From positions 124,001-188,000 of the forward strand of contig CANRGJ010000003.1 of assembly GCA_947630175.1 (NCBI GenBank): DNA of 64,000 bases, read 5' to 3'. The notes under the pieces are model-generated. The model was not told the origin of the DNA. It saw only the letters and a list, made by a program, of their open reading frames with translations, and made no database searches. Of this stretch, positions 1 to 64,000 are shown one piece after another. Position numbers and translations under genes: made by a program. Source of the stretch: an uncultured Ruminiclostridium sp. GTDB taxonomy: Bacteria; Bacillota; Clostridia; Oscillospirales; Ruminococcaceae. Positions within the stretch are counted from its first letter, which is position 1. Every line of letters starts with the position of its first letter.

Positions 1-167
1 AAGGCGTCCTGCGCGGCGTCCTCGGCGATGTGGGGGTTGTGTATGACCGAGTACGCGGCCGAGCGCACGCGCTTTTCATGTCGCCTGACCAGCTCGTCAT
101 AGGCAGTCGGGTCGCCCGCGAGCGTCAGAAGCACCAGCGCTCCGTCAGAGCTTGTGAGATGAGGCAT
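1..167 (-). CDS. ECF-type RNA polymerase sigma factor, 5' part only
   Basis: The minus strand reads from an ATG at 167 off the window edge, giving about 55 N-terminal residues (MPHLTSSDGALVLL..., then AYDELVRRHEKRVRSAAYSV and IAEDAAQDAF). The pattern of a bulky region followed by an acidic AEDAAQDAF motif is sigma-70 region 2 of extracytoplasmic-function sigma factors, which direct core RNA polymerase to alternative promoters. The start is supported by AAAGGA eight bases upstream and by a strong housekeeping promoter about 200 bp further upstream. Region 4 and any anti-sigma partner lie outside the window, so the regulon cannot be guessed. Confidence 0.75.
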   Translation of the reverse strand, partial: MPHLTSSDGALVLLTLAGDPTAYDELVRRHEKRVRSAAYSVIHNPHIAEDAAQDA

Positions 168-365
168 ATTGATCGTCCTTTCGTGAAAGCTTTCAATAAT
201 AAGACAATGAAAACGCGAAAAAGGTTGGGGAAAATCAAAATTTTTTCTCCGACCTTTGGGCAGCTTTTTATACATTTAAAGCATAAAATGCGACCGTCAG
301 CGGTCGGTTGTTTTAGTGACCGAAATTTATAGGAAAGCGCTTTTCAAAACGATGGCGCCGAAAAT

Positions 366-394
366 ATTATAACATATCAGAGGGAGGTACTCAA
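366..394 (-). promoter_or_regulatory. SigA-type promoter for the sigma-factor gene
   Basis: On the minus strand TTGAGT is followed after 17 bp by TATAAT. This would give a leader of roughly 190 nt before the ATG at 167. That leader holds a GC-rich hairpin near 290-306 (CGACCG / CGGTCG) and a T-rich stretch near 240, so attenuation is possible but not shown. Confidence 0.6.
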
Positions 395-444
395 TAAGAT
401 TTGAGAATAGTTTGCTAAACTGGGGTAATGTATGCTAATCAGAG

Positions 445-506
445 CAAGATTCTACCGCGGGAGCAAATTTGGCTCTAAGCACAAATTAGTCTGCGCGGGA
501 ATCTTG
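445..506. other. Long stem-loop, possible structured RNA
   Basis: CAAGATTC at 445-452 pairs with GAATCTTG at 499-506, and after a two-base bulge CCGCG pairs with CGCGG. The 30-40 nt loop contains smaller complementary pieces (AAATTTG with CAAATT, GAGC with GCTC). It lies between the sigma-factor promoter and the terminator of the hydrolase remnant, with no ORF. I do not recognise an Rfam family, and the transcribed strand is unknown. Confidence 0.4.
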
Positions 507-544
507 TTGGGGAGTAGCCTTCCCCGCCCACGAAATAATATTAA

Positions 545-583
545 AATCCCCGTGTCCTATCATTATGACAGAACGCGGGGATT
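545..583 (-). terminator. Rho-independent terminator after the hydrolase remnant
   Basis: AATCCCCG at 545-552 pairs with CGGGGATT at 576-583, followed on the minus strand by TTAATATT. It sits about 40 bp past the hydrolase stop at 626. Confidence 0.5.
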
Positions 584-625
584 ATTAGCTATAAACCGAA
601 TAGACAAATAATTATTCGCGTATAT

Positions 626-1560
626 TCACTTAATATCTGTTAAAAACTTTACTGTTTCTTCGCTGATTTTTTCGTATTCGTAATCATGAACATAATGCGG
701 GCAATCCAATTCTATATATTTTCCGCCATTAACCTGAGAAATATAGTCAATTGCTGTTTTTCGCCAAGTTTCTTCATCAAATCCCGTTCCTCCCGAAGCG
801 TTTGAAACGAATAACAACATCGGAAGCTGCGGGACACCCATGCCGTCAACCGTTTCGGCATTTTCCTTCACTGATTCCATTTCATTTATCATTGTCTTTG
901 TCGCAGTGCGGCTGTAAAAAACTGCTTTGTAGATTTCCTTTTCCCTGTCAGACAGCGTACCGTGGAGTATTGCTTCGCTCTCTGAAATACCTGGTATCAG
1001 ACGGGGAATTCCTATGCTTGCCGCTAAACTCGTGATCTTCATAAACGGGATATTGATTTTCATGTTATCATAATACTGCGGAACAGCCATGTCAAGCCCG
1101 ATAATTGCCGTGACCTCTTCGGGATATTTCTGCGCCCAATACAACGCTTCAAGCCCTGACATAGAATGAGGGCACAAAACATAAGGGGCATACAGACCTG
1201 CCGCATTCAGCGCAGCTCGCGTGTCCTCAAGAACAGAATCAATATCTCTGCTTTTATCAACAACATCGCTGAAACCATATCCGAATTTTTCAACTACTGC
1301 AATTCTATACTCATCGCTCAAAAGGGAATAAAGAGATTTGAAATCCAGTATTGGCGAACAGGTGCCGCCTCCCGACATATAAACAAGAGTTGTCGCTCCC
1401 TCTCCTCGGTGTAAACGCTCATATTATGACCGTCAACCTCAACGATTTGACCAAGGGGCAAAAGAAGCGCTGACTCTTTCTTTAAGTGAATTTTATGATT
1501 TATATATATCGCCAACAGCAGCAAAATTATAATTGCAAAAATAATCAAAACAGTGTACAT
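626..1560 (-). pseudogene. Alpha/beta hydrolase with N-terminal anchor, frameshifted
   Basis: Two overlapping reading frames together make one alpha/beta-hydrolase. The first (from 1560) gives a membrane anchor, MYTVLIIFAIIILLLLAIYI, then VDGHNMSVYTEE. The second (to 626) carries on with ATTLVYMSGGGTCSP, the oxyanion-type GGGT turn. The nucleophile elbow is PHSMSGLEA (Ser in H-S-M-S-G), and a late CPHYVHDY supplies the probable catalytic His. The join is near 1400 in the G/A-rich stretch encoding TEERE, where one base seems lost. The intact protein would be about 310 residues, likely a membrane-tethered esterase or lipase of unknown substrate. Sequencing error is the alternative to true decay. 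Confidence 0.7.
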
Positions 1561-1667
1561 AATTTTCCTATGTTTTATTGTTTTAATATCCTGACTCCGA
1601 TTTATTTTATGGCAGAATTATATCAAATGCATGAGAAAATGTCAACCCCTGCTGCGGATATACACTA

Positions 1668-2018
1668 TTGGTCCTATCCTCAGCTAAATATTTTGATGAG
1701 TTTTCTGTCCTGCTTCTCCGCGAGGGCGTGACTGTCAAGCAAAGCAGAGGGCGGTTATCTTATCTGACATCTGACCGTGCCAAGCCTATCACCGCCCGCC
1801 GCTTGGGAGATGATTTTGACCTCACCGCAATAAATGCCGCTTTTGAGCAGAAATCACAACAGATGGCACGAAATGCTAGGCATATCATATTTTGGAGCGC
1901 TTACCTTTCGCTGAAATCTGACAAAGCGAGGGCAAAATTCCGAGAAAAGTATGAAAGCAAATTTATCATTATGGAGTCTGCGCAGAGATATTTTAAGGTG
2001 AGCAGCACACAAAAGTGA
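1668..2018 (+). pseudogene. Remnant of a mobilization relaxase
   Basis: From about residue 8 the reading frame gives KYFDEFSVLLLREGVTVK, RGRLSYLTSDRAKPITARRL and GDDFD. This block is characteristic of the region after the nuclease domain in MobA/VirD2-like relaxases of clostridial integrative and mobilizable elements. The catalytic Tyr and His-triad region is missing and no start codon with a ribosome binding site is present, so this is a 5'-truncated fragment of about 110 residues. The end (VSSTQK) runs into a B-type repeat. Family assignment is from memory of the motif and no search was run. Confidence 0.55.
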
Positions 2019-2135
2019 AAAGCGGTGCCGAAACACCGCCTTTGTCAAAATGTATGCAATCGAGATAGTGAAAGATAATGAAACCACCTGATAATTAAAT
2101 TTACTGTGTACTCTGCGCTGTAAACTCTACACTGT
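1995..2135. repeat. Partial B-type intergenic repeat
   Basis: It has the B-family landmark ACACAAAAGTGAAAAGC, then a hairpin (GCGGTG / CACCGC), then GATAGTGAAAGA and AATTAAATTTACTG, and ends in an NNACAGT array (inverted here). The same variant end recurs near 60,230-60,350. The array supplies the 3' end of trmO. Confidence 0.6.
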
Positions 2136-2784
2136 CTACCGTCAGCGTCTTTCCATTAACAACAAACCTCACCTGCGCCCCGCCATAGCTCATTGTGTAC
2201 GCCCTGTCAGGGTCGTCCTGATACGCAGGTCTCGGGTCCTGCTCCAACGCTTGAATAAGCCCCTCCCGCTTTTCCTCGGGTAGCTTTTCCAGTAACTCCG
2301 CAGGTATTTCCACGTTCAGCGTATCCTCTCCCCTGCCGTGGGAAAAGCCGTGCTCCTCGTCAGGATACGCGTCCGCATAGGGAAGATAAGGCTTGATATC
2401 AAGAACTGGCGTTCCGTCCATCATATCGCCGCCCGAAACGTAAAGAACAGGTCCGTCAGCTCCGTACTCTATTCGCTCCAGCTTTACCGCCGACATACCT
2501 ATGGGATTGGGACGAAAGGGAGAGCGACTGGCGAAAACTCCCACCCGCTTGTTGCCGCCCAGCCTTGGCGGGCGGACGGTGGGCGACCATTCTTCCCTTT
2601 CCGCACGGGAAAATTCCCACAGCACCCAAATGCGGGAATATCCCTCAAGTCCTCTGAACGCCTCTTTTACACGATACTGAGGTTCAAAGACTATCCTGCT
2701 TTTCAAGGCGGGAGCAAGTCCGCTTTGCCTGGGTATGCCGAATTTTTCGGGGAAATCGCTTTTCACATGGGCTATTATCTTCAT
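2101..2784 (-). CDS. trmO: tRNA N6-threonylcarbamoyladenosine-37 N6-methyltransferase TrmO
   Basis: 227 residues. TrmO (TsaA/YaeB family) methylates t6A37 of tRNA using S-adenosylmethionine, and the fold is a small beta barrel. The diagnostic core is SRSPFRPNPIGMSAVKLE at residues about 89-106, preceded by RLGGNKRVGVFA and followed by DIKPYLPYADA. The start at 2784 has GGAAAGG upstream and the gene is 15 bp after pth, so the two are probably one operon acting on tRNA. The last 14 residues (LTVDSVEFTAQSTQ) and the stop are encoded by an in-frame intergenic heptad array, so the native C-terminus seems to have been overwritten. Confidence 0.9.
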   Translation of the reverse strand: MKIIAHVKSDFPEKFGIPRQSGLAPALKSRIVFEPQYRVKEAFRGLEGYSRIWVLWEFSRAEREEWSPTVRPPRLGGNKRVGVFASRSPFRPNPIGMSAVKLERIEYGADGPVLYVSGGDMMDGTPVLDIKPYLPYADAYPDEEHGFSHGRGEDTLNVEIPAELLEKLPEEKREGLIQALEQDPRPAYQDDPDRAYTMSYGGAQVRFVVNGKTLTVDSVEFTAQSTQ

Positions 2785-2799
2785 TGAACTGCCTTTCCG

Positions 2800-3426
2800 T
2801 TATTTTCCGTTGTAAGTGTTCATTGCATCGTTCAGCTTTCCCGCCGCTATCAGCTTTGCGGCGTCAGCGGTGTTTTCCAGCGCCGCTTCCAGCTTTTCTC
2901 CCTCCGCTTTGGTGAAATGGGACAATACCCAGTCCGCCAGATCGTAATCGGGGTGAGGTTTTTTTCCCACGCCTATCCTTATTCGGGGGAAATTGTCGCT
3001 GTCAAGGCGGAGTATTATGCTTTTCATTCCGTTATGTCCGCCGTCGCTCCCTTTGGGGCGCACTCTTATCCTGCCCACGTCAAGGGTTATATCGTCGTAG
3101 ATCACAAGCGCGTTTTCAGGCGGCAGCTTGTAAAACCGCACCGCCTCCTCAACGGCGTCGCCGCTGTTGTTCATAAAGGTGGTGGGCTTCATCAGCAGGC
3201 AGCGTTTTCCCTCGATAACCGCCTCTGCGGTGAGGGATTTAAAGCGCAGCTTTTTCAGCTCCACTCCGCATTTCTCGGCTAACGTATCCAGCGCCATAAA
3301 GCCGCTGTTATGGCGGGTGCTTTCGTACTGCGTTCCCGGGTTGCCCAGTCCTGCTATTATCATCTCAACAGGGGTCTGGGAGGTGGGTGTGGATTCTATT
3401 TTTTTGAAAATATCGAATATTGACAT
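2800..3426 (-). CDS. pth: Peptidyl-tRNA hydrolase
   Basis: 208 residues. Pth releases peptides from prematurely dissociated peptidyl-tRNA in the cytoplasm. The catalytic His is in STRHNSGFMA, with the conserved KPTTFMNNSG and GSDGGHNGMKS loops and the family signature GLGNPG. An N-terminal stretch of about 21 residues (MSIFDIFKK...) precedes the usual beginning at MIIAGLGNPG. I kept the longer start because AAGGAAC lies at the right distance from the ATG at 3426, while nothing similar precedes the inner ATG. The gene is followed by trmO. Confidence 0.93.
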   Translation of the reverse strand: MSIFDIFKKIESTPTSQTPVEMIIAGLGNPGTQYESTRHNSGFMALDTLAEKCGVELKKLRFKSLTAEAVIEGKRCLLMKPTTFMNNSGDAVEEAVRFYKLPPENALVIYDDITLDVGRIRVRPKGSDGGHNGMKSIILRLDSDNFPRIRIGVGKKPHPDYDLADWVLSHFTKAEGEKLEAALENTADAAKLIAAGKLNDAMNTYNGK

Positions 3427-3457
3427 AGGGTGTTCCTTTTTTATAAATTATTATGCT

Positions 3458-3834
3458 TGTTGACAGTTTACAGTGTACAGTGCAAAGTGCACAGTAAATT
3501 TAATTATGGGGTTTACTGTGATACTTTCACAGTCTTGGCGGTTGACAGTTGACAGTTAATTGAATTATGGGGTTTACCGTGATACTTTCACAGTCTTGGT
3601 TGGGAAAGCGGTGCTTTGGGAAAATGGTTAGCACAGCTTTTCACTTTTGGACGGTGCATACCAGCTTCACGGCTGCGCCCACCCGTCCCGCCCCCCTGAA
3701 CGGTTCCTCTCAAATTTAACTTTTCACTTTGCACTGTCAACTGCCAGCGCTCCCGCCCTCTGAAAGGATTTCTTTTGAAAAAAGAAATCCTCTCAGGCTC
3801 TCCTTAGAAAATTTTTTTACGGGGCTTACGCCCC
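3458..3834 (+). repeat. B-family intergenic repeat, copy 1
   Basis: This fills the whole gap between pth and the flavoprotein gene. Order: an NNACAGT heptad array, the AATTATGGGGTTTACTGTGAT segment (present twice), the CACAGCTTTTCACTTTTG block, GC-rich ACCCGTCCCGCCC, a reverse heptad array (ACTGTCAACTG), then the hairpin GGATTTCTTTTGAAAAAAGAAATCC and CTCTCCTTAGAAAATTTT. A last hairpin GGGGC/GCCCC (3821-3834) abuts the next gene and has a T run on the plus strand. Confidence 0.85.
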
Positions 3835-3844
3835 TTTTTTCTCT

Positions 3845-4876
3845 CTACTCCTTAACCGTATTCAACCCGCTTTTCATCACCAACCTCCTCAGCGTCGGCT
3901 GATACATAAACGGACATTTCAAAACCTTCCCCACTAACTTTGTCCTCAACTTGAACGTCGCCCTGCGATAACGCCCTTCCACCCCGTCAAGCCCTTTCTC
4001 AAAACATTCCGCCAACAACACGGCGCTGTCAAACGCATAGCTGAACCCCTCCAACGAGCTGGGACTGATAAACCCCGCCGCCTCGCCAATCAGCAGTACG
4101 CCGTTCCCGCCGCAGACAAAGTCCCTGTAACCCCGCGGGCGCAAGACTACGCACGCCTCGGTCTTCAGCGGCTCACCGAACTTAAAGCCCTGCTCCGCCA
4201 GCTTGCGTTTTTGCTCCTCAAATCTTTGGCGGGAATTTTCGTGGGGAAATGCGCCGCCGAAGATGAAAAAGTTGTCCTTGGAAATGGACCAGGAGCAGCA
4301 ATCGCTTGTGTCAGGGTCAAACACGCAGGAGTAGAACGGGGTGGGGTTGGTTTCCTCAAACCACTGCTGTATAGCCACGTATGAGCGCAGCTTTTTCTTC
4401 CAAAACGTCCTGCGCACAAGGGAGTTCGCTCCGTCTGCGCCCACGACGTACCGTGCGGTTATCTTTCTTTCCCCGCAGTCTATCACAAATCCGCCCTCGG
4501 CGGGAGTTATGCTCTTCGCCTTTGCAGTTATCATATCCACGCTTTCGGGGATCAGCCCCTTCAGCCACATATCAAAGCGGTGGCGGTCAAGGTTGACGTA
4601 AAACCGCTGATACCGCCGTATCAAGCCGCTTTTCAGATCAATGGTGCGCACGGCGAATATCTGAGGGTCTACCAATACCGACTTAGGCAGGGTCAGGTCG
4701 AACCGTGCCAGTGTTTTTTGTGCGTCCTCCGACAGCAGCCCGCCGCAGGGTTTATGAAAGCTGGTTTTATCTTCGGTTTTCGGGTCGATGAGAGCGATAC
4801 GGTATTTGCCTGCTATAAGGCGGGCGAAGGTGCAGCCTGCGGGGCCTGCGCCGATGATTGCGATGTCGTAGTTCAT
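3845..4876 (-). CDS. FAD-dependent oxidoreductase of the geranylgeranyl-reductase type
   Basis: 343 residues. The N-terminal dinucleotide-binding motif is IIGAGPAGCTFARLIA with a second Asp at LIDPKT. VVGADGANSLVRR is the conserved DG motif, and GVLLIGEAAGFISP is the C-terminal flavin-contacting GD-like motif. This arrangement is the p-hydroxybenzoate-hydroxylase fold as found in geranylgeranyl-reductase-like flavoproteins, which reduce isoprenoid double bonds or oxidise small molecules. The substrate cannot be read from sequence. CPFMYQP near the C-terminus fits that subfamily. The ribosome binding site is weak (TTAGG). It stands alone between two B repeats in opposite orientation. Confidence 0.75.
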   Translation of the reverse strand: MNYDIAIIGAGPAGCTFARLIAGKYRIALIDPKTEDKTSFHKPCGGLLSEDAQKTLARFDLTLPKSVLVDPQIFAVRTIDLKSGLIRRYQRFYVNLDRHRFDMWLKGLIPESVDMITAKAKSITPAEGGFVIDCGERKITARYVVGADGANSLVRRTFWKKKLRSYVAIQQWFEETNPTPFYSCVFDPDTSDCCSWSISKDNFFIFGGAFPHENSRQRFEEQKRKLAEQGFKFGEPLKTEACVVLRPRGYRDFVCGGNGVLLIGEAAGFISPSSLEGFSYAFDSAVLLAECFEKGLDGVEGRYRRATFKLRTKLVGKVLKCPFMYQPTLRRLVMKSGLNTVKE

Positions 4877-4912
4877 AAATAATTACCTAAAAAATAAAGC
4901 GAGCGTTAGCGA

Positions 4913-5235
4913 GTAATAAAATTTTCTAAGGAGAGCCTGAGAGGATTTCTTTTTTCAAAAGAAATCCTTTCAGAGGGCGGGAGCGACTGCGCAGCAGAGC
5001 GACGAATTGGCAGTTAACAGTGTAAAGTGCAAAGTGAAAAGTTACTGTTGAAGGGAAGGGTCAGGGGGTGGGAGGGTGGGGCGCAGCCGTGAAACTGGTC
5101 TGCACAACACAAAAGTGAAAAGCTGTGAAAAAACACTTTCCCATATCACCACTCGCAAACCAAGCCCGTGAAAGCATTACGGTAAACCCCATAATTCAAT
5201 TAACTGTCAACTGTCAACTGTACACTGTCAACTCT
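4913..5235 (-). repeat. B-family intergenic repeat, copy 2 (reverse)
   Basis: Reverse-complement arrangement of copy 1: CTAAGGAGAGCCTGAGAGG, the GGATTTC/GAAATCC hairpin, a heptad-derived GTGCAAAGTG segment, CTGCACAACACAAAAGTG, then CCCCATAATTCAATTAACTG and an ACTGTCAACTGT array. The array overlaps the stop codon of the Abi gene. Confidence 0.85.
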
Positions 5236-6088
5236 TTCCCAGTTTCTCCTCCCAGTCCTCCGGAAAACCAAGCCGTTCCAACTCCACCACGTCCGCGTAC
5301 TCGGCGCAAAGCTGCCTGAGCCTTGGGAAAAATCCCTTTTCCCAGCTTTCCTTGCGGCGGTAAATGTCACGCATAGCAAGAATACTCGTGAAAACCGTGT
5401 CCTCCCCGCATATCCTTGTGTCGTAAAGCCTGTGATAGTGAGCGCAGTGATTGCGCAGGTCAAGAAGCCTGTCCATTCGGTTTTCCAGCGCTCCCGAGGT
5501 CATATTGTAGTATTCTTTTGCTATCTCCGTCTTGTCCTGAGGCTTCATATCCCTGTAAAACATTATCAGCGAGCCGAAGCTGAACAGCTCCATTACCACC
5601 CAAAGGGGGAACTTGCCGCCGTGCTTGTTCTGATAGTGCTTTACCATTTCGCTGTCCTCGTTGGTCTCAATGGTGCGCTCTACCCGCCCTACAAACTGCT
5701 GGTGCCTGTGTACCTTGCAGAAGGTATTTTCATTAAGATACCCCAGTGCCCCGTACTTCAAGGCGTGGAAGTTGGAGCAGTGCGCCCGCATGGATATCTC
5801 CAGTTCCTCCAGTATCTCTAAAAGCAGGTTGCGAAGCTGTCTGTCAAAATCGTACACCTTAAGCACCCGGTTAAAGCTGGTCCCCTCACGATACTTTCCG
5901 CTTCCCTCCAGAAACAGAGAAAAATAGTGCGCCAGACGAAAGTAGTTTATATCCGTCAGGGTCTTTATGGCAAAAGCCTCGTCCTCCACGGTACAGCCGC
6001 GCTCTTTCAGCTTGGCAAGCTGTTCTTCGGGAGTGGCGGGGCGTTTTTTCAGGTCGTTGTTCTGCCAGTTCTTGTTAAATCCGCCCAT
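5228..6088 (-). CDS. Abi-family (AbiD/AbiF-like) HEPN protein, putative phage defence
   Basis: 286 residues with the Abi_2 pattern: INYFRLAHYFSLFLE near residue 48, YDFDRQLRNLLLEILEELEISMR, and the HEPN RNase motif RNHCAHYHRL near residue 212 (R-x4-H). Proteins of this family mediate abortive infection in lactococci. Some relatives are RNA-guided or RNA-inhibited toxins linked to Cas13 ancestry (established for other members, not shown here). It begins 1 bp after a small FakA-C-like gene, so the two are co-transcribed. The last codon and stop (AGT TGA) come from a heptad array. No obvious antitoxin ORF is adjacent. A non-coding RNA partner would have to lie in the flanking repeats. Confidence 0.82.
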   Translation of the reverse strand: MGGFNKNWQNNDLKKRPATPEEQLAKLKERGCTVEDEAFAIKTLTDINYFRLAHYFSLFLEGSGKYREGTSFNRVLKVYDFDRQLRNLLLEILEELEISMRAHCSNFHALKYGALGYLNENTFCKVHRHQQFVGRVERTIETNEDSEMVKHYQNKHGGKFPLWVVMELFSFGSLIMFYRDMKPQDKTEIAKEYYNMTSGALENRMDRLLDLRNHCAHYHRLYDTRICGEDTVFTSILAMRDIYRRKESWEKGFFPRLRQLCAEYADVVELERLGFPEDWEEKLGKS

Positions 6089-6089
6089 A

Positions 6090-6344
6090 TCAGCCTTTCA
6101 GCCCTCTTGACTGTCTGTCCATATCCTCCACTACTATGTCGTATATCTCGCCTAAGGAGGCGCAGTATTCCAGCACCTTCCACGGCTCGTTGGTGTGGAA
6201 GTGTATCTTTATCAGATCCTCGTCCCCCACCGCAAGCAGGCAGTCCCCTTTAAAATTTTCCAGGAAATAGTCGTTGATTGCGTCCTCGTCAAGGTTCTCC
6301 CCCTCAATAAGGAGCTGTGTGTCGTAACGAAATTCAGTATCCAT
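6090..6344 (-). CDS. Small protein resembling the C-terminal domain of FakA (DAK/DegV system)
   Basis: 84 residues. TQLLIEGENLDEDAINDYF, GDCLLAVGDEDLIKIHFHT and EPWKVLEYCASLGEIYDI, then VEDMDRQSR, match the C-terminal part of FakA-like fatty-acid kinases, where the segment VGD-x-LIK-H-H-T is typical. Here it stands alone without the DhaL kinase domain. Such stand-alone versions exist in Clostridia, and their function is unknown to me. The gene is directly upstream of the Abi gene (1 bp apart) and follows a C-type repeat. Confidence 0.65.
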   Translation of the reverse strand: MDTEFRYDTQLLIEGENLDEDAINDYFLENFKGDCLLAVGDEDLIKIHFHTNEPWKVLEYCASLGEIYDIVVEDMDRQSRGLKG

Positions 6345-6365
6345 TGTAATACCCCCGTTTTTTTC

Positions 6366-7284
6366 AGTTTACAGTTTACAGTGTACAGTTGACAGTTGTG
6401 GTGTCCGCTTCGCGGACGGATTTGAATGGCTGGTGGGAGATAGTTGTTAGTTTAATAGTAATTAGTAGCTGGTTGGGAAAAGTTGACAGTTGACAGTGTA
6501 CAGTGCACAGTTGTGGTATTTTTCGGCGAAGCCGAAAAATGGATTGGAATGGATGGTGGATAGTTGTTAGTTCGATAGTAGTTAGCAGTTGGTTGGGATA
6601 AATCTGAAGGAGCAACGCCGCGGGCGGGAAAGCGTGTTTGCGGCTTTGCCGCAAACAGCGGGTGGGACGCTGGCGTGAAGCTGGTGTGCACAACACAAAA
6701 CTGAAAGCCAACCCACAAACATTCCCACTCTCACAACATTGGTAAACGACCTTCCCTAACCGCACAATGCCGTGCCGCACGTTGCCCGCCTGTGGTAGCG
6801 ACCCGCAGGGGCGCGGGACTAAACCTCGCAATTGCGAACATTACCACTTGTGGGGTGAAAAGAAGTCGAGCAGGCGAATTTGACAAGGTAGGCTAAAAAT
6901 AAAGTTTTTCCGGAATTCTTAAAACCGCCTTTTCCAAAAAGGCGGTTTTAAGCTCGAATGTTGCGGTTTTGCTTTGCAAAACTGCAACATTTGACTAGAA
7001 ATCTGAAAAGCGAAGCTTTTCAGTTTCATGGGGGCAGGCCGCGCCGCATCCGCACGGTACCGTGCAAAACCGTTACCAACATCTCCCGATTAGGCAGACA
7101 TAAAAATCAAACCCAAAAGGTACAACCTTTTCCAAAAAATCAACATTGCCTTATCAGGCAAAACAAGATATATATTAAATCTAAAAGATAAACCTTTTCC
7201 GAAAATCCACCATTGCCTTATCAAGTGAAACAAGATATAAACTATATCAAAACGCCCGTCCTGCTAAGGACAACAGCCACCTGC
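6366..7284 (+). repeat. C-family intergenic repeat, copy 1, with E insert
   Basis: It spans the entire 940 bp between tyrS and the FakA-C-like gene. Order: two heptad arrays each followed by a hairpin (GTCCGC/GCGGAC, then TTTTTCGGC/GCCGAAAAA), the CTGAAGGAGCAACG block, TTTGCGGCTTTGCCGCAAA hairpin, CTGGTGTGCACAACACAAAA, GTGGTAGCGACCCGCAGGGG, CAATTGCG, hairpin AAAACCGCC/GGCGGTTTT, palindrome GCACGGTACCGTGC and repeated ATTGCCTTATCA units. An E module with two hairpins is inserted at about 6,955-7,030. Confidence 0.85.
6955..7030 (+). repeat. E module (two hairpins), copy 1
   Basis: AATGTTGCGGTTTTGC / GCAAAACTGCAACATT forms one hairpin and CTGAAAAGC / GCTTTTCAG a second. It is inserted between the AAAACCGCC hairpin and the GCACGGTACCGTGC palindrome of a C repeat. 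A second copy at 37,653-37,727 is in the same position of another C repeat, with stems changed in parallel. Confidence 0.75.
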
Positions 7285-8499
7285 TCAAGAACAAACCTTT
7301 ACCAAACTCTTCTTCCCCTTCTTAACCACCACAAAATCCTCAATTTCAATCATCTCATCAAAGGCGGTTATCTTCCTGTCGTCAACCGCCGCACCGCCCT
7401 GCTGTATCACCGTGCGCGCGTCGCGTTTGGAGGGACAAAGCCCCGCCTTCACCAACAGATCCACAATGCCTATCTTCCCGTCGGTCAGATCTTCAGGCGA
7501 CAGCTTCACCTCAGGCATATTGTCGCTTACGCCTGAGCCGCCGAACAGGGACTTTGCCGCTTCGAGAGCCTTGTCCGCCTCCTCCTTGCCGTGAACCAGC
7601 GCGGTAAGCTCGTGCGCCAGTATCTCCTTCGCCTTGTTCAGCTCGGAGCCGGTCATAGTGCGCTCCATTTCCTCAATTTCCTCTATGGGAATGAACGTGA
7701 GCATTTTCAGACACTTCATAACGTCGGCGTCCGCCACGTTGCGCCAGTATTGGAAAAACTCGTAGGGACTGGTCTTTTCAGCGTCAAGCCACACTGCGCC
7801 CTTTTCCGTCTTGCCCATTTTCTTCCCCTCGCTGTTGAGGAGCAGGGTTATGGTCATAGCGTAAGCGTCCTTGCCCAGCTTACGGCGGATAAGCTCGGTG
7901 CCGCCCAGCATATTCGACCACTGGTCGTCCCCGCCGAACTGCATATTGCACCCGTACTTTTCATACAGCATAAGAAAGTCATAGCTCTGCATTATCATAT
8001 AGTTGAACTCAAGGAAGGAAAGTCCCCTCTCCATTCTCTGCTTGTAGCACTCCGCCGCCAACATTCTGTTCACGCTGAAATGAGGTCCTATCTCGCGGAG
8101 AACGTCAATGTAATTCAAGTCCAGTATCCAGTCGGCGTTGTTCACCATAAGCGCCTTTCCGTCGGAAAAGTCGATGAAGCGGGACATCTGCTTTTTAAAG
8201 CATTCAATGTTGTGGTCAATGTCCTCTTTTGTGAGCATTTTCCTCATATCAGTTTTGCCCGACGGGTCGCCTATCATACCCGTTCCTCCGCCCAAAAGGG
8301 CGATAGGACGGTTCCCCGCCTGCTGAAGCCTTTTCATAAGGCAAAGCGCCATAAAATGCCCGACGTGCAGGCTGTCGGCGGTAGGGTCAAAGCCGATGTA
8401 GAACGTAGCCTTTCCTGCGTTTATCAGCTCCTTTATCTCCTCCTCGTCGGTAAGCTGGGCCAAAAGTCCTCTGCGCTGAAGTTCCTCGTAAATAGTCAT
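7285..8499 (-). CDS. tyrS: Tyrosyl-tRNA synthetase
   Basis: 404 residues, normal TyrRS length. Class I catalytic signature HVGH (residues about 46-49), the tyrosine pocket [11 protein letters not shown]...[20 protein letters not shown] and GGDDQWSN, and KMGKT as the KMSKS loop. The C-terminal S4-like RNA-binding domain runs from about residue 340 ([19 protein letters not shown]). The start ATG is 2 bp after the stop of the GNAT gene, with AAGGAG inside that gene's end. It is the last gene of a transcript led by a tyrosine-type T-box at 9,501-9,732. A C repeat begins at its stop. Confidence 0.95.
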
Positions 8500-8501
8500 T
8501 T

Positions 8502-8978
8502 TTATTGCTCCTTATCTTTTTTTATTTTCATATTCATGATTATATTGCGCTCTGTAAATCCCACAGCTTTGTAAAATTCACAGGCGGCTTTGTTGAACGC
8601 TTTGACGCCGAGCTGTAAATCGGTGCAGCCCTGTTCCTCGCCGTAACTCCTGACGTACTCCATAAGCCTTGTCCCCACGCCCTGACGGCGGCAGCCTTCC
8701 TTTACCGCAAAGCAGTTGATAAAGCATATCCTGCGGGGATAGTGGGGCGGACTGTCGCTTTCCGTTATTTTAACGGCGGCGTAAGCGTTTATCCCGTCCT
8801 CGTCGCTTACAAGTATAACGTTGTTTTCCCCCTGCAAAAACTCCTCAAGCTCCCCTTGGAAATACTCTGCGGGCATAGAACGGTTGCTTTGCGGGTCGCC
8901 CTTGACGTGTATCTCGTGTAATTCAAAAGCTATCTGGGCTATCTGCTCCAAGTCGGCAGCGACGGCTTTTCTCAGCAT
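8502..8978 (-). CDS. GNAT-family N-acetyltransferase
   Basis: 158 residues from the ATG at 8978, chosen because AGAGGTG lies 5 bp upstream. A longer frame to 9008 has no ribosome binding site. GNAT motif A (acetyl-CoA pyrophosphate loop) is [14 protein letters not shown], preceded by the beta strand [12 protein letters not shown] and followed by [19 protein letters not shown], the typical C-terminal motif B. The substrate is unknown. It sits between a T-box-led membrane gene and tyrS and is translationally coupled to tyrS, which suggests expression rises on tyrosine shortage. Confidence 0.85.
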
Positions 8979-9050
8979 ATTTTCACCTCTTTCAAAAAGA
9001 ATAAACAAAACGCCTTTGATTTTCTATTGTAAAGCTGAAGTTAATTCCGA

Positions 9051-9488
9051 TTATCCTCGGCGTTCAGCATTTTTCCGTCTTAGCCCGATCACGCATAGCA
9101 CTGTCTGAACGACAGCGTTTAAAAGCGCTGCGGGTATTTTCGCAAACAAGCAGAAAAACATAAAAATTCTGTCAAGATTAGGCAAGCCTCCAAGACCTGT
9201 GTTATCCGGCGCAAGCGGGTATCGTACGTCAAGGTAAACAAACAGTGCGACTATTGCTGCCACAGTTCCCGCAATGTAAGAAATGACAAGAGGCAGCGGC
9301 GAAGTGTTCATCTTTCCGGCAATTTTCCTCGCGGCAAACCCCAGAAACAGTTCAAGAAATAACGTGTATACCGCGAAAGCCACAAAAACTCCCACGTCGT
9401 AAAACAATAGCACCTGCAGCAAGGTGAAAAGTAATATCTGCACCAAAGCTCCCGCAGCAAAAAAACAAGCTATCTTCACCGCTTTCAT
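9051..9488 (-). CDS. Predicted four-helix membrane protein, T-box led
   Basis: 145 residues from the ATG at 9488 (AAGGAGAGGGTC upstream). The longer frame beginning at 9530 would start inside the T-box terminator. About four hydrophobic segments: residues 6-30, 33-52, 65-85 and 108-135, with a polar loop VRYPLAPDNTGLGG between the last two. I do not recognise the family. It is the first gene after the tyrosine T-box, 50 bp from its terminator, so a role in tyrosine or aromatic metabolite uptake or efflux is a reasonable guess but only from context. Confidence 0.7.
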   Translation of the reverse strand: MKAVKIACFFAAGALVQILLFTLLQVLLFYDVGVFVAFAVYTLFLELFLGFAARKIAGKMNTSPLPLVISYIAGTVAAIVALFVYLDVRYPLAPDNTGLGGLPNLDRIFMFFCLFAKIPAALLNAVVQTVLCVIGLRRKNAERRG

Positions 9489-9500
9489 GACCCTCTCCTT

Positions 9501-9537
9501 AACAATAAAGCCCTCTATGAATGTAATCATAGAGGGC
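9501..9537 (-). terminator. T-box intrinsic terminator
   Basis: GCCCTCTATGA / TCATAGAGGGC (stem over 9,510-9,537) followed on the minus strand by TTTATTGTT. It competes with the antiterminator containing GGTGGTACCGCG. Confidence 0.85.
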
Positions 9538-9732
9538 GAATATATCGCGGTACCACCTCAATTTACGGCAAAAGCCGCCTCGAAAGCTGTAACGGGCAGA
9601 CCCGTACCCTGCTACTATGCGTAAGCCGTTCACAGGGTCGCTCAGGAATGTATTTCGCCGCCTTAGCCGCCCCCTCGCACCAAACGGAGGCTCTCTGAAG
9701 ACGTACAGCGGGTACTTCTTTCCGTCATCGTT
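9501..9732 (-). ncRNA. T-box leader, tyrosine specifier
   Basis: Read on the minus strand, the leader contains AGAGAG and GGTGCGAG (stem I terminal motifs), then GGCGAAATACATTCC, where TAC in the GAAATACA context is a tyrosine specifier. Later comes the antiterminator T-box sequence GAGGTGGTACCGCG (9,546-9,559), followed by a terminator. T-boxes sense uncharged tRNA by pairing with the specifier and the NCCA end. The tyrosine identity agrees with tyrS as third gene of the transcript. Confidence 0.88.
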
Positions 9733-9738
9733 TTTTGT

Positions 9739-9767
9739 AGTTTATCATAATTCGGGGGTTTTGTCAA
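9739..9767 (-). promoter_or_regulatory. Promoter of the tyrosine T-box operon
   Basis: TTGACA, 17 bp, TAAACT with an upstream TGA forming an extended -10. This places the start of transcription near 9,732. The -35 lies at the very border of a C repeat. Confidence 0.7.
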
Positions 9768-10388
9768 GTAGTTGCTGGTTGGATAGTAGTTAGTAGCTGG
9801 TTGGGGGGTAAAGCAGGCGGAAAAGCGGCTGAAGGTGCAACAGCGAGGGCGGGAAAGCGTGTTTGCGGCTTTGCCGCAAACAGCGGGTGGGACGCTGGCG
9901 TGAAGCTGGTGTGCACAACACAAAAGTGAAAGCCAACCCACCAAATTACCACTCTCACAACATTGGTAAACGACCTTCCCTAACCGCACAACGCCGTGCC
10001 GCACGTTGCCCGCCTGTGGTAGCGACCCGCAGGGGCGCGGGACCAAACCTCGCAATTGCGAGCATTACCACTTGTGGAGTAAAAAGAAGTCGAGCAGGCG
10101 AATTTGACACGGTAAACTAAAAATAAAGTTTTTCCGGAATTCTTAAAACCGCCTTTTCCAAAAAAGGCGGTTTTAAGCGGGGCGGCCGCGCCGCATCCGC
10201 ACGGTACCGTGCAAAACCGTTACCAACATCACCCGATTAGGCAGACATAAAAATTAAATCAATAAAAGGTACAACCTTTCCAATAATACACACATTGCCT
10301 TATCAATCGCCGCAAGATAAAAATTAAGTCTAACTGTACACTGTACACTGTCAACTGTACACTGCCAAGCCCGTCCTGCTCAAGGAAC
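9768..10388 (+). repeat. C-family intergenic repeat, copy 2
   Basis: It fills the space from the T-box promoter to the stop of serS. It lacks the left heptad arrays, starting at TAGTAGCTGGTTGGGG, but keeps the TTTGCGGCTTTGCCGCAAA hairpin, CAATTGCG, the AAAACCGCC/GGCGGTTTT hairpin, GCACGGTACCGTGC, ATTGCCTTATCA, and a right-hand reverse heptad array (ACTGTACACTGTCAACTGT) that ends a few bases from serS. Confidence 0.85.
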
Positions 10389-11666
10389 TCAGATAACTTC
10401 TTTTCCTCCCATATACATTCTAAGCGGCTCAGGAATCCTGATACTTCCGTCCGCCTGAAGATTGTTTTCAAGGAATGCGATCAACATTCTGGGCGGCGCA
10501 ACAACGGTATTGTTAAGGGTATGAGGGAAGTAATTCCCTTTCTCCTTGTTCTTGACTCTGATACCCAAACGCCTTGCCTGCGCGTCTCCAAGATTGGAGC
10601 AGCTTCCCACTTCAAAATACTTCTGCTGTCTGGGCGACCACGCCTCAACGTCTATGCTCTTTACCTTAAGATCCGCCAAGTCACCCGAGCAGCACTCCAA
10701 GGTACGCACGGGAATATCCATACTTCTGAAAAGCTCAACCGTATAACTGTACAGCTTATGGAACCAATCCATACTTTCCTCAGGCTTGCAGATGACTACC
10801 ATCTCCTGCTTTTCAAACTGGTGGATACGGTAAACGCCGCGCTCCTCTATGCCGTGAGCGCCCACCTCCTTGCGAAAGCAGGGGGAATAGCTGGTGAGGG
10901 TCTGGGGCAGTTCCTTTTCATCAAGAAAGCTGTCAATAAAGCGGCCTATCATACTGTGTTCGCTGGTGCCTATCAGGTACAGGTCCTCGCCCTCTATCTT
11001 GTACATCATATTTTCCATTTCGGCAAAGCTCATAACGCCTGTCACCACGTTCCCCCTTATCATAAAGGGGGGAATACAGTAGGTGAAGCCCTTGTCTATC
11101 ATAAAATCACGGGCGTAGCTGAGTATTGCGGAATGAAGGCGGGCTATGTCCCCTTTCAGGTAGTAAAAGCCGTTGCCGCTGGTCTTGCGGGCGCTGTCAA
11201 GGTCAATGCCGTTTCTCGCCTCCATTATGTCAACGTGGTAAGGCACTTCGTATTCAGGCACAACAGGCTCGCCGAAGCGCTCCACCTCAACGTTTTCGCT
11301 GTCGTCCTTTCCTATGGGAACGCTGTCGTCGATGATGTTGGGTATCACCATCATACGCTTGCGCACTTCCTCTGTGAGCTGAGCCATTTTAGCGTCAAGC
11401 TGAGCCATTTCCTCTGCCATATCGCTGACCTTTTTCTTTTCGGCTTCCGCTTCATCTTTCTTTCCCTGCGCCATAAGCGCACCTATCCCCTTGGAAATGG
11501 AGTTGCGCTGACTGCGGAGAAAGTCGGAGCGCTGCTGGCACTCTCTCTGCTGTTTGTCAAGCTCGATCACTTCGTCCACCATAGGGAGCTTTTCGTCCTG
11601 AAATTTCTTTTTGATATTTTCCTTTACTATCTCAGGGTTCTGGCGTAAAAATTTGATGTCTATCAT
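10389..11666 (-). CDS. serS: Seryl-tRNA synthetase
   Basis: 425 residues. The N-terminal tRNA-binding coiled coil spans about residues 28-110, rich in Lys/Glu (KKDEAEAEKKKVSDMAEEM). The class II catalytic core follows: motif 2 FRKEVGAHGIEERGVYRIHQF, the ATP/serine site EVGSCSNLGDAQARR, and motif 3 NNTVVAPPRMLIAFLENN. It charges tRNA-Ser. It lies 26 bp downstream of parB and is probably co-transcribed, an arrangement known in Clostridia. No T-box precedes it. Confidence 0.95.
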   Translation of the reverse strand: MIDIKFLRQNPEIVKENIKKKFQDEKLPMVDEVIELDKQQRECQQRSDFLRSQRNSISKGIGALMAQGKKDEAEAEKKKVSDMAEEMAQLDAKMAQLTEEVRKRMMVIPNIIDDSVPIGKDDSENVEVERFGEPVVPEYEVPYHVDIMEARNGIDLDSARKTSGNGFYYLKGDIARLHSAILSYARDFMIDKGFTYCIPPFMIRGNVVTGVMSFAEMENMMYKIEGEDLYLIGTSEHSMIGRFIDSFLDEKELPQTLTSYSPCFRKEVGAHGIEERGVYRIHQFEKQEMVVICKPEESMDWFHKLYSYTVELFRSMDIPVRTLECCSGDLADLKVKSIDVEAWSPRQQKYFEVGSCSNLGDAQARRLGIRVKNKEKGNYFPHTLNNTVVAPPRMLIAFLENNLQADGSIRIPEPLRMYMGGKEVI

Positions 11667-11692
11667 TTTTTTGTTCCTTTCTTTATGTCAAA

Positions 11693-12550
11693 TCAGCCGT
11701 TAAGCTGTTTCATAAGCTCTCTCAGCTCGTCCTCGTTCTTGCAGGTTATTTCCAGCGTTATCTTGTTCTTTTTGGGAGTAATTTTGACTGCCCGTCCTGT
11801 AAGCTGTTTCAGGCTCATCTCCGCCTCGGTGATGAACGTTGATACCTGTCTTATCTTTTTGGGAGCAGGTTTGGCGTTGACTGCGCCGCACAGCTTTTCA
11901 AGCTGTCTTACCGACATCTGCTCCCCCGCCGCCTTGTGGGCAAGCTCAAGCTGTTTCACCTCGTCGTTAACCGACAAAAGCGCTTTACAATGCCCCGCAG
12001 ACAGCTTGCCCTGCTTGGCGAGCTCCTTTACCTCCTCGGGGAGTTCAAGGATTCGCAGGGAGTTTGCAATAGAGGAACGGGCTTTTCCCACTCCCGCCGC
12101 AATTTCCTCCTGCTTAAGACCGTAACGGGTGATAAGCTGTTTATAGCCGTTGGCTTCCTCCACAGGGTTAAGGTCCTCACGCTGTAAATTCTCTATCAGC
12201 GCTATCTGCGCCGTTTCTGCGTCGGAAAGCTCCATTATCCTCACGGGGACTTCGGACAGTCCCGCTATCTTTGCGGCTCTCCAGCGGCGTTCCCCTGCCA
12301 CTATCTGGTATGTTCCGCCGTGCTCCCGCACCGTCAGCGGCTGGATTATGCCGTGGTCGGCTATGGACTTTGCAAGGCGTTCCAGCTGTTCGGGGTCGAA
12401 GTCGCGGCGGGGCTGGTCACGGTTGGGCTCGATGTCGCCTATCTTCAAGACCGTCAGCTTGTCCTCGCCGCCGTCGCCGAACAGACCTGCGTTGTCATCG
12501 AATATGTTGTCGAATTTACTGCCTAAGGCAGGGCGTTTTTCTTTTTTCAT
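11693..12550 (-). CDS. parB: Chromosome partitioning protein ParB (Spo0J)
   Basis: 285 residues. The N-terminal CTPase/ParB motif is IVAGERRWRAAKIAG with the arginine patch ENLQREDLNPVEEA. The helix-turn-helix reads GVGKARSSIANSLRIL. The Arg in this helix and absence of the Gln/Lys pair found in Noc indicate parS rather than Noc-box recognition. A C-terminal dimerisation domain ends in EDELRELMKQLNG. The start at 12550 has AAGGAGG. Unlike the usual tight soj-spo0J operon, parB is 1 kb from parA, separated by decayed genes. Two parS sites lie at 14,559 and 16,520. Confidence 0.92.
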   Translation of the reverse strand: MKKEKRPALGSKFDNIFDDNAGLFGDGGEDKLTVLKIGDIEPNRDQPRRDFDPEQLERLAKSIADHGIIQPLTVREHGGTYQIVAGERRWRAAKIAGLSEVPVRIMELSDAETAQIALIENLQREDLNPVEEANGYKQLITRYGLKQEEIAAGVGKARSSIANSLRILELPEEVKELAKQGKLSAGHCKALLSVNDEVKQLELAHKAAGEQMSVRQLEKLCGAVNAKPAPKKIRQVSTFITEAEMSLKQLTGRAVKITPKKNKITLEITCKNEDELRELMKQLNG

Positions 12551-12570
12551 AAAGCCTCCTTACAACATGT

Positions 12571-12900
12571 TTATAAATAGCTGCCGCTAAGATATTTCGC
12601 TTTGGCAGCGTCAAAATCTTCCTGCGTTATAATGCCTTCGTCAAGAAGCTGTTTAAGCTCTCTGAGCTTGTTTACACCGTCGTTTTAACTGTTTTTCGAG
12701 ATTTCAGGCTGTTGAGCGTCAGGATACGCCAACAAAGACAAGTTACATATTTCTGCGATATTTATCTTTTCTTTTTGCTTTAATTTTTGATGACGCAACA
12801 ATAAGGAATATTATTAAGACAGCATTCAGTACAGAGAAAACCAAAAACCAAAAATCATAAAACGACAAGAGCAATAAAAAGACGAATATTACTATAAAAA
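12571..12900 (-). pseudogene. Decayed membrane/SHOCT-domain gene
   Basis: The C-terminal piece reads DGVNKLRELKQLLDEGIITQ then EDFDAAKAKYLSGSYL, a SHOCT domain. An in-frame TAA at 12,685-12,687 interrupts it just upstream. Further upstream the frame reads KLKQKEKINIAEICNLSL, then a frameshift near 12,790-12,810 joins it to a hydrophobic segment (IVIFVFLLLLSFYDFWFLVF) without a start codon. At least two lesions, so a non-functional gene. The surrounding 1 kb is much more AT-rich than parA and parB. Confidence 0.6.
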
Positions 12901-12910
12901 AATCTTAAAA

Positions 12911-13293
12911 TTACATTAAGCCATTATTATACCATATCATAAACAAAAACGCAGAAAGGAAATGTACACATAAAACGACAATCAATGCTTGAATAATAAA
13001 ACCTATGATTATTTTTTTAAGTTTAATATCGTTTTTTAAGAGAAAGTACATATTTCCAAAAGAAAAAATAACACAAACCAAGAAACATATTAAAAATGTA
13101 TATTGAAATTTATATTTGAATGAATAAGAAAGAGTGCAAGTAACAGGGAATTGATAAAACTAATCAAGGTATATTTTTTTCTAATATCTTTCTGTTTTGC
13201 AAAAATCGCTGAAAAAATTGAAACTAGGATTACCGAAACAAATAAAACTATTAATTCGCTTATAATATCTATGAACGGAAAATCGTTTTTCAT
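12911..13293 (-). pseudogene. Frameshifted small membrane protein
   Basis: The frame starts with MKNDFPFIDIISELIVLFVS and ends early at 13090. A shift in the T run at about 13,093 would continue it as FLICFLVCVIFSFGNMYFLL, then KKIIIGFIIQALIVVL and a stop at 12,911, giving about 125 residues with four hydrophobic helices. GGAG precedes the ATG at 13293 and overlaps the end of the previous frame. I do not recognise a family. It belongs to an AT-rich decayed cassette between parA and parB. Confidence 0.5.
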
Positions 13294-13299
13294 GTTACT

Positions 13300-13550
13300 T
13301 TACTCCATCTTTTCTATGTAGGAACTAAAAGCGTCAACAATCTTTTTATCAAGGACTAAAGTAGATGTGTGATTTAAATTGAATACATACAAAGGTTCGT
13401 ATAAAAAAGGCAAAAATATATTCAGTTTTCCTATTTCAGCACTATCATTTTTAATATCTTTTCTTTCTGATCGCAAGCCCGAATTTCTTTTTCCCACTCG
13501 TCTTTCCCCATTCGCTCTTCTTCCAGAAATCTTGCGGTATAATCATCAGG
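13300..13550 (-). pseudogene. Frameshifted small gene of unknown function
   Basis: One frame reads DDYTARFLEEERMGKDEWEK then EIRACDQKE. After an A-rich slip site near 13,455 another frame carries on with KDIKNDSAEIGKLNIFLPFL and STLVLDKKIVDAFSSYIEKM to a stop at 13,300. Neither frame has a good start; an ATG next to position 13,555 is out of frame by one base. The product would be a soluble protein of about 85 residues. It overlaps the start of the following membrane pseudogene, so the pair was once translationally coupled. Confidence 0.4.
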
Positions 13551-13583
13551 TGTTCATTTTATCTCTCCGCATTCTTATAAGCT

Positions 13584-14369
13584 TTACAGCATTTTCCCCA
13601 CCTTCGCTGCTCTTTGCATTACCTCGGCGGCAAGGCGGCGATAAGCGTCGGCGCCTTTTGAATTGGGGTCGTAATAGGTTATGGGCTCGCCGTGGCTGGG
13701 GGCTTCGGAAATGCGCACGTTGCGGGGGATCTCGGTCTTGAAAATGGCGTCCTTGGGGAAGGTGCGCTTTATGCTCTCCATGACCTCCCTGTTCACCGTC
13801 AGCCGCTTATCCACCATTGTGAACACTATTCCCATAAGCTGTAAGGCTTTATTTGTACTGTTTTTGACCCTCTTTACTGTGGAGAGGAGTTCCGCTGCGC
13901 CCTCCAGGCTGTACGGCTCGCACTGCATAGGTATGATTATCCTGTCGCAGGCGGAAAGTCCGTTCAGCGCAAGAACGCCCAGCGACGGCAGGCAATCCAC
14001 GATGATGATGTCGTAATCGTTTTTTATCTGCAAAAGCGCCTTTTTAAGCTGTAAGGTCTTATTGTCAAAGGCGGCAAGGCGAAGCTCGCCCTGCGCCAGC
14101 GTCTGCGTTGACGGCAGAGCCCACAGGTTTCTGAACTCGCTTTTTACCACCGCTTCGGCGGGTCTTACCTCGCCCATTATCACATCATAGGTGGTGTATT
14201 TCAATTCCTTTTTATTTATCCCGATACCGGAAGTGGCGTTGCCCTGGGGGTCAAGGTCCACCAGCAATACCTTTTTTCCCCGTTGACCTATGGCGGCGGC
14301 AAGGTTCACCGCGGTGGTGGTTTTGGCAACTCCGCCCTTCTGGTTCACCACAGAAATTATAACGCCCAA
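13584..14369 (-). CDS. parA: Chromosome partitioning ATPase ParA (Soj)
   Basis: 261 residues from a TTG at 14369, chosen because AAAGGAG lies 8 bp upstream and the product then begins at GVIISVVNQKGG like other Soj proteins. The frame is open back to an ATG at 14468 but that extension is unlike the family. Deviant Walker A NQKGGVAKTTTAVN (Ala where most have Gly before Lys), Walker A' DLDPQGNATSG, Walker B IIVDCLPSLGVLAL. ParA binds DNA non-specifically with ATP and is switched by ParB. The partner parB is 1 kb downstream. Confidence 0.93.
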   Translation of the reverse strand: MGVIISVVNQKGGVAKTTTAVNLAAAIGQRGKKVLLVDLDPQGNATSGIGINKKELKYTTYDVIMGEVRPAEAVVKSEFRNLWALPSTQTLAQGELRLAAFDNKTLQLKKALLQIKNDYDIIIVDCLPSLGVLALNGLSACDRIIIPMQCEPYSLEGAAELLSTVKRVKNSTNKALQLMGIVFTMVDKRLTVNREVMESIKRTFPKDAIFKTEIPRNVRISEAPSHGEPITYYDPNSKGADAYRRLAAEVMQRAAKVGKML

Positions 14370-14458
14370 TACGCAGGCTCCTTTCAAATCCTTTTGCAGA
14401 ACGGGTTTGCAAGGTTTCCGCCTGCTTTTTGGAATTTTTGGTTTTTCTTGTCTTTTTA

Positions 14459-14487
14459 AGTATAGCACATTTTGAGGAAAAAATAAA
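14459..14487 (-). promoter_or_regulatory. Probable parA promoter
   Basis: Extended -10 TGCTATACT with a weak -35 (TTTATT) 17 bp upstream on the minus strand, about 90 bp before the TTG start. Confidence 0.45.
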
Positions 14488-14488
14488 G

Positions 14489-14518
14489 CCCTCTTTGAAA
14501 AAAGAGGGAAAATTTTTT
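14489..14518. terminator. Hairpin with T tracts upstream of parA
   Basis: CCCTCTTT / AAAGAGGG at 14,489-14,508 with TTTTTT on the plus-strand side and CTTTATTTTTT on the minus-strand side. It could insulate parA from upstream minus-strand transcription. Confidence 0.45.
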
Positions 14519-14558
14519 GGGTGGGCGTAAAGGGCGTTGGGAAGCGAAGTTATAGAAA

Positions 14559-14574
14559 TGTTCCTCGTGGAACA
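14559..14574. promoter_or_regulatory. parS site
   Basis: TGTTCCTCGTGGAACA differs by one base from the Spo0J consensus TGTTCCACGTGGAACA. It lies between parA and noc. Confidence 0.92.
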
Positions 14575-14578
14575 TTTT

Positions 14579-14912
14579 AGTTGACAGTGTACAGTTGACA
14601 GTTGACAGTTAATTGAATTATGGGGTTTACCGTGATGCTTGCACGGGCTTGGTTTGGTGAGTGGTGCTTTGGGAGAGCAGGTAGCATAGCTTTTCACTTT
14701 TGGGTGGTGCAGACCAGTTTCACGGGTGCGCCCACCCGTCCCACCCACCGAACGGTTCCTCTCAGGGCAATTTCGCAGTTTATTCTTTTATCTTAACTTT
14801 ACCACTTCTCCGCTGTTGCCCTTGCGGGCAAGACGCTCCCGCCCTCTGAAAGGATTTCTTTTGAAAAAAAGAAATCCTCTCAGACTCTCCTTAGAAAATT
14901 TTACTTTGGCGC
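14579..14912 (+). repeat. B-family intergenic repeat, copy 3
   Basis: Starts 5 bp after parS with four heptads (TGACAGT GTACAGT TGACAGT TGACAGT), then AATTGAATTATGGGG, CATAGCTTTTCACTTTTG, GCCCACCCGTCCCACCC, the GGATTTC hairpin and CTCTCCTTAGAAAATTTT, and a closing GGCGCAAGTGCC hairpin. The segment between the GC block and the hairpin differs from other copies. Confidence 0.85.
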
Positions 14913-15013
14913 AAGTGCCATTTTTTATTTTTATTTTATTTTTGCTCATTTTCCCTAATTCGCCAAAATTTTCTCTGCCGCATGTGTATAATTATCTCAA
15001 AGGAGGAATACAT

Positions 15014-15820
15014 ATGCTTTTCCAAAAACAAACGGAACGTGTGGTGAATACAGTGGTAAGCCTCCCCACGTCCCTTATCCGCCCCAATCCCGACCAGCCG
15101 AGAGCCTATTTCGATAACTACGCCCTGACCCAGCTCGCCGTAAGTATCCGACAAAATGGCATTATGCAGCCCCTCATCGTCCGTAAGGCGGAGGACGGCT
15201 ATATCCTTATCGCAGGGGAACGCCGCCTGCGCGCCGCAAAATTGGTGAACCTTGATTACGTCCCCTGCATAGTCCGTGAGGCGGAGGACAAGGACAGCGC
15301 CGTAATGGCGATTCTGGAAAATATCCAGCGTGCAGATTTGAATTACCTTGAAGAAGCCGCCGCCATAAAACGGCTAATAGACAGCTACGGGCTGACCCAG
15401 GAGGAAGCCGCCGTCAAGCTGGGAATAGCCCAGTCCACCGTCGCAAACAAGCTGCGCCTGCTCCGCCTGAGGGCAGAGGACAGGGCAATGTTAGTGAAAT
15501 ACGGGCTCAATGAGCGTCAGGCAAGAGCCCTGCTCCGCCTGCCCGAGGAAATGCGGGAGGAAGCGATACAGGAGATGTATTTAAAGCAGATGAACAGCGC
15601 GCAGGCGGAACACTATGTGGAGCTGCTTTGTAAGCGTTTTCAGGACAAGCCCAAGCAGAAAATAATCGACAAAAGCGACCCGAAGAATATGGTGGGGCTT
15701 TATCTGAACACGTTCAGCCGGACGGTGGAGGAGATGAAATCGGCGGGAATAAGCTGTGAAACGGAGAAGATAAGCAGTGATGAGGAAATAGAATATCGGA
15801 TAAAAATAAAGATGAAATAA
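15014..15820 (+). CDS. noc: Nucleoid occlusion protein Noc (ParB family)
   Basis: 268 residues from the ATG at 15014 with AAAGGAGG upstream. ParB-fold N-domain with IAGERRLRAAKLVN and ENIQRADLNYLEEA. The recognition region is GIAQSTVANKLRLLRL: the Gln and Lys in QSTVANK match the Noc-type signature (B. subtilis Noc has QSTIANK), whereas parB in this window has Arg and Ser there. Noc binds CTP and Noc boxes and blocks division over the nucleoid. The N-terminal end (MLFQKQTERVVNTV) may be the membrane-targeting helix. It is the only plus-strand gene in this section and ends in a shared terminator with rsmG. Confidence 0.85.
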   Translation: MLFQKQTERVVNTVVSLPTSLIRPNPDQPRAYFDNYALTQLAVSIRQNGIMQPLIVRKAEDGYILIAGERRLRAAKLVNLDYVPCIVREAEDKDSAVMAILENIQRADLNYLEEAAAIKRLIDSYGLTQEEAAVKLGIAQSTVANKLRLLRLRAEDRAMLVKYGLNERQARALLRLPEEMREEAIQEMYLKQMNSAQAEHYVELLCKRFQDKPKQKIIDKSDPKNMVGLYLNTFSRTVEEMKSAGISCETEKISSDEEIEYRIKIKMK

Positions 15821-15849
15821 AAAAGGGGAGCGCAAACACTCCCCTTTTT
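15819..15849. terminator. Bidirectional terminator between noc and rsmG
   Basis: AAAAAGGGGAG / CTCCCCTTTTT with a 9-nt loop, A and T runs on both sides, placed exactly between convergent stop codons. Confidence 0.85.
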
Positions 15850-15851
15850 AT

Positions 15852-16475
15852 TTATTTCCTCTGATAAATAATCAGCTTCCTCCCATCGCCGCAAGGCAGC
15901 TGATACCGCATTTCTTCCGCCTTCCTCAGCTTCAGCTTCCCTTCCTCTTCCTCCGCCGAACCCCGCATAGCCAAAAACCGCCCGTCCTCCTTCAGAAACG
16001 GCTCCGCATATCCGCAGAGCAAGCTTAAATTCCCAACCGCCCTCGCAGTCACCATATCGTAAGCCCGCTTGTAGCCGTCCTTTCGGCATAACTCCTCCGC
16101 CCTGCCGTGAATTATCTCCGCCGACAGATCAAGCCTCTCTAAAAGCTGCGCCAAATACACGGTACGCTTTTGCTGGGCGTCCAATAGCGTGAACCGCAGG
16201 TCCTCACGGAATATCATCATCGGCACAGCGGGAAATCCCGCCCCCGTCCCGATGTCAAGGCACTTCGCCCCCTGTCCGACAATAGTCATAGTCAGCGGCA
16301 GAACGCTGTCAATCAGGTGCTTCTCAATTATCCCCTCTCGGTCGCGAATGGCGGTCAGATTGACCTTCTTGCAGTATTCCTGCAAAAATCCCGTCATCGC
16401 GTCCAGCTTCTCAAGCTGTTCCGCGGTAAGCATTATCCCCGTCCGCAGAAATCTTTCCTTTATGTCACTTGTCAT
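15852..16475 (-). CDS. rsmG: 16S rRNA (guanine-527 N7)-methyltransferase
   Basis: 207 residues from the ATG at 16475 (GAGAGGA upstream; a GTG/ATG five codons further out lacks a site). The SAM-binding loop is CLDIGTGAGFPAVPM, preceded by the RsmG signature NLTAIRDREGIIEKHLIDSV and followed by the rRNA-contact region MVTARAVGNLSLLCGYAEPF. It modifies the 530 loop of 16S rRNA. It lies downstream of mnmG in the conserved mnmG-rsmG-noc order. A parS site sits between it and mnmG. Confidence 0.93.
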   Translation of the reverse strand: MTSDIKERFLRTGIMLTAEQLEKLDAMTGFLQEYCKKVNLTAIRDREGIIEKHLIDSVLPLTMTIVGQGAKCLDIGTGAGFPAVPMMIFREDLRFTLLDAQQKRTVYLAQLLERLDLSAEIIHGRAEELCRKDGYKRAYDMVTARAVGNLSLLCGYAEPFLKEDGRFLAMRGSAEEEEGKLKLRKAEEMRYQLPCGDGRKLIIYQRK

Positions 16476-16519
16476 TACTTGTCCTCTCAAACCCGCTATA
16501 CAAAGCGGTTTACAAAGAT

Positions 16520-16535
16520 TGTTCCCCGTGGAACA
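16520..16535. promoter_or_regulatory. parS site
   Basis: TGTTCCCCGTGGAACA, one base from the consensus, four bases beyond the mnmG stop codon in the mnmG-rsmG gap. Confidence 0.92.
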
Positions 16536-16538
16536 TTG

Positions 16539-18392
16539 TTAGCTCTTATCCTCCGTCAACAAAAGCAATACCGTTATATCAGCGGGATTTACCCCGCTTA
16601 TCCTGCTTGCCTGACCGATGTTCAGCGGCTTGTACCTGTTCAGCTTTTCCTGCGCCTCCAGCCGCAAGCCCTTTATCTCCCGATAGTCGATATCCGTGGG
16701 CAGGGGGCGCTGTTCCAGCTTTCTCATCTGCTCCACCTTGACGGTCTGCGCTTGAATGTACCCCTCATACTTCACCCGTATCTCCAGCTTGTCCGTCAGC
16801 TTTTGCGGAAGCTGGGGGGGGTTCTCGTCAAATTTTATCAGCGTTTTGTAGTCCGTCTGGGGGCGTTTCAGCAGCTCGGTGAACCTTACTCCCGTAGAAA
16901 CAGGCGTTGTTCCGCAGCTTTCAAGCGCAGCGTTAAGCTCGTCGGTGGGCTTCAGGGTGGTCTTGCTTATGCGCTGAAGCTCGTCGTTTATTTCCCTGTC
17001 CATTTGCAGGAAGTAGGTGTAGCGCTTTTCAGGGAGGAGCCCCACGTCGTGACCTATCCCCGCAAGGCGTTCGGGAGCGTTGTCCTGCCTGAGCAAAAGC
17101 CTGTACTCGCTCCTCCCCGTCATCATACGGTACGGCTCGATACAGCCCTTGGTCACAAGGTCGTCGATAAGCGTCCCGATATAACTGCTGTCGCGGGAGA
17201 GGACGAGCATTTCCTTATTCTGGCAGTATTTGGCGGCGTTTATACCTGCGATGAGCCCCTGCGCCGCCGCCTCCTCATAGCCGCTGGTGCCGTTGAACTG
17301 CCCTGCTCCGAAAAGCCCGTGTATCTTCTTAAATTCCAGTGTGGCGTAAAGCTCCAGCGGGTCAACGCAGTCGTACTCGATAGCGTAAGCGGGGCGCATT
17401 ATCTCCACCTGCTCCAGCCCTTTTATTGTGCGGAGGAACTGGAGCTGTACCTCTTCGGGCAGGCTTGAGGACATTCCCTGCAAATAAAACTCGTCGGTGT
17501 CAAGTCCCATAGGCTCCACAAAAAGCTGGTGTCGCTCCTTGTCCTTAAAGCGGACTATCTTGTCCTCGATACTGGGGCAGTAGCGTGGTCCCACCCCCTC
17601 GATCCGCCCTGCGTAAAGGGGCGAACGGTGCAGGTTTGACAGGATCACCTCATGCGTGGCGGCATTTGTGTAGGTAACGTAGCAAACCGCCTTGTTTTCC
17701 AGCTTTTCGTCGTTGTCGAAGGCAAAGGGCGTTATCGGTTCGTCGCCCCGCTGTACCTCCATAGCCGCAAAATCAATGCTTTTGCGGTGAACGCGGGCAG
17801 GCGTCCCCGTCTTGAAACGGCGGAGGGATACCCCCTTTTCCTCCAGACATTTTGTAAGCAGCAGGGCGGGCATAACGTTGTCAGGACCACTCTGATAGTT
17901 CAGTTCGCCGATATGGATACGCCCGCCAAGGTACGTTCCCGTAGCGATAATAACGGCGTTCACGGCGTAAGTAATGCCCGTGCGGGTCTTTACGGCGGCG
18001 ACCTTGTTGCTATCGGTGATAATTTCGGTTATCTCACCCTGCTTCACGTCAAGGTTTTCCTGCGCTTCCAGGGCGGACTTCATATAAGTATGGTACTTCA
18101 CACGGTCGCTTTGCACACGCAGGGCGTGAACGGCGGGGCCTTTCCCCTTATTCAGCATTCTTGACTGAATGAAGGTGGAATCTGCCGCTTTGCCCATTTC
18201 ACCGCCCAGGGCGTCGATCTCGCTGACCAGCTGACCCTTTGCGGAACCGCCTATACAGGGGTTGCAGGGCATATTTGCGATAGTGTCCAGGGAGAGGCAG
18301 AATAAAACGGTTTTAATGCCGAGACGGGCGGCGGCGAGGGCGGCTTCAACACCTGCGTGACCGCCGCCGATAACGGCGAGTTGGTAGTTCAT
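16539..18392 (-). CDS. mnmG: tRNA uridine 5-carboxymethylaminomethyl modification enzyme MnmG
   Basis: 617 residues from the ATG at 18392 (TTAGGAGCC upstream; the 13-residue longer frame has no site). FAD-binding VIGGGHAGVEAALAAARLG at the start, the MnmG signatures NPCIGGSAKGQLVSEIDALGG and GPRYCPSIEDKI, and the FAD C-motif GLFGAGQFNGTSGYEEAAAQG. With MnmE it installs cmnm5 groups at tRNA wobble U34. mnmE normally lies directly upstream but is absent from this window: a B repeat and gyrA region precede it instead. Confidence 0.95.
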   Translation of the reverse strand: MNYQLAVIGGGHAGVEAALAAARLGIKTVLFCLSLDTIANMPCNPCIGGSAKGQLVSEIDALGGEMGKAADSTFIQSRMLNKGKGPAVHALRVQSDRVKYHTYMKSALEAQENLDVKQGEITEIITDSNKVAAVKTRTGITYAVNAVIIATGTYLGGRIHIGELNYQSGPDNVMPALLLTKCLEEKGVSLRRFKTGTPARVHRKSIDFAAMEVQRGDEPITPFAFDNDEKLENKAVCYVTYTNAATHEVILSNLHRSPLYAGRIEGVGPRYCPSIEDKIVRFKDKERHQLFVEPMGLDTDEFYLQGMSSSLPEEVQLQFLRTIKGLEQVEIMRPAYAIEYDCVDPLELYATLEFKKIHGLFGAGQFNGTSGYEEAAAQGLIAGINAAKYCQNKEMLVLSRDSSYIGTLIDDLVTKGCIEPYRMMTGRSEYRLLLRQDNAPERLAGIGHDVGLLPEKRYTYFLQMDREINDELQRISKTTLKPTDELNAALESCGTTPVSTGVRFTELLKRPQTDYKTLIKFDENPPQLPQKLTDKLEIRVKYEGYIQAQTVKVEQMRKLEQRPLPTDIDYREIKGLRLEAQEKLNRYKPLNIGQASRISGVNPADITVLLLLTEDKS

Positions 18393-18441
18393 AAGTTGGC
18401 TCCTAAATAAAATAATTAAAATACCGCGCACAAGCGCAAAT

Positions 18442-18850
18442 AAAATTTTCTAAGGAGAGCCTGAGAGGATTTCTTTTTTCAAAAGAAATCCTTTCAGAGG
18501 GCGGGAGCAAATTGCCCAGCTCCAATACGGCGGTTTTCGCTTGCGAAAACGATTTTCCATAAGGGAAAATCGAGCCGTGTTGGACGTACTTCCGGCTTGC
18601 CAGAAGTACCAAACAGCGGGGCGCTGGCAGTGCACAGTGTAAAGTGCTAAGTGAAAAGTTATGGGTGAAGGGAAGGGTGCGGGGGCGGGAGGGTGGGGCG
18701 CTGGCGTAAAACTGGTCTGCACAACACAAAAGTGAAAAGCTGTGCTAATCGCTCTCCAAAAGCAACACTCTCCAAACCAAGGCCGTGAAAGTATAACAAC
18801 AAACACCATAATTAAATTAACTGTACACTATACACTTTACACTGTGCACT
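18442..18850 (-). repeat. B-family intergenic repeat, copy 4 (reverse), split by a D element
   Basis: CTAAGGAGAGCCTGAGAGG, the GGATTTC hairpin, then a D element (18,521-18,609), then the GTGCACAGTG array, GTCTGCACAACACAAAAGTG, ATAATTAAATTAACTG and a closing ACTGTGCACTG array. It is preceded by a GCGC/GCGC mini-hairpin next to the mnmG start. Confidence 0.85.
18521..18609 (+). repeat. D element, copy 1
   Basis: Outer stem TCCAATACGGC / GCCGTGTTGGA encloses two hairpins (GTTTTCGC/GCGAAAAC and ATTTTCC/GGGAAAAT). A third hairpin follows outside (GTACTTC / GAAGTAC). It is nested inside a B repeat. Confidence 0.8.
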
Positions 18851-18884
18851 GCCAAGTCCTCGCTCTGCTGCGCATTCGCTAAAA

Positions 18885-18945
18885 GCTCTGGGAGGATTTC
18901 TTTTTGAAAAAAGAAATTCCTCCCAGACCCTCCTTAGAAAATCTC
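18885..18945 (+). repeat. Isolated B-type hairpin module
   Basis: TCTGGGAGGATTTC...GAAATTCCTCCCAGA hairpin followed by CCTCCTTAGAAAATC. This is the right-hand end of a B repeat without the rest, directly next to a D element. Confidence 0.65.
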
Positions 18946-18947
18946 TG

Positions 18948-19032
18948 TCCAATATTGCGGTTTTGCGAAGCAAAATGAATTGCATTAAGGGCAATTCAAG
19001 CAATGTGGGATCGTGTTTGCGCAAGCAAACAC
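18948..19032 (+). repeat. D element, copy 2
   Basis: Outer stem TCCAATATTGC / GCAATGTGGGA, inner hairpins TTTTGC/GCAAAA and AATTGC/GGCAATT, third hairpin GTGTTTGC / GCAAACAC. Same architecture as copy 1 with different, still paired, stems. It ends 27 bp before the gyrA stop. Confidence 0.8.
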
Positions 19033-19058
19033 TGACCGCTTTGCGGCGCTTTTCTTTT

Positions 19059-21701
19059 TTATTCTTCGCTTTCGCTTTCCTCTTCAGGCTCTTCCTCCGC
19101 AACGACCTCGCCTTGCTCCTCCAGCTCAGCAGCCTTTATCTCCTCCTCGCTGGCCTGCTCCACCTGCTCGGTCTCAGCACTGTCGTCATGCTCGGTGCGG
19201 GTGAACGCCACTACCTTGCTGTCGCCTGAAAGCCGCATTACACGCACGCCCGTGGCGTACCTGCCCATAACCCTTATATCATTGGCACGAATGCGGATTA
19301 TCACACCGTCAGTGTTTATCAGTATAACGTCGTCGTCAGGACCAAGCGCCCTGATTCCGCAAACATAGCCCTTTTCCTCACTCACCTTGTAGTTGAGTAT
19401 GCCGTAACCGCCCCGCTTCTGTACACGGTAGCCCGTCACACCACAACGCCGTCCCATACCCTTGTCGGTGACGGTGAGCAGGGTCATATTCTCGTCATAA
19501 GCCTTGCAGGAACCCACGATATAGTCGTTGTCCCTCAGCTTTATCGCCCTGACGCCGTGAGCAGTCCTGCCCATCTTGCGTATGTCGGATTCAAGGAAGC
19601 AGATTATAGCGCCGTTTCTGGTGGCGACCATTATGTGAGCGTCGCCCTCGGTGAGGAATGCGGCGGCTATCTCGTCGCCCTCGTCAAGCCCTACGGCACG
19701 AAGTCCGCCCTTGCGCAGGTTCTTGTATTCGGAAAGCTGTGTGCGCTTTATCTTGCCCTGCTTGGTGACGCAGATGAAATACTTGTTCTCGCTGAAATCG
19801 GAAGTCTTCATCATTGCGGCAACACGCTCGGCCTCGGACAACTGGAGCAGGTTTACAATGTTAGTTCCCCTGCTTTGCTTTCCGCCCTCGGGAATTTCGT
19901 AACAGCGCAGCTTGTACATATTTCCCATATTTGTGACAAAGAGAATATCGTCGTGGCTGGAAGCAACGAACAGATCCTCCACAAAGTCCTCTTCACGCTG
20001 TTTCATACCCGTAACGCCCTTGCCGCCACGCTTTTGCAGGTTGTAGACCTCCATTGACTGACGCTTGATATAGCCGATGTTGGTGAAGGTGATTACGCTT
20101 TCCTCCACAGGGATAAGGTCCTCGATGTCCACTTCCCCGCTAACGTCCTCGATAGAGGTGCGGCGCTCGTCGCCGTATTTCTTCTTTATAACTTCAAGCT
20201 CGGAGGAGATGACCTCAAGAACACGCTTTTCGTCAGAGAGAATGAACATATAGTCCTTTATCCTGTTCATAAGCTCCGCAAGCTCGCCCTCTATCTTCTC
20301 ACGCTCCAAACCCGTCAGCTGTCCTAAACGCATTTTCACGATAGCGTCCGCCTGCGCCGTGGATAAGCCTACGGTATGCTCAAACTGTATGTCGGCGTAC
20401 TGCTCGCCCATAGCTCTGTGGAGCAGGTTGGAAAGGTCAGCCTCCTTGAAGCGCTCCATCAGGCGCTCCTTGCCCTCCTGCTCGGTCTTGCTGGAGCGAA
20501 GTATGGCTATTACCTCGTCAATGTTGTCGATAGCCAGCATAAAGCCTTGCAGTAAGTGCGCCCTATCCTTGGCTTTTTCAAGGTCAAAGGCCGTCCTGCG
20601 GCGGACTACGTCCTTCTGGAAGTCGATGTAATTGGTGATAAGCTCTTTCAGGTTAAGTATCTTCGGCTCGCCGTTCACAAGCGCCAGCATGATAACTCCC
20701 ACCGTGTCCTGGAGCTGGGTGTAGTTGTACAGCTTGTTCAGTACCACGTTGGCGTTGGCGTCGCGCTTCAACTCAATAACTATCTTCATACCGCTGCGGT
20801 CGCTCTCGTCACGCAGGGCGGAGATACCCTCGATACGCTTTTCGTTCATCAGTGCGCCAATATTTTCCATAAGGCGCTTTCTTATCACCATATAAGGCAG
20901 CTCGGTGATAACTATGCGGGTGTGAGTCTTTTCCTCCACGATCTCCGCCCTGCCGCGGAGAGTCAGCTTGCCGCGCCCTGTCAGATACGCGCTCCTTATC
21001 CCCGCCCTGCCCATAATTATTCCCCCTGTGGGGAAGTCAGGACCCTGTATCATCGACATTATGTCCTGAACGGGCACGTCGGGGTCGTCTATCACTAAAT
21101 TTATCGCGTCTATCACCTCACGGAGATTGTGAGGCGGAATATTTGTCGCCATTCCCACCGCAATTCCCACACTGCCGTTCACCAGAAGATTGGGGAAACG
21201 GCTGGGCAGGACCGTGGGTTCGGGTATCTTGTCGTCATAGTTCGTGCCGAAATCAACGGTATTCTTGTTGATATCCGCCACCATTTCCCCCGCAATTTTG
21301 CTCATTCTCGCCTCGGTGTAACGATAAGCGGCAGGGGGGTCGCCGTCCACGGAGCCGAAGTTTCCGTGACCGTCCACAAGCGGGTATCTCAGGCTGAAAT
21401 CCTGCGCCAGGCGCACCATAGCGTCATAAACGGAGGAGTCGCCGTGAGGGTGATACTTACCCAGCACCTCGCCTACGGTGTAGGCGCATTTGCGGTAAGG
21501 GTTCTCATAAGTATTATTGGATTCGTTCATTGTATAGATTATACGGCGGTGAACGGGTTTAAATCCGTCACGCACGTCGGGCAGGGCACGCTGTACGATA
21601 ACGGACATGGAATATTCCAGGAAGGATTTTCGCATTTCGTTGTCGATATCCACTTGAATGAGCTTTTCCGTGGAGAGATTTTCGTTGGTTTCGTCGGGCA
21701 T
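19059..21701 (-). CDS. gyrA: DNA gyrase subunit A
   Basis: 880 residues from the ATG at 21701 (AAAGGAG upstream; the 16-residue longer frame is in a repeat border). Catalytic Tyr in [10 protein letters not shown], quinolone region [20 protein letters not shown], and the GyrA box QKRGGKG (residue about 530) that marks gyrase rather than topoisomerase IV, followed by a C-terminal beta-pinwheel. It ends in an acidic tail ([12 protein letters not shown]), known in other GyrA to modulate wrapping. Gyrase introduces negative supercoils. gyrB lies 2.7 kb upstream on the same strand, separated by three small genes. Confidence 0.96.
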
Positions 21702-21751
21702 AAAAATACTCCTTTGTAAGTAATATAATAAAATCGCGCGCAAGCGCAAAT

Positions 21752-22077
21752 AAAATTTTCTAAGGAGAGCCTGAGAGGATTTCTTTTCTCAAAAGAAATC
21801 CTTTCAGAGGGCGGGAGCGTTTTGCCCGCAAGGGCAACAGCGGGGGGCTTGGCAGTGCACAGTGTAAAGTGCAAAGTGAAAAGTTATCTGTGAAGGGAAG
21901 GGACTGGGGGAGGGAGGGTGAGGCGCTGGCGTGAAGCTGGTCTGCACAACACAAAAGTAAAAAGCTGTGATAACCGTTCTCCAAAAGCACCACTTTCCCA
22001 ACCAAGACCGTGCAAGTATCACGGTAAACCCCATAATTCAATTAACTGTCAACTGTACACTGTACACTGTCAACTGT
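21752..22077 (-). repeat. B-family intergenic repeat, copy 5 (reverse)
   Basis: Fills the gap between the gyrA start and the YcxB-like gene. A GCGC/GCGC mini-hairpin borders the gyrA leader. The right-hand array (ACTGTACACTGTCAACTGT) touches the stop codon of the next gene with no spacer. Confidence 0.85.
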
Positions 22078-22674
22078 CTATATGTTTTTATCCTCAAAAT
22101 ACTCCTTTAACGCGCCTGCCTGCTCATCAGTCAAACACCTCTTGGGAAATATATAAATAAGCGACCGATTGAGAAACAGCAGGAACATCTCCTCCGTTTC
22201 CATAGAGTCCAGCGTGTTTGAGGCAAGCTCTATCTTCGTCTTATCATGCTTTATCTCCTGCTCGGGCGGTATCTCCACGTCTTCGCCCACAGGGATTATC
22301 CCCTTGCTTGTTATCGCAACCGTTTCCGTCTGCTCGTCAGGCAGTATCTCGGTGTCCACCGTGATATGGCTTTGCGCAAACTCAGCGGTGTAGGTCTCTC
22401 CGCCAAGGCTGTCCAGCGTCTTCATCAGCTTTTTTCGTGCATAGTAGGGTCTTGCCCATACGGAAATCGCCATTCCCAGTCCCAGCACGAACAGGATATA
22501 CCCCGCCATACTGCCGCTGTTTTTCAGTATCAGGTCAAAGCCCAGAACTGCAGCTATGACATAGACCACTGTGAAAATGATATTCCTTTTCAGCGTGTAT
22601 TTGCGGAGAAACAGCTTGTAGGCGGTTTCTATTTCTTCGTTGGTGTTGTCGTATTTTATGGTGATCGTTTCCAT
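22078..22674 (-). CDS. YcxB-like membrane protein
   Basis: 198 residues. Two adjacent transmembrane helices at about 30-50 and 55-75, followed by a cytoplasmic domain. The C-terminal segment EEMFLLFLNRSLIYIFPKRC then LTDEQAGALKEYFEDKN fits the YcxB-like domain, whose function is unknown. The leader NEEIETAYKLFLRKYTLKR resembles the start of other members. It is the first of the small genes between gyrA and gyrB. The stop TAG is followed directly by a heptad array. Confidence 0.6.
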   Translation of the reverse strand: METITIKYDNTNEEIETAYKLFLRKYTLKRNIIFTVVYVIAAVLGFDLILKNSGSMAGYILFVLGLGMAISVWARPYYARKKLMKTLDSLGGETYTAEFAQSHITVDTEILPDEQTETVAITSKGIIPVGEDVEIPPEQEIKHDKTKIELASNTLDSMETEEMFLLFLNRSLIYIFPKRCLTDEQAGALKEYFEDKNI

Positions 22675-22684
22675 TGTTACTCCG

Positions 22685-22966
22685 ACTGTCAGTGTACAGT
22701 GCGCAGTGCAAAGTACACAGTAAAATTTGATTTTTATGTTTTCGCCTGATAATGCGGGTGTGCGTTGGCTTTCACTTTTGTGTACTGCATACCAGCTTCA
22801 CTTCTGCGCCCCACCCGCTGTTTGCGGCAAAGCCGTAAACACGCCTTCCCGCCCACAGCGTTGCTCCTTCAACCTTCTCTTTCCCGCCTGCCATTCAAAT
22901 CCATTTTTCGGCAAAGCCGAAAAACTCCACAACTGTCAACTGTGCACTTTACACTGTCAACTGCCA
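22685..22966 (-). repeat. Truncated C-family repeat (reverse)
   Basis: Heptads on the left (CAGTGTACAGTGCGCAGTG), then the C blocks TTGGCTTTCACTTTTGTG, CCCGCTGTTTGCGGCAAAGC, TCCATTTTTCGGCAAAGCCG and an ACTGTCAACTGTGCACTTT array. It lacks the CAATTGCG to GGTACC half of full C repeats. Confidence 0.75.
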
Positions 22967-23362
22967 TCATCTCGATCCAGCAATGATCATTCCCACCGCA
23001 AAGATCAAGCACGCGGCACAGGCGGCTATCGCCACAACCACGTCCATAACCTTCCCTTTTTTCCAGAAATCGGGAATGTTAAGCCCGCATACCACCGCAA
23101 GCGAGATAAGCATAAACGGCAACAGCACGCCCAGTTCGCCAAATCCGAACACCATTGCAACTATGGCAAACGCCCACAGCGCAACGCATACCCCACCCGC
23201 TATCCTTTTCGCAAAGGCAAAGGGCGCCTCTTCCTCGGCGTTTTTTATAGCGTTCGCCGTCATCTCGAGCCGCTTTTTCTTCTCCTCTTCGCTCTCGTCG
23301 TGGATAGGCTCCATTTCGGATAAAAGCTGTATTATCTTCTCGTTGTTTTTGTGGGAATTCAT
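22967..23362 (-). CDS. Small membrane protein of unknown function
   Basis: 131 residues from the ATG at 23362, chosen for AGGAGG 6 bp upstream. The N-terminal half is highly charged (ESEEEKKKRLEMTANAIKNA, likely helical) and the rest has about three hydrophobic segments: residues 51-69, 73-92 and 106-128. I do not recognise a family. It sits between the YcxB-like gene and a 60-residue gene and has a repeat on each side. The stop TGA is 2-3 bp from a heptad array. Confidence 0.6.
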   Translation of the reverse strand: MNSHKNNEKIIQLLSEMEPIHDESEEEKKKRLEMTANAIKNAEEEAPFAFAKRIAGGVCVALWAFAIVAMVFGFGELGVLLPFMLISLAVVCGLNIPDFWKKGKVMDVVVAIAACAACLIFAVGMIIAGSR

Positions 23363-23417
23363 ATAGTTCCTCCTGAAAAATAACAGACCGCGTACTCTTT
23401 TGAAAGAAAGCTCCAAG

Positions 23418-23506
23418 TATTTCCGCCAAAGGCGGAAATACGATCCAAAATTGCTTGATTTTCCCTAAAGGAAAATCATATTGCTTCGCAATACCGCAAT
23501 ATTGGA
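23418..23506 (-). repeat. D element, copy 3 (reverse), plus a partial copy
   Basis: Hairpin TATTTCCGCC / GGCGGAAATA, then TCCAAAATTGC ... GCAATATTGGA enclosing ATTTTCC/GGAAAAT and ATTGC/GCAAT. It stands alone, not inside B or C. A partial copy follows at 23,532-23,566 (TTTCCGCC/GGCGGAAA then GCGATCCAATAT). Confidence 0.8.
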
Positions 23507-23579
23507 CACGTTGTGCAAGACATATTGTTGTTTTCCGCCAAAGGCGGAAATGCGATCCAATATGTAATACGGTATCTAC

Positions 23580-23762
23580 TTACTTATTTCCGCCAAAAAG
23601 GTTCTTTGCGGCGTCAAGGATATTGCCGCCCTTATCGCCTATCTTGTCCTTTACCTGCTCCAGTGTTTCCTTGTCTGCGAACTTCTTGAGGAAGTCCATT
23701 ATCTGCTGTTCGTCCAGCTTGTCAATTACGCTTTTTGCGATAGCTTTGATATCGAAATCCAT
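23580..23762 (-). CDS. Small helical protein of unknown function
   Basis: 60 residues, start ATG at 23762 with AGAGGAC upstream. The sequence is entirely amphipathic helix by appearance (MDFDIKAIAKSVIDKLDEQQ, FLKKFADKETLEQVKDKIG) and ends in FGGNK. No signal peptide or membrane segment. I do not recognise it, but codon-like composition and the start signal support a real gene. A C repeat follows about 60 bp after the stop on one side and a partial D element precedes. Confidence 0.5.
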   Translation of the reverse strand: MDFDIKAIAKSVIDKLDEQQIMDFLKKFADKETLEQVKDKIGDKGGNILDAAKNLFGGNK

Positions 23763-23819
23763 TTTTGTGTCCTCTTTTCGTTATTATTTTGTGATATTTC
23801 AGAGCTTTCTTTCAAAAAA

Positions 23820-24460
23820 GCACAGTTGGTAGTTGACAGTGTACAGTTGACAGTTGACAGTTGTGGTGTCCGCTTCGCGGACGGATTGGAAGGGCAGGTG
23901 GGAGAGAGAAGGTTGAAGGAGCAAGGCTGCGGGCAGGGAAGCGTTTTTGCGGCTTTGCCGCAAACAGCGGGTGGGACGCACAAGTGAAGCTGGTATCCGC
24001 AACACAAAACTGAAAGCCAACCCACGTCCCTGCCCATTAAACAACATTGGTAAACGACCTTCCCTAACCGCACAACGCCGTGCCGCACATTACACGCCTG
24101 TGGTAGCGACCCGCAGGGGCGCGGGACCAAACCTCGCAATTGCGAACACTATAATCAGCAGATTAAGAAGAAGTCGAGCAGGCAAATTTGACACGGTAAA
24201 CTAAAAATAAAGTTTTTCCGGAATTCTTAAAACCGCCTTTTCCGAAAAAGGCGGTTTTAAGCGGGGCGGCCGCGCCGCGACCGCACGGTACCGTGCAAAA
24301 CCGTTACCAACATCTCCCGATTAGGCAGACATAAAAATCAAAAAGGTACAACCTTTTCCAAAAACAAAACATTGCCTTATCAAGCGCCGCAAGATAAAAA
24401 TTAAGTCTAACTTATACACTGTACACTGTCAACTGTACACTGCCAAGCCCGTCCTGCTAA
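23820..24460 (+). repeat. C-family intergenic repeat, copy 3
   Basis: Heptad array GACAGTGTACAGTTGACAG, GTCCGC/GCGGAC hairpin, GAAGGTTGAAGGAGC, the TTTGCGGC hairpin, CAATTGCGAAC, AAAACCGCC/GGCGGTTTT, GCACGGTACCGTGC, ATTGCCTTATCA and a right-hand ACTGTACACTGTCAACTGT array, ending six bases before the gyrB stop. Confidence 0.85.
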
Positions 24461-24465
24461 GGACC

Positions 24466-26457
24466 TCAGATATCCAAATTCTGCACATACTGCGCATTCG
24501 TCTCAATAAACTCTCTCCTCGGCTCCACCTTGTCCCCCATAAGAATGGAGAAGGTAAGGTCGGCTTTTGCCGCGTCCTCCAATGTCACCTGAAGCATAGT
24601 GCGGGAAGCAGGATCCATAGTGGTCTCCCACAGCTGATCGGGGTCCATCTCACCAAGACCTTTGTACCGCTGTACCTCCACCTTGGCGTTGGTGTCGCCC
24701 TGAAGCTCCTTGATATACATATCCCGTTCCTCGTCAGAGAAAGCATATCTTATCTTTTTCCCCCTGCTCACCTTGAACAAAGGCGGCTGAGCAAGGTAAA
24801 CGTGCCCCTCCTCGATAAGCGGGCGCATAAAGCGGAAGAAGAAGGTGAGCAGCAGCGTTCTGATATGCGCGCCGTCAACGTCGGCATCTGCCATTATAAC
24901 AACTCTGCCGTAGCGCAGCTTGGTTATGTCAAACTCGTCGCCCAGTCCCGTACCCAGCGCCTTTACCACAGGGGTCAGCTTGTCGTTGTTGTATACCTTG
25001 TCAACGCGGGCTTTTTCCACGTTCAGCATTTTTCCCCAGAGAGGGAGGATAGCCTGATACTTGCTGTCCCTGCCCTGCTTTGCGGAGCCGCCTGCGGAAT
25101 CTCCCTCTACGATATATATCTCGGTCTTGGTGACGTCCTTTTCGTAGCAGTCGGACAGCTTGCCCGGCAGTCCCGCGCCGTCGGAGGCGGACTTTCTCTT
25201 TGCCTCCATAGCCTTCTTGGCGGCGTCACGGGCGGCCTGACCGTTTATCGACTTTATGACTATCGCTTGTGCGGTATCGGGGTGTTCCTCAAAGTAATAG
25301 GTCAGCTTTTCGCTTACCACCTTGTAAACGGCGGGTCCTACCTCGGGATTTCCCAGCTTGCCCTTGGTCTGTCCCTCAAATTCACATTCGGGGAGCTTGA
25401 CGGAAATGACTGCGTTTATAGCCTCTCTTATAGCCTCGCCGCTGAGAGCGACAAATTCCTCTTTCTTGTCATCGTCCTTTTTCTTGGCAGTTTTCTTGCG
25501 GGAATTAGCCGCCTCTTTTTCCTTATACGCCTTTACAAAGTCGTTTACAACCTTATTAAGTCCCCGCTTGAAGGCAAGCTCGTGAGTACCGCCGTCAACG
25601 GTGTGGATATTGTTTGCGAACGAACGGAACGCCTCGCTGTTGAAGTCGGTGTTATATTGGAACGCCACCTCAACCATTATGTCGTCAACGGTGTCTTTCA
25701 GGTAGATTATATCAGGGTGCAGGCGCTCTGCTCCCCTTTTCTCCTGGAGCCAGTCAACGTACTCCACGATACCGCCGTCATATTTCAGCGTTTCTCCCTT
25801 TATGTCGTCAGGGTCACGCAGGTCGGTAAGGTCTATCTGTATACCCCCGTTAAGGAAAGCCTGTTCCCTCATACGGTCAAGGAGAATATTATAGTCATAA
25901 TTCAGGTCGTGGAATATCTGTCCGTCCGCCTTAAATTTTACGGTAGTGCCTGTTTTGTCGGTCTTGCCGATAACTTTCAAAGGTTCGGAGTAGTTTCCTC
26001 TGTCGAAATGCTGGAAATGCACGTCCTTTCCGTCGTAAACGGTAAGTTCCAGCCACTCGGACAAGGCGTTTACAACGCTGGCGCCCACGCCGTGAAGTCC
26101 ACCTGATACCTTATATCCGCCGCCGCCGAACTTTCCCCCTGCGTGAAGGATAGTATAGACCACCGTGGCGGCGCTTATTCCCTCCTTGGGGTGAATGCCC
26201 GTGGGGATACCTCTGCCGTTGTCGCTGACCTGTATGATATTGTCGGGGAGTATCTTAACGTCTATCTTCGTGCAGTAGCCTGCCAGCGCCTCGTCAATGG
26301 CGTTGTCCACTATCTCGTAAACCAGGTGGTGCAGACCGCTGGGTCCTGTGGAGCCGATGTACATACCGGGGCGCTTGCGCACCGCCTCCAGTCCTTCCAA
26401 TACCTGTATATCCTCGGCGCCGTAGCCGTGTTCTACCTTCGTTATCTCGTCTGCCAT
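24466..26457 (-). CDS. gyrB: DNA gyrase subunit B
   Basis: 663 residues. GHKL ATPase motifs: EIVDNAIDEALAG, DNGRGIP, and GGLHGVGASVVNALS. TOPRIM Glu and metal site in EGDSAGGSAKQGRDSKYQAI and DADVDGAHIRTLLLTF. C-terminal GyrA-interaction region RYKGLGEMDPDQLWETTMDP. The ATG at 26457 has AAAGGATC upstream and a strong promoter about 85 bp away. A stretch of Lys/Asp/Glu (KKTAKKKDDDKKEEF, residue about 320) is a low-complexity insert in the transducer domain. GyrA is encoded downstream. Confidence 0.96.
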   Translation of the reverse strand: MADEITKVEHGYGAEDIQVLEGLEAVRKRPGMYIGSTGPSGLHHLVYEIVDNAIDEALAGYCTKIDVKILPDNIIQVSDNGRGIPTGIHPKEGISAATVVYTILHAGGKFGGGGYKVSGGLHGVGASVVNALSEWLELTVYDGKDVHFQHFDRGNYSEPLKVIGKTDKTGTTVKFKADGQIFHDLNYDYNILLDRMREQAFLNGGIQIDLTDLRDPDDIKGETLKYDGGIVEYVDWLQEKRGAERLHPDIIYLKDTVDDIMVEVAFQYNTDFNSEAFRSFANNIHTVDGGTHELAFKRGLNKVVNDFVKAYKEKEAANSRKKTAKKKDDDKKEEFVALSGEAIREAINAVISVKLPECEFEGQTKGKLGNPEVGPAVYKVVSEKLTYYFEEHPDTAQAIVIKSINGQAARDAAKKAMEAKRKSASDGAGLPGKLSDCYEKDVTKTEIYIVEGDSAGGSAKQGRDSKYQAILPLWGKMLNVEKARVDKVYNNDKLTPVVKALGTGLGDEFDITKLRYGRVVIMADADVDGAHIRTLLLTFFFRFMRPLIEEGHVYLAQPPLFKVSRGKKIRYAFSDEERDMYIKELQGDTNAKVEVQRYKGLGEMDPDQLWETTMDPASRTMLQVTLEDAAKADLTFSILMGDKVEPRREFIETNAQYVQNLDI

Positions 26458-26538
26458 TTCTGATCCTTTCCTTTTTCTTTTTTATTTGAAAAACATCTTG
26501 TTTCATTCAAGCGAATATATATTAAATATAGTATATTG

Positions 26539-26567
26539 ATTATAGCATATTTTGAGAAATTTTTCAA
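26539..26567 (-). promoter_or_regulatory. gyrB promoter
   Basis: TTGAAA, 17 bp, TATAAT with TGC immediately before the -10 (extended -10). About 85 bp upstream of the gyrB start. The remaining 170 bp to the next terminator show no further feature. Confidence 0.75.
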
Positions 26568-26735
26568 GTATTTTGAGGGGTTTATCCTTGTTGGAAAGGG
26601 CTTTTTTTCATTTTTGCAGGGGAGATCTTATTACCTGTGGCGGGAGGGCGCTGACATTGTTTGTGTGGGCGAAAGGTTCAGTTCACAAACGGAATAAAGA
26701 TGCGTTGACTAATGGTGTAAAATTGTGCAAAAAGA

Positions 26736-26792
26736 AAAACCGTTATTCATTCTCACTCCCTTTATTCGGGAACGAGAAAGAACAACGGTTTT
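26736..26792 (-). terminator. Terminator after the lipoprotein gene
   Basis: AAAACCGTTGTTC on the minus strand pairs, with mismatches, with GAATAACGGTTTT, with an inner stem of CTCGTTCCCG / GGGAGTGAG. A T-rich tract follows (TTTTTCTTTTTG). Confidence 0.65.
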
Positions 26793-26814
26793 GTCGTAAG
26801 TTTATTTATCGTGT

Positions 26815-27435
26815 TTAACCGTTTATCGGTTCAAACATATTCGCTATCTCATTTGCTTCGCTTTCAGTGAGGGCGGTTATAGTGAACATATAAATATACT
26901 GTCCCTTTCTGAATATCACCATCTTTTCCCAGATCTCCATTCCGCTGTAACCGACCTTTGCGTCTATGCAGGAATGTTCTGCGCCTGCGAACGTGACCTT
27001 GGATTTATTTATATCGCCGTCCGCCAGCTCATATCCGCTGGCTTCTGCTTCCTCCTTTATTCCCGGAATGGACGCTTCTGCGTATCTGTCCTCGCTCATC
27101 AGCGTGCCTGCGACGCAGGAAACGCTGACGTTAGTTCCGCTTTCCTTTGTCGCCATAAACTCAAAAACCATATCGTTTTCTTCAAGCGCCTTCTTCAGAT
27201 CCTCGGCAGAGCCGCCGTCCGTTTCGTTCATCTCTGCAAGATAATCCTCATCTGCTATTTCCCACTCGCTTGAATCAAAATTCGCCTTTACGCCAAGAAC
27301 GGTATTTGTATAAGTTTCGCCCGAAAGCGTGCCGGGAGCGTATACGATGCTTTCCACATTTCCTGCGCAGGCGGTGGCAAACATCGCTATGCAAGCGCAT
27401 ACTGCGGCGGTAGTTACTATTATTTTCTTGCTCAT
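26815..27435 (-). CDS. Putative lipoprotein of unknown function
   Basis: 206 residues. Signal peptide with a hydrophobic core (MSKKIIVTTAAVCACIAMFA) and lipobox-like ATAC at residues 20-23, so the mature protein would be lipidated at Cys 23 outside the membrane. The mature part has TYTNTVLGVKANFDSSEW near the N-terminus, a pattern seen in small clostridial lipoproteins with a PsbP-like or DUF-type fold, but I cannot name the family. It has its own promoter and terminator and is inserted between remB and gyrB, which are adjacent in most relatives. Confidence 0.75.
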   Translation of the reverse strand: MSKKIIVTTAAVCACIAMFATACAGNVESIVYAPGTLSGETYTNTVLGVKANFDSSEWEIADEDYLAEMNETDGGSAEDLKKALEENDMVFEFMATKESGTNVSVSCVAGTLMSEDRYAEASIPGIKEEAEASGYELADGDINKSKVTFAGAEHSCIDAKVGYSGMEIWEKMVIFRKGQYIYMFTITALTESEANEIANMFEPING

Positions 27436-27470
27436 AATATATCCTCTCTGTTTATTTTTTCACGTTAAGA

Positions 27471-27499
27471 ATTTTATCATTTTCTTGTCAGAATGTCAA
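27471..27499 (-). promoter_or_regulatory. Promoter of the lipoprotein gene
   Basis: TTGACA, 17 bp, TAAAAT with an upstream TGA (extended -10), about 36 bp before the ATG at 27435. GAGAGGA serves as the ribosome binding site. Confidence 0.75.
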
Positions 27500-27528
27500 T
27501 AATCAAAAACGTTTTTTGTCACTATTCA

Positions 27529-27780
27529 CTAAATTTTTTCATTTTTTCCTCTTTTTTTCAAGGTCAATGCTGCAACGTTGGTAATGAATGTGCAATCGTC
27601 GCACACCACGAAGCTCTTTGGCATATCAAGGCTGACGTAATATATCCTTCCGTCCTTCTGACAGCGGCTGAGGTAATCGTTGACGCTCTTTTTTACCGTC
27701 GTCTTTTCTATGTCGAATATGCCGATAAGCTCGTTTGACAGTACGTTTACGTCTGCGCCAAGGTGGAGGTAGGTTTTCAT
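27529..27780 (-). CDS. remB: RemB-like regulator (DUF370 family)
   Basis: 83 residues. MKTYLHLGADVNVLSNELIG and IFDIEKTTVKKSVNDYL are typical of the DUF370/Rem family; RemA of B. subtilis activates matrix genes by binding DNA as a ring-forming oligomer, and RemB is the paralogue encoded between recF and gyrB. The position here, recF upstream and gyrB downstream, is the same. The role of RemB itself is poorly defined. Confidence 0.85.
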   Translation of the reverse strand: MKTYLHLGADVNVLSNELIGIFDIEKTTVKKSVNDYLSRCQKDGRIYYVSLDMPKSFVVCDDCTFITNVAALTLKKRGKNEKI

Positions 27781-27818
27781 AAGAGTTCATTCCTTTCGTC
27801 GAATGTGAACGAATAATG

Positions 27819-28160
27819 TCGGTTGACAGTTGACAGTTAATTGAATTATGGGGTTTACCGTAATACTTTCACGGGCTTGGTTTGAGGAGCAGTTCTTTTG
27901 GAAAGCAGGTAGCACAGCTTTTCACTTTTGGGTGGTACAGACCAGCTGCACAGGTGCGCCCCACCCGCCCCGCCCACAAACGGTTCCTCCCAATTTTAAC
28001 TTTTCACTTTGCACTTTACACCGTGCACTGCCAATCCCTCGCTCTGCTGCGCAGTCGCTCCCGCCCTCTGAAAGGATTTCTTTTGAAAAAAGAAATCCTC
28101 TCAGACTCTCCTTAGAAAATTTTATTACTCGCTTCGCTCGCTTTTTTATTTTTCTTTTTA
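27819..28160 (+). repeat. B-family intergenic repeat, copy 6
   Basis: Heptads GACAGTTGACAG, AATTGAATTATGGGG, CACAGCTTTTCACTTTTGG, GCCCACCCGCCCCGCCC, ACTTTTCACTTTGCACTTT, the GGATTTC hairpin and CTCTCCTTAGAAAATTTT. It closes with CTCGCTTCGCTCGC then T runs, 15 bp before the recF stop. Confidence 0.85.
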
Positions 28161-28174
28161 TTTTCTTTCTTTTA

Positions 28175-29311
28175 TCACTCATTAACTTCACTAAATCTCC
28201 CCAGCTCCGCTTCCCACCACTTCGCATTCGCTATCTTCGCAAAGTCATTCCTATTACACCCGGTAATAAATACCTGCGATTTTACCGTATGTTTAAGAAT
28301 AAACTCCCTTCTCGCCTCGTCCAACTCGCTCAGAACGTCGTCTAAAATTATAACGGGATATTCCCCCCACTTCTCTCCGAACATTCTTGCCTGCGCAAGA
28401 CGCAAAGCTACCGCTATACTGCGGACCTGCCCTTGACTGCCGAAATCCTTGGCAGGACGGCCGTTTATGAAAAATTCCACGTCGTCACGGTGGACGCCCA
28501 CCAGCGTGTGACCTGCGGCAATCTCGTTCCCCTCCGCCCTCTCAAGACGGTCAAGATATAAATTCAACAGCCGTTCAGGTTCCGCTGACTCAAAGTCCTC
28601 CTCCGAAATGACTGAACTTTTGTATTCCATTTTCAGATTTTCATTATTTTTATTTAACTGACTGTAAAATTCTGCCGCATATTTACTTAAAGTATAGAAA
28701 TATTTTCTTCTTCCGCAGATAACGTTGACCCCTGCTTTGGCAAGACTTTCATTCCAGATGGAAAGCTGGAGCTTTTGCGCGCTGTCAGGTCTTGCTCCTT
28801 GGAGGGAAGCTATGAAAGTGTTTTTTTGTTTCAACGCCCGCAGGTAATCGGCGCAGATACTGCGGTGCTGTTTGTTCATCATATGCGCGGTATCGTCTGT
28901 CAGTTCCCTGCGATTTTCAGGGTCGCCCTTTACGATATATAAATCTTCCGGTATAAAAACTATCGTTTTTAACTGTGGGTATAATTTTATTCCCTCTTTA
29001 TAGGGAATATCATTTACCGTTCGCTGTATTTTTACGCCGTCGGTTTTGAAGGTGAGGATATTTTCCTTATCCGGGTGCGGGTTGACTGTAAAGGACAGGG
29101 ATATCTGGCACGGGGCATTTGTGGTGGTGTTGAGCAATGCGCTTACCCGTGAAGTGCGGAAGCTGCGTTCTATGCAGACGGCGATTGCTTCCATGAGGTT
29201 GGTTTTTCCTTGGGCGTTATTTCCGCCGATGATATTTATATGTGGTGAAAATAAAAATTCCGCTGATTCGATATTGCGGAAATTGGTGATTTTGAGATTT
29301 TTTATTAGCAT
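28175..29311 (-). CDS. recF: DNA replication and repair protein RecF
   Basis: 378 residues. SMC-like ATPase: Walker A IIGGNNAQGKTNLMEAI (residues about 28-44), signature motif DFGSQGQVRSIAVALRLAQ near residue 300, Walker B PVIILDDVLSELDE. The coiled-coil middle is short, as usual for RecF. It loads RecA at gaps together with RecOR. The start is supported by AGGAAATC and by the conserved beginning KNLKITNFRN. It lies in the conserved dnaN, S4 gene, recF order, but a B repeat separates it from the S4 gene. Confidence 0.94.
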   Translation of the reverse strand: MLIKNLKITNFRNIESAEFLFSPHINIIGGNNAQGKTNLMEAIAVCIERSFRTSRVSALLNTTTNAPCQISLSFTVNPHPDKENILTFKTDGVKIQRTVNDIPYKEGIKLYPQLKTIVFIPEDLYIVKGDPENRRELTDDTAHMMNKQHRSICADYLRALKQKNTFIASLQGARPDSAQKLQLSIWNESLAKAGVNVICGRRKYFYTLSKYAAEFYSQLNKNNENLKMEYKSSVISEEDFESAEPERLLNLYLDRLERAEGNEIAAGHTLVGVHRDDVEFFINGRPAKDFGSQGQVRSIAVALRLAQARMFGEKWGEYPVIILDDVLSELDEARREFILKHTVKSQVFITGCNRNDFAKIANAKWWEAELGRFSEVNE

Positions 29312-29339
29312 ATGATTTCCTGAAAATAAAAATAAAAAT

Positions 29340-29690
29340 AAAAAGGCGAGCGAAGCGAGAAGTAAAATTTTCTAAGGAGAGTCTGAGAGGATTTCTTTTT
29401 TCAAAAGAAATCCTTTCAGAGGGCGGGAGCGACTGCGCAGCAAAGCGGGGCGTTGGCAGTGCACAGTGTAAAGTGCAAAGTGAAAAGTTAATGTTGAAAG
29501 GAAGTGGTCAGGGGGCGGGAGGGTGGGGCGCTGGCGTGAAACTGGTATGCACCACACAAAAGTGAAAATATGTGAAAAAACGCTTTCCCATATCACCACT
29601 CGCAAACCAAGACGGTGAAAGTATCACGGTAAACTTCATAATTCAATTAACTGTCAATTGTCAACTGTACACTGTCAACTGTCATCTGCC
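29340..29690 (-). repeat. B-family intergenic repeat, copy 7 (reverse)
   Basis: GCGAGCGAAGCGAG, CTAAGGAGAGTCTGAGAGG, the GGATTTC hairpin, GTGCACAGTGTAAAGTG, CACACAAAAGTGAAAA, ATAATTCAATTAACTG, and an ACTGTACACTGTCAACTGTC array that encodes the end of the S4 gene (Asp-Ser-stop). Confidence 0.85.
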
Positions 29691-29896
29691 AACACACACC
29701 TATACTTCTTCCCTTCCACCTCTACAACTTCTCCACCGCGCAGCTTTTTCCCTCTCATAAGACAGACCTCTCCGTCAACTCTTACAAGTCCCTCAGAAAT
29801 GACGTTTTTCGCCATTCCTCCAGTGTCGGCAAAACCGCACAGCTTTAAAAACTGTTCCAATTTTATGAAAGGAGGCCTGATATATACTTCCTCCAT
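29675..29896 (-). CDS. S4-domain RNA-binding protein (YaaA/RlbA-like)
   Basis: 73 residues. IKLEQFLKLCGFADTGGMAK then ISEGLVRVDGEVCLMRGKKL is an S4 fold, as in the small protein encoded between dnaN and recF in most Firmicutes (YaaA in B. subtilis, implicated in ribosome assembly). It starts 3 bp after the dnaN stop with AGAGG inside the end of dnaN, so the two are coupled. The final Asp-Ser and stop are encoded by the heptad array of a B repeat. Confidence 0.88.
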   Translation of the reverse strand: MEEVYIRPPFIKLEQFLKLCGFADTGGMAKNVISEGLVRVDGEVCLMRGKKLRGGEVVEVEGKKYRCVLADDS

Positions 29897-29899
29897 ATA

Positions 29900-31000
29900 T
29901 TACCTCTTGACAGGCATTACAATGAACGTGAAATCATTCCCGCTTACAGGAGTTATCTTGATCTGCGAAAGAGGATTTGTAAAATGCAGCTTTACCTCGT
30001 CACATTCCGAATATCTCATAGCGTCCGCCATATAGCGTGAGTTGAAAGCTATCTCAAACTTGGGATAAGGATAATCCACCTTTATCTCCTCGTGGATCGA
30101 ACCCACGTTGGTGGTACAGTCTACTGTCAGATTGTTGTTTTCAAAAGTACATATCACAGGAGTTTTGTACCTTTCAGTCAGAAGATTAACTCTGTCCAGC
30201 GCCGTGCCGAACAGCCTCGTATTTACTACCGCCTCGCTTTGCGGAGTAAATTCCGTAAATCTGCGGTAGTCTATAAAATCTCCCTCTATTATCCTCGTGA
30301 ATGTGATGTAGTCGTCGCGGTTAAATCCCACCTGCGTCCTGTCAAGAAGAACGGTAACGTCCTTCCCCGTATCCTCGTCAGACAGTATCCTCAGCAGCTC
30401 GTTAAGCACCTTGGTGGGAACTACAAATCCCATATCGGAATAGTCTACCTTTTCCTTTCTGACAGCGACCCTCACGCCGTCAAGGCTCACCATACTGAAA
30501 TAACCGTCTTTTACCTCAAAATAAACTCCTGTGAAAACGGGCTTCAGCTCATTCTGGGAAACGGCGTACATACTTTGCCTTATCATGCTTTTGAGTACGT
30601 TTTCCTTTATGTTAAAGCTATTCGCAAGGCTCATCTCGGGAAGGTTGGGATAGTTGTTTCCCGAAACGCCTGTGATGTTGAGCTCTACCCCGCCGCAGTG
30701 AATGGTGACGTGAGTCTCGTTCTCGCAGGTAAATTCTATGGGACAGCCCGCAGGCATTCTCTTCAGCATTTCGGAGGTCAGCCTTGCGTTGAGCACGACT
30801 TCTCCGTCCTCATCGGCGGAGATAGGTTGAAACATACTTTTGATACCGCTGTCAAGGTCGTAGCCCATAACCGTGATAACACCCTTTTTCAGGTTTATCA
30901 GTATTCCCTCAAGGGCGGGTATAGAGGAGTGATAGGCGGTAACCTTTGACGCATTTACTATTGCCTCTGAAAGTTTGTTTCTGTCTGCTGTAAATTTCAT
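29900..31000 (-). CDS. dnaN: DNA polymerase III beta sliding clamp
   Basis: 366 residues, normal clamp length with three repeated domains (about 1-120, 130-250, 255-366). N-terminal MKFTADRNKLSEAI and IPALEGILINLKKG, the central QSMYAVSQNELKPVFTGVYF (conserved RxxLTGI-type loop region) and the C-terminal end DFTFIVMPVKR, where the M-P-V/M-R ending forms part of the protein-binding cleft. GGAAGGTG precedes the ATG. dnaA lies 940 bp upstream rather than immediately adjacent. Confidence 0.96.
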   Translation of the reverse strand: MKFTADRNKLSEAIVNASKVTAYHSSIPALEGILINLKKGVITVMGYDLDSGIKSMFQPISADEDGEVVLNARLTSEMLKRMPAGCPIEFTCENETHVTIHCGGVELNITGVSGNNYPNLPEMSLANSFNIKENVLKSMIRQSMYAVSQNELKPVFTGVYFEVKDGYFSMVSLDGVRVAVRKEKVDYSDMGFVVPTKVLNELLRILSDEDTGKDVTVLLDRTQVGFNRDDYITFTRIIEGDFIDYRRFTEFTPQSEAVVNTRLFGTALDRVNLLTERYKTPVICTFENNNLTVDCTTNVGSIHEEIKVDYPYPKFEIAFNSRYMADAMRYSECDEVKLHFTNPLSQIKITPVSGNDFTFIVMPVKR

Positions 31001-31309
31001 AATTGCACCTTCCTGACGGTAATTATTTTTTGAAGTCAGTTTTTTCCACTGACGTTATTTGCAGAAAAAAATTTTTTTAAAAAATAAATTCTTATAAATA
31101 TATATATTTCTTTTTTTATTATTTAGGCGGGTAAAATGTGGAAAAGCTATGCAAGTCCGTTTCTTGAAAGGACAGGTTGCAGGTTTAAAATAAGTTGAAA
31201 TTTTTCTGAAAGGTTTAAAGATTTTTATTTTAAACTTTTTAACAGGGTGAGGTGGAGGGAAAGAGGAAAATTTGGTGGACAAATTTTCCTATGAGCAGGT
31301 GTCTGCTTT
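31001..31309. other. AT-rich dnaA-dnaN spacer, possible origin half
   Basis: No ORF of merit. It contains a long run of A/T (31,062-31,125, including ATAAATATATATATTTC) that could serve as an unwinding element, one match to the DnaA box TTWTNCACA on the minus strand (31,137-31,145, TTTTCCACA) and a one-mismatch neighbour near 31,040 (TTTTCCACT). Bipartite origins flanking dnaA are known in Firmicutes, so this is a candidate, not a demonstration. Confidence 0.35.
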
Positions 31310-31938
31310 ATAAATTACATATTATATCTTGTTTCGCTTGATAAGGCAGTGTGTGTATTTAAAAAAAGGTATACCTTTTGGAATTGATTTTTATGTCTGC
31401 CTAATCGGGTGATGTTGGTAACGGTTTTGCACGGTACCGTGCGGATGCGGCGCGGCCGCCCCGCTTAAAACCGCCTTTTTTGGAAAAGGCGGTTTTAAGA
31501 ATTCCGGAAAAACTTTATTTTTAGTTTACCGTGTCAAATTCGCCTGCTTGACTTCTTTTTACTCCACAAGTGGTAATGCTCGCAATTGCGAGGTTTAGTC
31601 CCGCGCCCCTGCGGGTCGCTGCCACAGGCGGGCAACGTGCGGCACGGCGTTGTGCTTTAGGGAAGGTCGTTTACCAATGTTGTTTAATGGACAGGGTTGT
31701 GAGTTGGCTTTCAGTTTTGTGTTGCGGATACCAGCTTCACTTGTGCGTCCCACCCGCTGTTTGCGGCAAAGCCGCAAAAACGCTTTCCCGCCCGCAACTT
31801 TGCTCCTTCAGATTTATCCAACCAACTACTAACTATTATCAAACTAACAACTATTTCCCCCTGCCATTCCAATCCATTTTTCGGCAAAGCCGAAAAATAC
31901 CACAACTGTCAACTGTGCACTGTACACTGTCAACTGTT
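31310..31938 (-). repeat. C-family intergenic repeat, copy 4 (reverse)
   Basis: TGATAAGGCAGTGTG, GCACGGTACCGTGC, AAAACCGCC/GGCGGTTTT, CGCAATTGCGAGG, GCCCCTGCGGGTCGC, the TTTGCGGC hairpin, TTTTTCGGCAAAGCCG and a closing ACTGTGCACTGTACACTGTC array that ends 4 bp before the dnaA stop. It splits dnaA from dnaN. Confidence 0.85.
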
Positions 31939-31940
31939 TC

Positions 31941-33299
31941 CTATGCGTTATTCGCAATATTCTTCAGCAGATCCTCAATTGTTGCCTTATAATTCGGATC
32001 CTTCTTAATAATAGACTTCACCTTATTTATAGCATACACCACGGTAGAATGATCCCTGCCGCTGAATTCATTTCCTATCGCTGTGTAGGAAAGCCCGGTT
32101 ATACGGTTTATCAGATACATAGCTACCTGCCTTGCAGAGGATATCTGACTGCTCCTTCTTGGTCCCAAAATCTCTTCGGGAGTGACGTTGTAGATATGTC
32201 CAACCTCGCTGATTATCTTGTCCACCGTTACGGGAACAGGCTGCTGCTCTGTGAGGATATCCCTGATTATGTTCTGCGCCATTGCCATTGTGGGAGGAAC
32301 TCCCGTTACCGTGGTCATAGCGTTCATCTTTATCATAGCGCCCTCAAGCTGTCTGATGTTCTTTTTCAGCTTGTCCGCCATATACTCCATTACGTTGGAG
32401 GGGATATGCATATTGAGCAGCTCCGCCTTGCGCTTGATGATAGCGAGCCTTGTTTCAAATTCGGGAATGCCTATATCCGTCAACAGTCCCCATTCAAAGC
32501 GACTGCGCAGTCTTTGCTCAATGTCGTTTATCTCCTTGGGAGGACGGTCAGATGTAAGGATTATCTGCTTTCCCTTCTGGTGAAGCTCGTTAAAGGTATG
32601 GAAAAGCTCGGTCTGGCTCTCCTTTTTCCCGCTGAAAAACTGCACGTCGTCTACAAGAAGCATATCGCAGGTCCTGTATTTGTGCTTGAATTCGTCGTTT
32701 GTGTTGTATTTCAGGGAATTGACGAATTCCGTGACGAAATTTTCCGCTGAGATATATATTACCTTGCAGGTGGGATTCTGACTTTCCATATAATTCTTAA
32801 CAGCGCAAAGGAGATGCGTCTTTCCAAGTCCCGGCTCGCTGTAAATGTAAAGCGGATTGTACTGTCCCGTCTGCCCTGCCGCTATGGACTTGCAGGCGGA
32901 ATAAGCAAGACGGTTGCTGTCCCCTACTATAAATGTATCAAAAGTATGATTATAGTTGCTGTTTGCTATCGTAGTCTCCAGCTTGTGGCTCATATCCTCG
33001 TCGTCCTCAAGCTCCGGGATAGGGTCGCAGAACTTCAGCCTCTGCTCAGGTGTCAGGTCATGGACGGAAAGTATCTCAAACTCCACGTCAAAGCCCAGTA
33101 CCTCGTGAAAAGCGGTCTTGAACATATTGACGTAGTTGTTGAAGAATATCTCCTTCTCGTAGGGGTGACTGACGTAAAGCACCACGGTGTTCCCGCTGAG
33201 CTTGACGGGTTTTATCGGATCGATAAAAAGCCTTCTGGCAGTATCGGTTATCTCAAGGCTGTCCTTGACTACTTCAAAAATTTCCGCAAATGAATTCAT
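31941..33299 (-). CDS. dnaA: Chromosomal replication initiator DnaA
   Basis: 452 residues. Domain I about 1-80, then a short linker. AAA+ domain with Walker A EPGLGKTHLLCA, Walker B MLLVDDVQFFSGK, and the sensor region LRSRFEWGLLTDI. Domain IV holds the DNA-binding signature FSGRDHSTVVYAINKVK near the C-terminus. DnaA-ATP unwinds oriC and controls its own promoter. The ATG at 33299 has GGGAGAG about 10 bp upstream and a promoter 109 bp upstream. All genes to the left run with this one, so the origin is probably between dnaA and feoA. Confidence 0.97.
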   Translation of the reverse strand: MNSFAEIFEVVKDSLEITDTARRLFIDPIKPVKLSGNTVVLYVSHPYEKEIFFNNYVNMFKTAFHEVLGFDVEFEILSVHDLTPEQRLKFCDPIPELEDDEDMSHKLETTIANSNYNHTFDTFIVGDSNRLAYSACKSIAAGQTGQYNPLYIYSEPGLGKTHLLCAVKNYMESQNPTCKVIYISAENFVTEFVNSLKYNTNDEFKHKYRTCDMLLVDDVQFFSGKKESQTELFHTFNELHQKGKQIILTSDRPPKEINDIEQRLRSRFEWGLLTDIGIPEFETRLAIIKRKAELLNMHIPSNVMEYMADKLKKNIRQLEGAMIKMNAMTTVTGVPPTMAMAQNIIRDILTEQQPVPVTVDKIISEVGHIYNVTPEEILGPRRSSQISSARQVAMYLINRITGLSYTAIGNEFSGRDHSTVVYAINKVKSIIKKDPNYKATIEDLLKNIANNA

Positions 33300-33653
33300 A
33301 GATAGTTTTCTCTCCCTTTCAAAGATTTTATGTAAAATCCCGTAGAAAGACGTAAGATGTAACGCTTATGTATTTTTAACAAAGAATTTTAAAGATGATG
33401 TGATTTAATTTTATCATACTAAAGCAAAATTTTCAATAACCTGAAACTAAAATTTCGCTGTTTTTCACTATGAAATTTTGTGAAAAATATGAAAAAGTTT
33501 TTTCCCAAAACTAAATAATATGGTTATTTTGTAGTAAGAATTTTGTCGAAATACAAGGTGATGTGGTATTGTAAATAATGCACAACAAAAGCAAAAAAAC
33601 GCAAAAATCCCTTGTAAAAAAATACAAATCTTGTATATTTTCAAAAAAAACCG
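33300..33653. other. Candidate oriC region upstream of dnaA
   Basis: Very AT-rich, non-coding, at the point where gene direction switches from minus (dnaA) to plus (feoA). One DnaA-box match to TTWTNCACA on the minus strand (33,479-33,487, TTTTTCACA), one-mismatch sites at 33,461-33,469 (TTTTTCACT) and 33,576-33,584 (TAATGCACA). No dense cluster of perfect boxes, so confidence is modest. Confidence 0.45.
33408..33436 (-). promoter_or_regulatory. dnaA promoter
   Basis: TTGAAA, 17 bp, TAAAAT with TGA before the -10, giving a leader of about 100 nt. Near-consensus DnaA boxes 25-50 bp upstream could mediate autoregulation. Confidence 0.7.
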
Positions 33654-33682
33654 TTGACAAAATAAGGGACACAGGTTATAAT
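33654..33682 (+). promoter_or_regulatory. feo operon promoter
   Basis: Perfect consensus TTGACA, 17 bp, TATAAT. Transcription would start near 33,689, directly at the first candidate operator, a layout that fits repression. Confidence 0.85.
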
Positions 33683-33689
33683 ATTCATT

Positions 33690-33707
33690 GGTTAGCAGGA
33701 GCTAACT
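33690..33707 (+). promoter_or_regulatory. Candidate iron-regulator operator 1
   Basis: GGTTAG CAGGAG CTAACT: inverted hexamers separated by six bases, at the likely transcription start of feoA. The half-site resembles the TTAGGTTAG / CTAACCTAA halves bound by DtxR/IdeR-type repressors, but the spacing differs. Confidence 0.65.
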
Positions 33708-33722
33708 TTTATTTGGAAAATA

Positions 33723-33740
33723 AGTTAGTCTATACTAATT
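33723..33740 (+). promoter_or_regulatory. Candidate iron-regulator operator 2
   Basis: AGTTAG TCTATA CTAATT, same 6-6-6 layout, centred 33 bp (three helical turns) from operator 1 and just before the feoA ribosome binding site. Confidence 0.6.
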
Positions 33741-33756
33741 AAAGAAGGGTGAAACA

Positions 33757-33969
33757 ATGATGCCGCTTGCACTTGCGAACATCGGAGAAGAAAACATAAT
33801 CAAAAAAATAGGCGGTAAGCCCGAGGTTAAACAGCACCTTGAAAATTTAGGTTTCGTAGTAGGCGGAACTGTGAAGATAGTCAGCACCTTGGGCGGAAAC
33901 GTTATTGTGAACGTGAAAGAGGCAAGGATAGCCATAAGTAAGGAAATGGCGAATAGGATAATGGTGTGA
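33757..33969 (+). CDS. feoA: FeoA-domain protein 1
   Basis: 70 residues. SH3-like FeoA fold: GGKPEVKQHLENLGFVVGGT then VKIVSTLGGNVIVNVKEARI and AISKEMANRIMV, where the LGF-x-G-x-V and C-terminal A-I-x-x-x-x-A pattern is typical. FeoA is a small cytoplasmic partner of the ferrous-iron transporter FeoB. Start ATG at 33757 with GAAGGGTG upstream; a second ATG follows directly. It is first in the feo operon under two candidate operators. Two bases after its stop a heptad array begins. Confidence 0.88.
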   Translation: MMPLALANIGEENIIKKIGGKPEVKQHLENLGFVVGGTVKIVSTLGGNVIVNVKEARIAISKEMANRIMV

Positions 33970-34135
33970 AGACAGTTGACAGTGTACAGTTGACAGTGTA
34001 CAGTTGTGGAGTCCGCTTCGCGGACGGATTTGAAATGACAGGTACAAATTTGCAGGCGGCAATCCTAAATCTATCGCCGAAGGCGATACCACAACTGTCA
34101 ACTGTCAACTGTACACTATACACTGTCAGCAGGGA
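33970..34135 (+). repeat. F-family palindromic repeat between the feoA genes
   Basis: Left heptads (GACAGTTGACAGTGTACAG), TGTGGAGTCCGCTTCGCGG hairpin, GAAATGACAGGTACAAAT, TTGCAGGCGGCAATCCT, a second hairpin (ATCGCC gaa GGCGAT), then CCACAACTGTCAACTGTC as inverted right heptads. The ends can pair over about 35 bp. Confidence 0.85.
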
Positions 34136-34141
34136 GGTTTT

Positions 34142-34369
34142 ATGCAAACATTAAAAGAAGCAAAGATCGGTTCCACCGTGAAGGTGGTAAAGCTCCACGG
34201 CGAGGGAGCAGTAAAGCGCCGCATTATGGATATGGGCATAACCAAGGGCGTTGAGATACACGTCCGCAAGGTAGCGCCTTTAGGCGATCCCATTGAAGTG
34301 ACCGTGAGAGGATACGAGCTGAGTATCAGAAAAGCGGACGCGGAAATGATTGAAACCGTTGACAGTTAA
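34142..34369 (+). CDS. feoA: FeoA-domain protein 2
   Basis: 75 residues. TLKEAKIGSTVKVVKLHGEG, VKRRIMDMGITKGVEIHVRK, VAPLGDPIEVTVRGYELSIR then KADAEMI is the longer FeoA type with the LGDPIE motif. CAGGGAGG precedes the ATG. Tandem feoA genes before feoB are common in Clostridia. The last residues, Val-Asp-Ser, and the TAA stop are encoded by a heptad (GTTGACAGTTAA), so the natural end has been replaced. It lies between two F repeats. Confidence 0.92.
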   Translation: MQTLKEAKIGSTVKVVKLHGEGAVKRRIMDMGITKGVEIHVRKVAPLGDPIEVTVRGYELSIRKADAEMIETVDS

Positions 34370-34522
34370 AAGTTTACAGTGTAAAGTGCACAGTTGTAGA
34401 GTTTTTTGGCTTTGCCGAAAAACGAATTTAAAGTGACTTGTGCTTATTTGCAGGCGGCAATCCTAATCCGTCCGCGAAGCGGACACCTTAACTTTGCACT
34501 TTGCACCATACACTTTTAACTC
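34362..34522 (+). repeat. F-family palindromic repeat before feoB
   Basis: GTTGACAGTTAAAAGTTTAC heptads, hairpin TTTTTTGGC ttt GCCGAAAAA, TTGCAGGCGGCAATCCT, hairpin GTCCGC gaa GCGGAC, then inverted heptads ACTTTGCACTTTGCACC. Same layout as the copy at 33,970 with both hairpin stems replaced. Confidence 0.8.
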
Positions 34523-34526
34523 TACA

Positions 34527-34544
34527 AGTTAGTGTTGCCTAACT
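34527..34544 (+). promoter_or_regulatory. Candidate iron-regulator operator 3
   Basis: AGTTAG TGTTGC CTAACT, a perfect inverted repeat with a 6-bp spacer, 27 bp before the feoB ATG. No clear -35/-10 pair is visible, so it may act on readthrough from the feoA promoter. Confidence 0.6.
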
Positions 34545-34570
34545 AAAAAAAAGAAAGCGAGGATAACAAT

Positions 34571-36973
34571 ATGTCTATTCGTGTTGCTCTTGCCGGGAAT
34601 CCCAACTGCGGTAAGACCACGCTGTTCAACGCTCTGACAGGCTCAAACCAGTTCGTGGGCAACTGGCCGGGCGTCACCGTTGAGAAAAAAGAGGGAAAGC
34701 TGAAAAAGCATGACGACGTGATAATCACCGACCTGCCCGGTATCTATTCCCTTTCCCCCTACACACTTGAGGAAGTGGTTGCAAGAAATTATCTGATAGG
34801 CGAACGCCCCGACGCTATATTGAATATAGTTGACGGCACCAACCTGGAAAGAAACCTGTACCTCACCACACAGCTCACCGAGCTTGGTATTCCCGTTGTT
34901 ATCGCAATAAATATGACGGACGTGGTGGAAAAGAACGGGGACAAGATAAACATAGATGAGCTTTCCCGCGAGCTTGGCTGTAAGGTGATAAACATTTCCG
35001 CCCTGAAAGGAAACGGTATCTTTGACGCGGCGGAAGCGGCGATAGAGGCGGCAAAGGGAACAAAGACCGTTCCCATGCACAACTTTTCGGGGGCGGTGGA
35101 ACACGCCATAGCTCATATCGAGGAAGCCGCTGTTCACGATATGCCCGCCGAGCAGCAGCGCTGGTATGCGATAAAGATATTCGAGCGTGACGAAAAGGTT
35201 TTAGAGAAGCTGAACATTCCCAAGGAAACCCTTGACCATATCGAGCAGGACATAGCTGCCGCCGAGGAAGAACTGGACGACGACGCGGAAAGCATAATCA
35301 CCAACGAGCGTTACATATATATAGCATCGATAATGAAGGGCTGTTACAGGAAAAGGACAGCGGGACAGCTCACCCTTTCCGACAAAATAGACAGGGTAGT
35401 TACCAACCGTTTCGCCGCCCTCCCCATTTTTGCGGTGATAATGTTCCTGGTTTACTATATATCAGTTACCACGGTGGGAACGATAGTCACCGACTGGGCG
35501 AACGACGGAGTTTTCGGCGACGGCTGGCATTTGTTCGGTATAGGAACTTCCGACTACGACGACGCAATGAACCAATACGCCGCAGAAAATATCTGGACAG
35601 ACGAGCTGAAAACCACCGTTCAGAACGCTGTAAATGCGGGCGTTGTAGGCGCTGACGAAATTATGGGCGCAATAGAGGACGAGGATTTCGGCGGATTTGA
35701 CGAAGCGGTGGGAAGCTACGGCGACGCTTTGGCGGCAGAGGGCTTTGACATCTCGGAGATGACTGAGCTTGGCGAGGACGCTCCCGACCCGTCGGAATAC
35801 GGCGTGTGGGTGCCGGGAATACCCGTTCTTCTGGAAAGCGGACTTGACAGCATAAACTGCGCAGACTGGCTGAAAAGCCTTATAATCGACGGTATCGTGG
35901 GCGGCGTGGGCGCTGTTCTGGGATTTGTTCCTCAGATGATAGTGCTGTTTATCCTGCTGGCTATTCTGGAATCCTGCGGCTATATGGCGAGGATCGCCTT
36001 TGTTATGGACAGGATATTCAGAAAATTCGGTCTGTCGGGCAAATCCTTCATACCAATGCTTATAGGTTCAGGCTGCGGCGTTCCCGGAATTATGGCGTCA
36101 AGGACCATTGAAAACGACCGCGACCGCAAAATGACCATAATGACAACCACTTTCATTCCCTGCGGCGCAAAATTGCCCATAATCGCACTTATCGCTTCGG
36201 CTTTGTTCGGAGGAGCCTGGTGGGTAGCCCCCAGCGCATACTTCCTTGGCGTAGCGGCAATAGTTGTTTCGGGAATAATCCTGAAAAAGACGAAGATGTT
36301 CGCAGGCGACCCTGCTCCTTTCGTAATGGAGCTTCCCGCCTACCACCTTCCCACCGTCAGCAACGTGTTGCGCTCAATGTGGGAGAGAGCGTGGAGCTTT
36401 ATCAAGAAAGCGGGAACGATAATCCTCCTTTCTTCAGTAGTGATCTGGCTCGGCTCCAGCTTCGGCACTTATCTCGGAGAAAGTGGCTCAACAGTTTTCG
36501 GTTTCCTCACCGAAGAAGCGGAGGAAGCTGTCAGCGTGCTTGATTACATCGGCGGCGCCATTTGCCCAATATTTGCTCCTCTGGGATTTGGCGAGGCTAC
36601 CGCCGCAGTTGCAACCATAATGGGACTTGTGGCGAAGGAAGAGGTAGTGGGCGTGTTCGGCGTTCTGGACTTTGCGGGGCTCACCCCCCTTGCGGGCTAC
36701 GCATTCCTTATCTTCAACCTGCTGTGCGCTCCCTGCTTTGCGGCGATAGGCGCAATAAGGCGCGAGATGAACAGCGCAAAGTGGACGTGGTTCGCCATCG
36801 GCTACCAGACGATTTTCGCCTACATAATCGCACTTATCGTTTACCAGCTGGGCAGCCTGTTCACGGGAAACGGAAACATTATCGGCTCCATAGCCGCATT
36901 CCTCCTTGCGGCGGGAATATTGTTCCTGCTGTTCAGACCCTATAAGGAGTCCAACAAGCTGACGGTAAAATAA
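34571..36973 (+). CDS. feoB: Ferrous iron transport protein FeoB
   Basis: 800 residues. N-terminal GTPase: G1 AGNPNCGKTTLFNAL, G2 NQFVGNWPGVTVEKKEG, G3 DLPGIYSLSP, G4 INMTD, G5 NISALKGNG, then a helical regulatory domain to about residue 270. The membrane part has the paired gate motifs (GVGAVLGFVPQMIVLFILLA and GSGCGVPGIMASR, CGAKLPIIALIASALFGG). It carries a periplasmic-side insertion (about residues 310-420, rich in Asp/Ala) after the first helix. It imports Fe(II). GAAAGCGAGG precedes the ATG. A small Cys-rich partner follows by 16 bp. Confidence 0.96.
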   Translation: MSIRVALAGNPNCGKTTLFNALTGSNQFVGNWPGVTVEKKEGKLKKHDDVIITDLPGIYSLSPYTLEEVVARNYLIGERPDAILNIVDGTNLERNLYLTTQLTELGIPVVIAINMTDVVEKNGDKINIDELSRELGCKVINISALKGNGIFDAAEAAIEAAKGTKTVPMHNFSGAVEHAIAHIEEAAVHDMPAEQQRWYAIKIFERDEKVLEKLNIPKETLDHIEQDIAAAEEELDDDAESIITNERYIYIASIMKGCYRKRTAGQLTLSDKIDRVVTNRFAALPIFAVIMFLVYYISVTTVGTIVTDWANDGVFGDGWHLFGIGTSDYDDAMNQYAAENIWTDELKTTVQNAVNAGVVGADEIMGAIEDEDFGGFDEAVGSYGDALAAEGFDISEMTELGEDAPDPSEYGVWVPGIPVLLESGLDSINCADWLKSLIIDGIVGGVGAVLGFVPQMIVLFILLAILESCGYMARIAFVMDRIFRKFGLSGKSFIPMLIGSGCGVPGIMASRTIENDRDRKMTIMTTTFIPCGAKLPIIALIASALFGGAWWVAPSAYFLGVAAIVVSGIILKKTKMFAGDPAPFVMELPAYHLPTVSNVLRSMWERAWSFIKKAGTIILLSSVVIWLGSSFGTYLGESGSTVFGFLTEEAEEAVSVLDYIGGAICPIFAPLGFGEATAAVATIMGLVAKEEVVGVFGVLDFAGLTPLAGYAFLIFNLLCAPCFAAIGAIRREMNSAKWTWFAIGYQTIFAYIIALIVYQLGSLFTGNGNIIGSIAAFLLAAGILFLLFRPYKESNKLTVK

Positions 36974-36989
36974 CTTCGGGAGAAAAATT

Positions 36990-37157
36990 ATGGAACAGTA
37001 CATCTCCACCGCCGTTGTCCTGCTTATCTTAGCGGTGATAATCGGACTGATAATCGTATCAATGGTAAAAGGCAAAAAACAGGGAAAAACCCTTTGCGGC
37101 GGGGATTGCGCCCATTGCCACGGGTGCAGTCACGCTGAGGGGAAAAAAGAGGAATAA
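36990..37157 (+). CDS. FeoB-associated Cys-rich membrane protein
   Basis: 55 residues, reading MEQYISTAVVLLILAVIIGL, a single transmembrane helix, then a basic stretch (KGKKQGK) and a Cys/His cluster TLCGGDCAHCHGCSHAEGKK. Small proteins with one helix and a CxxxC-type tail are regularly encoded after feoB in Firmicutes and are thought to help iron delivery. GGGAG lies upstream. It ends six bases before the operon terminator. Confidence 0.85.
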   Translation: MEQYISTAVVLLILAVIIGLIIVSMVKGKKQGKTLCGGDCAHCHGCSHAEGKKEE

Positions 37158-37160
37158 AAA

Positions 37161-37198
37161 AAACGGGAAACACTTTTTTGGTGTTTCCTGTTTTTGTT
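37161..37198 (+). terminator. feo operon terminator
   Basis: AAACGGGAAACAC / GTGTTTCCTGTTT with a 7-nt T-rich loop, followed by TTTTGTTTT. Confidence 0.85.
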
Positions 37199-37268
37199 TT
37201 AGGTTGAAGGAACAAGGTCGAGGGCGGGAAAGCGTTTTTGCGGCTTAGCCGCAAACAGCGGGTGGGCA

Positions 37269-37358
37269 GTACTTCCGCCGAAGGCGGAAGTACGATCCAA
37301 CATTGCTTGAATTGCCCTAAAGGCAATTCATATTGCTTCGCAATACCGCAATATTGGA
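37269..37358 (-). repeat. D element, copy 4 (reverse)
   Basis: GTACTTCCGCC gaa GGCGGAAGTAC, then TCCAACATTGC ... GCAATATTGGA enclosing AATTGCC/GGCAATT and ATTGC/GCAAT. Nested in a C repeat at the CGGGTGGG/ACGC junction. Confidence 0.85.
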
Positions 37359-37652
37359 CGCGCACCAGTGAAACTGATGTGCACAACACAAAACTGAAAG
37401 TCAACTCACAACTTTTCCCATTAAACAACACTGGTAAACGACCTTCCCTAACAGCACAACGCCGTGCCGCACGTTGCCCGCCTGTGGTAGCGACCCGCAG
37501 GGGCGCGGGACCAAACCTCGCAATTGCGAACGCTATAATCAGCGGATTGAAAAGAAGTCGAGCTGGACCATTTGACAAGGTAGGCTAAAAATCAGATTTT
37601 TTTCTGGATTCTTAAGGCTATCTTTTTTTCTAAAAAAAGATAATCGTAGCTC

Positions 37653-37727
37653 GAATGTTGCAGTTTTGCAAAGCAAAACTGCAACATTTGACTAGAAAAC
37701 TGAAAAGCGAAGCTTTTCAGTTTCATG
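37653..37727 (+). repeat. E module (two hairpins), copy 2
   Basis: AATGTTGCAGTTTTGC / GCAAAACTGCAACATT and ACTGAAAAGC / GCTTTTCAGT. Relative to copy 1 the position-8 mismatch is now paired and the second stem is one pair longer. Confidence 0.75.
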
Positions 37728-37850
37728 GGTGCAGGCGGCGCCGCATCCGCCGTGACGCTGGAGTCACAACCAACATTGTGTTATCAAATGCTAAAACATA
37801 AAAATCAAAACCTATTGTGTATTCTGCACTCTGCACTGTACACTGTCAAC

Positions 37851-39614
37851 TCAGTTCATCTTCTGCCTAACCTTGATATGCACCTCTCTGAGCTGCTGCT
37901 CCGTCACCTCAGTAGGCGCACCAAGCAGCAAGTCCTGCGCATTGGAGTTCAGCGGGAACGCAATGACCTCCCTTATGCTCTCCTCCTCCAACAGCATCAT
38001 AATAAGCCTGTCTATTCCCAGCGCCATTCCCGCGTGTGGGGGAGCGCCGTACTTGAAAGCGGTGTAAAGCGCACCGAACTTGGTTTTTACGTCCTCCTCG
38101 GTGTAGCCCGCTATCTCAAATGCTCTTACCATAACGTCAATATCGTGGTTTCTCACTGCGCCTGACACAAGCTCTATCCCGTCGCACACAAGGTCGTACT
38201 GATACGCCAGAATTTCCTCGGGAGCCTTGGTGTTCAGCGCCTCAAGCTCCCCTTGGGGCATAGAGAAAGGATTGTGTGTGAACGCAGGCAGACCCGTGTC
38301 CTCGTCCTCCTCGTACATAGGGAAATCCACTATCCAGCAGGGCTTATAACTACTCTTGTCGATTATGTCAAGGCGCAGTCCCAGCTCAGAACGTATCTGC
38401 CCCGCAAATTTTGCGGCATTTTTCTTGCTGTCGGCGATGAAGTAAAGCACGTCGCCCACGTTCAGCCTTGCACGTTCTTTAAGCTCGGTTCTGTCGCTGT
38501 CCTTGAGGAATTTGTCGATAGGTCCAAGATAGTTGAAGTTTTCGTCTACCTTGATATATCCCAGCCCTTTCATTCCGATAGAAAGAGCATATTCCTCCAT
38601 TTTTCCGAAGAAGGTCTTACTGCGTGAGCCCATTCCCGGAACGTTTATCGCTCTCACCGTCTTGCCCCTGAAGGGCTTGAACTCAGTTTCCTCAAATAAA
38701 TCTGATATGTCGATTATCTCCAGAGGATTGCGCAGGTCGGGCTTATCCGTGCCGTATTTCAGCATAGCCTCCTCATAGCTTATGCGGGGGAACGGCGCTT
38801 TTGTGAACTCCTTGCTTCCAAACCTTTCCAGTATTGCGGGGAAAACTCTTTCCGCTACGTCAAACACGTCCTCCTGCGTTGCGAACGCCATTTCAAGGTC
38901 AAGCTGATAAAACTCGCCCGCGGTTCTGTCCGCCCTTGCGTCCTCGTCACGGAAGCAGGGCGCCAGCTGAAAGTACCTGTCAAATCCGCTTGCCATATAC
39001 AGCTGTTTGAATATCTGCGGCGCTTGCGGCAGAGCGTAGAACTTCCCGTGATGGCGGCGGCTGGGGATAAGGAAATCCCTTGCTCCCTCCGGGGAGGAAG
39101 TGGAAAGTATCGGGGTCTGCAATTCCAAAAATCCCTCTTCCATCATCTTTTCCCGCATAAACTGCATTATTTCACTGCGCTTTACGATATTGTCGTGCAT
39201 TTTTTTGCTGCGCAGGTCAAGGAAGCGATAGCGCAGACGCACGTCCTCGCCGCTGTCCTTTGAAGTTGATACCTCGAAGGGAAGCTGCTCCGTCACCTTT
39301 CCCAGAACGTTCAGCTTTTCCGCCACGATCTCCACCTTGCCTGTGGAAATTTTGTCGTTGTAGGTGGAGGGGTCGCGGTTAATGACCTTTCCCTCCAAAG
39401 AAATGACGAACTCACGGTGGATACCCTCCAGCAAAGCCTCGTTCTGCTGGAACGTCACCTGCACGACGCCGTAGTGGTCCCGCAGGTCGATGAACTTTAT
39501 CCCGCCGTGGTCGCGGATATTCTCCACCCACCCTGCTACGCAGACGGTGGTGTCAAGCGTATCCTCGCTTATCATAGCGGTGGTATGTGTGCGGTATTGG
39601 TTTGGTTTTATCAT
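37851..39614 (-). CDS. aspS: Aspartyl-tRNA synthetase
   Basis: 587 residues from the ATG at 39614 (AAAGGAG upstream). The frame stays open upstream through a C repeat to 40031, but that extension has the repeat sequence and is not translated in any sensible way. N-terminal OB fold (VAGWVENIRDHGGIKFIDLR), class II motif 2 FRDEDARADRTAGEFYQLD, a bacterial GAD insert (about 290-420), and motif 3 GMALGIDRLIMMLL. With GatCAB encoded next door it may be a non-discriminating enzyme that also makes Asp-tRNA-Asn, but asparaginyl-tRNA synthetase absence cannot be judged here. Confidence 0.95.
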   Translation of the reverse strand: MIKPNQYRTHTTAMISEDTLDTTVCVAGWVENIRDHGGIKFIDLRDHYGVVQVTFQQNEALLEGIHREFVISLEGKVINRDPSTYNDKISTGKVEIVAEKLNVLGKVTEQLPFEVSTSKDSGEDVRLRYRFLDLRSKKMHDNIVKRSEIMQFMREKMMEEGFLELQTPILSTSSPEGARDFLIPSRRHHGKFYALPQAPQIFKQLYMASGFDRYFQLAPCFRDEDARADRTAGEFYQLDLEMAFATQEDVFDVAERVFPAILERFGSKEFTKAPFPRISYEEAMLKYGTDKPDLRNPLEIIDISDLFEETEFKPFRGKTVRAINVPGMGSRSKTFFGKMEEYALSIGMKGLGYIKVDENFNYLGPIDKFLKDSDRTELKERARLNVGDVLYFIADSKKNAAKFAGQIRSELGLRLDIIDKSSYKPCWIVDFPMYEEDEDTGLPAFTHNPFSMPQGELEALNTKAPEEILAYQYDLVCDGIELVSGAVRNHDIDVMVRAFEIAGYTEEDVKTKFGALYTAFKYGAPPHAGMALGIDRLIMMLLEEESIREVIAFPLNSNAQDLLLGAPTEVTEQQLREVHIKVRQKMN

Positions 39615-39634
39615 GGGAAACTCCTTTGATAGTT

Positions 39635-40328
39635 TATAGTTTATAGTAGTTAGTAGCTGGTTGGGAAAAGTTGACAGTGTACAGTGTACAGTACACAGTT
39701 GTGGAGTCCGCTTCGCGGACGGATTTGAATGGCTGGCGGGAAAGAGAAGGTTGAAGGAGCAAGGTTGCGGGAGGGAAAGCGTTTTTGCGGCTTTGCCGCA
39801 AACAGCGGGTGGGACGCACAAGTGAATCTGGTATGCACCACACAAAAGTGAAAGCCAACTCACAACCCCGCCATAAGAACAACATTGGTAAACGACCTTC
39901 CCTTTAGCACCACGCCGTGCCGCACGTTGCCCGCCTGTGGTAGCGACCCGCAGGGGCGCGGGACCAAACCTCGCAATTGCGAACGTTACCACTTGTGGAG
40001 TGAGAAGAAGTCGAGCAGGCGAATTTGACAAGGTAGGCTAAAAATAAAGTTTTTCCGGAATTCTTAAAACCGCCTTTTCCGAAAAAGGCGGTTTTAAGCG
40101 GGGCGGCCGCGCCGCATCCGCACGGTACCGTGCAAAACCGTTACCAACATCACCCGATAAGGCAGACATAAAAATTAAACAAAAAGGTACAGATTTTCCA
40201 AAAACAAAACATTGCCTTATCAAGCGAAACCAGATATATATTAAATCTAAAAGGTAAACCTTTTCTGAAAATCCAACACTGCCTTATCAGACGAAAAAAC
40301 ATAAAAATTATCTAAAAAAGCAAGTTCT
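39635..40328 (+). repeat. C-family intergenic repeat, copy 6
   Basis: TAGTAGCTGGTTGGG, heptads GACAGTGTACAGTGTACAG, GTCCGC/GCGGAC hairpin, TTTGCGGCTTTGCCGCAAA, GACCCGCAGGGG, CAATTGCG, AAAACCGCC/GGCGGTTTT, GCACGGTACCGTGC and two ATTGCCTTATCA-type units. It fills the space between the aspS start and gatB stop; no heptad array on the gatB side. Confidence 0.85.
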
Positions 40329-40330
40329 GC

Positions 40331-41758
40331 TCAAGAACCCAACTTCTTCTCCAGCAGCTCCTTGACCGCCTTCGGCGTCGCCGCGCCCTTAAGCTGCTTG
40401 TTCGCCTGCCCCATAAGGAACCCGAACACCTTCTGTTCGCCGTTTCGGTACTGCTCCACCACCTTGGGATTGTCGGCAAGTATCTTGTCGATGACCGCCT
40501 CCGCTGCGCCAAGGTCCTCCTTTATCCAAAGGTTTTCCTCCTCGCAGATAACGTCAGGCTTCTTCCCTGTTTCAAGCATAGTGCGCAAAACGTCTTTACA
40601 ACAGCTTTTGTTTATCTTGTCAGTGTCGCCAAGCTCCACCAGTCTTGCCAGATCCGCCGCTGTAAAGGGAAGATTTTCCATATCCGCTTCCCCTGTGTTT
40701 ATGCGGCGCATAAGCTCAACTAAAATGAAGTTTGCCACGTTTCTGGGATTATCATACGCCTTTGCCGCCTCCTCGAAGAAAAGGCAGACAGGTCGGTTGT
40801 TTATCAGCGTGTCGGCGTCGGCGGGAGAAATGCCGTATTTACTTACATAACGCTCCTTGCGCTTTTCGGGCATTTCGGGAATGGAGCTTCTTATCTCCTC
40901 CAGCTCTTCCTCCGTGAATATAACGGGGGGAATGTCAGGGTCGGGGAAATAGCGGTAGTCCTGAGCGTCCTCCTTGGAGCGCATAGCGGAAGTTTCCCCT
41001 GTGCTGTCGGAAAAACGCCTTGTCTCCTGTATCACCTTTTCGCCGTTCTCGATAAGCTCGGTCTGGCGGTAAATTTCGTATTCGATAGCCCTGCCGATTG
41101 CGCGCACGGAGTTGATGTTCTTTATTTCCGCCCTTGTGCCAAGCTCCTTTGCGCCTTTTTCCGCAAGGGAAATGTTCACGTCGCAGCGCAGACTTCCCTG
41201 CTCCATTCTGCCGTCGCATATCCCCGCATACTGGAGCAATAACCTCATCTTCTCCACGAATGCTGTAACGTCTGCGGCGGAGTGAAAATCAGGCTCGGTC
41301 ACTATCTCTATAAGGGGAATACCGCAGCGGTTGTAGTCCGCCAGGGTCTCCCCGCTGGCGTCGTCGTGTATCAGCTTTCCTGCGTCCTCTTCAAGGTGGA
41401 TTCGGTTTATACTTATCCGCTTTTCCTCCCCCTCGGAAACGATGTCCACGTATCCGCCGAGACACACGGGTCGGGGCATCTGGCTTATCTGATAGGCTTT
41501 GGGAAGGTCGGGGTAGAAGTAGTTCTTTCTGTCCCACTTTGTGAAGCGGCTGATGTCGCAGTTTAAAACGTACCCCGCTTTTACAATGTATTCCACCGCA
41601 CGGCGGTTCAGCACGGGGAGCGTCCCCGGCATACCGCTGCACACAGGGCAGCAGCGGGTGTTGGGTTCGCCGCCGAAAGCGGCGGAGCAGGTGCAGAATA
41701 CCTTTGACTGCGTGAGCAGTTCAGCGTGCATTTCAAGTCCGATAGTAGGATAAAGCAT
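40331..41758 (-). CDS. gatB: Asp/Glu-tRNA amidotransferase subunit B
   Basis: 475 residues. The kinase-like core begins MLYPTIGLEMHAELLTQSK, with the zinc-site cysteines in KVFCTCSAAFG and NTRCCPVCSGMPG, the ATP region DRKNYFYPDLPKAYQISQ and EEDAGKLIHD. The C-terminal YqeY-like tRNA-binding tail covers about 410-475. GatB activates the misacylated tRNA with ATP; ammonia comes from GatA. Translation starts 1 bp after the gatA stop (TAAAATG) with GGAGGG in the end of gatA. Confidence 0.95.
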   Translation of the reverse strand: MLYPTIGLEMHAELLTQSKVFCTCSAAFGGEPNTRCCPVCSGMPGTLPVLNRRAVEYIVKAGYVLNCDISRFTKWDRKNYFYPDLPKAYQISQMPRPVCLGGYVDIVSEGEEKRISINRIHLEEDAGKLIHDDASGETLADYNRCGIPLIEIVTEPDFHSAADVTAFVEKMRLLLQYAGICDGRMEQGSLRCDVNISLAEKGAKELGTRAEIKNINSVRAIGRAIEYEIYRQTELIENGEKVIQETRRFSDSTGETSAMRSKEDAQDYRYFPDPDIPPVIFTEEELEEIRSSIPEMPEKRKERYVSKYGISPADADTLINNRPVCLFFEEAAKAYDNPRNVANFILVELMRRINTGEADMENLPFTAADLARLVELGDTDKINKSCCKDVLRTMLETGKKPDVICEEENLWIKEDLGAAEAVIDKILADNPKVVEQYRNGEQKVFGFLMGQANKQLKGAATPKAVKELLEKKLGS

Positions 41759-41759
41759 T

Positions 41760-43199
41760 TTACAGACCCTCCTTACACGATCTCTGATAAGCGTCCGCTA
41801 TCTGTATTATGGTATATTCGTCAAATTTCCTGCCCACAATGCTCATTCCTATGGGAAGTCCCTCGGCGGTCCTTCCGCAGGGAACGGAAACGGCAGGCAG
41901 TCCCGCAATATTTACAGGAACAGTCATAATGTCCGCCGTGTACATTTTTACAGGGTCGTTTTCAGTGGAGCCCAGCTTGAATGCGGCGGTGGGAGTTGTG
42001 GGAGTCAGGACAACGTCCGCAGAACCGAACATCTCCTCATATTCCCCGATTATCCTTTGCCGCAAGGCGCAGGCTTTTCTGTAATAAGCGTCAAAATATC
42101 CGCTGGACAGGGCGTAGTTTCCAAGGAGGATACGCCGTTTAACTTCGTTTCCGAAGCCCTTGTTGCGGCTGTCAAGTATCATTTCCTTGTAATTTTTACC
42201 TTCGCCCCTCAGTCCGTACTTTATGCCGTCGTAGCGGGACAGGTTTGAGGCGGCCTCGGCGCAGGCTATCAGATAATATGCGGGAATACCGTATTTCAAA
42301 GACGGCATTTTGCAGTTTACCAGTATTGCGCCCTGACCTTCAAGCTCTTTGGCGGCGTTCATAACGGCGGTCTTTACTTCATCGTCCACCGCTTCCCCGT
42401 AATATTCTTCGGGAATGGCGATCTTTATCCCCTTAACGGGTTTTCCCGCCAGACGGTTGAAGTCCGCCTCGGTCTTGTTGGCGCAGGTGGCGTCCCGCGG
42501 GTCGGCTCCTGCGATGACGTTCAGAATCTCTCCGCAGTCAAGGGCGGAATTTGCGATAGGTCCTATCTGATCCAGCGAGCTGCCGAAAGCCACCAGACCG
42601 TAACGGCTCACTCTGCCGTAGGTGGGCTTTAACCCCGTAACGCCGCAGAAAGCGGCGGGCTGGCGGATAGAGCCGCCTGTGTCGGAGCCAAGCGCAGCGG
42701 GCGCAAATCCTGCCGCCACCGCCGCCGCAGAGCCGCCTGACGACCCGCCCGGAACACGGCTGGTATCAACGGGATTTTTTGTCACCTTAAAAGCGGAGGT
42801 CTGAGTTGAGCCGCCCATGGCAAATTCGTCCATATTAGCTTTTCCCAGCAGAACGTAGTCCTGTCCTTTCAGCTTTTCAACGACCGTTGCGTCGTAGGGC
42901 GGAACGAAATCCGCCAGCATTTTTGAAGCGCAGGTGGTCTTTATCCCGTCGGTGCAGATATTGTCCTTGACAGCCAAGGGAATACCTGTCAGGAACGCCG
43001 CTTTTCCCTCGTCTATGCGCTTTTGCGCCGCGGCGGCGTTTTCCTCCGCGATATCCTTTGTCAGCGTGATGAACGCCCCGATCTCTTTTTCGGCGGCGCC
43101 GATATTTTTGTAACATTCCCCGCAAAGCTCCGAAACGCTTATCTCTTTGCTGTCCAGCATTTCACGGAGGGTGCGGAGAGAGGCAGATCTTATATCCAT
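41760..43199 (-). CDS. gatA: Asp/Glu-tRNA amidotransferase subunit A
   Basis: 479 residues. Amidase-signature enzyme: catalytic Lys in AVKDNICTDG, cis-Ser and nucleophile in VPGGSSGGSAAAVAAG and LGSDTGGSIRQPAAFCG. It releases ammonia from glutamine and channels it to GatB. The start at 43199 is preceded by TTGGAG. Upstream lies an F repeat that separates it from gatC; downstream it is coupled to gatB. Confidence 0.95.
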   Translation of the reverse strand: MDIRSASLRTLREMLDSKEISVSELCGECYKNIGAAEKEIGAFITLTKDIAEENAAAAQKRIDEGKAAFLTGIPLAVKDNICTDGIKTTCASKMLADFVPPYDATVVEKLKGQDYVLLGKANMDEFAMGGSTQTSAFKVTKNPVDTSRVPGGSSGGSAAAVAAGFAPAALGSDTGGSIRQPAAFCGVTGLKPTYGRVSRYGLVAFGSSLDQIGPIANSALDCGEILNVIAGADPRDATCANKTEADFNRLAGKPVKGIKIAIPEEYYGEAVDDEVKTAVMNAAKELEGQGAILVNCKMPSLKYGIPAYYLIACAEAASNLSRYDGIKYGLRGEGKNYKEMILDSRNKGFGNEVKRRILLGNYALSSGYFDAYYRKACALRQRIIGEYEEMFGSADVVLTPTTPTAAFKLGSTENDPVKMYTADIMTVPVNIAGLPAVSVPCGRTAEGLPIGMSIVGRKFDEYTIIQIADAYQRSCKEGL

Positions 43200-43221
43200 A
43201 ATTACTCCAAGCGTTTATATA

Positions 43222-43337
43222 GTAGTTTAAAGTTCACAGTGCAAAGTTAAAAGTTAAGGTGTCCCCTGCGGGGACAGATCAGAATTGCCGGGTGAAAATT
43301 CATAACTTTGCACTCATAACTTTTAACTTTTAACTGT
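43222..43337 (+). repeat. F-family palindromic repeat between gatC and gatA
   Basis: TTCACAGTGCAAAGTTAAAAG, hairpin GTCCCC tgc GGGGAC, CAGAATTGCCGGGTG, then ACTTTGCACTCATAAC and TAACTTTTAACTG as inverted end. A shorter, diverged F element lying inside the gat operon, 2 bp from the gatC stop. Confidence 0.7.
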
Positions 43338-43339
43338 TA

Positions 43340-43633
43340 TTATTCCATCATCTTGGGAATGGTGTAGCAATTTCCCGTGCTGTCGGTGACGGCGTTTTGA
43401 AGCAGTTTTTCCGTGTCCGCAGAGGGGGCGGGGGTATCTTCCCGCAGAGAATCGTAGGGGACTTCGTTTTTGTCCGCTGTGTCGTCGTACTCCAGCTCTA
43501 CGTCCCTTATGGTGTCCATAAGGTCGATTATGTCGCCCATTTGTTCCGTCATTTTTTCCGCTTCCTCCTCCGTAAAGGACAGCATAGACAGCTGAGCTAT
43601 GTGGAGCAGTTCGGCTCTTTCCATTTTTGCCAA
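43340..43633 (-). CDS. gatC: Asp/Glu-tRNA amidotransferase subunit C
   Basis: 97 residues from a TTG at 43633, chosen since GAGGTG lies 6 bp upstream. The ATG at 43624 is too far from any such site and the ATG at 43732 gives an unusual N-terminus. RAELLHIAQLSMLSFTEEEA, MTEQMGDIIDLMDTIRDVEL and PYDSLREDTPAPSADTEKLL form the GatC belt that wraps GatA and stabilises it. gatC leads the gatC-gatA-gatB operon. Confidence 0.9.
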   Translation of the reverse strand: MAKMERAELLHIAQLSMLSFTEEEAEKMTEQMGDIIDLMDTIRDVELEYDDTADKNEVPYDSLREDTPAPSADTEKLLQNAVTDSTGNCYTIPKMME

Positions 43634-43739
43634 GGTGGTCACCTCGCTTTTGGTCGTTTCTCTTTTGTGTACTAAAGTATATTTACATTTTATTGTAACA
43701 TAAAGTGGAAAGATTTGCAAGGAAAATTTCATCTTTTTT

Positions 43740-44398
43740 AAAAGGTTTTGATTTTTATGACGGTTTTTGGGAAAAGGGGGTAGCTTTTGGAATGGGTTTT
43801 TATGTTGCGGCGCTTGATAAGGCAGTGTTGGGGTGTGGAAAAGGTTTCACCTTTTGGAATTGATTTTTATGTCTGCCTAATCGGGTGATGTTGGTATCGG
43901 TTTCGCACGGTACCGTGCGGATGCGGCGCGGCCGCCCCGCTTAAAACCGCCTTTTTTGGAAAAGGCGGTTTTAAGAATTCCGGAAAAACTTTATTTTTAG
44001 CCTACCCTGCTAAATTCGCCTGCTCGACTTCTTTTCACTCCACAAGTGGTAACGTTCGCAATTGCGAGGTTTAGTCCCGCGCCCCTGCGGGTCGCTACCA
44101 CAGGCGGGCAACATGCGGCACGGCGTTGTGCGGTTAGGGAAGGTCGTTTACCAATGTTGTGAGAGTGGGAATGTTTGTGGGGTGACTTTCACTTTTGTGT
44201 TGTGCACACCAGCTTCACGCCAGCGTCCCACCCGCTGTTTGCGGCAAAGCCGCAAAAGCGCTTTCCCGCCCGCAGTTTTGCTCCTTCAACCTTCTCTCCC
44301 CCACCTGCCATTCCAATCCATTTTTCGGCAAAGCCGAAAAATACCACAACTTTGCACTTTACACTTTACACTTTACACTGTAAACTGTCAGCCGAACT
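43740..44398 (-). repeat. C-family intergenic repeat, copy 7 (reverse)
   Basis: TTGATAAGGCAGTGTTGG, GCACGGTACCGTGC, AAAACCGCC/GGCGGTTTT, CGCAATTGCGAGG, GGGTCGCTACCAC, TTTGCGGCAAAGCCGCAAA, TTTTTCGGCAAAGCCG and ACTTTACACTTTACACTGT heptads. It lies between the divergently transcribed gatC and TetR operons. Confidence 0.85.
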
Positions 44399-44491
44399 GT
44401 TTTGAAATCAACAAAATTTCCCACATCTGTTGTTCCCTTTTCCGCCAAAAGCGGTTATAATCAAAGTATCAAAACGAAAAGGAGAACCGAT

Positions 44492-44839
44492 ATGAATACT
44501 GACAAAATCTACGCCCAGACGATAGCTGAGGAATATGCCCCCAAGCGCAGCTCAAAGGTGATCGCGCTGAGAAAGCTGGACAGAAAAGCGAAAAGCACGG
44601 CGAACATCTTCGCCTACACCTTTGGCATAATAATGACCTTGGTGTTCGGCGCGGGAATGTGCCTTGCTATGGGAGTTATCGGCAGTTCTGTGCCTGCGGG
44701 GATAGTTATAGGCGTTGTGGGAATTGCGGGGATATGCGTAAACTATCCCATTTACAAAAAGCTGCTGGAAAAGGGGAAGAGCAAATACGCCTTCGAAATT
44801 ATGCAGCTTGCGGGAGAAATAAGCGAGGAAGCGGAATAA
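44492..44839 (+). CDS. Small two-helix membrane protein
   Basis: 115 residues from the ATG at 44492 (AAAAGGAG upstream; the frame is open for 30 more codons into a repeat). A charged N-terminus (RSSKVIALRKLDRKAKSTAN) precedes two helices at about residues 39-61 and 66-85, then an acidic amphipathic tail. Hypothetical in function. TATAAT at 44,455-44,460 may be its -10. It opens a three-gene unit with a TetR-type regulator and another membrane protein, so an efflux or envelope-stress role is possible from context only. Confidence 0.65.
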   Translation: MNTDKIYAQTIAEEYAPKRSSKVIALRKLDRKAKSTANIFAYTFGIIMTLVFGAGMCLAMGVIGSSVPAGIVIGVVGIAGICVNYPIYKKLLEKGKSKYAFEIMQLAGEISEEAE

Positions 44840-44854
44840 AAAAGGAGAGTGGTA

Positions 44855-45466
44855 ATGAACCGAGCCGAAAGTAAGTATTTCAACACCGCCCTTTGTATGG
44901 ACGAGGCGCTGATAACGCTGCTGGAGAAAAAGGATATTGAATACGTCACCGTCAAGGAGATATGCGAAAAGGCGGGAGTTAATCGCTCCACCTTTTACCT
45001 CCACTATGAAACGATAGGGGACCTGGTGAACGAAACGGCGGAGATGATAAACAGGCGGTTTTTGTCCTATTTCTCCGCAGACAAGGCGGGATTTGCGGAA
45101 AAAATAAGCGGCAAAAGCGCGGAGGAGCTTATCTTTATCAAAAAGGACTATCTCTGTCCGTATCTGAATTTCATCAGGGAAAACAAAAACATTTACCGTG
45201 CCACCTTCAGAAATCCCGAAAGTATGCAGGCGGGGGTGAAGTACGGCTATCTTAAGCAGTACGTTATCCGTCCCGTTTTTGAGAAATTCCGCATACCTGA
45301 GGAGGTTTGGAAATATTACACCGCCTATTACATAGAGGGCACTGTGGCGGTGATAAAGGAATGGCTGAACGGCGGCTGTAAAGAGCCTGTGGAAGTGATA
45401 GCCGACGTGATAGAGGCGTGCGTCCGACCCTTTGACAGGAGAAACGGGAATCCTGATGAAAAATGA
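44855..45466 (+). CDS. TetR/AcrR-family transcriptional regulator
   Basis: 203 residues from the ATG at 44855 (AAAGGAG upstream). The N-terminal helix-turn-helix reads VTVKEICEKAGVNRSTFYLH then YETIGDLV, the classic TetR pattern. The ligand-binding domain is unlike well-known members except for a C-terminal FIREN-KNIYRATF block typical of TetR proteins in Firmicutes (TetR_C-like). Its gene overlaps the next by 11 bp and follows a small membrane gene by 15 bp, so it probably controls this operon. Confidence 0.88.
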   Translation: MNRAESKYFNTALCMDEALITLLEKKDIEYVTVKEICEKAGVNRSTFYLHYETIGDLVNETAEMINRRFLSYFSADKAGFAEKISGKSAEELIFIKKDYLCPYLNFIRENKNIYRATFRNPESMQAGVKYGYLKQYVIRPVFEKFRIPEEVWKYYTAYYIEGTVAVIKEWLNGGCKEPVEVIADVIEACVRPFDRRNGNPDEK

Positions 45467-46070
45467 GATAAAGAATTTTTTAAAGCATAAGGCTGTCTTT
45501 TCTTTGGGGATAACCGTGGTTTTCGCCCTGTATAACGGATTTTTGGGGATAAGCCGTTTGTCCTTGTGGTACGGGAGCTTTTGCGTGTTTTATCTTCTCC
45601 TTGCCGCAGTTAGGGGGACGGTTTTGCTGACGGAGAAAAAGTTACAGGCGAAAGACGAGAAGGAAAAAATCAGGAGGAAAGCCTATATTGCGGGCTCGGT
45701 GATAATGGTGATACTGAGCCTGTCGTTAGCATTGCCCGTTTCACTTGCGGTGATTATGAAAAGACCTGTTGATATAGGATTAACCCCTGCTATCGCTATG
45801 GCGGCGTATACTACTTACAAGGTTACTTCTGTATGCTTGCGGCTGAAAAAGCAGGGGCGAGGGGAGAAAAATTCCCTTTCACGGCGGCTGTTGGGGACGA
45901 TAAACATTATCGACGCGCTGGTGTCGGTGCTTATGCTTCAGAACACGCTGATAACGGCGATGGGAGAAAATGAAAAAATGCTGACACTTTCTGCTGTGAC
46001 AAGCGGGGTGATATATGGAGTGATATTGGTGATTTGTGTTTGGACAGCGGCGAAAGCAGATAACAGTTGA
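45456..46070 (+). CDS. Membrane protein downstream of the TetR regulator
   Basis: 204 residues from an ATG at 45456 overlapping the end of the regulator gene. About six hydrophobic segments: residues 13-32, 37-57, 82-105, 108-126, 150-170 and 178-198, with a basic loop KKLQAKDEKEKIRRKAY. I do not recognise a family. The final Ala-Asp-Asn-Ser-stop (GCAGATAACAGTTGA) is provided by a heptad array. Likely target of the adjacent regulator. Confidence 0.65.
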   Translation: MKNEIKNFLKHKAVFSLGITVVFALYNGFLGISRLSLWYGSFCVFYLLLAAVRGTVLLTEKKLQAKDEKEKIRRKAYIAGSVIMVILSLSLALPVSLAVIMKRPVDIGLTPAIAMAAYTTYKVTSVCLRLKKQGRGEKNSLSRRLLGTINIIDALVSVLMLQNTLITAMGENEKMLTLSAVTSGVIYGVILVICVWTAAKADNS

Positions 46071-46222
46071 CAGTGCACAGTGTACAGTGTACAATTAAGG
46101 TGTCCGCTTTGCGGACGGATTTGAAATGACAAGTACAGATTTGCATACGGCAATTCAAATCCATTTTTCGGCTTCGCCGAAAAACTCTACAACTGTGCAC
46201 TGTACACTGTCAACTGTCCACT
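46058..46222 (+). repeat. F-family palindromic repeat before malQ
   Basis: AACAGTTGACAGTGCACAG, GTCCGC ttt GCGGAC, TTTGAAATGACAAGTACAGA, TTTTTCGGC ttc GCCGAAAAA, then ACTGTGCACTGTACACTGT. Ends 6 bp before the malQ -35. Confidence 0.85.
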
Positions 46223-46227
46223 GCCAA

Positions 46228-46256
46228 TTGACCTTATTGACAAAATGTGCTATAAT
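46228..46256 (+). promoter_or_regulatory. malQ promoter
   Basis: TTGACC, 17 bp, TATAAT with TGC before the -10. A second TTGACA lies within the spacer. About 40 bp before the ATG. Confidence 0.75.
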
Positions 46257-46297
46257 AATTTCGTAAACAACAAAATCCTTGAATTTTGGAGAAAGAA

Positions 46298-47770
46298 ATG
46301 AGAAGCTGCGGAATTTTAATGCACGTCACCTCCCTCCCCTCGCCTTATGGGATAGGCACCTTCGGGGAAACGGCGGAAAGGTTCGTGGACTGGCTGAAAA
46401 GCGCAGGGCAAAGCTACTGGCAGGTCCTGCCGCTTGGACCCACAGGTTACGGAGACAGCCCGTATCAGTCCTTCTCCGCCTTTGCGGGAAATCCCCTGCT
46501 GATAGATCTGGACGATCTGGTACAGCAGGGACTTATCACAAAGGAAAGCTGTGCCGAGGCGGATTACGGCGCCGACCCGTCTTTTGTGGACTATGAAAAG
46601 GTCACAAGGACGAAAATGGTTTTGCTGGAGGAGGCGTACAGGCATTTCAGCGAGGACGTGGGCTACCTTGCATTTTTGCAGGAGGAAAGCTGGTGGCTTG
46701 AGGACTACGCTTTGTTTATGGCGCTGAAAGAGTCGGCGGGAATGAAACCGTACTGGACGTGGGAACATGACCTGCGCTACCGCGCGCCGAAAGCTATGCA
46801 GCAGGCGGCGGAGGAGCATACCGACAGGATAGGCTTTTACAAGTTCGTCCAGTATCAGTTTTATAAGCAGTGGTCACAGCTGCGCCGCTATGCCAACCGC
46901 AACGGCGTGGGCATAATAGGCGATATGCCGTTCTATACAGCTCTTGACAGCGCAGACGTGTGGGCGCACCCCGATCTGTTCCAGCTTGATTCCGCAGGCG
47001 ACCCTACCGCCGTGGCGGGAGTTCCCCCCGATTATTTCTCCGCAACGGGTCAGCTTTGGGGAAATCCCCTCTACGACTGGCAGCAGATGAAAAAAGAAAA
47101 TTACGGCTGGTGGATATCAAGGCTGAAAAAAGCCCTCTCTATGTACGATATATTGAGGATAGACCATTTCAGAGCCTTCGACACCTATTGCTCCATTCCC
47201 GCAAAGGACGTGAACGCCGTCAACGGACAGTGGATGTTAGGGCCGGGTATGGATTTCTGGAACGAGGTGAAAAAGCAGCTTGGCGAAATTCCCGTTATAG
47301 CGGAGGACCTGGGCGAGGTTTTCGACAGCGTGAAAAAGCTGCTTAAAGATACAGGCTTCCCCGGAATGAGGGTAATGCAGTTCGGGTTCGGCGACAAGTA
47401 TGAGGACAGCGAACACCTGCCACACAATTACCCTGTAAAGTCCGTCGCATATACGGGCACTCACGACAACGACACGGTGATAGGCTGGAGCAAGGCAAAC
47501 CGAACGGCAGGAAGCAACGCAAAGCGCTACTGCGGGGCGGGACTTTTCAAGCCGCTGAATATCGCTATGATAAAGAGCCTTTACGCCTCCCCCGCACATC
47601 TCGCCATCGTCCCGATGCAGGACGTGCTTGGGCTGGGCGGAAACGCCAGAATGAACACTCCCTCCACCCTGGGCGGAAACTGGATGTGGCGAATGAAGGA
47701 AAAAGCCCTCACTCCGAAGCTGGCGGGAAAGCTGAGCGAAATAAGCAGGACTTATTTTAGAAACAATTAA
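46298..47770 (+). CDS. malQ: 4-alpha-glucanotransferase (amylomaltase), GH77
   Basis: 490 residues from the ATG at 46298 (GGAG upstream). GH77 signatures: RSCGILMHVTSLPSPYGIG, PTGYGDSPYQSFSAFAGNP, GDMPFYTALDSADVWAHPDL. Nucleophile Asp in LRIDHFRAFDTY, acid/base Glu in VIAEDLGEVFDSV, third acid in YTGTHDNDTVIGW. It transfers maltodextrin units between alpha-1,4-glucans for starch or glycogen use in the cytoplasm. It has its own promoter and lies alone. The phosphohexomutase and GH130 genes further on suggest a sugar-handling neighbourhood. Confidence 0.95.
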   Translation: MRSCGILMHVTSLPSPYGIGTFGETAERFVDWLKSAGQSYWQVLPLGPTGYGDSPYQSFSAFAGNPLLIDLDDLVQQGLITKESCAEADYGADPSFVDYEKVTRTKMVLLEEAYRHFSEDVGYLAFLQEESWWLEDYALFMALKESAGMKPYWTWEHDLRYRAPKAMQQAAEEHTDRIGFYKFVQYQFYKQWSQLRRYANRNGVGIIGDMPFYTALDSADVWAHPDLFQLDSAGDPTAVAGVPPDYFSATGQLWGNPLYDWQQMKKENYGWWISRLKKALSMYDILRIDHFRAFDTYCSIPAKDVNAVNGQWMLGPGMDFWNEVKKQLGEIPVIAEDLGEVFDSVKKLLKDTGFPGMRVMQFGFGDKYEDSEHLPHNYPVKSVAYTGTHDNDTVIGWSKANRTAGSNAKRYCGAGLFKPLNIAMIKSLYASPAHLAIVPMQDVLGLGGNARMNTPSTLGGNWMWRMKEKALTPKLAGKLSEISRTYFRNN

Positions 47771-47794
47771 AAGTTAAGAGCGCAGAGCGACGAC

Positions 47795-48062
47795 AGTTTA
47801 CAGTGCACAGTGCAAAGTGCACAGTTAATTAAATTATAATGTTTATTGCTGGGCTTTCACGAACCTGACAGTTGACAGTTTACAGTGCAAAGTGCAGAGT
47901 GCAAAATAAATTTAATTATTAACAGAACCGCTATTCTTTTACGGTCTCGGTTTTGCAAGCGGAAAAACAGGAGATGTTGTAACACCTCTCCTCTCTTTTG
48001 TGTCCTGCACACCAGCCTCACGCCAGCGCCCCACCCTCCCGCCCCCTTCGCTCACCCTTCAA
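47795..48062. repeat. Degenerate B-type repeat before sleB
   Basis: GACAGTTTACAGTGCACAGT, TTAATTAAATTATAATG, GGCTTTCACGAACCTGACAG, a second heptad group, CTCTTTTGTGTCCTGCACAC, GCGCCCCACCCTCCCGCC. The hairpin module is missing and the GC block merges into unique sequence. Confidence 0.65.
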
Positions 48063-48151
48063 CAAAAATTTGCATAAATTTCACAAAACTGCAAATAATT
48101 ATCCCAGAAAAGCGGCAGCGAAAAATCCGCCGCTGGAAAGGATAATCTGAA

Positions 48152-48811
48152 ATGAATACATTTTTTAAGATAACCGTGACCGCCTTGGCGGCGGCATTCG
48201 TCCTTATGGGAATTTCACAGCAGGCGGCGATACCCGTCTATTCACAGCAAGGCTCGCAAGGCACTGAGGTAGAGGAGATACAGCGTGTTTTGCAGGAATG
48301 GGGACTTTTCAAGGGGCAGATAACAGGCTACTTCGGCACAGCCACCGAAACAGCGCTGAAGGAGTATCAGAAAGCCAACGGTCTTCCCCAGACGGGAATA
48401 GCCGACGACGCCACCCTGAAGAAAATGGGCATAACCATAGGCTCCGCCCCCGACGCAACGCAGGCTAATATCAACCTGCTCGCCAGAATAATCTCCGCCG
48501 AGGGCAGAGGCGAAAGCTATGTGGGACAGGTAGCCATAGGCGCAGTTATATGCAACCGTATCGAACACCCCTCCTTCCCCGATACCCTGCAGGGCGTCAT
48601 TTACCAGAAAGGAGCGTTCACTGCCATAACCGACGGTCAGTTCAACGAGCCCGTGGCGGAGTCCGCCTACTACGCCGCCCGTGACGCTCTTGCGGGCTGG
48701 GATCCCACAGGCGGCTGTATTTACTACTACAATCCCCAAAAGACCAACGACAGCTATATGACCAGCAGAGAGGTAGTTAGAGTCATCGGCGACCACTATT
48801 TCTGCCTGTAA
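48152..48811 (+). CDS. sleB: Spore cortex-lytic enzyme SleB-like (cell wall hydrolase)
   Basis: 219 residues. Signal peptide MNTFFKITVTALAAAFVLMG; then a peptidoglycan-binding domain (EVEEIQRVLQEWGLFKG, FGTATETALKEYQKANGLPQ, residues about 38-92); then the SleB hydrolase domain from about 108 (LLARIISAEGRGESYVGQVA). The Glu in AEGRGESY is the lytic transglycosylase residue. IYYYNPQKTND is a family signature. In spore formers SleB degrades cortex on germination and normally has YpeB next to it; none is seen here, so a role in vegetative wall turnover is possible. AAGGATAA serves as the ribosome binding site. Confidence 0.88.
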   Translation: MNTFFKITVTALAAAFVLMGISQQAAIPVYSQQGSQGTEVEEIQRVLQEWGLFKGQITGYFGTATETALKEYQKANGLPQTGIADDATLKKMGITIGSAPDATQANINLLARIISAEGRGESYVGQVAIGAVICNRIEHPSFPDTLQGVIYQKGAFTAITDGQFNEPVAESAYYAARDALAGWDPTGGCIYYYNPQKTNDSYMTSREVVRVIGDHYFCL

Positions 48812-48824
48812 AGGTAAAAAATAA

Positions 48825-48857
48825 AAGCCCCGTTCTCTTTAAGAACGGGACTTTTTT
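48825..48857. terminator. Bidirectional terminator between sleB and the LRR gene
   Basis: CCCGTTCT / AGAACGGG with a CTTTA loop, A run before and T run after, placed between convergent stop codons. Confidence 0.85.
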
Positions 48858-48863
48858 ATTATT

Positions 48864-51248
48864 TTATTTTCTCTTTCTGCTTCCCACAGCCACAGCCGCC
48901 GCTGTTCCAAGGAGAACTATCAGCCCCACAGCGGGATAATTGCCTGTGTTCACGTTTTCGTCCTCGTCTGAGGATACGGGAGGTTCTGTTTCGGTGGGTT
49001 CAGAGGGCGTTACCTGAAGAACGGGTATATCCCTCGTCTGCTTTTCGCCGCAGACGGAGCAGGTCCTCTCTTCAAGCCCTGTTTCGGTTTCGGTCGCTCC
49101 CTTGACTTCTGTCCATTCGCCCCAGTCATGGCTGTCCTCCGACGCCACAAAATCCAGCTCGTTTTCAGCGGCGTATTGCTGAGCGTAGGAGCCGCATTCG
49201 CCGTATATCGTAAAATTCTCAGCGTGTTCATCAAATGCCAGTGTGCCGATAAATTCAACGCCGGCGGGAATAGTCACCTTTTCAAGGTTGGGACATTCGC
49301 TGAACGCCCAATCATCTATGAAGGTAACTCCGTCGGGAATAACTATCTCCTTGATGGCGCAGATACCGAAAGAAAGCTCACACAGCCGTTCCAGCGTGCT
49401 TGGGAGAGTTACCTTCTCCAAATTGGTGCAGTCTCTGAAAGTGGAGTAAGGCAGCTCCGTAACGCCTTCGGGAATGGATATCTCAGTAAGTCCCGAACAC
49501 TGGCAGAAGCAAGCGCTGCCGAGCTGAGTCAAGGCTGTGGGCAGCTTTATTTCTTTTATAGAAACGCAGTTGAAGAACGCCCAGTCGCTTATACTTGTAA
49601 CGCCGTCGGGAATATCGATCGTTTCCAGTGAACGGCAGTCGTAGAAAGCATAATTCTCTATCGACTTTACGCTGTCGGGAATGTTCACTTCCTTCAGGTC
49701 GTAGCAGTAGCAGAACATATTTGTGTTTATTTTGTCTATGCCCTCAGGCAGATGTACCTTCTCCAGATTGCTGCAGTAGAAGAATATGTCTGTTCCCAAA
49801 GTCGTTATGCTGTCGGGGAATATCATTTCAGTAAGACCGGTACATCCTAAAAACACCAAATTTTCTATCTCAGTCACATTTTCGGGGAATATCACTTCCT
49901 CCAGACTTGTGCAGCGGTAAAAGGTGCTGCTGCTTACTTTCGTCAGACCACTGGGGAGCGTTGCGGTCTTTAATGCGTCGCAGTAGCTGAATACACTATT
50001 TTCCATATAAGTTATACTGTCGGGAAGAACTATTTCCGTAAGACCGGTGCAGTAGCTGAACGCATTGTCGTACAGCTTAGTCACAGTGTCGGGGAAGGTT
50101 ATCTTCGTCAGTGTCTCGCTGCCGTAAAAGGCGTTGCTGCCAATGGCGGTGGTTCCGTCGGGAACAGCGTATTCCGCAGTCTTTGCGGCGGGGAACTGCA
50201 ACAGAACGGTCCCCTCCTTGTTGAACATAACACCGTCAATGTCGCTGTAATTTGCATTGTCTTCAGCAACGTTTATCGCCTTTAATGAGTTGCAGCTGCA
50301 AAATGCTCCCGATTCAATATCGGTAAGCGAAGCGGGAACGTTTATTTCCTCAAGAGAGTCGCAGTATCTGAAAGCATTGACTTTTACCGCCGTAACGCTG
50401 TCGGGAATAACTATCTCTTCAAGCCCGTCGCAGCCCTCAAACGCGGAAACGTCCACAGTTGTCACGCCGTCGGGTATCGCATAGGAAACAGCGTCCTTGG
50501 CAGGCGGGAACATAAGTAAGGTCTTTCCGTCCGCAGAGAACAGCACGCCGTCTGCGTCCTTGAAGCTTTTGTTGTTTTCATCTACCTTTATCTCCTTTAA
50601 AGAGGAGCAGCCCGCAAAGGCACGGGACCCTACCTCGGTCAGTTCTGCGGGGAAGTTCAGGGACGTCAGCGCAGAGCAATTTGAAAATGCAATATCGCCT
50701 ATCGTGGTCAGACCTTCGGGAAGGTCAGCCTCAGCGATAGAAGAACAGCCGTAAAATGCAGAGTATCCTATTTCCTCCAGCGCCTTTGGCAGGGGCGCTT
50801 TCGTCAAAGAAGAGCAGTCCTCAAACGCCGATACTCCGATACTTGTTATCCCGTCGGGGATAACGATTTCTTTAAGGGAGGAGCAGCCGTAAAACGTATA
50901 GTCCGCTATTTCGGTGAGACCCGATGGGAGGACCAGCGTTTCCAGCGAGGAACAGCCGCTGAATGCGCTGTCGCCTATGCTGACTACACTGTCGGGAATA
51001 GTCACGGACGTAAGGTAATCGGCGTATTCAAACACCCCATCTCCTATCGCCGTAACCTTTTTCCCGTCTATTTCCGCAGGGACTTCCGTCTGCGGGTCAT
51101 AGCTGGTGTAAAAGGTTATCGTTATCGTGTCGTCCTCGTTCACCTCATAGGTATAACTGCCGTAGACCAATACCGCCGACACAGGCACGACGGGTATACA
51201 AACCGCCGCAATTGCCGCCGCCGTCAGCGCCGCAATAAATTTTTTCAT
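48864..51248 (-). CDS. BspA-like leucine-rich repeat surface protein
   Basis: 794 residues. Signal peptide MKKFIAALTAAAIAAVCIPV. From about 60 to 660 there are around 24 BspA-type LRRs of 22-24 residues (for example LTSVTIPDSVVSIGDSAFSG, SLKEIVIPDGITSIGVSAFE), two with a DGVLFSADGKTLLMFPPAK insert. A Cys motif TCSVCGEKQTRDIPVL follows near 715, then a Pro/Glu/Thr linker. The end is NVNTGNYPAVGLIVLLG and a basic SRKRK tail: a hydrophobic anchor with an NTGN sequence where a sortase motif would be. Likely displayed on the cell surface for binding to host or plant polymers. Confidence 0.88.
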   Translation of the reverse strand: MKKFIAALTAAAIAAVCIPVVPVSAVLVYGSYTYEVNEDDTITITFYTSYDPQTEVPAEIDGKKVTAIGDGVFEYADYLTSVTIPDSVVSIGDSAFSGCSSLETLVLPSGLTEIADYTFYGCSSLKEIVIPDGITSIGVSAFEDCSSLTKAPLPKALEEIGYSAFYGCSSIAEADLPEGLTTIGDIAFSNCSALTSLNFPAELTEVGSRAFAGCSSLKEIKVDENNKSFKDADGVLFSADGKTLLMFPPAKDAVSYAIPDGVTTVDVSAFEGCDGLEEIVIPDSVTAVKVNAFRYCDSLEEINVPASLTDIESGAFCSCNSLKAINVAEDNANYSDIDGVMFNKEGTVLLQFPAAKTAEYAVPDGTTAIGSNAFYGSETLTKITFPDTVTKLYDNAFSYCTGLTEIVLPDSITYMENSVFSYCDALKTATLPSGLTKVSSSTFYRCTSLEEVIFPENVTEIENLVFLGCTGLTEMIFPDSITTLGTDIFFYCSNLEKVHLPEGIDKINTNMFCYCYDLKEVNIPDSVKSIENYAFYDCRSLETIDIPDGVTSISDWAFFNCVSIKEIKLPTALTQLGSACFCQCSGLTEISIPEGVTELPYSTFRDCTNLEKVTLPSTLERLCELSFGICAIKEIVIPDGVTFIDDWAFSECPNLEKVTIPAGVEFIGTLAFDEHAENFTIYGECGSYAQQYAAENELDFVASEDSHDWGEWTEVKGATETETGLEERTCSVCGEKQTRDIPVLQVTPSEPTETEPPVSSDEDENVNTGNYPAVGLIVLLGTAAAVAVGSRKRK

Positions 51249-51286
51249 TTAAGCAAAACCTCCGTACAGTAAAGTATTCTGATAAT

Positions 51287-51315
51287 ATTTTAATACTTTA
51301 AATTGTGAATGTCAA
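51287..51315 (-). promoter_or_regulatory. Promoter of the LRR surface protein
   Basis: TTGACA, 17 bp, TAAAAT, about 38 bp before the ATG at 51248. CGGAGG is the ribosome binding site. Confidence 0.75.
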
Positions 51316-51354
51316 GAGAAAAATACAAATTACCTGTAATACACGGAAAAAAAT

Positions 51355-51385
51355 AACGCCGATACCCAAATCGAATATCGGAGTT
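51355..51385 (-). terminator. Terminator after the large adhesin gene
   Basis: AACTCCGATA / TATCGGCGTT on the minus strand followed by ATTTTTTTCC. Confidence 0.75.
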
Positions 51386-51398
51386 ATTTTATTTTTTG

Positions 51399-54300
51399 TT
51401 ATTTCCTCTTGGAGATCCTTCTTGCCACCGTGGTTGTAACAGTGACGAATACGCAGGACGCCGCCATTATTGACAGCAGGAATACGAAGTTCCCTTCGTT
51501 TGCCGTGTCGGGTATCTCGTCCTCGGAAGTGGTGTGGTTCTCGTCGCTGTCGCCGTCTACCACGTTGTTATTGGTGGTGACGTCGGGAGTGGTGACGGAG
51601 CTTTCGCTCGAGGAGCTCTCGCTTGACGAGCTTTCACTTGAAGAGCTCTCGCTTGACGAGCTTTCACTTGAAGAACTCTCGCTTGAGGAGCTTTCACTTG
51701 ACGAACTCTCGCTTGAGGAACTTTCACTTGAAGAACTCTCACTCGAAGAGCTTTCACTTGAGGAGCTTTCCTCGCTTGAGGAACTTTCACTTGAAGAACT
51801 CTCGCTCGAAGAGCTTTCACTTGAAGAACTCTCGCTTGACGAGCTCTCACTTGAAGAACTTTCGCTTGAAGAGCTCTCGCTTGACGAGCCCTCACTTGAA
51901 GAACTTTCGCTTGACGAGCTCTCGCTTGACGAGCTCTCACTTGAAGAACTCTCGCTTGAGGAGCTTTCGCTCGAAGAACTCTCGCTTGACGAGCTTTCGC
52001 TCGAAGAACTCTCACTTGACGAGCTTTCACTTGAAGAGCTCTCGCTTGACGAGCTGTTATCAGGCGACGAGCTGTTCGACGTGCTATCGTCGGGAGCAGG
52101 TTCTTTATCTGATGACGTACTATCGTCAGGCTCGGGCTCAGTGGTCGCAGACGAGCCCATAGTCTCCTGTATCTTCGTGTTGACAAATTCCGCCTTTGGC
52201 GACGGCGTTTTTTCGTCCACTATCGCACTGAACACGTTGTTCTTAGCGCCGTTTACAGACGCCTCATATTCGTCGTTGGACTCTTCGGTCACCTTGCAGG
52301 TAACGCCGTAAGGAATATTTTTAATGGTAACGCTTTCGCCGTCCCTCAAGGTCAGCTTTCCGCCGTTTTTCAGCGTGCCGCCGTTTTTGTTGGAATTTTC
52401 GTAGGTGTAGGTATAATCGTAATCAGCGGGAGTGTTATCGCTGTTGGTGAAGCTGAAGGTAAAGGTGAAGTCAAGCGATTTATCTGCGTTCTCGCCTGTT
52501 ACGCTCTTGCTTACCGTTATCTGTCCCGTCTTGCGCTGATTTTCAAATTTTACCGTTTCGCCGTCCTTGGAAACAGTACCCTTGGCGGCGCTTACGGAAT
52601 TGCCGTTCACGCTTATGCTTACGTTATAGCCGTCGCTGTCGGTTTCTTCCACAGTATAATTTGTGCCGACGGGAATATCCGTTATGGTTATCGTTTGACC
52701 GTCTTTCAGCTTAACTGTTCCTTCGTTTTCCAGCGTGCCGTTTCTGTCGCCCTCATAGGAGAACGGACCTGCCAGCTTATTTCCTTCACCGTCGGTCAAG
52801 GTCACTGTGAAGGTAAATTCCTTATCGGTTTCCCCGCCGTCGCCCTTAACGGTCTTGCTGACAGACAGCGTTCCCACAGGAATTTTGTTTTCAAAGGAAA
52901 CGGTTGTTACTTCCTTGATCTCGCCGGTGGGACTGCCGGTTGTGGTGGTTTTATAACCGTACTCGGAGTAATCGTCCTCCTTGACCGTATAGGTAACACC
53001 TACCGGAATCTTATCAATAACTGCGTACCAGCCGTCCTTCAAGGAAATAGACTGATCGTTCTCTTTCAGGACGCCGTTCGTCTGAGGTACGTTCTGCGCA
53101 TTGTAGGTATTGTATGCGTATCCGTCTGCAGGTATATCGGAGAAAGTCACACGGAAGGTGAAGAGCTTATCTTTATTTCCGCCGCCTGTAACGGTCTTGT
53201 TTATTCGCAGACTGCCTCTGGGAATGTAGATGTTGGTAAAGGAAGCGGAAGATTGAGTGTTATACTTTATGGTGCCATTGTCGTCTTTTGGGTTTGAAGT
53301 ATAATTTGATCTGTCCTCTTTGGTAAGTTCTTCGGTGACAGAGTATTTTGTTCCGTCGGGAATACCTGTTATGGTTACCTTTTCGCCGTGCTTCAAAGTA
53401 ATTTTGTCGCCGCTCTTTATCGTCGTCTTAGTTCCCTTAGCAGGAGCGATGTCGAACTCATCGGTAAGCTCCTTGCCGCCGGCGTCCGTAAACGTTACAG
53501 TGAAGGTAAATTCTTTATCGGTATCTCCGCCCTCCGAAACAGTCTTGCTTATTTCCAGACTGCCCGTCTTGTATACGTTGGTGAAAGTCAGAGCAGTTTC
53601 ATCTTCAGGCGTAACGCTTGTAACTGTCAGCTGTCCGTCAACGTTCTCTACCTTATAAGTGATATCTATTGCTTTGGCGTCGGAATAGTCGATAAGCTTG
53701 TCGGTTTGGTTTGTTTCTTCAACTGTGAATGTATAGGTTCCCGCCTTGGTGAACGTGATAAGACCGTCGAACTTTATGTTTCCGTCCTTGTCGTTTGCAG
53801 CGGTGGTTTCTGCAGGAAGCGCAGATCCTTCAGGATTATTTTCAGCGGCAGAGATCTCGAACTTGAACTCGCCCCCTGTCAAAGTCTGCGTTTTACCGTC
53901 TTTGAGCAGCTCTTTGTGCAGAGTGGGGATCGCGTGAGTTACGGATTCGACCTTGACTTCATTTTTAAACGAAGGCGCTTTGTCGGTTGCCGTATCGTTT
54001 CCGTACTGATAGGAAATGTCTGCCACTGTCAAATAATTCGGGTCATTTTCATCAGGAGCAACCGTGTAAGTAACGGTTATAGCGTTGGTGTCATAGGTTA
54101 TCTGACTGTCCGTGCCGACCTCCTCAGTGATCTTTACAACATATTTTCCCGCTTCCAAGAAGGTCAGTTCGAAATCAATTTTGCCGTTTTCATCGTTGCT
54201 TACGGTGCGGTCTGCTATCATAAGGTTGTAATCAGAATCGTAAGGAGTTTCCAGAACACTAAGCGTAAAGTTAAATATTCCGTCATAATCGGCGATCTTT

Positions 54301-57300
54301 CCGCCCGTCAGCGTCTTTTTGAGTGAAAGCTTTTCCTTTACGGGTTCGAGAGCGTGCTCGTTGGGAACTGAGGGATTAGATGAGGTTGAAAAGAGTGAGG
54401 AATCGGTGACAAGGGTAACTTCTCCCGTTTTTATCTTTTCTTCCAGCATTGCGATTATCGTCGGGTCATTATCTTCATGATCCAGATATGCCTGGAAAAC
54501 GTAATAATGCGGCGTTCTGTCAGGCTGGAAGCCCTCGGGCGCCTTGACCTCAATGACTTGATATATCTCGCGCAACGGGTCATCTACACCTAAATATGTA
54601 GTGGAATTTGTTTCGCTGAAGGTTCCCTGTACAGGCTTTTTGCTCGGGTCAACAACCGTGAATTCTCCGCTTGTCGGATCCAGCTTTACAACTCTCAGCT
54701 CAAACCTTGCCCCGGGAATACCCTCAGTCTGATTATCCTTGTCCACCTTGAACAGCTTGAGGAAGTTGTTATAGCCTGCGCCTGCGCTCGTGAATACCAT
54801 GGCGTTAGGTATATAGCATGAGAAAGATTCTGCGCTGCCCTCAAGATAGAAATGCACCTCATTTGTCATATCAACCAGCTCAAATTTAGGCAGGATCTTG
54901 TTGGTGGTGGGATCTTCAGTGAATTCTGTCGGCGGCTCCGCTATCTCAGCGTAATATGTAACTCTTAAATGTCTGCCGTCAGGCATAGAGATGATTATTC
55001 TTGATCTTTGGTCTGTTTCGCCGTAGTACGGGAGCTTTACCTCTACGGAATATTCGCCTTCTTTAAGGTATTCTTTGGTGTCATAATCCTGTATCACTAC
55101 AGATTCTTCCACAAGCCTCAGGCTGGTTCCCATAACGTCCTCTATGACCAGCTTGCCGTTGTCATATCCCAGCGAGAGCTTCTGAGGATTTACCTCTATT
55201 GCGAAAGGAATGTTCTGTGTGCCGAACGGACCTGTTTTCCAGTTACCGTCTTCGTCGGTGGGTATATCCAGCATATCGCTTTCGCTGTTGTATTTTGTAG
55301 TCTTGGCAAGAGCCTGCGTTCTTTTCAGCTTTACGTCAGCGGGAGAAGGAACGCCGAATTTGCCGTTCACAGAGCCGAAAACGGTGTTGGTGAAGGTGAC
55401 CTCCGCCGACTCCGTTGCATATTGACCTATCGGGGTCTGCTCGATGAACTTGTCAGTGTCGGCTATTTCGGTGATATAGCATATTATCAGGTGTCCGTTC
55501 TGCAAAGCCCATCCCAGTACATTTTCTGAAGCCAGCTTGTCAAACTGTGCTTTTGCCGCGGCTTTTTTATCATTTGTGAGATTATACTTTATGCTGAGAG
55601 TGCCGTCGCCGTTGTCGATAACTGTCAGTATACCGTCAGTCAGTACAGAATAAAAGCTCGGGTCGCTTCCCACTTTTTTAAGATTACCGTCATACGAGGT
55701 CACCATTTCACCAACAGTCGCATATGCGCTGCCGGGAACATAGACCATATTGTCAGGAAGAGTATCCGTCAGGTCTACGACAAGCTCTTCGTCAGTGTAT
55801 AACAGTCCGCTGAAATTGCCGTTATATCCTACCAGCATTTCCGATGTTATATCCACATACCAAAGCACCTGAGAAGTGGGCTTGGTGCTTCCGTCGTTTA
55901 AACCGTTCGCAGAGCCTGAAGTGGTTATCGCTTCTCCGCCCTTTTTATAAAGCTCTTCTGTAATGCTGGAATGTTCAGCGTGAGCGGTTGTGGTGCCGTT
56001 TATACCGTCGTCATAGGTCACGGTGTAATTGACGTCGTTTATATACCTGAAATTCGGATCAAGAGAGCCTTCACGGCTGTCGTTCTTTACTGCCTCGGTC
56101 TCAAGAGTTATGGTGAGCTGTGTGCCCAGCCATTCCATTTTTTCTGCATATTCGCAGGTTATTGTGATTTTATTTCCTTCAAGCTTTATGCCGCCCTCAG
56201 TTTCATCAATAGAAACGCCGCCGACCTTTATGCTGCCTGGCAGGAGCCTGTGCTCATAGCCCGACTTTACGCTGTTATCTGCGGAGGGAATATCATTTAT
56301 GGTAAGCTCCGTGAACTTGGTATCAGCTCCGGGCACTTCAATGGTGATTTTCCACTGCATTTTGCCGTCGTCGGTTTCGTCCACAAACTCCTTCTCAACG
56401 CCGTAGCCTATTCCCACCGCAGCGTGCGCTTTAAGCTCAACGTCGTCCATTAAAGTCAGATCCGCGTCGTTTGTATAATATCCGCGCTCGCCGTCGTCGG
56501 TTATCTTGGTGGTGAATTCTATTGTATAGCTTGAATTGGGATCATATGGATTAGACCGTTTAAAATCAGTTATAGAAAGGCTTGACAGATCAACTTCGGA
56601 AGACTGATGTCCCGTTTCTCCACCATCAAGCGTATCACCAAGCGTGCCGGGACCAAACTGCTTCTTCAGCTCCTCCATCAGCTTGTCAGGGTCTATCCTG
56701 CTGCCGCTGCTGTCAAGTATATTGCGCAAGAATCCGGGGTCAAAGGTGACAGTCCACTTTATCGTGTTGGTTTCCGGGTCAAGCACGCCTGATTTCGTCA
56801 GGGTCGGCTTCCAGACCTGCAGGTTTTCTTCCGCCTTGTTTGTTTCCTTGGACTTATCCGTGAACTTGTCGGTAAAAGTACCGCTCACCGTGTTCGCGCC
56901 GCTGATCTGATTGCCTTCGCCGTTGAGCATATTCTTTACCGCTTCTTCGGTAAGCTCGGTCTCATATTCCAGAGTTATCTGGTCGCCCACCTTGAATTCT
57001 CCGGGAAGCTCTATGTCAAAACCTCTTCCGTCCGCATTGCGGGTGACCGTGTATCCGTCCTCGACCTCTGTGTTGGAGTCTGTGTTGTTGGCGGCGGGAG
57101 TATATGTCAGCTTTACATCGTCGTTGTCGAACGTATCAGGCAGATCTGCCATACAATCGCCCAGAAGGTCTTTCAGATTTATGTCCTCAGCATAGTTATT
57201 GTTTATTGTTACAGTAACTTTGTTTTTGACAATATACCGACCGTCATCGCTTATGGTTATGCTGTAGTTGTCTGTGCTGACAGCGCTTTTGCCCACATAT

Positions 57301-57809
57301 ACGTCGCTTTCGCCGTACTGTGGCTTGATGTCTATCTCTTTATCGCCGAATTCGACTTTATATTCCTCGCCCTGCTTCTGCTCGTTAGGGTCAAGGGGTA
57401 TCGTGCCGGTGAAATCTACCCAGCAGTTTCTGTTTTGCATATCATTAAAGTTCGAGTTGAACGTAACGATCAGATTGCCGTCAACGATCTCCCATTTACC
57501 CACATTCGTACCGCCAACGTTAATATCTCCGCTGGTGTTTGTCGTTTTAATATGATCGCCCAGAGGATAAGTGAAGCTGGTCACGCCTTCGGGTATTTCG
57601 TTCCAGCTCAGGTGTGCGTGGAACTCGTCTCCGGGCTTATAATCAACAGCTCCGCTGGTTGCAGGGTCATACACCTGCCCGCCTATCGTTATGATTATTT
57701 CATCAGGCTTAAGTGGTTCCTCCTCCGCCCCCACAGGCAACATTATGCCTGTAAAGGCGGTCAGGGTTATCGCCAGTGCGGTCAGCGCCGCAATAAACTT
57801 CTTCTTCAT
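51399..57809 (-). CDS. Giant cell-surface adhesin with isopeptide-type pilin domains
   Basis: 2136 residues. Signal peptide MKKKFIAALTALAITLTAFT. Residues about 30-1050 contain several large beta-sandwich modules (repeated LxxNDIPSxDNxV-like and TVTYDDGIxG patterns). Around 1,050-1,150 a Cna-B-like module (NFLKLFKVDKDNQTEGIPGA). Then two Spy0128/FctA-like domains (FNFTLSVLETPYDSDY, FKFEISAAENNPEGS), followed by four DUF7601-like repeats each starting G-x-L-x-I-S/N-K-T-V and containing E-F-T-F-x-V-T. Many end in F-x-N, as expected for Lys-Asn isopeptide bonds. Residues about 1,890-2,070 are SSSSE pentads, then EIPDTANEG, a hydrophobic helix and RRISKRK. Probably a wall-anchored fibre. Confidence 0.85.
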   Translation of the reverse strand: MKKKFIAALTALAITLTAFTGIMLPVGAEEEPLKPDEIIITIGGQVYDPATSGAVDYKPGDEFHAHLSWNEIPEGVTSFTYPLGDHIKTTNTSGDINVGGTNVGKWEIVDGNLIVTFNSNFNDMQNRNCWVDFTGTIPLDPNEQKQGEEYKVEFGDKEIDIKPQYGESDVYVGKSAVSTDNYSITISDDGRYIVKNKVTVTINNNYAEDINLKDLLGDCMADLPDTFDNDDVKLTYTPAANNTDSNTEVEDGYTVTRNADGRGFDIELPGEFKVGDQITLEYETELTEEAVKNMLNGEGNQISGANTVSGTFTDKFTDKSKETNKAEENLQVWKPTLTKSGVLDPETNTIKWTVTFDPGFLRNILDSSGSRIDPDKLMEELKKQFGPGTLGDTLDGGETGHQSSEVDLSSLSITDFKRSNPYDPNSSYTIEFTTKITDDGERGYYTNDADLTLMDDVELKAHAAVGIGYGVEKEFVDETDDGKMQWKITIEVPGADTKFTELTINDIPSADNSVKSGYEHRLLPGSIKVGGVSIDETEGGIKLEGNKITITCEYAEKMEWLGTQLTITLETEAVKNDSREGSLDPNFRYINDVNYTVTYDDGINGTTTAHAEHSSITEELYKKGGEAITTSGSANGLNDGSTKPTSQVLWYVDITSEMLVGYNGNFSGLLYTDEELVVDLTDTLPDNMVYVPGSAYATVGEMVTSYDGNLKKVGSDPSFYSVLTDGILTVIDNGDGTLSIKYNLTNDKKAAAKAQFDKLASENVLGWALQNGHLIICYITEIADTDKFIEQTPIGQYATESAEVTFTNTVFGSVNGKFGVPSPADVKLKRTQALAKTTKYNSESDMLDIPTDEDGNWKTGPFGTQNIPFAIEVNPQKLSLGYDNGKLVIEDVMGTSLRLVEESVVIQDYDTKEYLKEGEYSVEVKLPYYGETDQRSRIIISMPDGRHLRVTYYAEIAEPPTEFTEDPTTNKILPKFELVDMTNEVHFYLEGSAESFSCYIPNAMVFTSAGAGYNNFLKLFKVDKDNQTEGIPGARFELRVVKLDPTSGEFTVVDPSKKPVQGTFSETNSTTYLGVDDPLREIYQVIEVKAPEGFQPDRTPHYYVFQAYLDHEDNDPTIIAMLEEKIKTGEVTLVTDSSLFSTSSNPSVPNEHALEPVKEKLSLKKTLTGGKIADYDGIFNFTLSVLETPYDSDYNLMIADRTVSNDENGKIDFELTFLEAGKYVVKITEEVGTDSQITYDTNAITVTYTVAPDENDPNYLTVADISYQYGNDTATDKAPSFKNEVKVESVTHAIPTLHKELLKDGKTQTLTGGEFKFEISAAENNPEGSALPAETTAANDKDGNIKFDGLITFTKAGTYTFTVEETNQTDKLIDYSDAKAIDITYKVENVDGQLTVTSVTPEDETALTFTNVYKTGSLEISKTVSEGGDTDKEFTFTVTFTDAGGKELTDEFDIAPAKGTKTTIKSGDKITLKHGEKVTITGIPDGTKYSVTEELTKEDRSNYTSNPKDDNGTIKYNTQSSASFTNIYIPRGSLRINKTVTGGGNKDKLFTFRVTFSDIPADGYAYNTYNAQNVPQTNGVLKENDQSISLKDGWYAVIDKIPVGVTYTVKEDDYSEYGYKTTTTGSPTGEIKEVTTVSFENKIPVGTLSVSKTVKGDGGETDKEFTFTVTLTDGEGNKLAGPFSYEGDRNGTLENEGTVKLKDGQTITITDIPVGTNYTVEETDSDGYNVSISVNGNSVSAAKGTVSKDGETVKFENQRKTGQITVSKSVTGENADKSLDFTFTFSFTNSDNTPADYDYTYTYENSNKNGGTLKNGGKLTLRDGESVTIKNIPYGVTCKVTEESNDEYEASVNGAKNNVFSAIVDEKTPSPKAEFVNTKIQETMGSSATTEPEPDDSTSSDKEPAPDDSTSNSSSPDNSSSSESSSSESSSSESSSSESSSSESSSSESSSSESSSSESSSSESSSSESSSSEGSSSESSSSESSSSESSSSESSSSESSSSESSSSESSSSEESSSSESSSSESSSSESSSSESSSSESSSSESSSSESSSSESSSSESSSSESSSSESSVTTPDVTTNNNVVDGDSDENHTTSEDEIPDTANEGNFVFLLSIMAASCVFVTVTTTVARRISKRK
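51600..52062 (-). repeat. Ser/Glu pentad coding repeat
   Basis: About 30 tandem 15-bp units encoding SSSSE or SSSES, varying between TCA/TCG/AGC/AGT Ser codons and GAG/GAA. One unit has an extra Glu (SSEESS) near 51,770 and one has Gly (SEGSS) near 51,890. It forms a long, flexible, negatively charged stalk between the folded domains and the wall anchor. Such arrays change length easily by slippage. Confidence 0.9.
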
Positions 57810-57891
57810 AGCGTCCTCCTTATATATTACACGTTTTTACGTTGACTTCATGATGATTTTTGTCTGCAATACGGACTTTTTCGTAACCTTA

Positions 57892-57921
57892 ATTATAGCA
57901 CATATGGTACGTAAATTTCAA
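57892..57921 (-). promoter_or_regulatory. Promoter of the large adhesin
   Basis: TTGAAA, 18 bp, TATAAT with TGC before the -10; leader about 75 nt; ribosome binding site AAGGAGG. Confidence 0.7.
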
Positions 57922-58033
57922 TAAAATCTGCGTTTTTCATAGAAAAAGACAAAATAAGCGGAATGTTTTAGTAGCTTTTCACCAAACAAATTTTTCTTTT
58001 CCACGCGTTTTCCACCGATTATTGTGGAAAAAT

Positions 58034-58060
58034 AAAAGTCCCTCGGTCTGAGGGACTTTT
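58034..58060 (-). terminator. Terminator after the phosphohexomutase gene
   Basis: AAAAGTCCCT / AGGGACTTTT with loop CGGTCTG, 18 bp beyond the stop at 58079; T-rich on the minus side. Confidence 0.85.
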
Positions 58061-58078
58061 TCTGTCATTTTATGTTAG

Positions 58079-59788
58079 TTATGAAAGCTGAGCCTTGAAG
58101 TCAGCGGACATTTTCTTTTGCAGCTCTTCGGCGGCGGACATTGTTCCGCCTATCGCCGTGTAGTAAACCTTCAGCTTCGGCTCGGTGCCGCTGGGACGGA
58201 TTATGGTCTTGTTGCCGTTTTCAAGGTACAGGGCGATGACGTTGGATTTGGGCAGGTCGATATGCTCCTTTGCGTCGGTGGCAAGGTCGACTTTTTCGCT
58301 CGCCTCGTAGTCGGCGGTTCCCACTACCTTCATTCCCGCCACCTCTTTGGGAGCATTGGTGCGGTAGCCGTCCATAATTGCGGACATTTTTTCCATACCG
58401 CTTGCGCCCTCGAATGTGAAGGTGTCCAGCTTGTTGCAGTAAAATCCGTATTCCTCATACATCTCTCTGCGAACGTCGATAAGGCTCTTGCCCTGAGCGC
58501 GGTAGAACGCCGCCATTTCGCATATAAGCATTGAGGCAACGACTGCGTCTTTGTCCCTTACATAGCTGCCCGCAAGGTAGCCGTAGCTTTCCTCAAAGCC
58601 GAAGATATAGCGGTCGGCTTCGCCCTTTTTCTCCAAAAATCCTATCTGCTCGCCGATAAACTTAAAGCCTGTGAGTACCTCTTTCAGCTCCACGTCGTAT
58701 TTTTTCGCTATTTTCTCCGTAATATCGGTGGTAACTATGGTCTTTACCGCAACGGGGTCTTTTGGCATAGTGCCAAGCGCCTTGCGCTCTCTTGCAACGT
58801 ATTCAAGGAGCATTGCACCCACCTCGTTGCCGCTGAACAGGGAGTATTCGTCTCCGTCGGGAACGGCAATTCCCACACGGTCGCAGTCGGGGTCGGTGGC
58901 AAGGAGCAGGTCGGGCTTTTCCTTGTCACAAAGGCGCAGTCCAAGCTCCAGAGCTTCTCTTATCTCAGGGTTGGGGTAAGGGCAGGTGGAGAAAGTGCCG
59001 TCGGGATTTTCCTGTTCGGGGACAACTACAACGTTCTTTACGCCTATCTCTTTAAGTATACGGCGGACAGGCTTGTTGCCCGTGCCGTTGAGGGGAGTGT
59101 ATACCACTTTCAGCCCTGCGCTTTCACAGATCTCGGGGTGGAGGGACTGGCGGCGCACCATAGCCATATAGTCGTCGATAACGTCCTGACCGATAAAGCT
59201 GATGAGCCCTTCCTTGACAGCTTCGTCAAAATCCTTTGTCTTAACGTCTTTGAAAACGTCCGTCTTGTTGATATGCGCCAGGATCTCGTCTGCCGCCTCG
59301 ATAGTCACCTGACAGCCGTCGCTGCCGTATACCTTGTAGCCGTTATATTTTGCGGGATTGTGGCTTGCGGTCACCATAACGCCTGCGTCGCATTTCAGCG
59401 CTCTTACCGCCCATGAAAGCATAGGCGTGGGCATAAGCTCGCTGTAAATATGCACCTTTATTCCGTTGCCTGCAAACACTTCCGCCGCGCCTCTTGCGAA
59501 CAGGTCGGACTTTATGCGGCTGTCGTAGCTTACTGCAACGCTGTTCCCGCCGTGGTCCTTGATGTAGGAGGCAAGGCCCTGCGTAGCCTTGTTCACGGTG
59601 TACATGTTCATTCTGTTTGTGCCTGCGCCGATAACGCCTCTCAGTCCTCCTGTGCCGAATTCCAGCTCACGGTAAAAGCGGTCAAAGATCTCGTCGTCCT
59701 TGCCCTTGACGCTTTCCAGCTCCGTTTTCAGGTCGGGGTCGGCAATGGCGTTTTCAAGCCATTCCTGATAAAGTTTATTGGTATCCAT
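58079..59788 (-). CDS. Phosphoglucomutase/phosphomannomutase
   Basis: 569 residues from the ATG at 59788 (GAAAGGAG upstream; 26 extra upstream codons lack a start signal). Alpha-D-phosphohexomutase motifs in order: FGTGGLRGVIGAGTNRMNMY (residue about 44), active-site Ser in VMVTASHNPAKYNGYKVY, metal loop LATDPDCDRVGIA, sugar-recognition loop FGFEESYGYLAG, phosphate loop RPSGTEPKLKVYY. It interconverts hexose 1- and 6-phosphates (length and motifs match PgcA of B. subtilis), linking alpha-glucan or mannan breakdown to glycolysis. Own promoter and terminator. Confidence 0.92.
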   Translation of the reverse strand: MDTNKLYQEWLENAIADPDLKTELESVKGKDDEIFDRFYRELEFGTGGLRGVIGAGTNRMNMYTVNKATQGLASYIKDHGGNSVAVSYDSRIKSDLFARGAAEVFAGNGIKVHIYSELMPTPMLSWAVRALKCDAGVMVTASHNPAKYNGYKVYGSDGCQVTIEAADEILAHINKTDVFKDVKTKDFDEAVKEGLISFIGQDVIDDYMAMVRRQSLHPEICESAGLKVVYTPLNGTGNKPVRRILKEIGVKNVVVVPEQENPDGTFSTCPYPNPEIREALELGLRLCDKEKPDLLLATDPDCDRVGIAVPDGDEYSLFSGNEVGAMLLEYVARERKALGTMPKDPVAVKTIVTTDITEKIAKKYDVELKEVLTGFKFIGEQIGFLEKKGEADRYIFGFEESYGYLAGSYVRDKDAVVASMLICEMAAFYRAQGKSLIDVRREMYEEYGFYCNKLDTFTFEGASGMEKMSAIMDGYRTNAPKEVAGMKVVGTADYEASEKVDLATDAKEHIDLPKSNVIALYLENGNKTIIRPSGTEPKLKVYYTAIGGTMSAAEELQKKMSADFKAQLS

Positions 59789-59829
59789 ATTATTCTCCTT
59801 TCGGAAAGTTTTGGCGATATTCTTTAAAT

Positions 59830-59858
59830 AGTATAGCACAGGTTGGGGGAAAATGCAA
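59830..59858 (-). promoter_or_regulatory. Promoter of the phosphohexomutase gene
   Basis: TTGCAT, 17 bp, TATACT with TGC before the -10, about 45 bp from the ATG. Confidence 0.65.
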
Positions 59859-59861
59859 GAG

Positions 59862-60354
59862 TGCAAAGTGCACAGTGCATAGTGAAAAGTTGTGGAGTCC
59901 GCTTTGCGGACGGATTTGAATGACAGGAGGAGGATAGTTGACAGTGTACAGTTGACAGTTAATTAAATTATCAGGTTGGTTCGGTTTCTTTCACGGGCTT
60001 GGTTTGGCAGTTGTGAGTTGGGAGAGAGTTTCTCACAGCTTTTCACTTTTGTGTTGCGGATACCAGCCTCACGTCAGCGCCCCACCCTCCCGCCCCCTGT
60101 CTTTTACCCCTCAACATAAATTTTCTCACAACTGCATAACCCCTGAAGGCTCAAACCCGGGGGCGGGAAAGCGTTTTTGCGGCTTGCCGCAAAAATGCGG
60201 GTGGGACGCAGAAGTGAGTCTGGTATGCACCACACAAAACAAAAAAGCGGTGCAACAGCACCGCCAATATCAAAACATATCAAACCGAGATAGCACACGA
60301 TAGTGAAAGAACAACAATAAACCCTATAATTCAATTAACTGTCAACTGTCAACT
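59862..60354. repeat. Mosaic of F, B and C repeat pieces
   Basis: Left: GTGCAAAGTGCACAGTGCAT and GTCCGC ttt GCGGAC (half an F element). Middle: GACAGTGTACAGTTGACAG, TTTCACGGGCTTGGTTTGG, CAGCTTTTCACTTTTGTG (B). Right: GGCGGGAAAGCGTTTTTGCG hairpin and CTGGTATGCACCACACAAAA (C), then GCGGTG/CACCGC and GATAGTGAAAGA, ending in TTAACTGTCAACTGTCAACT. Modules from all three families are joined without unique sequence. Confidence 0.75.
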
Positions 60355-60384
60355 AAAAAAGAGCAGCAAAAGCTGCTCTTTTTT
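60355..60384 (-). terminator. Terminator after the GH130 gene
   Basis: AAAAAAGAGCAGC / GCTGCTCTTTTTT, 11 bp from the stop codon. A second small hairpin (CCGTCTG / CAGACGG) overlaps the stop codon at 60,385-60,403. Confidence 0.88.
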
Positions 60385-60395
60385 CCGTCTGCTTG

Positions 60396-61394
60396 TCAGA
60401 CGGAGGAATGGCTCTTAACATACTCAACAACTTCGTCCACCGTGCAGAACGCCATACCCACGCAGGTGTCAGCGCAGCCGTAATAAATAGCTATCCTGCC
60501 CGTATCCTTGTCGCACAAAGCTGCGCAGGGGAAGGTAACGTTCTGAACGTCGCCCACACACTCGTAGATCTCTCTGGGATTGATAAGGTACTCTCTGCAT
60601 CTTGCCTTTACTATCCAGGGCTTTTCCAGATCCAGCAGGCATGCGCCGAAGCTGTATACAAAGCCGTTGCAACTTTCAAGAACGCCATGGTAGAAGCACA
60701 GCCAGCCCTCGTCCGTTTCAATGGGGATAGGACCTGCGCCTATCTTCTTTGCCTCCCAGCCGCTGCCGGGAGCCATAACGTGCCTGTGTTCGCCCCAGTA
60801 TTTCATATCGGGGGACTGGGACAAATACATATCGCCGAAAGGAGTATGTCCGCTGTCGGAGGGACGGCTGAACATAACGTACTTGCCGTTTATCTTTCTG
60901 GGGAACATAACGCCATTCCTGTTGAAGGGCAGGAAAGCGTTCTCACACTGGTGGAACTCTTTGAAGTCCTTTGTCCAGCCCACGCCGATAGTAGGCTTCC
61001 AGCCGTAAGCGTTGCACCAGGTTATCCAGTATCTGTCCTCTATCCATACACAGCGGGGATCGTAGCCGTACTGCCAGGGATTTGCGGCGGCAGTCTCAGG
61101 GTCGTCGTTTATCCATTCTATCTTTTCGGGATTTATGTTCCAGTGAACGCCGTCCTCGGAAAATCCCGCATGGATAGCCATATTTCTCGCCTTGTCGTCA
61201 ACTCTGAACACGCCTGCGAATTTTCCCTCAAAGGGAACCACGGCGCTGTTGAATATGGAGTTGCTTGTGGGGAGCAGGTCACGGGGGATTATGGGATTGG
61301 CGGAATAACGCCAGATAACGTCCTTGCAGCCCTCGGGTCTGTCCTGCCAGGGCATATTGGGAATAGACTGTCCGTTAAGTATTTTTACGCTCAT
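60396..61394 (-). CDS. GH130 beta-mannoside phosphorylase-like enzyme
   Basis: 332 residues. Five-bladed beta-propeller of family GH130, which phosphorolyses beta-mannosides to mannose 1-phosphate. Landmarks: [20 protein letters not shown] (phosphate-binding start), [39 protein letters not shown] (contains the D-P-R segment of the active site) and [20 protein letters not shown]. The length and PIIPRDLLP start resemble mannooligosaccharide phosphorylases of Ruminococcus (RaMP2 type) more than mannosylglucose phosphorylases, but this is an inference. The neighbouring hexomutase could process its product. Confidence 0.88.
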
Positions 61395-61466
61395 ATCTGA
61401 TTTTTTCCTTTCAGAAAATTATTTACAGCAAGCCCCGCTGTAATCGTTTTATTTTATGTCAAACTA

Positions 61467-61495
61467 ATTATAACAAGGGCAAAAAACCTTGTCAA
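61467..61495 (-). promoter_or_regulatory. GH130 gene promoter
   Basis: Perfect TTGACA, 17 bp, TATAAT, about 70 bp before the ATG; ribosome binding site GAAAGG. Confidence 0.85.
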
Positions 61496-61510
61496 GTCGG
61501 AATAACATAC

Positions 61511-61560
61511 AAAAAACCCGCAAGCCGTTAGGCTGTTTTTACTTAATGCAGGCGGGATTT
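61511..61560 (-). terminator. Probable terminator of the pyk transcript
   Basis: CCCGC / GCGGG stems (61,517-61,521 and 61,552-61,556) with an inner AGCC/GGCT hairpin, T run on the minus side (GGGTTTTTTG). It lies beyond two F repeats downstream of pyk. Confidence 0.6.
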
Positions 61561-61596
61561 TAAGTAAAAATTAAAGTTATATGATCAGGCGGAGAA

Positions 61597-61885
61597 CAGT
61601 TTACAGTGCAAAGTGCACAGTGCACAATAGTGGTATCGCCTGCGGCGATGGATCAGGATTGCCTCCTGCAAATTTCTGCCCGTCATTTCAAACCCGTTTT
61701 TCGGCTTCGCCGAAAAACTCCACAACTTTACACTGTCCACTGCGAAAGTGCACAATACACAATAGTGGTATCGCCTGCGGCGATGAATTAGGATTGCCTC
61801 CTGCAAATTTCTGCCCATCATTTCAAATCCGTTTTTCGGCTTCGCCGAAAAACTCCACAACTGTGCACTGTACACTGTCAACTGC
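61597..61885 (+). repeat. Tandem pair of F-family repeats
   Basis: Two copies, about 61,600-61,740 and 61,741-61,883, each with heptads (AGTGCAC), hairpin ATCGCC tgc GGCGAT, GATTGCCTCCTGCAAATTTC, TCATTTCAAA and TTTTTCGGC ttc GCCGAAAAA, then CCACAACT and inverted heptads. They differ at only a handful of positions, such as GGATCAGG versus GAATTAGG. The last array ends at the pyk stop. Confidence 0.85.
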
Positions 61886-63637
61886 CTACTGCGCCGCCAC
61901 TATCCCCTTGCTCCCGTCCATAGTGACAGTAGTTCCGCTTTTCAGTATCTGCGTAGCGTTCTCCGCCCCCACGATAACGGGAATGTCAAGGGATAATCCC
62001 ACAACGGCGGCATGACTGTCCTTCCCCGCTTTCTCGGTGATTATTCCCGAGGCGGCTCTGAGTATGCGCATTATGCTGTTGTCCGTTTCAGGCATTACAA
62101 GAATGTCGCCGTTCACGAAGTTGCGTATAGCCTCCTCCTCAGTGCGTGCAACGCAAAGAGGTGCGGTTACGGATTTTTCGGTAACGCCCTCGCCTCTTAC
62201 CAGAACGTCCCCGACGACGTGTACTTTCATCAGGTTGGTAGTTCCGCTTATTCCCAGAGGAACGCCTGCCGTGATTACAACAAGGTCGCCGTTTTCAAGG
62301 TAGCCTGCGTTCACCGCACATTCAACAGCGTGGTTGAACAGGTCGTCGGTGGTATCCATCAGCCTGCTCATCAGGGGAACGACGCCCCAGCTTAAATTCA
62401 GCTGCCGCCATGTGCGCACGTTGGGAGTGCAGCTCAAAATCGGTCTGTTGGGACGGTATTTTGAAAGCAGCTTTGCAGTTCCGCCCGTGGTGGTGACGGT
62501 AAGTATAGCCTTTGCGTTCAGATCCAGCGCCGTGGTGACGGTAGCGTGGCTTATGGCGTTGGTGACGTTCTCGGCGGAATCCACCTCTCTCGCCCTGAAC
62601 CGTTTGGAGTAGTTTATGTTGTTTTCGGTGGTCTCGGCGATCCTCGCCATAGTCTTCACCGCCTCAACGGGGTACAGTCCCGCCGCAGTCTCGCCCGACA
62701 GCATGATTGCGCTGGTGCCGTCGTAGATAGCGTTGGCAACGTCGGTGGTCTCTGCTCTTGTGGGGCGTGGATTTTTTATCATACTTTCCAGCATCTGCGT
62801 GGCGGTTATCACCTGTTTCCCCGCATTATAGCCTTTTTCGATGAGCATTTTCTGTATCTGGGGAATTTTCTCAAAGGGTATCTCGACCCCCATATCCCCT
62901 CTTGCAACCATGATACCGTCGGAAACACGGAGAATGTCGTCGATGTTGTCAACGCCCTCCTGATTTTCTATCTTGGCGATTATCTTTATGTCCTTGCCGC
63001 CGTTTTCTTCAAGTATCTTTCTTATCTCAAGAATATCTGCATCGCAGCTTACAAAGCTGGCGGCGATAAAGTCGAAGCCCGTTTTTATGCCGAAGATTAT
63101 GTCGCTCCTGTCCCGTTCGCTGACGTAGGGCATAGACAGCTTTGCGCCGGGGAAGTTGCAGGATTTGTTGTTGCTGAGTATTCCCCCGTGAACGATACGG
63201 CACTTTACGTCGTCCCCTGCGTCGGAAACGCTGATGTCAACGACCTTCATCTCAATAAGCCCGTCGTCGGCAAGAATGACCGTTCCCACGTCAATGTCGT
63301 GAGCAAGGTTCTTGTAGGTTATGGAGACCTCGTTTTCGTTCCCCTCCACCTCTCTGGTAGTGAGAACGAACTCCTGCCCGTCCTTTAATTCCACCTTGCC
63401 GTCCCTGAACAGCTTAACACGCACCTCGGGACCTTTCGTGTCAAGCAGCGAAGCCACAGGCAGGTCCAGCTCCTCGCGAATGCGCTTTACCTGCTGAAAT
63501 GTTTTCAGATGGCTCTCGTGGTCGCCGTGGGAAAAATTCTGCCTCGCCACGTTCATTCCCGCCAGCATAAGCTCACGCAGTACGTTGTCGTCAGCGGTGG
63601 AAGGACCCATGGTACAAACTATCTTTGTCTTTCGCAT
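61886..63637 (-). CDS. pyk: Pyruvate kinase with C-terminal PEP-utiliser-like domain
   Basis: 583 residues. TKIVCTMGPSTADD and NVARQNFSHGDHESH (ADP/PEP contacts), IIAKIENQEGVDNIDDIL, the signature IMVARGDMGVEIPFEKIPQI, PRPTRAETTDVANAIYDGTS. After the allosteric C-domain an extra domain (about 480-583) has GIITEKAGKDSHAAVVGLSL then DIPVIVGAENAT, resembling the mobile His domain of PEP-utilising enzymes, as in Bacillus pyruvate kinase. It makes ATP and pyruvate from PEP in glycolysis. The start ATG at 63637 has GAGAAG upstream. The stop TAG is followed by GCAGTTGACAG heptads. Confidence 0.95.
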   Translation of the reverse strand: MRKTKIVCTMGPSTADDNVLRELMLAGMNVARQNFSHGDHESHLKTFQQVKRIREELDLPVASLLDTKGPEVRVKLFRDGKVELKDGQEFVLTTREVEGNENEVSITYKNLAHDIDVGTVILADDGLIEMKVVDISVSDAGDDVKCRIVHGGILSNNKSCNFPGAKLSMPYVSERDRSDIIFGIKTGFDFIAASFVSCDADILEIRKILEENGGKDIKIIAKIENQEGVDNIDDILRVSDGIMVARGDMGVEIPFEKIPQIQKMLIEKGYNAGKQVITATQMLESMIKNPRPTRAETTDVANAIYDGTSAIMLSGETAAGLYPVEAVKTMARIAETTENNINYSKRFRAREVDSAENVTNAISHATVTTALDLNAKAILTVTTTGGTAKLLSKYRPNRPILSCTPNVRTWRQLNLSWGVVPLMSRLMDTTDDLFNHAVECAVNAGYLENGDLVVITAGVPLGISGTTNLMKVHVVGDVLVRGEGVTEKSVTAPLCVARTEEEAIRNFVNGDILVMPETDNSIMRILRAASGIITEKAGKDSHAAVVGLSLDIPVIVGAENATQILKSGTTVTMDGSKGIVAAQ

Positions 63638-63659
63638 AGTTCTTCTCCAAAAACAAAAA

Positions 63660-63826
63660 TTACAGTTAAAAGTTTACAGTGCAAAGTGCACAGTGCACAG
63701 TTGTGGAGTCCGCTTCGCGGACGGATCAGGATTGCCGCCTGCAAATTTGCACCTGTCACTTCAAATCCGTTTTTGCGAAGCAAAAACTCCATAACTCTTC
63801 ACTTTGCACTTTTCACTCTTAACTAA
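63660..63826 (+). repeat. F-family palindromic repeat before pyk
   Basis: TTACAGTTAAAAGTTTACAG, GTCCGC ttc GCGGAC, CAGGATTGCCGCCTGCAAAT, GTCACTTCAAATCCG, hairpin TTTTTGC gaa GCAAAAA, then ACTTTGCACTTTTCACTC. Second hairpin stem again differs from the other copies. Confidence 0.8.
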
Positions 63827-63827
63827 C

Positions 63828-63854
63828 TGACAAATTGACTTCGTCAATTTGTCA
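63828..63854. terminator. Perfect hairpin overlapping the kinase stop codon
   Basis: TGACAAATTGAC ttc GTCAATTTGTCA, a perfect 12-bp stem that includes the TGA stop of the rhamnulokinase-like gene. No T run follows, so it may be a processing or mRNA-end structure rather than a terminator. Confidence 0.5.
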
Positions 63855-64000
63855 GTTCCTCCCCTCCCCGTCCGAAAGGTCAGGAACGAACTCTTTTATC
63901 TCCGCCCCCCTGCGGACGATAGCTCTTGCCTCTGCGGCGTCCTTTATCTCGCCTAAAGCGATAAATGCGCTCATAGCGTTGCCGATAGCGGTAGCCTCGG
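63852..64000 (-). CDS. Rhamnulokinase-like FGGY kinase, C-terminal end
   Basis: The last 49 residues are visible: EATAIGNAMSAFIALGEIKD, AAEARAIVRRGAEIKEFVPD, LSDGEGRN. E-A-T-A-I-G-N followed by A-L-G-E-I and an EAR-x-IV helix is the C-terminal adenosine-binding region of rhamnulokinase and related FGGY sugar kinases. The rest of the gene lies outside the window. It would phosphorylate L-rhamnulose or a related ketose. Confidence 0.75.
   Translation of the reverse strand, partial: EATAIGNAMSAFIALGEIKDAAEARAIVRRGAEIKEFVPDLSDGEGRN

What the first reader, a model, noticed from the sequence alone, without database searches (positions are those of the whole stretch)
18521..37358. D elements: three-hairpin modules with covarying stems
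Four copies (18,521; 18,948; 23,418 reverse; 37,269 reverse) share an outer stem close to TCCAAYATTGC/GCAATRTTGGA, two enclosed hairpins and one external hairpin. Stem sequences change in both arms together: external stem GTACTTC/GAAGTAC, GTGTTTGC/GCAAACAC, TATTTCCGCC/GGCGGAAATA, GTACTTCCGCC/GGCGGAAGTAC; second hairpin ATTTTCC/GGAAAAT or AATTGCC/GGCAATT, with loops near CTAAA. Maintained pairing with changed sequence is the mark of selection on structure or of a copying process that needs it. One copy stands alone, one sits in a B repeat and one in a C repeat, so D moves independently.
Basis: partly seen in the sequence, partly recalled or inferred. Interest (0 to 1): 0.78.

Follow-up and report, generated by a model that had tools for sequence, protein, structure and literature searches.

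The report
Folded three-way-junction mobile DNA repeat
A short non-coding DNA repeat in a gut bacterium has spread to many places while keeping a folded three-way shape, and relatives carry versions with very different letters but the same shape, which hints at a copying process that reads the fold more than the sequence.

Summary
The four D copies are real and fold as described (D+ strand DNA z-scores -5.8 to -9.4). D is a ~90-bp element: a 63-nt three-way junction (11-bp outer stem, hairpin hp1 with mostly a GNA loop, hairpin hp2) plus an external hairpin. The window's genome holds 27 clear cores, 17 of them D-type; 27 of 71 genus genomes match, as do 12 of 295 drawn from the order, 7 outside the genus, and of 398 drawn from the phylum only the window's own. 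Over 67 aligned rows 98.5% of cells pair and 23 of 26 pairs change on both sides. Empty sites show insertion without a recognisable target-site duplication. At six places shared by sister genomes all eight core stem changes are one-sided and five leave a mismatch, but external hairpins differ in both arms at three shared places, so hairpins are also exchanged. Y1, RVT_1 and IS110 genes do not track it. Best reading: a non-autonomous repeat copied through a folded single strand by an unknown agent; a new variant of the REP/MITE kind.

The parts
18521..18609 (+). D copy 1: core 18521-18584 (outer stem TCCAATACGGC/GCCGTGTTGGA), external hairpin to 18609
   Evidence: absent at the same place in sister genome G005
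18947..19032 (+). D copy 2: core 18948-19010, external hairpin GTGTTTGC/GCAAACAC
   Evidence: same place filled in G005, two stem differences, both unpaired here
23418..23506 (-). D copy 3: core 23444-23506, external hairpin from 23418
   Evidence: same place filled in G005, one stem difference, unpaired here
37267..37360 (-). D copy 4: core 37296-37358, external hairpin 37269-37293; inserted in a C repeat
   Evidence: five paralogous C repeats in the window lack it, and so does the same place in G005
6640..6700 (.). empty paralogue of the copy 4 site
9865..9925 (.). empty paralogue of the copy 4 site
23949..24009 (.). empty paralogue of the copy 4 site
39787..39847 (.). empty paralogue of the copy 4 site
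60179..60239 (.). empty paralogue of the copy 4 site
4960..5040 (.). paralogue of the repeat holding copy 1, without D
21794..21880 (.). paralogue of the repeat holding copy 1, without D; has hairpin TTGCCCGCAAGGGCAA at the site
29406..29490 (.). paralogue of the repeat holding copy 1, without D
9763..9778 (.). place without D that is filled at the same position in G005 (C4:107477)
23521..23564 (.). partial D-like hairpin next to copy 3, absent from G005

Best explanation
D is a non-autonomous mobile repeat defined by its fold. Shown: a three-way junction (11-bp outer stem, one G, hp1 with mostly a GNA or GNNA loop, hp2, two bases, usually AA) followed in D by an external hairpin; many copies; insertion at places empty in relatives, without a recognisable target-site duplication; stem sequences that differ between copies and species with pairing kept. 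Inferred: copying passes through a folded single strand, perhaps DNA and perhaps the D+ strand (the one reading TCCAAT...GTTGGA), so that copies with broken stems leave few offspring; single hairpins are also exchanged between copies. A protein supplied in trans, not identified, would read the junction and join the strand into hairpins, into 3' flanks of tRNA genes and between Shine-Dalgarno and start codon. In some species the element is followed by its own AAAGGAG, so insertion before a gene need not silence it.
For: Fold. Covariation: searches (15 of 26 pairs, 31 cores; 23 of 26, 67 rows), 0 of 500 shuffles in each; (11 outer-stem classes, 106 of 121 positions paired in matched arms, mean 5.0 of 11 in mixed arms, 0 of 20,000 permutations). 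Mobility: four D insertions read against empty places and a related array in G083. Drift in place: six shared places, eight core stem changes, all one-sided, five leaving a mismatch in one genome; a chimeric copy with an unpaired outer stem. Strand: 64 G.T against 7 A.C cells in outer stems of 90 cores read on D+, RNA fold better on D+ in 84, worse in 5; hp1 loop GNA or GNNA in 80 of 90, the loop type of extraordinarily stable DNA mini-hairpins (passages of PMC4686876). Placement: 8 of 27 own cores within 400 nt of a tRNA, 7 on its 3' side; by my reading of the 24 rows, 21 of 119 cores are followed at once by AAAGGAG or a close variant.
Against: No enzyme was found. External hairpins differ in both arms, pairing kept, at three shared places (L075/L159, L068/L076, C3:116567/G005:118724), and at a tRNA-Arg locus the sister genomes carry different core types altogether (L017/L074); I counted these as exchange or replacement and left the last three out of the six. 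Eight changes at about 7% divergence are a weak test of compensation. Per stem class the strand bias is only 7 G.T to 3 A.C, and model R1 was trained on D+ sequences. As DNA, the D+ energy is lower in three of four window copies but the D+ z-score in only one of four. Recurring positions beside tRNAs and before start codons could reflect host use. Y1 is present in G083, the genome with most matches.
Confidence: 0.5

Rival explanations
1. No dedicated mobiliser: copies spread by replication template switching, gene conversion and recombination between hairpins, and arms stay complementary through correction of imperfect palindromes and exchange of whole hairpins.
For: In helix 3 (hp2) two-sided changes outnumber one-sided 151 to 2, while RNAfold structures of 42 tRNAs from the fetched loci hold 10.6% G.U. 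External hairpins differ as whole units at three shared places; at L068/L076 the differing one equals that of the tandem neighbour. A chimera of two families exists. D sites often lie in hairpins without a constant target.
Against: The outer stem, with arms about 40 nt apart, changes on both sides at all 11 pairs. The architecture recurs in other genera, and at four places a unit with similar ends stands where relatives have none.
Confidence: 0.25
2. D is a structured RNA (regulator, tRNA trailer or terminator part, or mRNA leader) kept by selection in place and spread by duplication.
For: Strong covariation; many cores in tRNA 3' flanks and leaders; near-constant hp1; external hairpins that keep pairing while changing at three shared places.
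Against: One-sided core changes, five of eight leaving mismatches. Of 41 tRNA-near cores, 31 lie on the tRNA's 3' side with D- as the tRNA strand, the strand on which D+ wobbles become A.C. Both orientations occur. No Rfam family covers the cores at gathering score in the window and nine loci, nor at E up to 5 in twelve loci.
Confidence: 0.17
3. D is a REP-like element moved by a Y1 (RAYT/TnpA) transposase.
For: Hairpins, intergenic sites, no recognisable target-site duplication; an uninterrupted Y1 frame exists in G083, which has 41 model matches.
Against: Y1_Tnp is in 9 of the 27 genus genomes with core matches and 11 of the 44 without; none in G005 (36 matches); in the window's genome one partial hit with an internal stop. 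0 of 30 Y1 loci (of 31 Y1 places) carry a core. No constant unpaired GTAG or CGTC tag; no constant flanking target.
Confidence: 0.06

Closest known systems
REP / REPIN elements (GTAG- and CGTC-tagged palindromes) with RAYT transposases
   Same: short intergenic folded repeats in many copies, families that differ between species
   Different: three-way junction plus external hairpin instead of a 20-40 bp palindrome; no constant GTAG/CGTC tag; no linked Y1 gene seen
MITEs
   Same: short, non-coding, multi-copy, non-autonomous
   Different: no terminal inverted repeats seen, no recognisable target-site duplication, no parent transposon found
ERIC/IRU and BOX repeats (recalled; such papers seen only in search listings)
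   Same: intergenic, folded small repeats
   Different: here the core fold is kept in other genera while most stem letters change
Integron attC sites (recalled)
   Same: substrate read as a folded single strand, with stem sequence free to vary
   Different: no integron integrase was sought; insertion boundaries do not look like cassette boundaries

Membership tests
REP (GTAG/CGTC-tagged) | unpaired GTAG or CGTC at one end of a 20-40 bp palindrome (abstract of PMC3733652) | tested here: not met
   D+ begins GTCCAAT and ends with the external hairpin; the bases before GTCC vary between copies, CGTC occurring in some only; element about 90 bp
REP (GTAG-tagged) | RAYT / Y1 transposase linked to the repeats (section 16 of PMC3733652) | tested here: not met
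   0 of 30 Y1 loci carry a core; no Y1 match in G005
MITE | terminal inverted repeats and target-site duplication (recalled) | tested here: not met
   ends differ; no consistent duplication at four D insertions read against empty places; one (G005:C4:107477) allows a 4-bp TAGT
MITE | ends shared with an autonomous element | tested here: inconclusive
   none seen; Y1, RVT_1 and IS110 Transposase_20 do not track the cores; other enzyme families not searched
non-autonomous mobile repeat (general) | multiple copies with filled and empty sites | tested here: met
known structured RNA | match to an Rfam family | tested here: not met
   no gathering-score match over the cores in the window or nine loci; none over the cores at E up to 5 in twelve loci
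integron attC | recombination by an integron integrase | not tested
   no integrase search was run

The most novel reading that the evidence does not exclude
A class of mobile DNA recognised by shape: a dedicated but unknown enzyme takes the folded D+ single strand by its three-way junction and GNA mini-hairpin, ignores most stem letters, and places it at tRNA ends, in hairpins and at ribosome-binding sites; in some species the element carries a Shine-Dalgarno sequence and so resets translation of the next gene.
Probability: 0.28. Interest if true: 0.85.

Novelty: new variant of a known kind. Interest (0 to 1): 0.6.

Why it matters
It is a case in which stems covary strongly between copies and families while the few core changes seen at fixed places are mostly uncompensated, so covariation alone need not prove a working RNA. 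It also offers a testable case for DNA mobility that depends on a folded shape.

Tried and rejected
Y1-driven movement: the hit in the window's genome is partial with an internal stop; 0 of 30 Y1 loci match model R2 at E up to 1 (one of 31 Y1 places had no locus); Y1 is in 9 of 27 genus genomes with cores and 11 of 44 without.

Reverse transcriptase and IS110, in 24 chosen genomes (14 with cores, 10 without): RVT_1 in 4 of 14 and 4 of 10, Transposase_20 in 4 of 14 and 2 of 10; both absent from the window's genome. One IS110 fragment in G016 lies about 450 bases from a core (G016:C207); not followed.

Phage or plasmid origin: copy 4 has no match in phages or plasmids; 0 hits for two exact core patterns in viral contigs.

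Single-linkage clustering of outer stems merged 99 of 101 cores and was uninformative; replaced by greedy classes, with one partial match (L190) left out, 100 cores used.

My own hairpin finder gave 7.1% G.T in hp2 because, as I read it, it runs into the loop; I used helix 3 instead. The 10.6% for tRNAs rests on free RNAfold structures, not curated cloverleaves.

Dropped rows: one search removed 35 of 146 matches (18 by length, 17 overlapping) to reach 111 places and 90 distinct cores. The 67 rows of A5 include one palindromic place read on both strands (L160), one partial row (L074:1135-1176) and one with a long insert (L037). One search used a regular expression on fetched loci only (29, 25 and 7 entries in G000, G005, G084), so it is no census. 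Of the 13 rows it printed I read six shared places, dropped the three L017/L074 rows (different core types at one locus) and the two 18,521 rows (neighbour, not the same copy), and where a genome has two tandem copies (L066, L159) took one: for L159 the closer copy; both L066 copies differ from L071 at the same three stem positions.

I lowered the best explanation from 0.55 to 0.50, the novel case from 0.30 to 0.28 and interest from 0.62 to 0.60, raised the exchange rival from 0.20 to 0.25 and the RNA rival from 0.15 to 0.17, and set the REP rival at 0.06.

Paper searches (open-access PubMed Central only), judged by titles and starts of abstracts: searches listed no paper; others listed none that seemed to describe this element; 68 was for the mini-hairpin. 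From PMC3733652 the abstract and section 16 were read; from PMC4686876 five passages; all others were listings.
Full report
Setting. The window is G000:C3:124001-188000 of a 2.70-Mb, 46-contig genome. Close named relatives are uncultured 'Ruminiclostridium' MAGs from rabbit gut; sister genome G005 has a contig of the same length as one of those records (183,397 bases).

What is there. In the D+ orientation the element reads outer stem TCCAATATTGC, one unpaired G, hp1 (typically G-TTTTGC-GNA-GCAAAA-T), hp2 (typically GAATTNCC, five-base loop, GGNAATTC), AA, outer stem GCAATGTTGGA, a short link, then the external hairpin. As DNA, the D+ strands of copies 4, 1, 2 and 3 have z-scores of -9.4, -6.5, -5.8 and -8.6, the D- strands -9.3, -7.0, -6.4 and -8.7; 0 of 200 shuffles did as well in any.

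Copies. A sequence search found 21 matches in the window's genome. Model R1 gave 33 matches there and hits in 27 of 71 genus genomes. Model R2 gave 32 matches in the window's genome, 27 full cores at E below 1e-13 and 5 weak. By outer stem the 27 are 15 TCCAATATTGC, one each TCCAATACGGC and TCCAATATCAC, three TCCAATCCCGT and seven of a GATTTTTC/AATTTTAC type that I call E; E lies in another, longer repeat. Of 295 genomes drawn from the order 12 matched at E up to 1e-5, 7 outside the genus, G312 with at least 12 cores and G156 with at least 7. Of 398 drawn from the phylum only the window's own matched at E up to 1e-6. These large searches scored few candidates (the window's own genome gave 16 and 12 of its 27), so counts are lower bounds and absence is weak; single hits near 1e-5 (G113, G233) may be chance.

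Covariation. On 31 cores 15 of 26 pairs change on both sides and 98.6% of cells are paired; on 67 model-aligned rows 23 of 26 and 98.5%. 0 of 500 shuffles were as high on any measure, and slid structures were far lower. The second alignment was fitted to the structure and leans towards it. Several outer-stem variants, however, came in through sequence searches that matched only the inner core, so their paired outer stems were not selected for. To reduce relatedness, 11 outer-stem classes more than four mismatches apart were compared: matched arms pair at 106 of 121 positions, mixed arms at 5.0 of 11 on average, 0 of 20,000 permutations as high.

Which strand. Among 90 distinct cores, outer stems hold 64 G.T and 7 A.C cells when read on D+; the RNA fold is better on D+ in 84 and worse in 5. 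The hp1 loop is GNA in 72 and GNNA in 8 of 90; such loops with G-C pairs make extraordinarily stable DNA mini-hairpins (passages of PMC4686876). Against this, the 11 class representatives give only 7 to 3, R1 was built from D+ sequences, and as DNA the D+ energy is lower in three of four window copies but the D+ z-score in one only. D+ is the likelier working strand, not a shown one.

Mobility. Copy 4 lies in a repeat with five other copies in the window, all without D; the repeat holding copy 1 has three others without D. In G005 the places of copies 1 and 4 lack D, and two D copies of G005 (C4:44929 and C4:107477) sit at places without D in G000, the second at window 9,763-9,778. At three of these four the D- orientation begins CAGTAC (copy 1 differs), and the right end lies within a few bases of ATTGGAC. 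I see no constant target and no recognisable duplication, though one place allows a 4-bp TAGT and two show small losses (copy 1 and C4:44929). Many other copies stand inside hairpins of the surrounding repeats.

In place. Six places carry the same copy in sister genomes: L010/L028 identical; copy 2, two core stem differences; copy 3, one; L064/L070, one; L066/L071, three; L075/L159, one. All eight are one-sided; five leave a mismatch in one genome, three keep a wobble. None is compensated, but at about 93% identity of the surrounding DNA few second changes are expected. Against a simple reading, the external hairpin differs in both arms with pairing kept at L075/L159, at L068/L076 and at C3:116567/G005:C4:118724, and is identical at copy 2, copy 3 and L010/L028. 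At L068/L076 the differing hairpin equals that of the tandem neighbour, which suggests exchange. A chimeric copy in L074 has an unpaired outer stem. So core covariation seems to arise between copies and families, while single hairpins are swapped.

Where relatives put it. Of 119 cores examined, 41 lie within 350 nt of a tRNA gene, 35 on its 3' side, 31 of these with D- as the tRNA strand; the loci were fetched by element matches, so this describes them and is no rate. In the window's genome it is 8 of 27 within 400 nt, 7 on the 3' side. By my reading of the 24 rows with GGAG, in 21 the D- end is followed at once by AAAGGAG or a close variant; all are in other species of the genus. 20 of the 21 have a start codon within 75 nt opening a frame of 60 codons or more, against 24 of 95 cores without GGAG; three of the 20 are inner copies of one array, where such a frame means little. 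In G083 four tandem copies, period 123, stand between panC and panD; G082 and G009 lack them there. Gene names are my reading of the translations.

Mechanism. Shown: fold, copies, empty places, covariation between families. Inferred: copying through a folded single strand by a trans-acting agent. Not found: the agent. Y1_Tnp is in 9 of 27 genus genomes with cores and 11 of 44 without; G083, with 41 matches, has a Y1 gene, G005, with 36, has none. RVT_1 and Transposase_20 show no link in 24 chosen genomes. 0 of 30 Y1 loci carry a core.

Comparison. It resembles REP-type and MITE-type repeats but fails the defining features tested (tag and RAYT link; inverted ends and duplication), so I file it as a new variant of non-autonomous folded repeats, not as a member of either. 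Paper searches listed nothing that seemed to describe it; most subscription papers are outside that library.

Noticed in passing
own genome, 15 places (e.g. G000:C4:71040-71481); loci L215-L229: A motif CAAAAATCTTTTTNGTNACNATNTCAC recurs (15 places with up to 3 mismatches, 0 for the reversed control); 9 of 15 lie within 300 nt of a tRNA. It seems to close short terminator-bearing units lined up behind tRNA genes.
   Followed up: partly
G000:C3:116450-116800 against G005:C4:118600-118950: The same B repeat with a D copy appears in opposite orientation in the two genomes, as if inverted between its flanking heptamer arms (my reading).
   Followed up: no
L037:2002-2133 (-): A core whose hp2 holds a further nested hairpin structure, apparently an insertion into the hairpin.
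   Followed up: no
L074:1124-1187 (-): Chimeric core joining two families with an unpaired outer stem.
   Followed up: partly
window 6954-6994 and 37651-37691: Palindromes carrying an hp1-like centre inside another repeat; weak model matches on both strands.
   Followed up: no
G016:C207:7363-8030: An IS110 Transposase_20 fragment about 450 bases from a core.
   Followed up: no
window 9529-9737 (-): T-box leader, RF00230, 123.5 bits.
   Followed up: no
window 51538-52133: Run of 15-bp repeats inside a 2136-aa reading frame on the minus strand.
   Followed up: no
window, many places (e.g. 6366, 23831, 39669): Larger repeats with heptamer arms (ACAGTTG and its reverse complement) and variable hairpins such as GTCCGC/GCGGAC; their hairpins also differ in both arms and some hold D.
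   Followed up: partly
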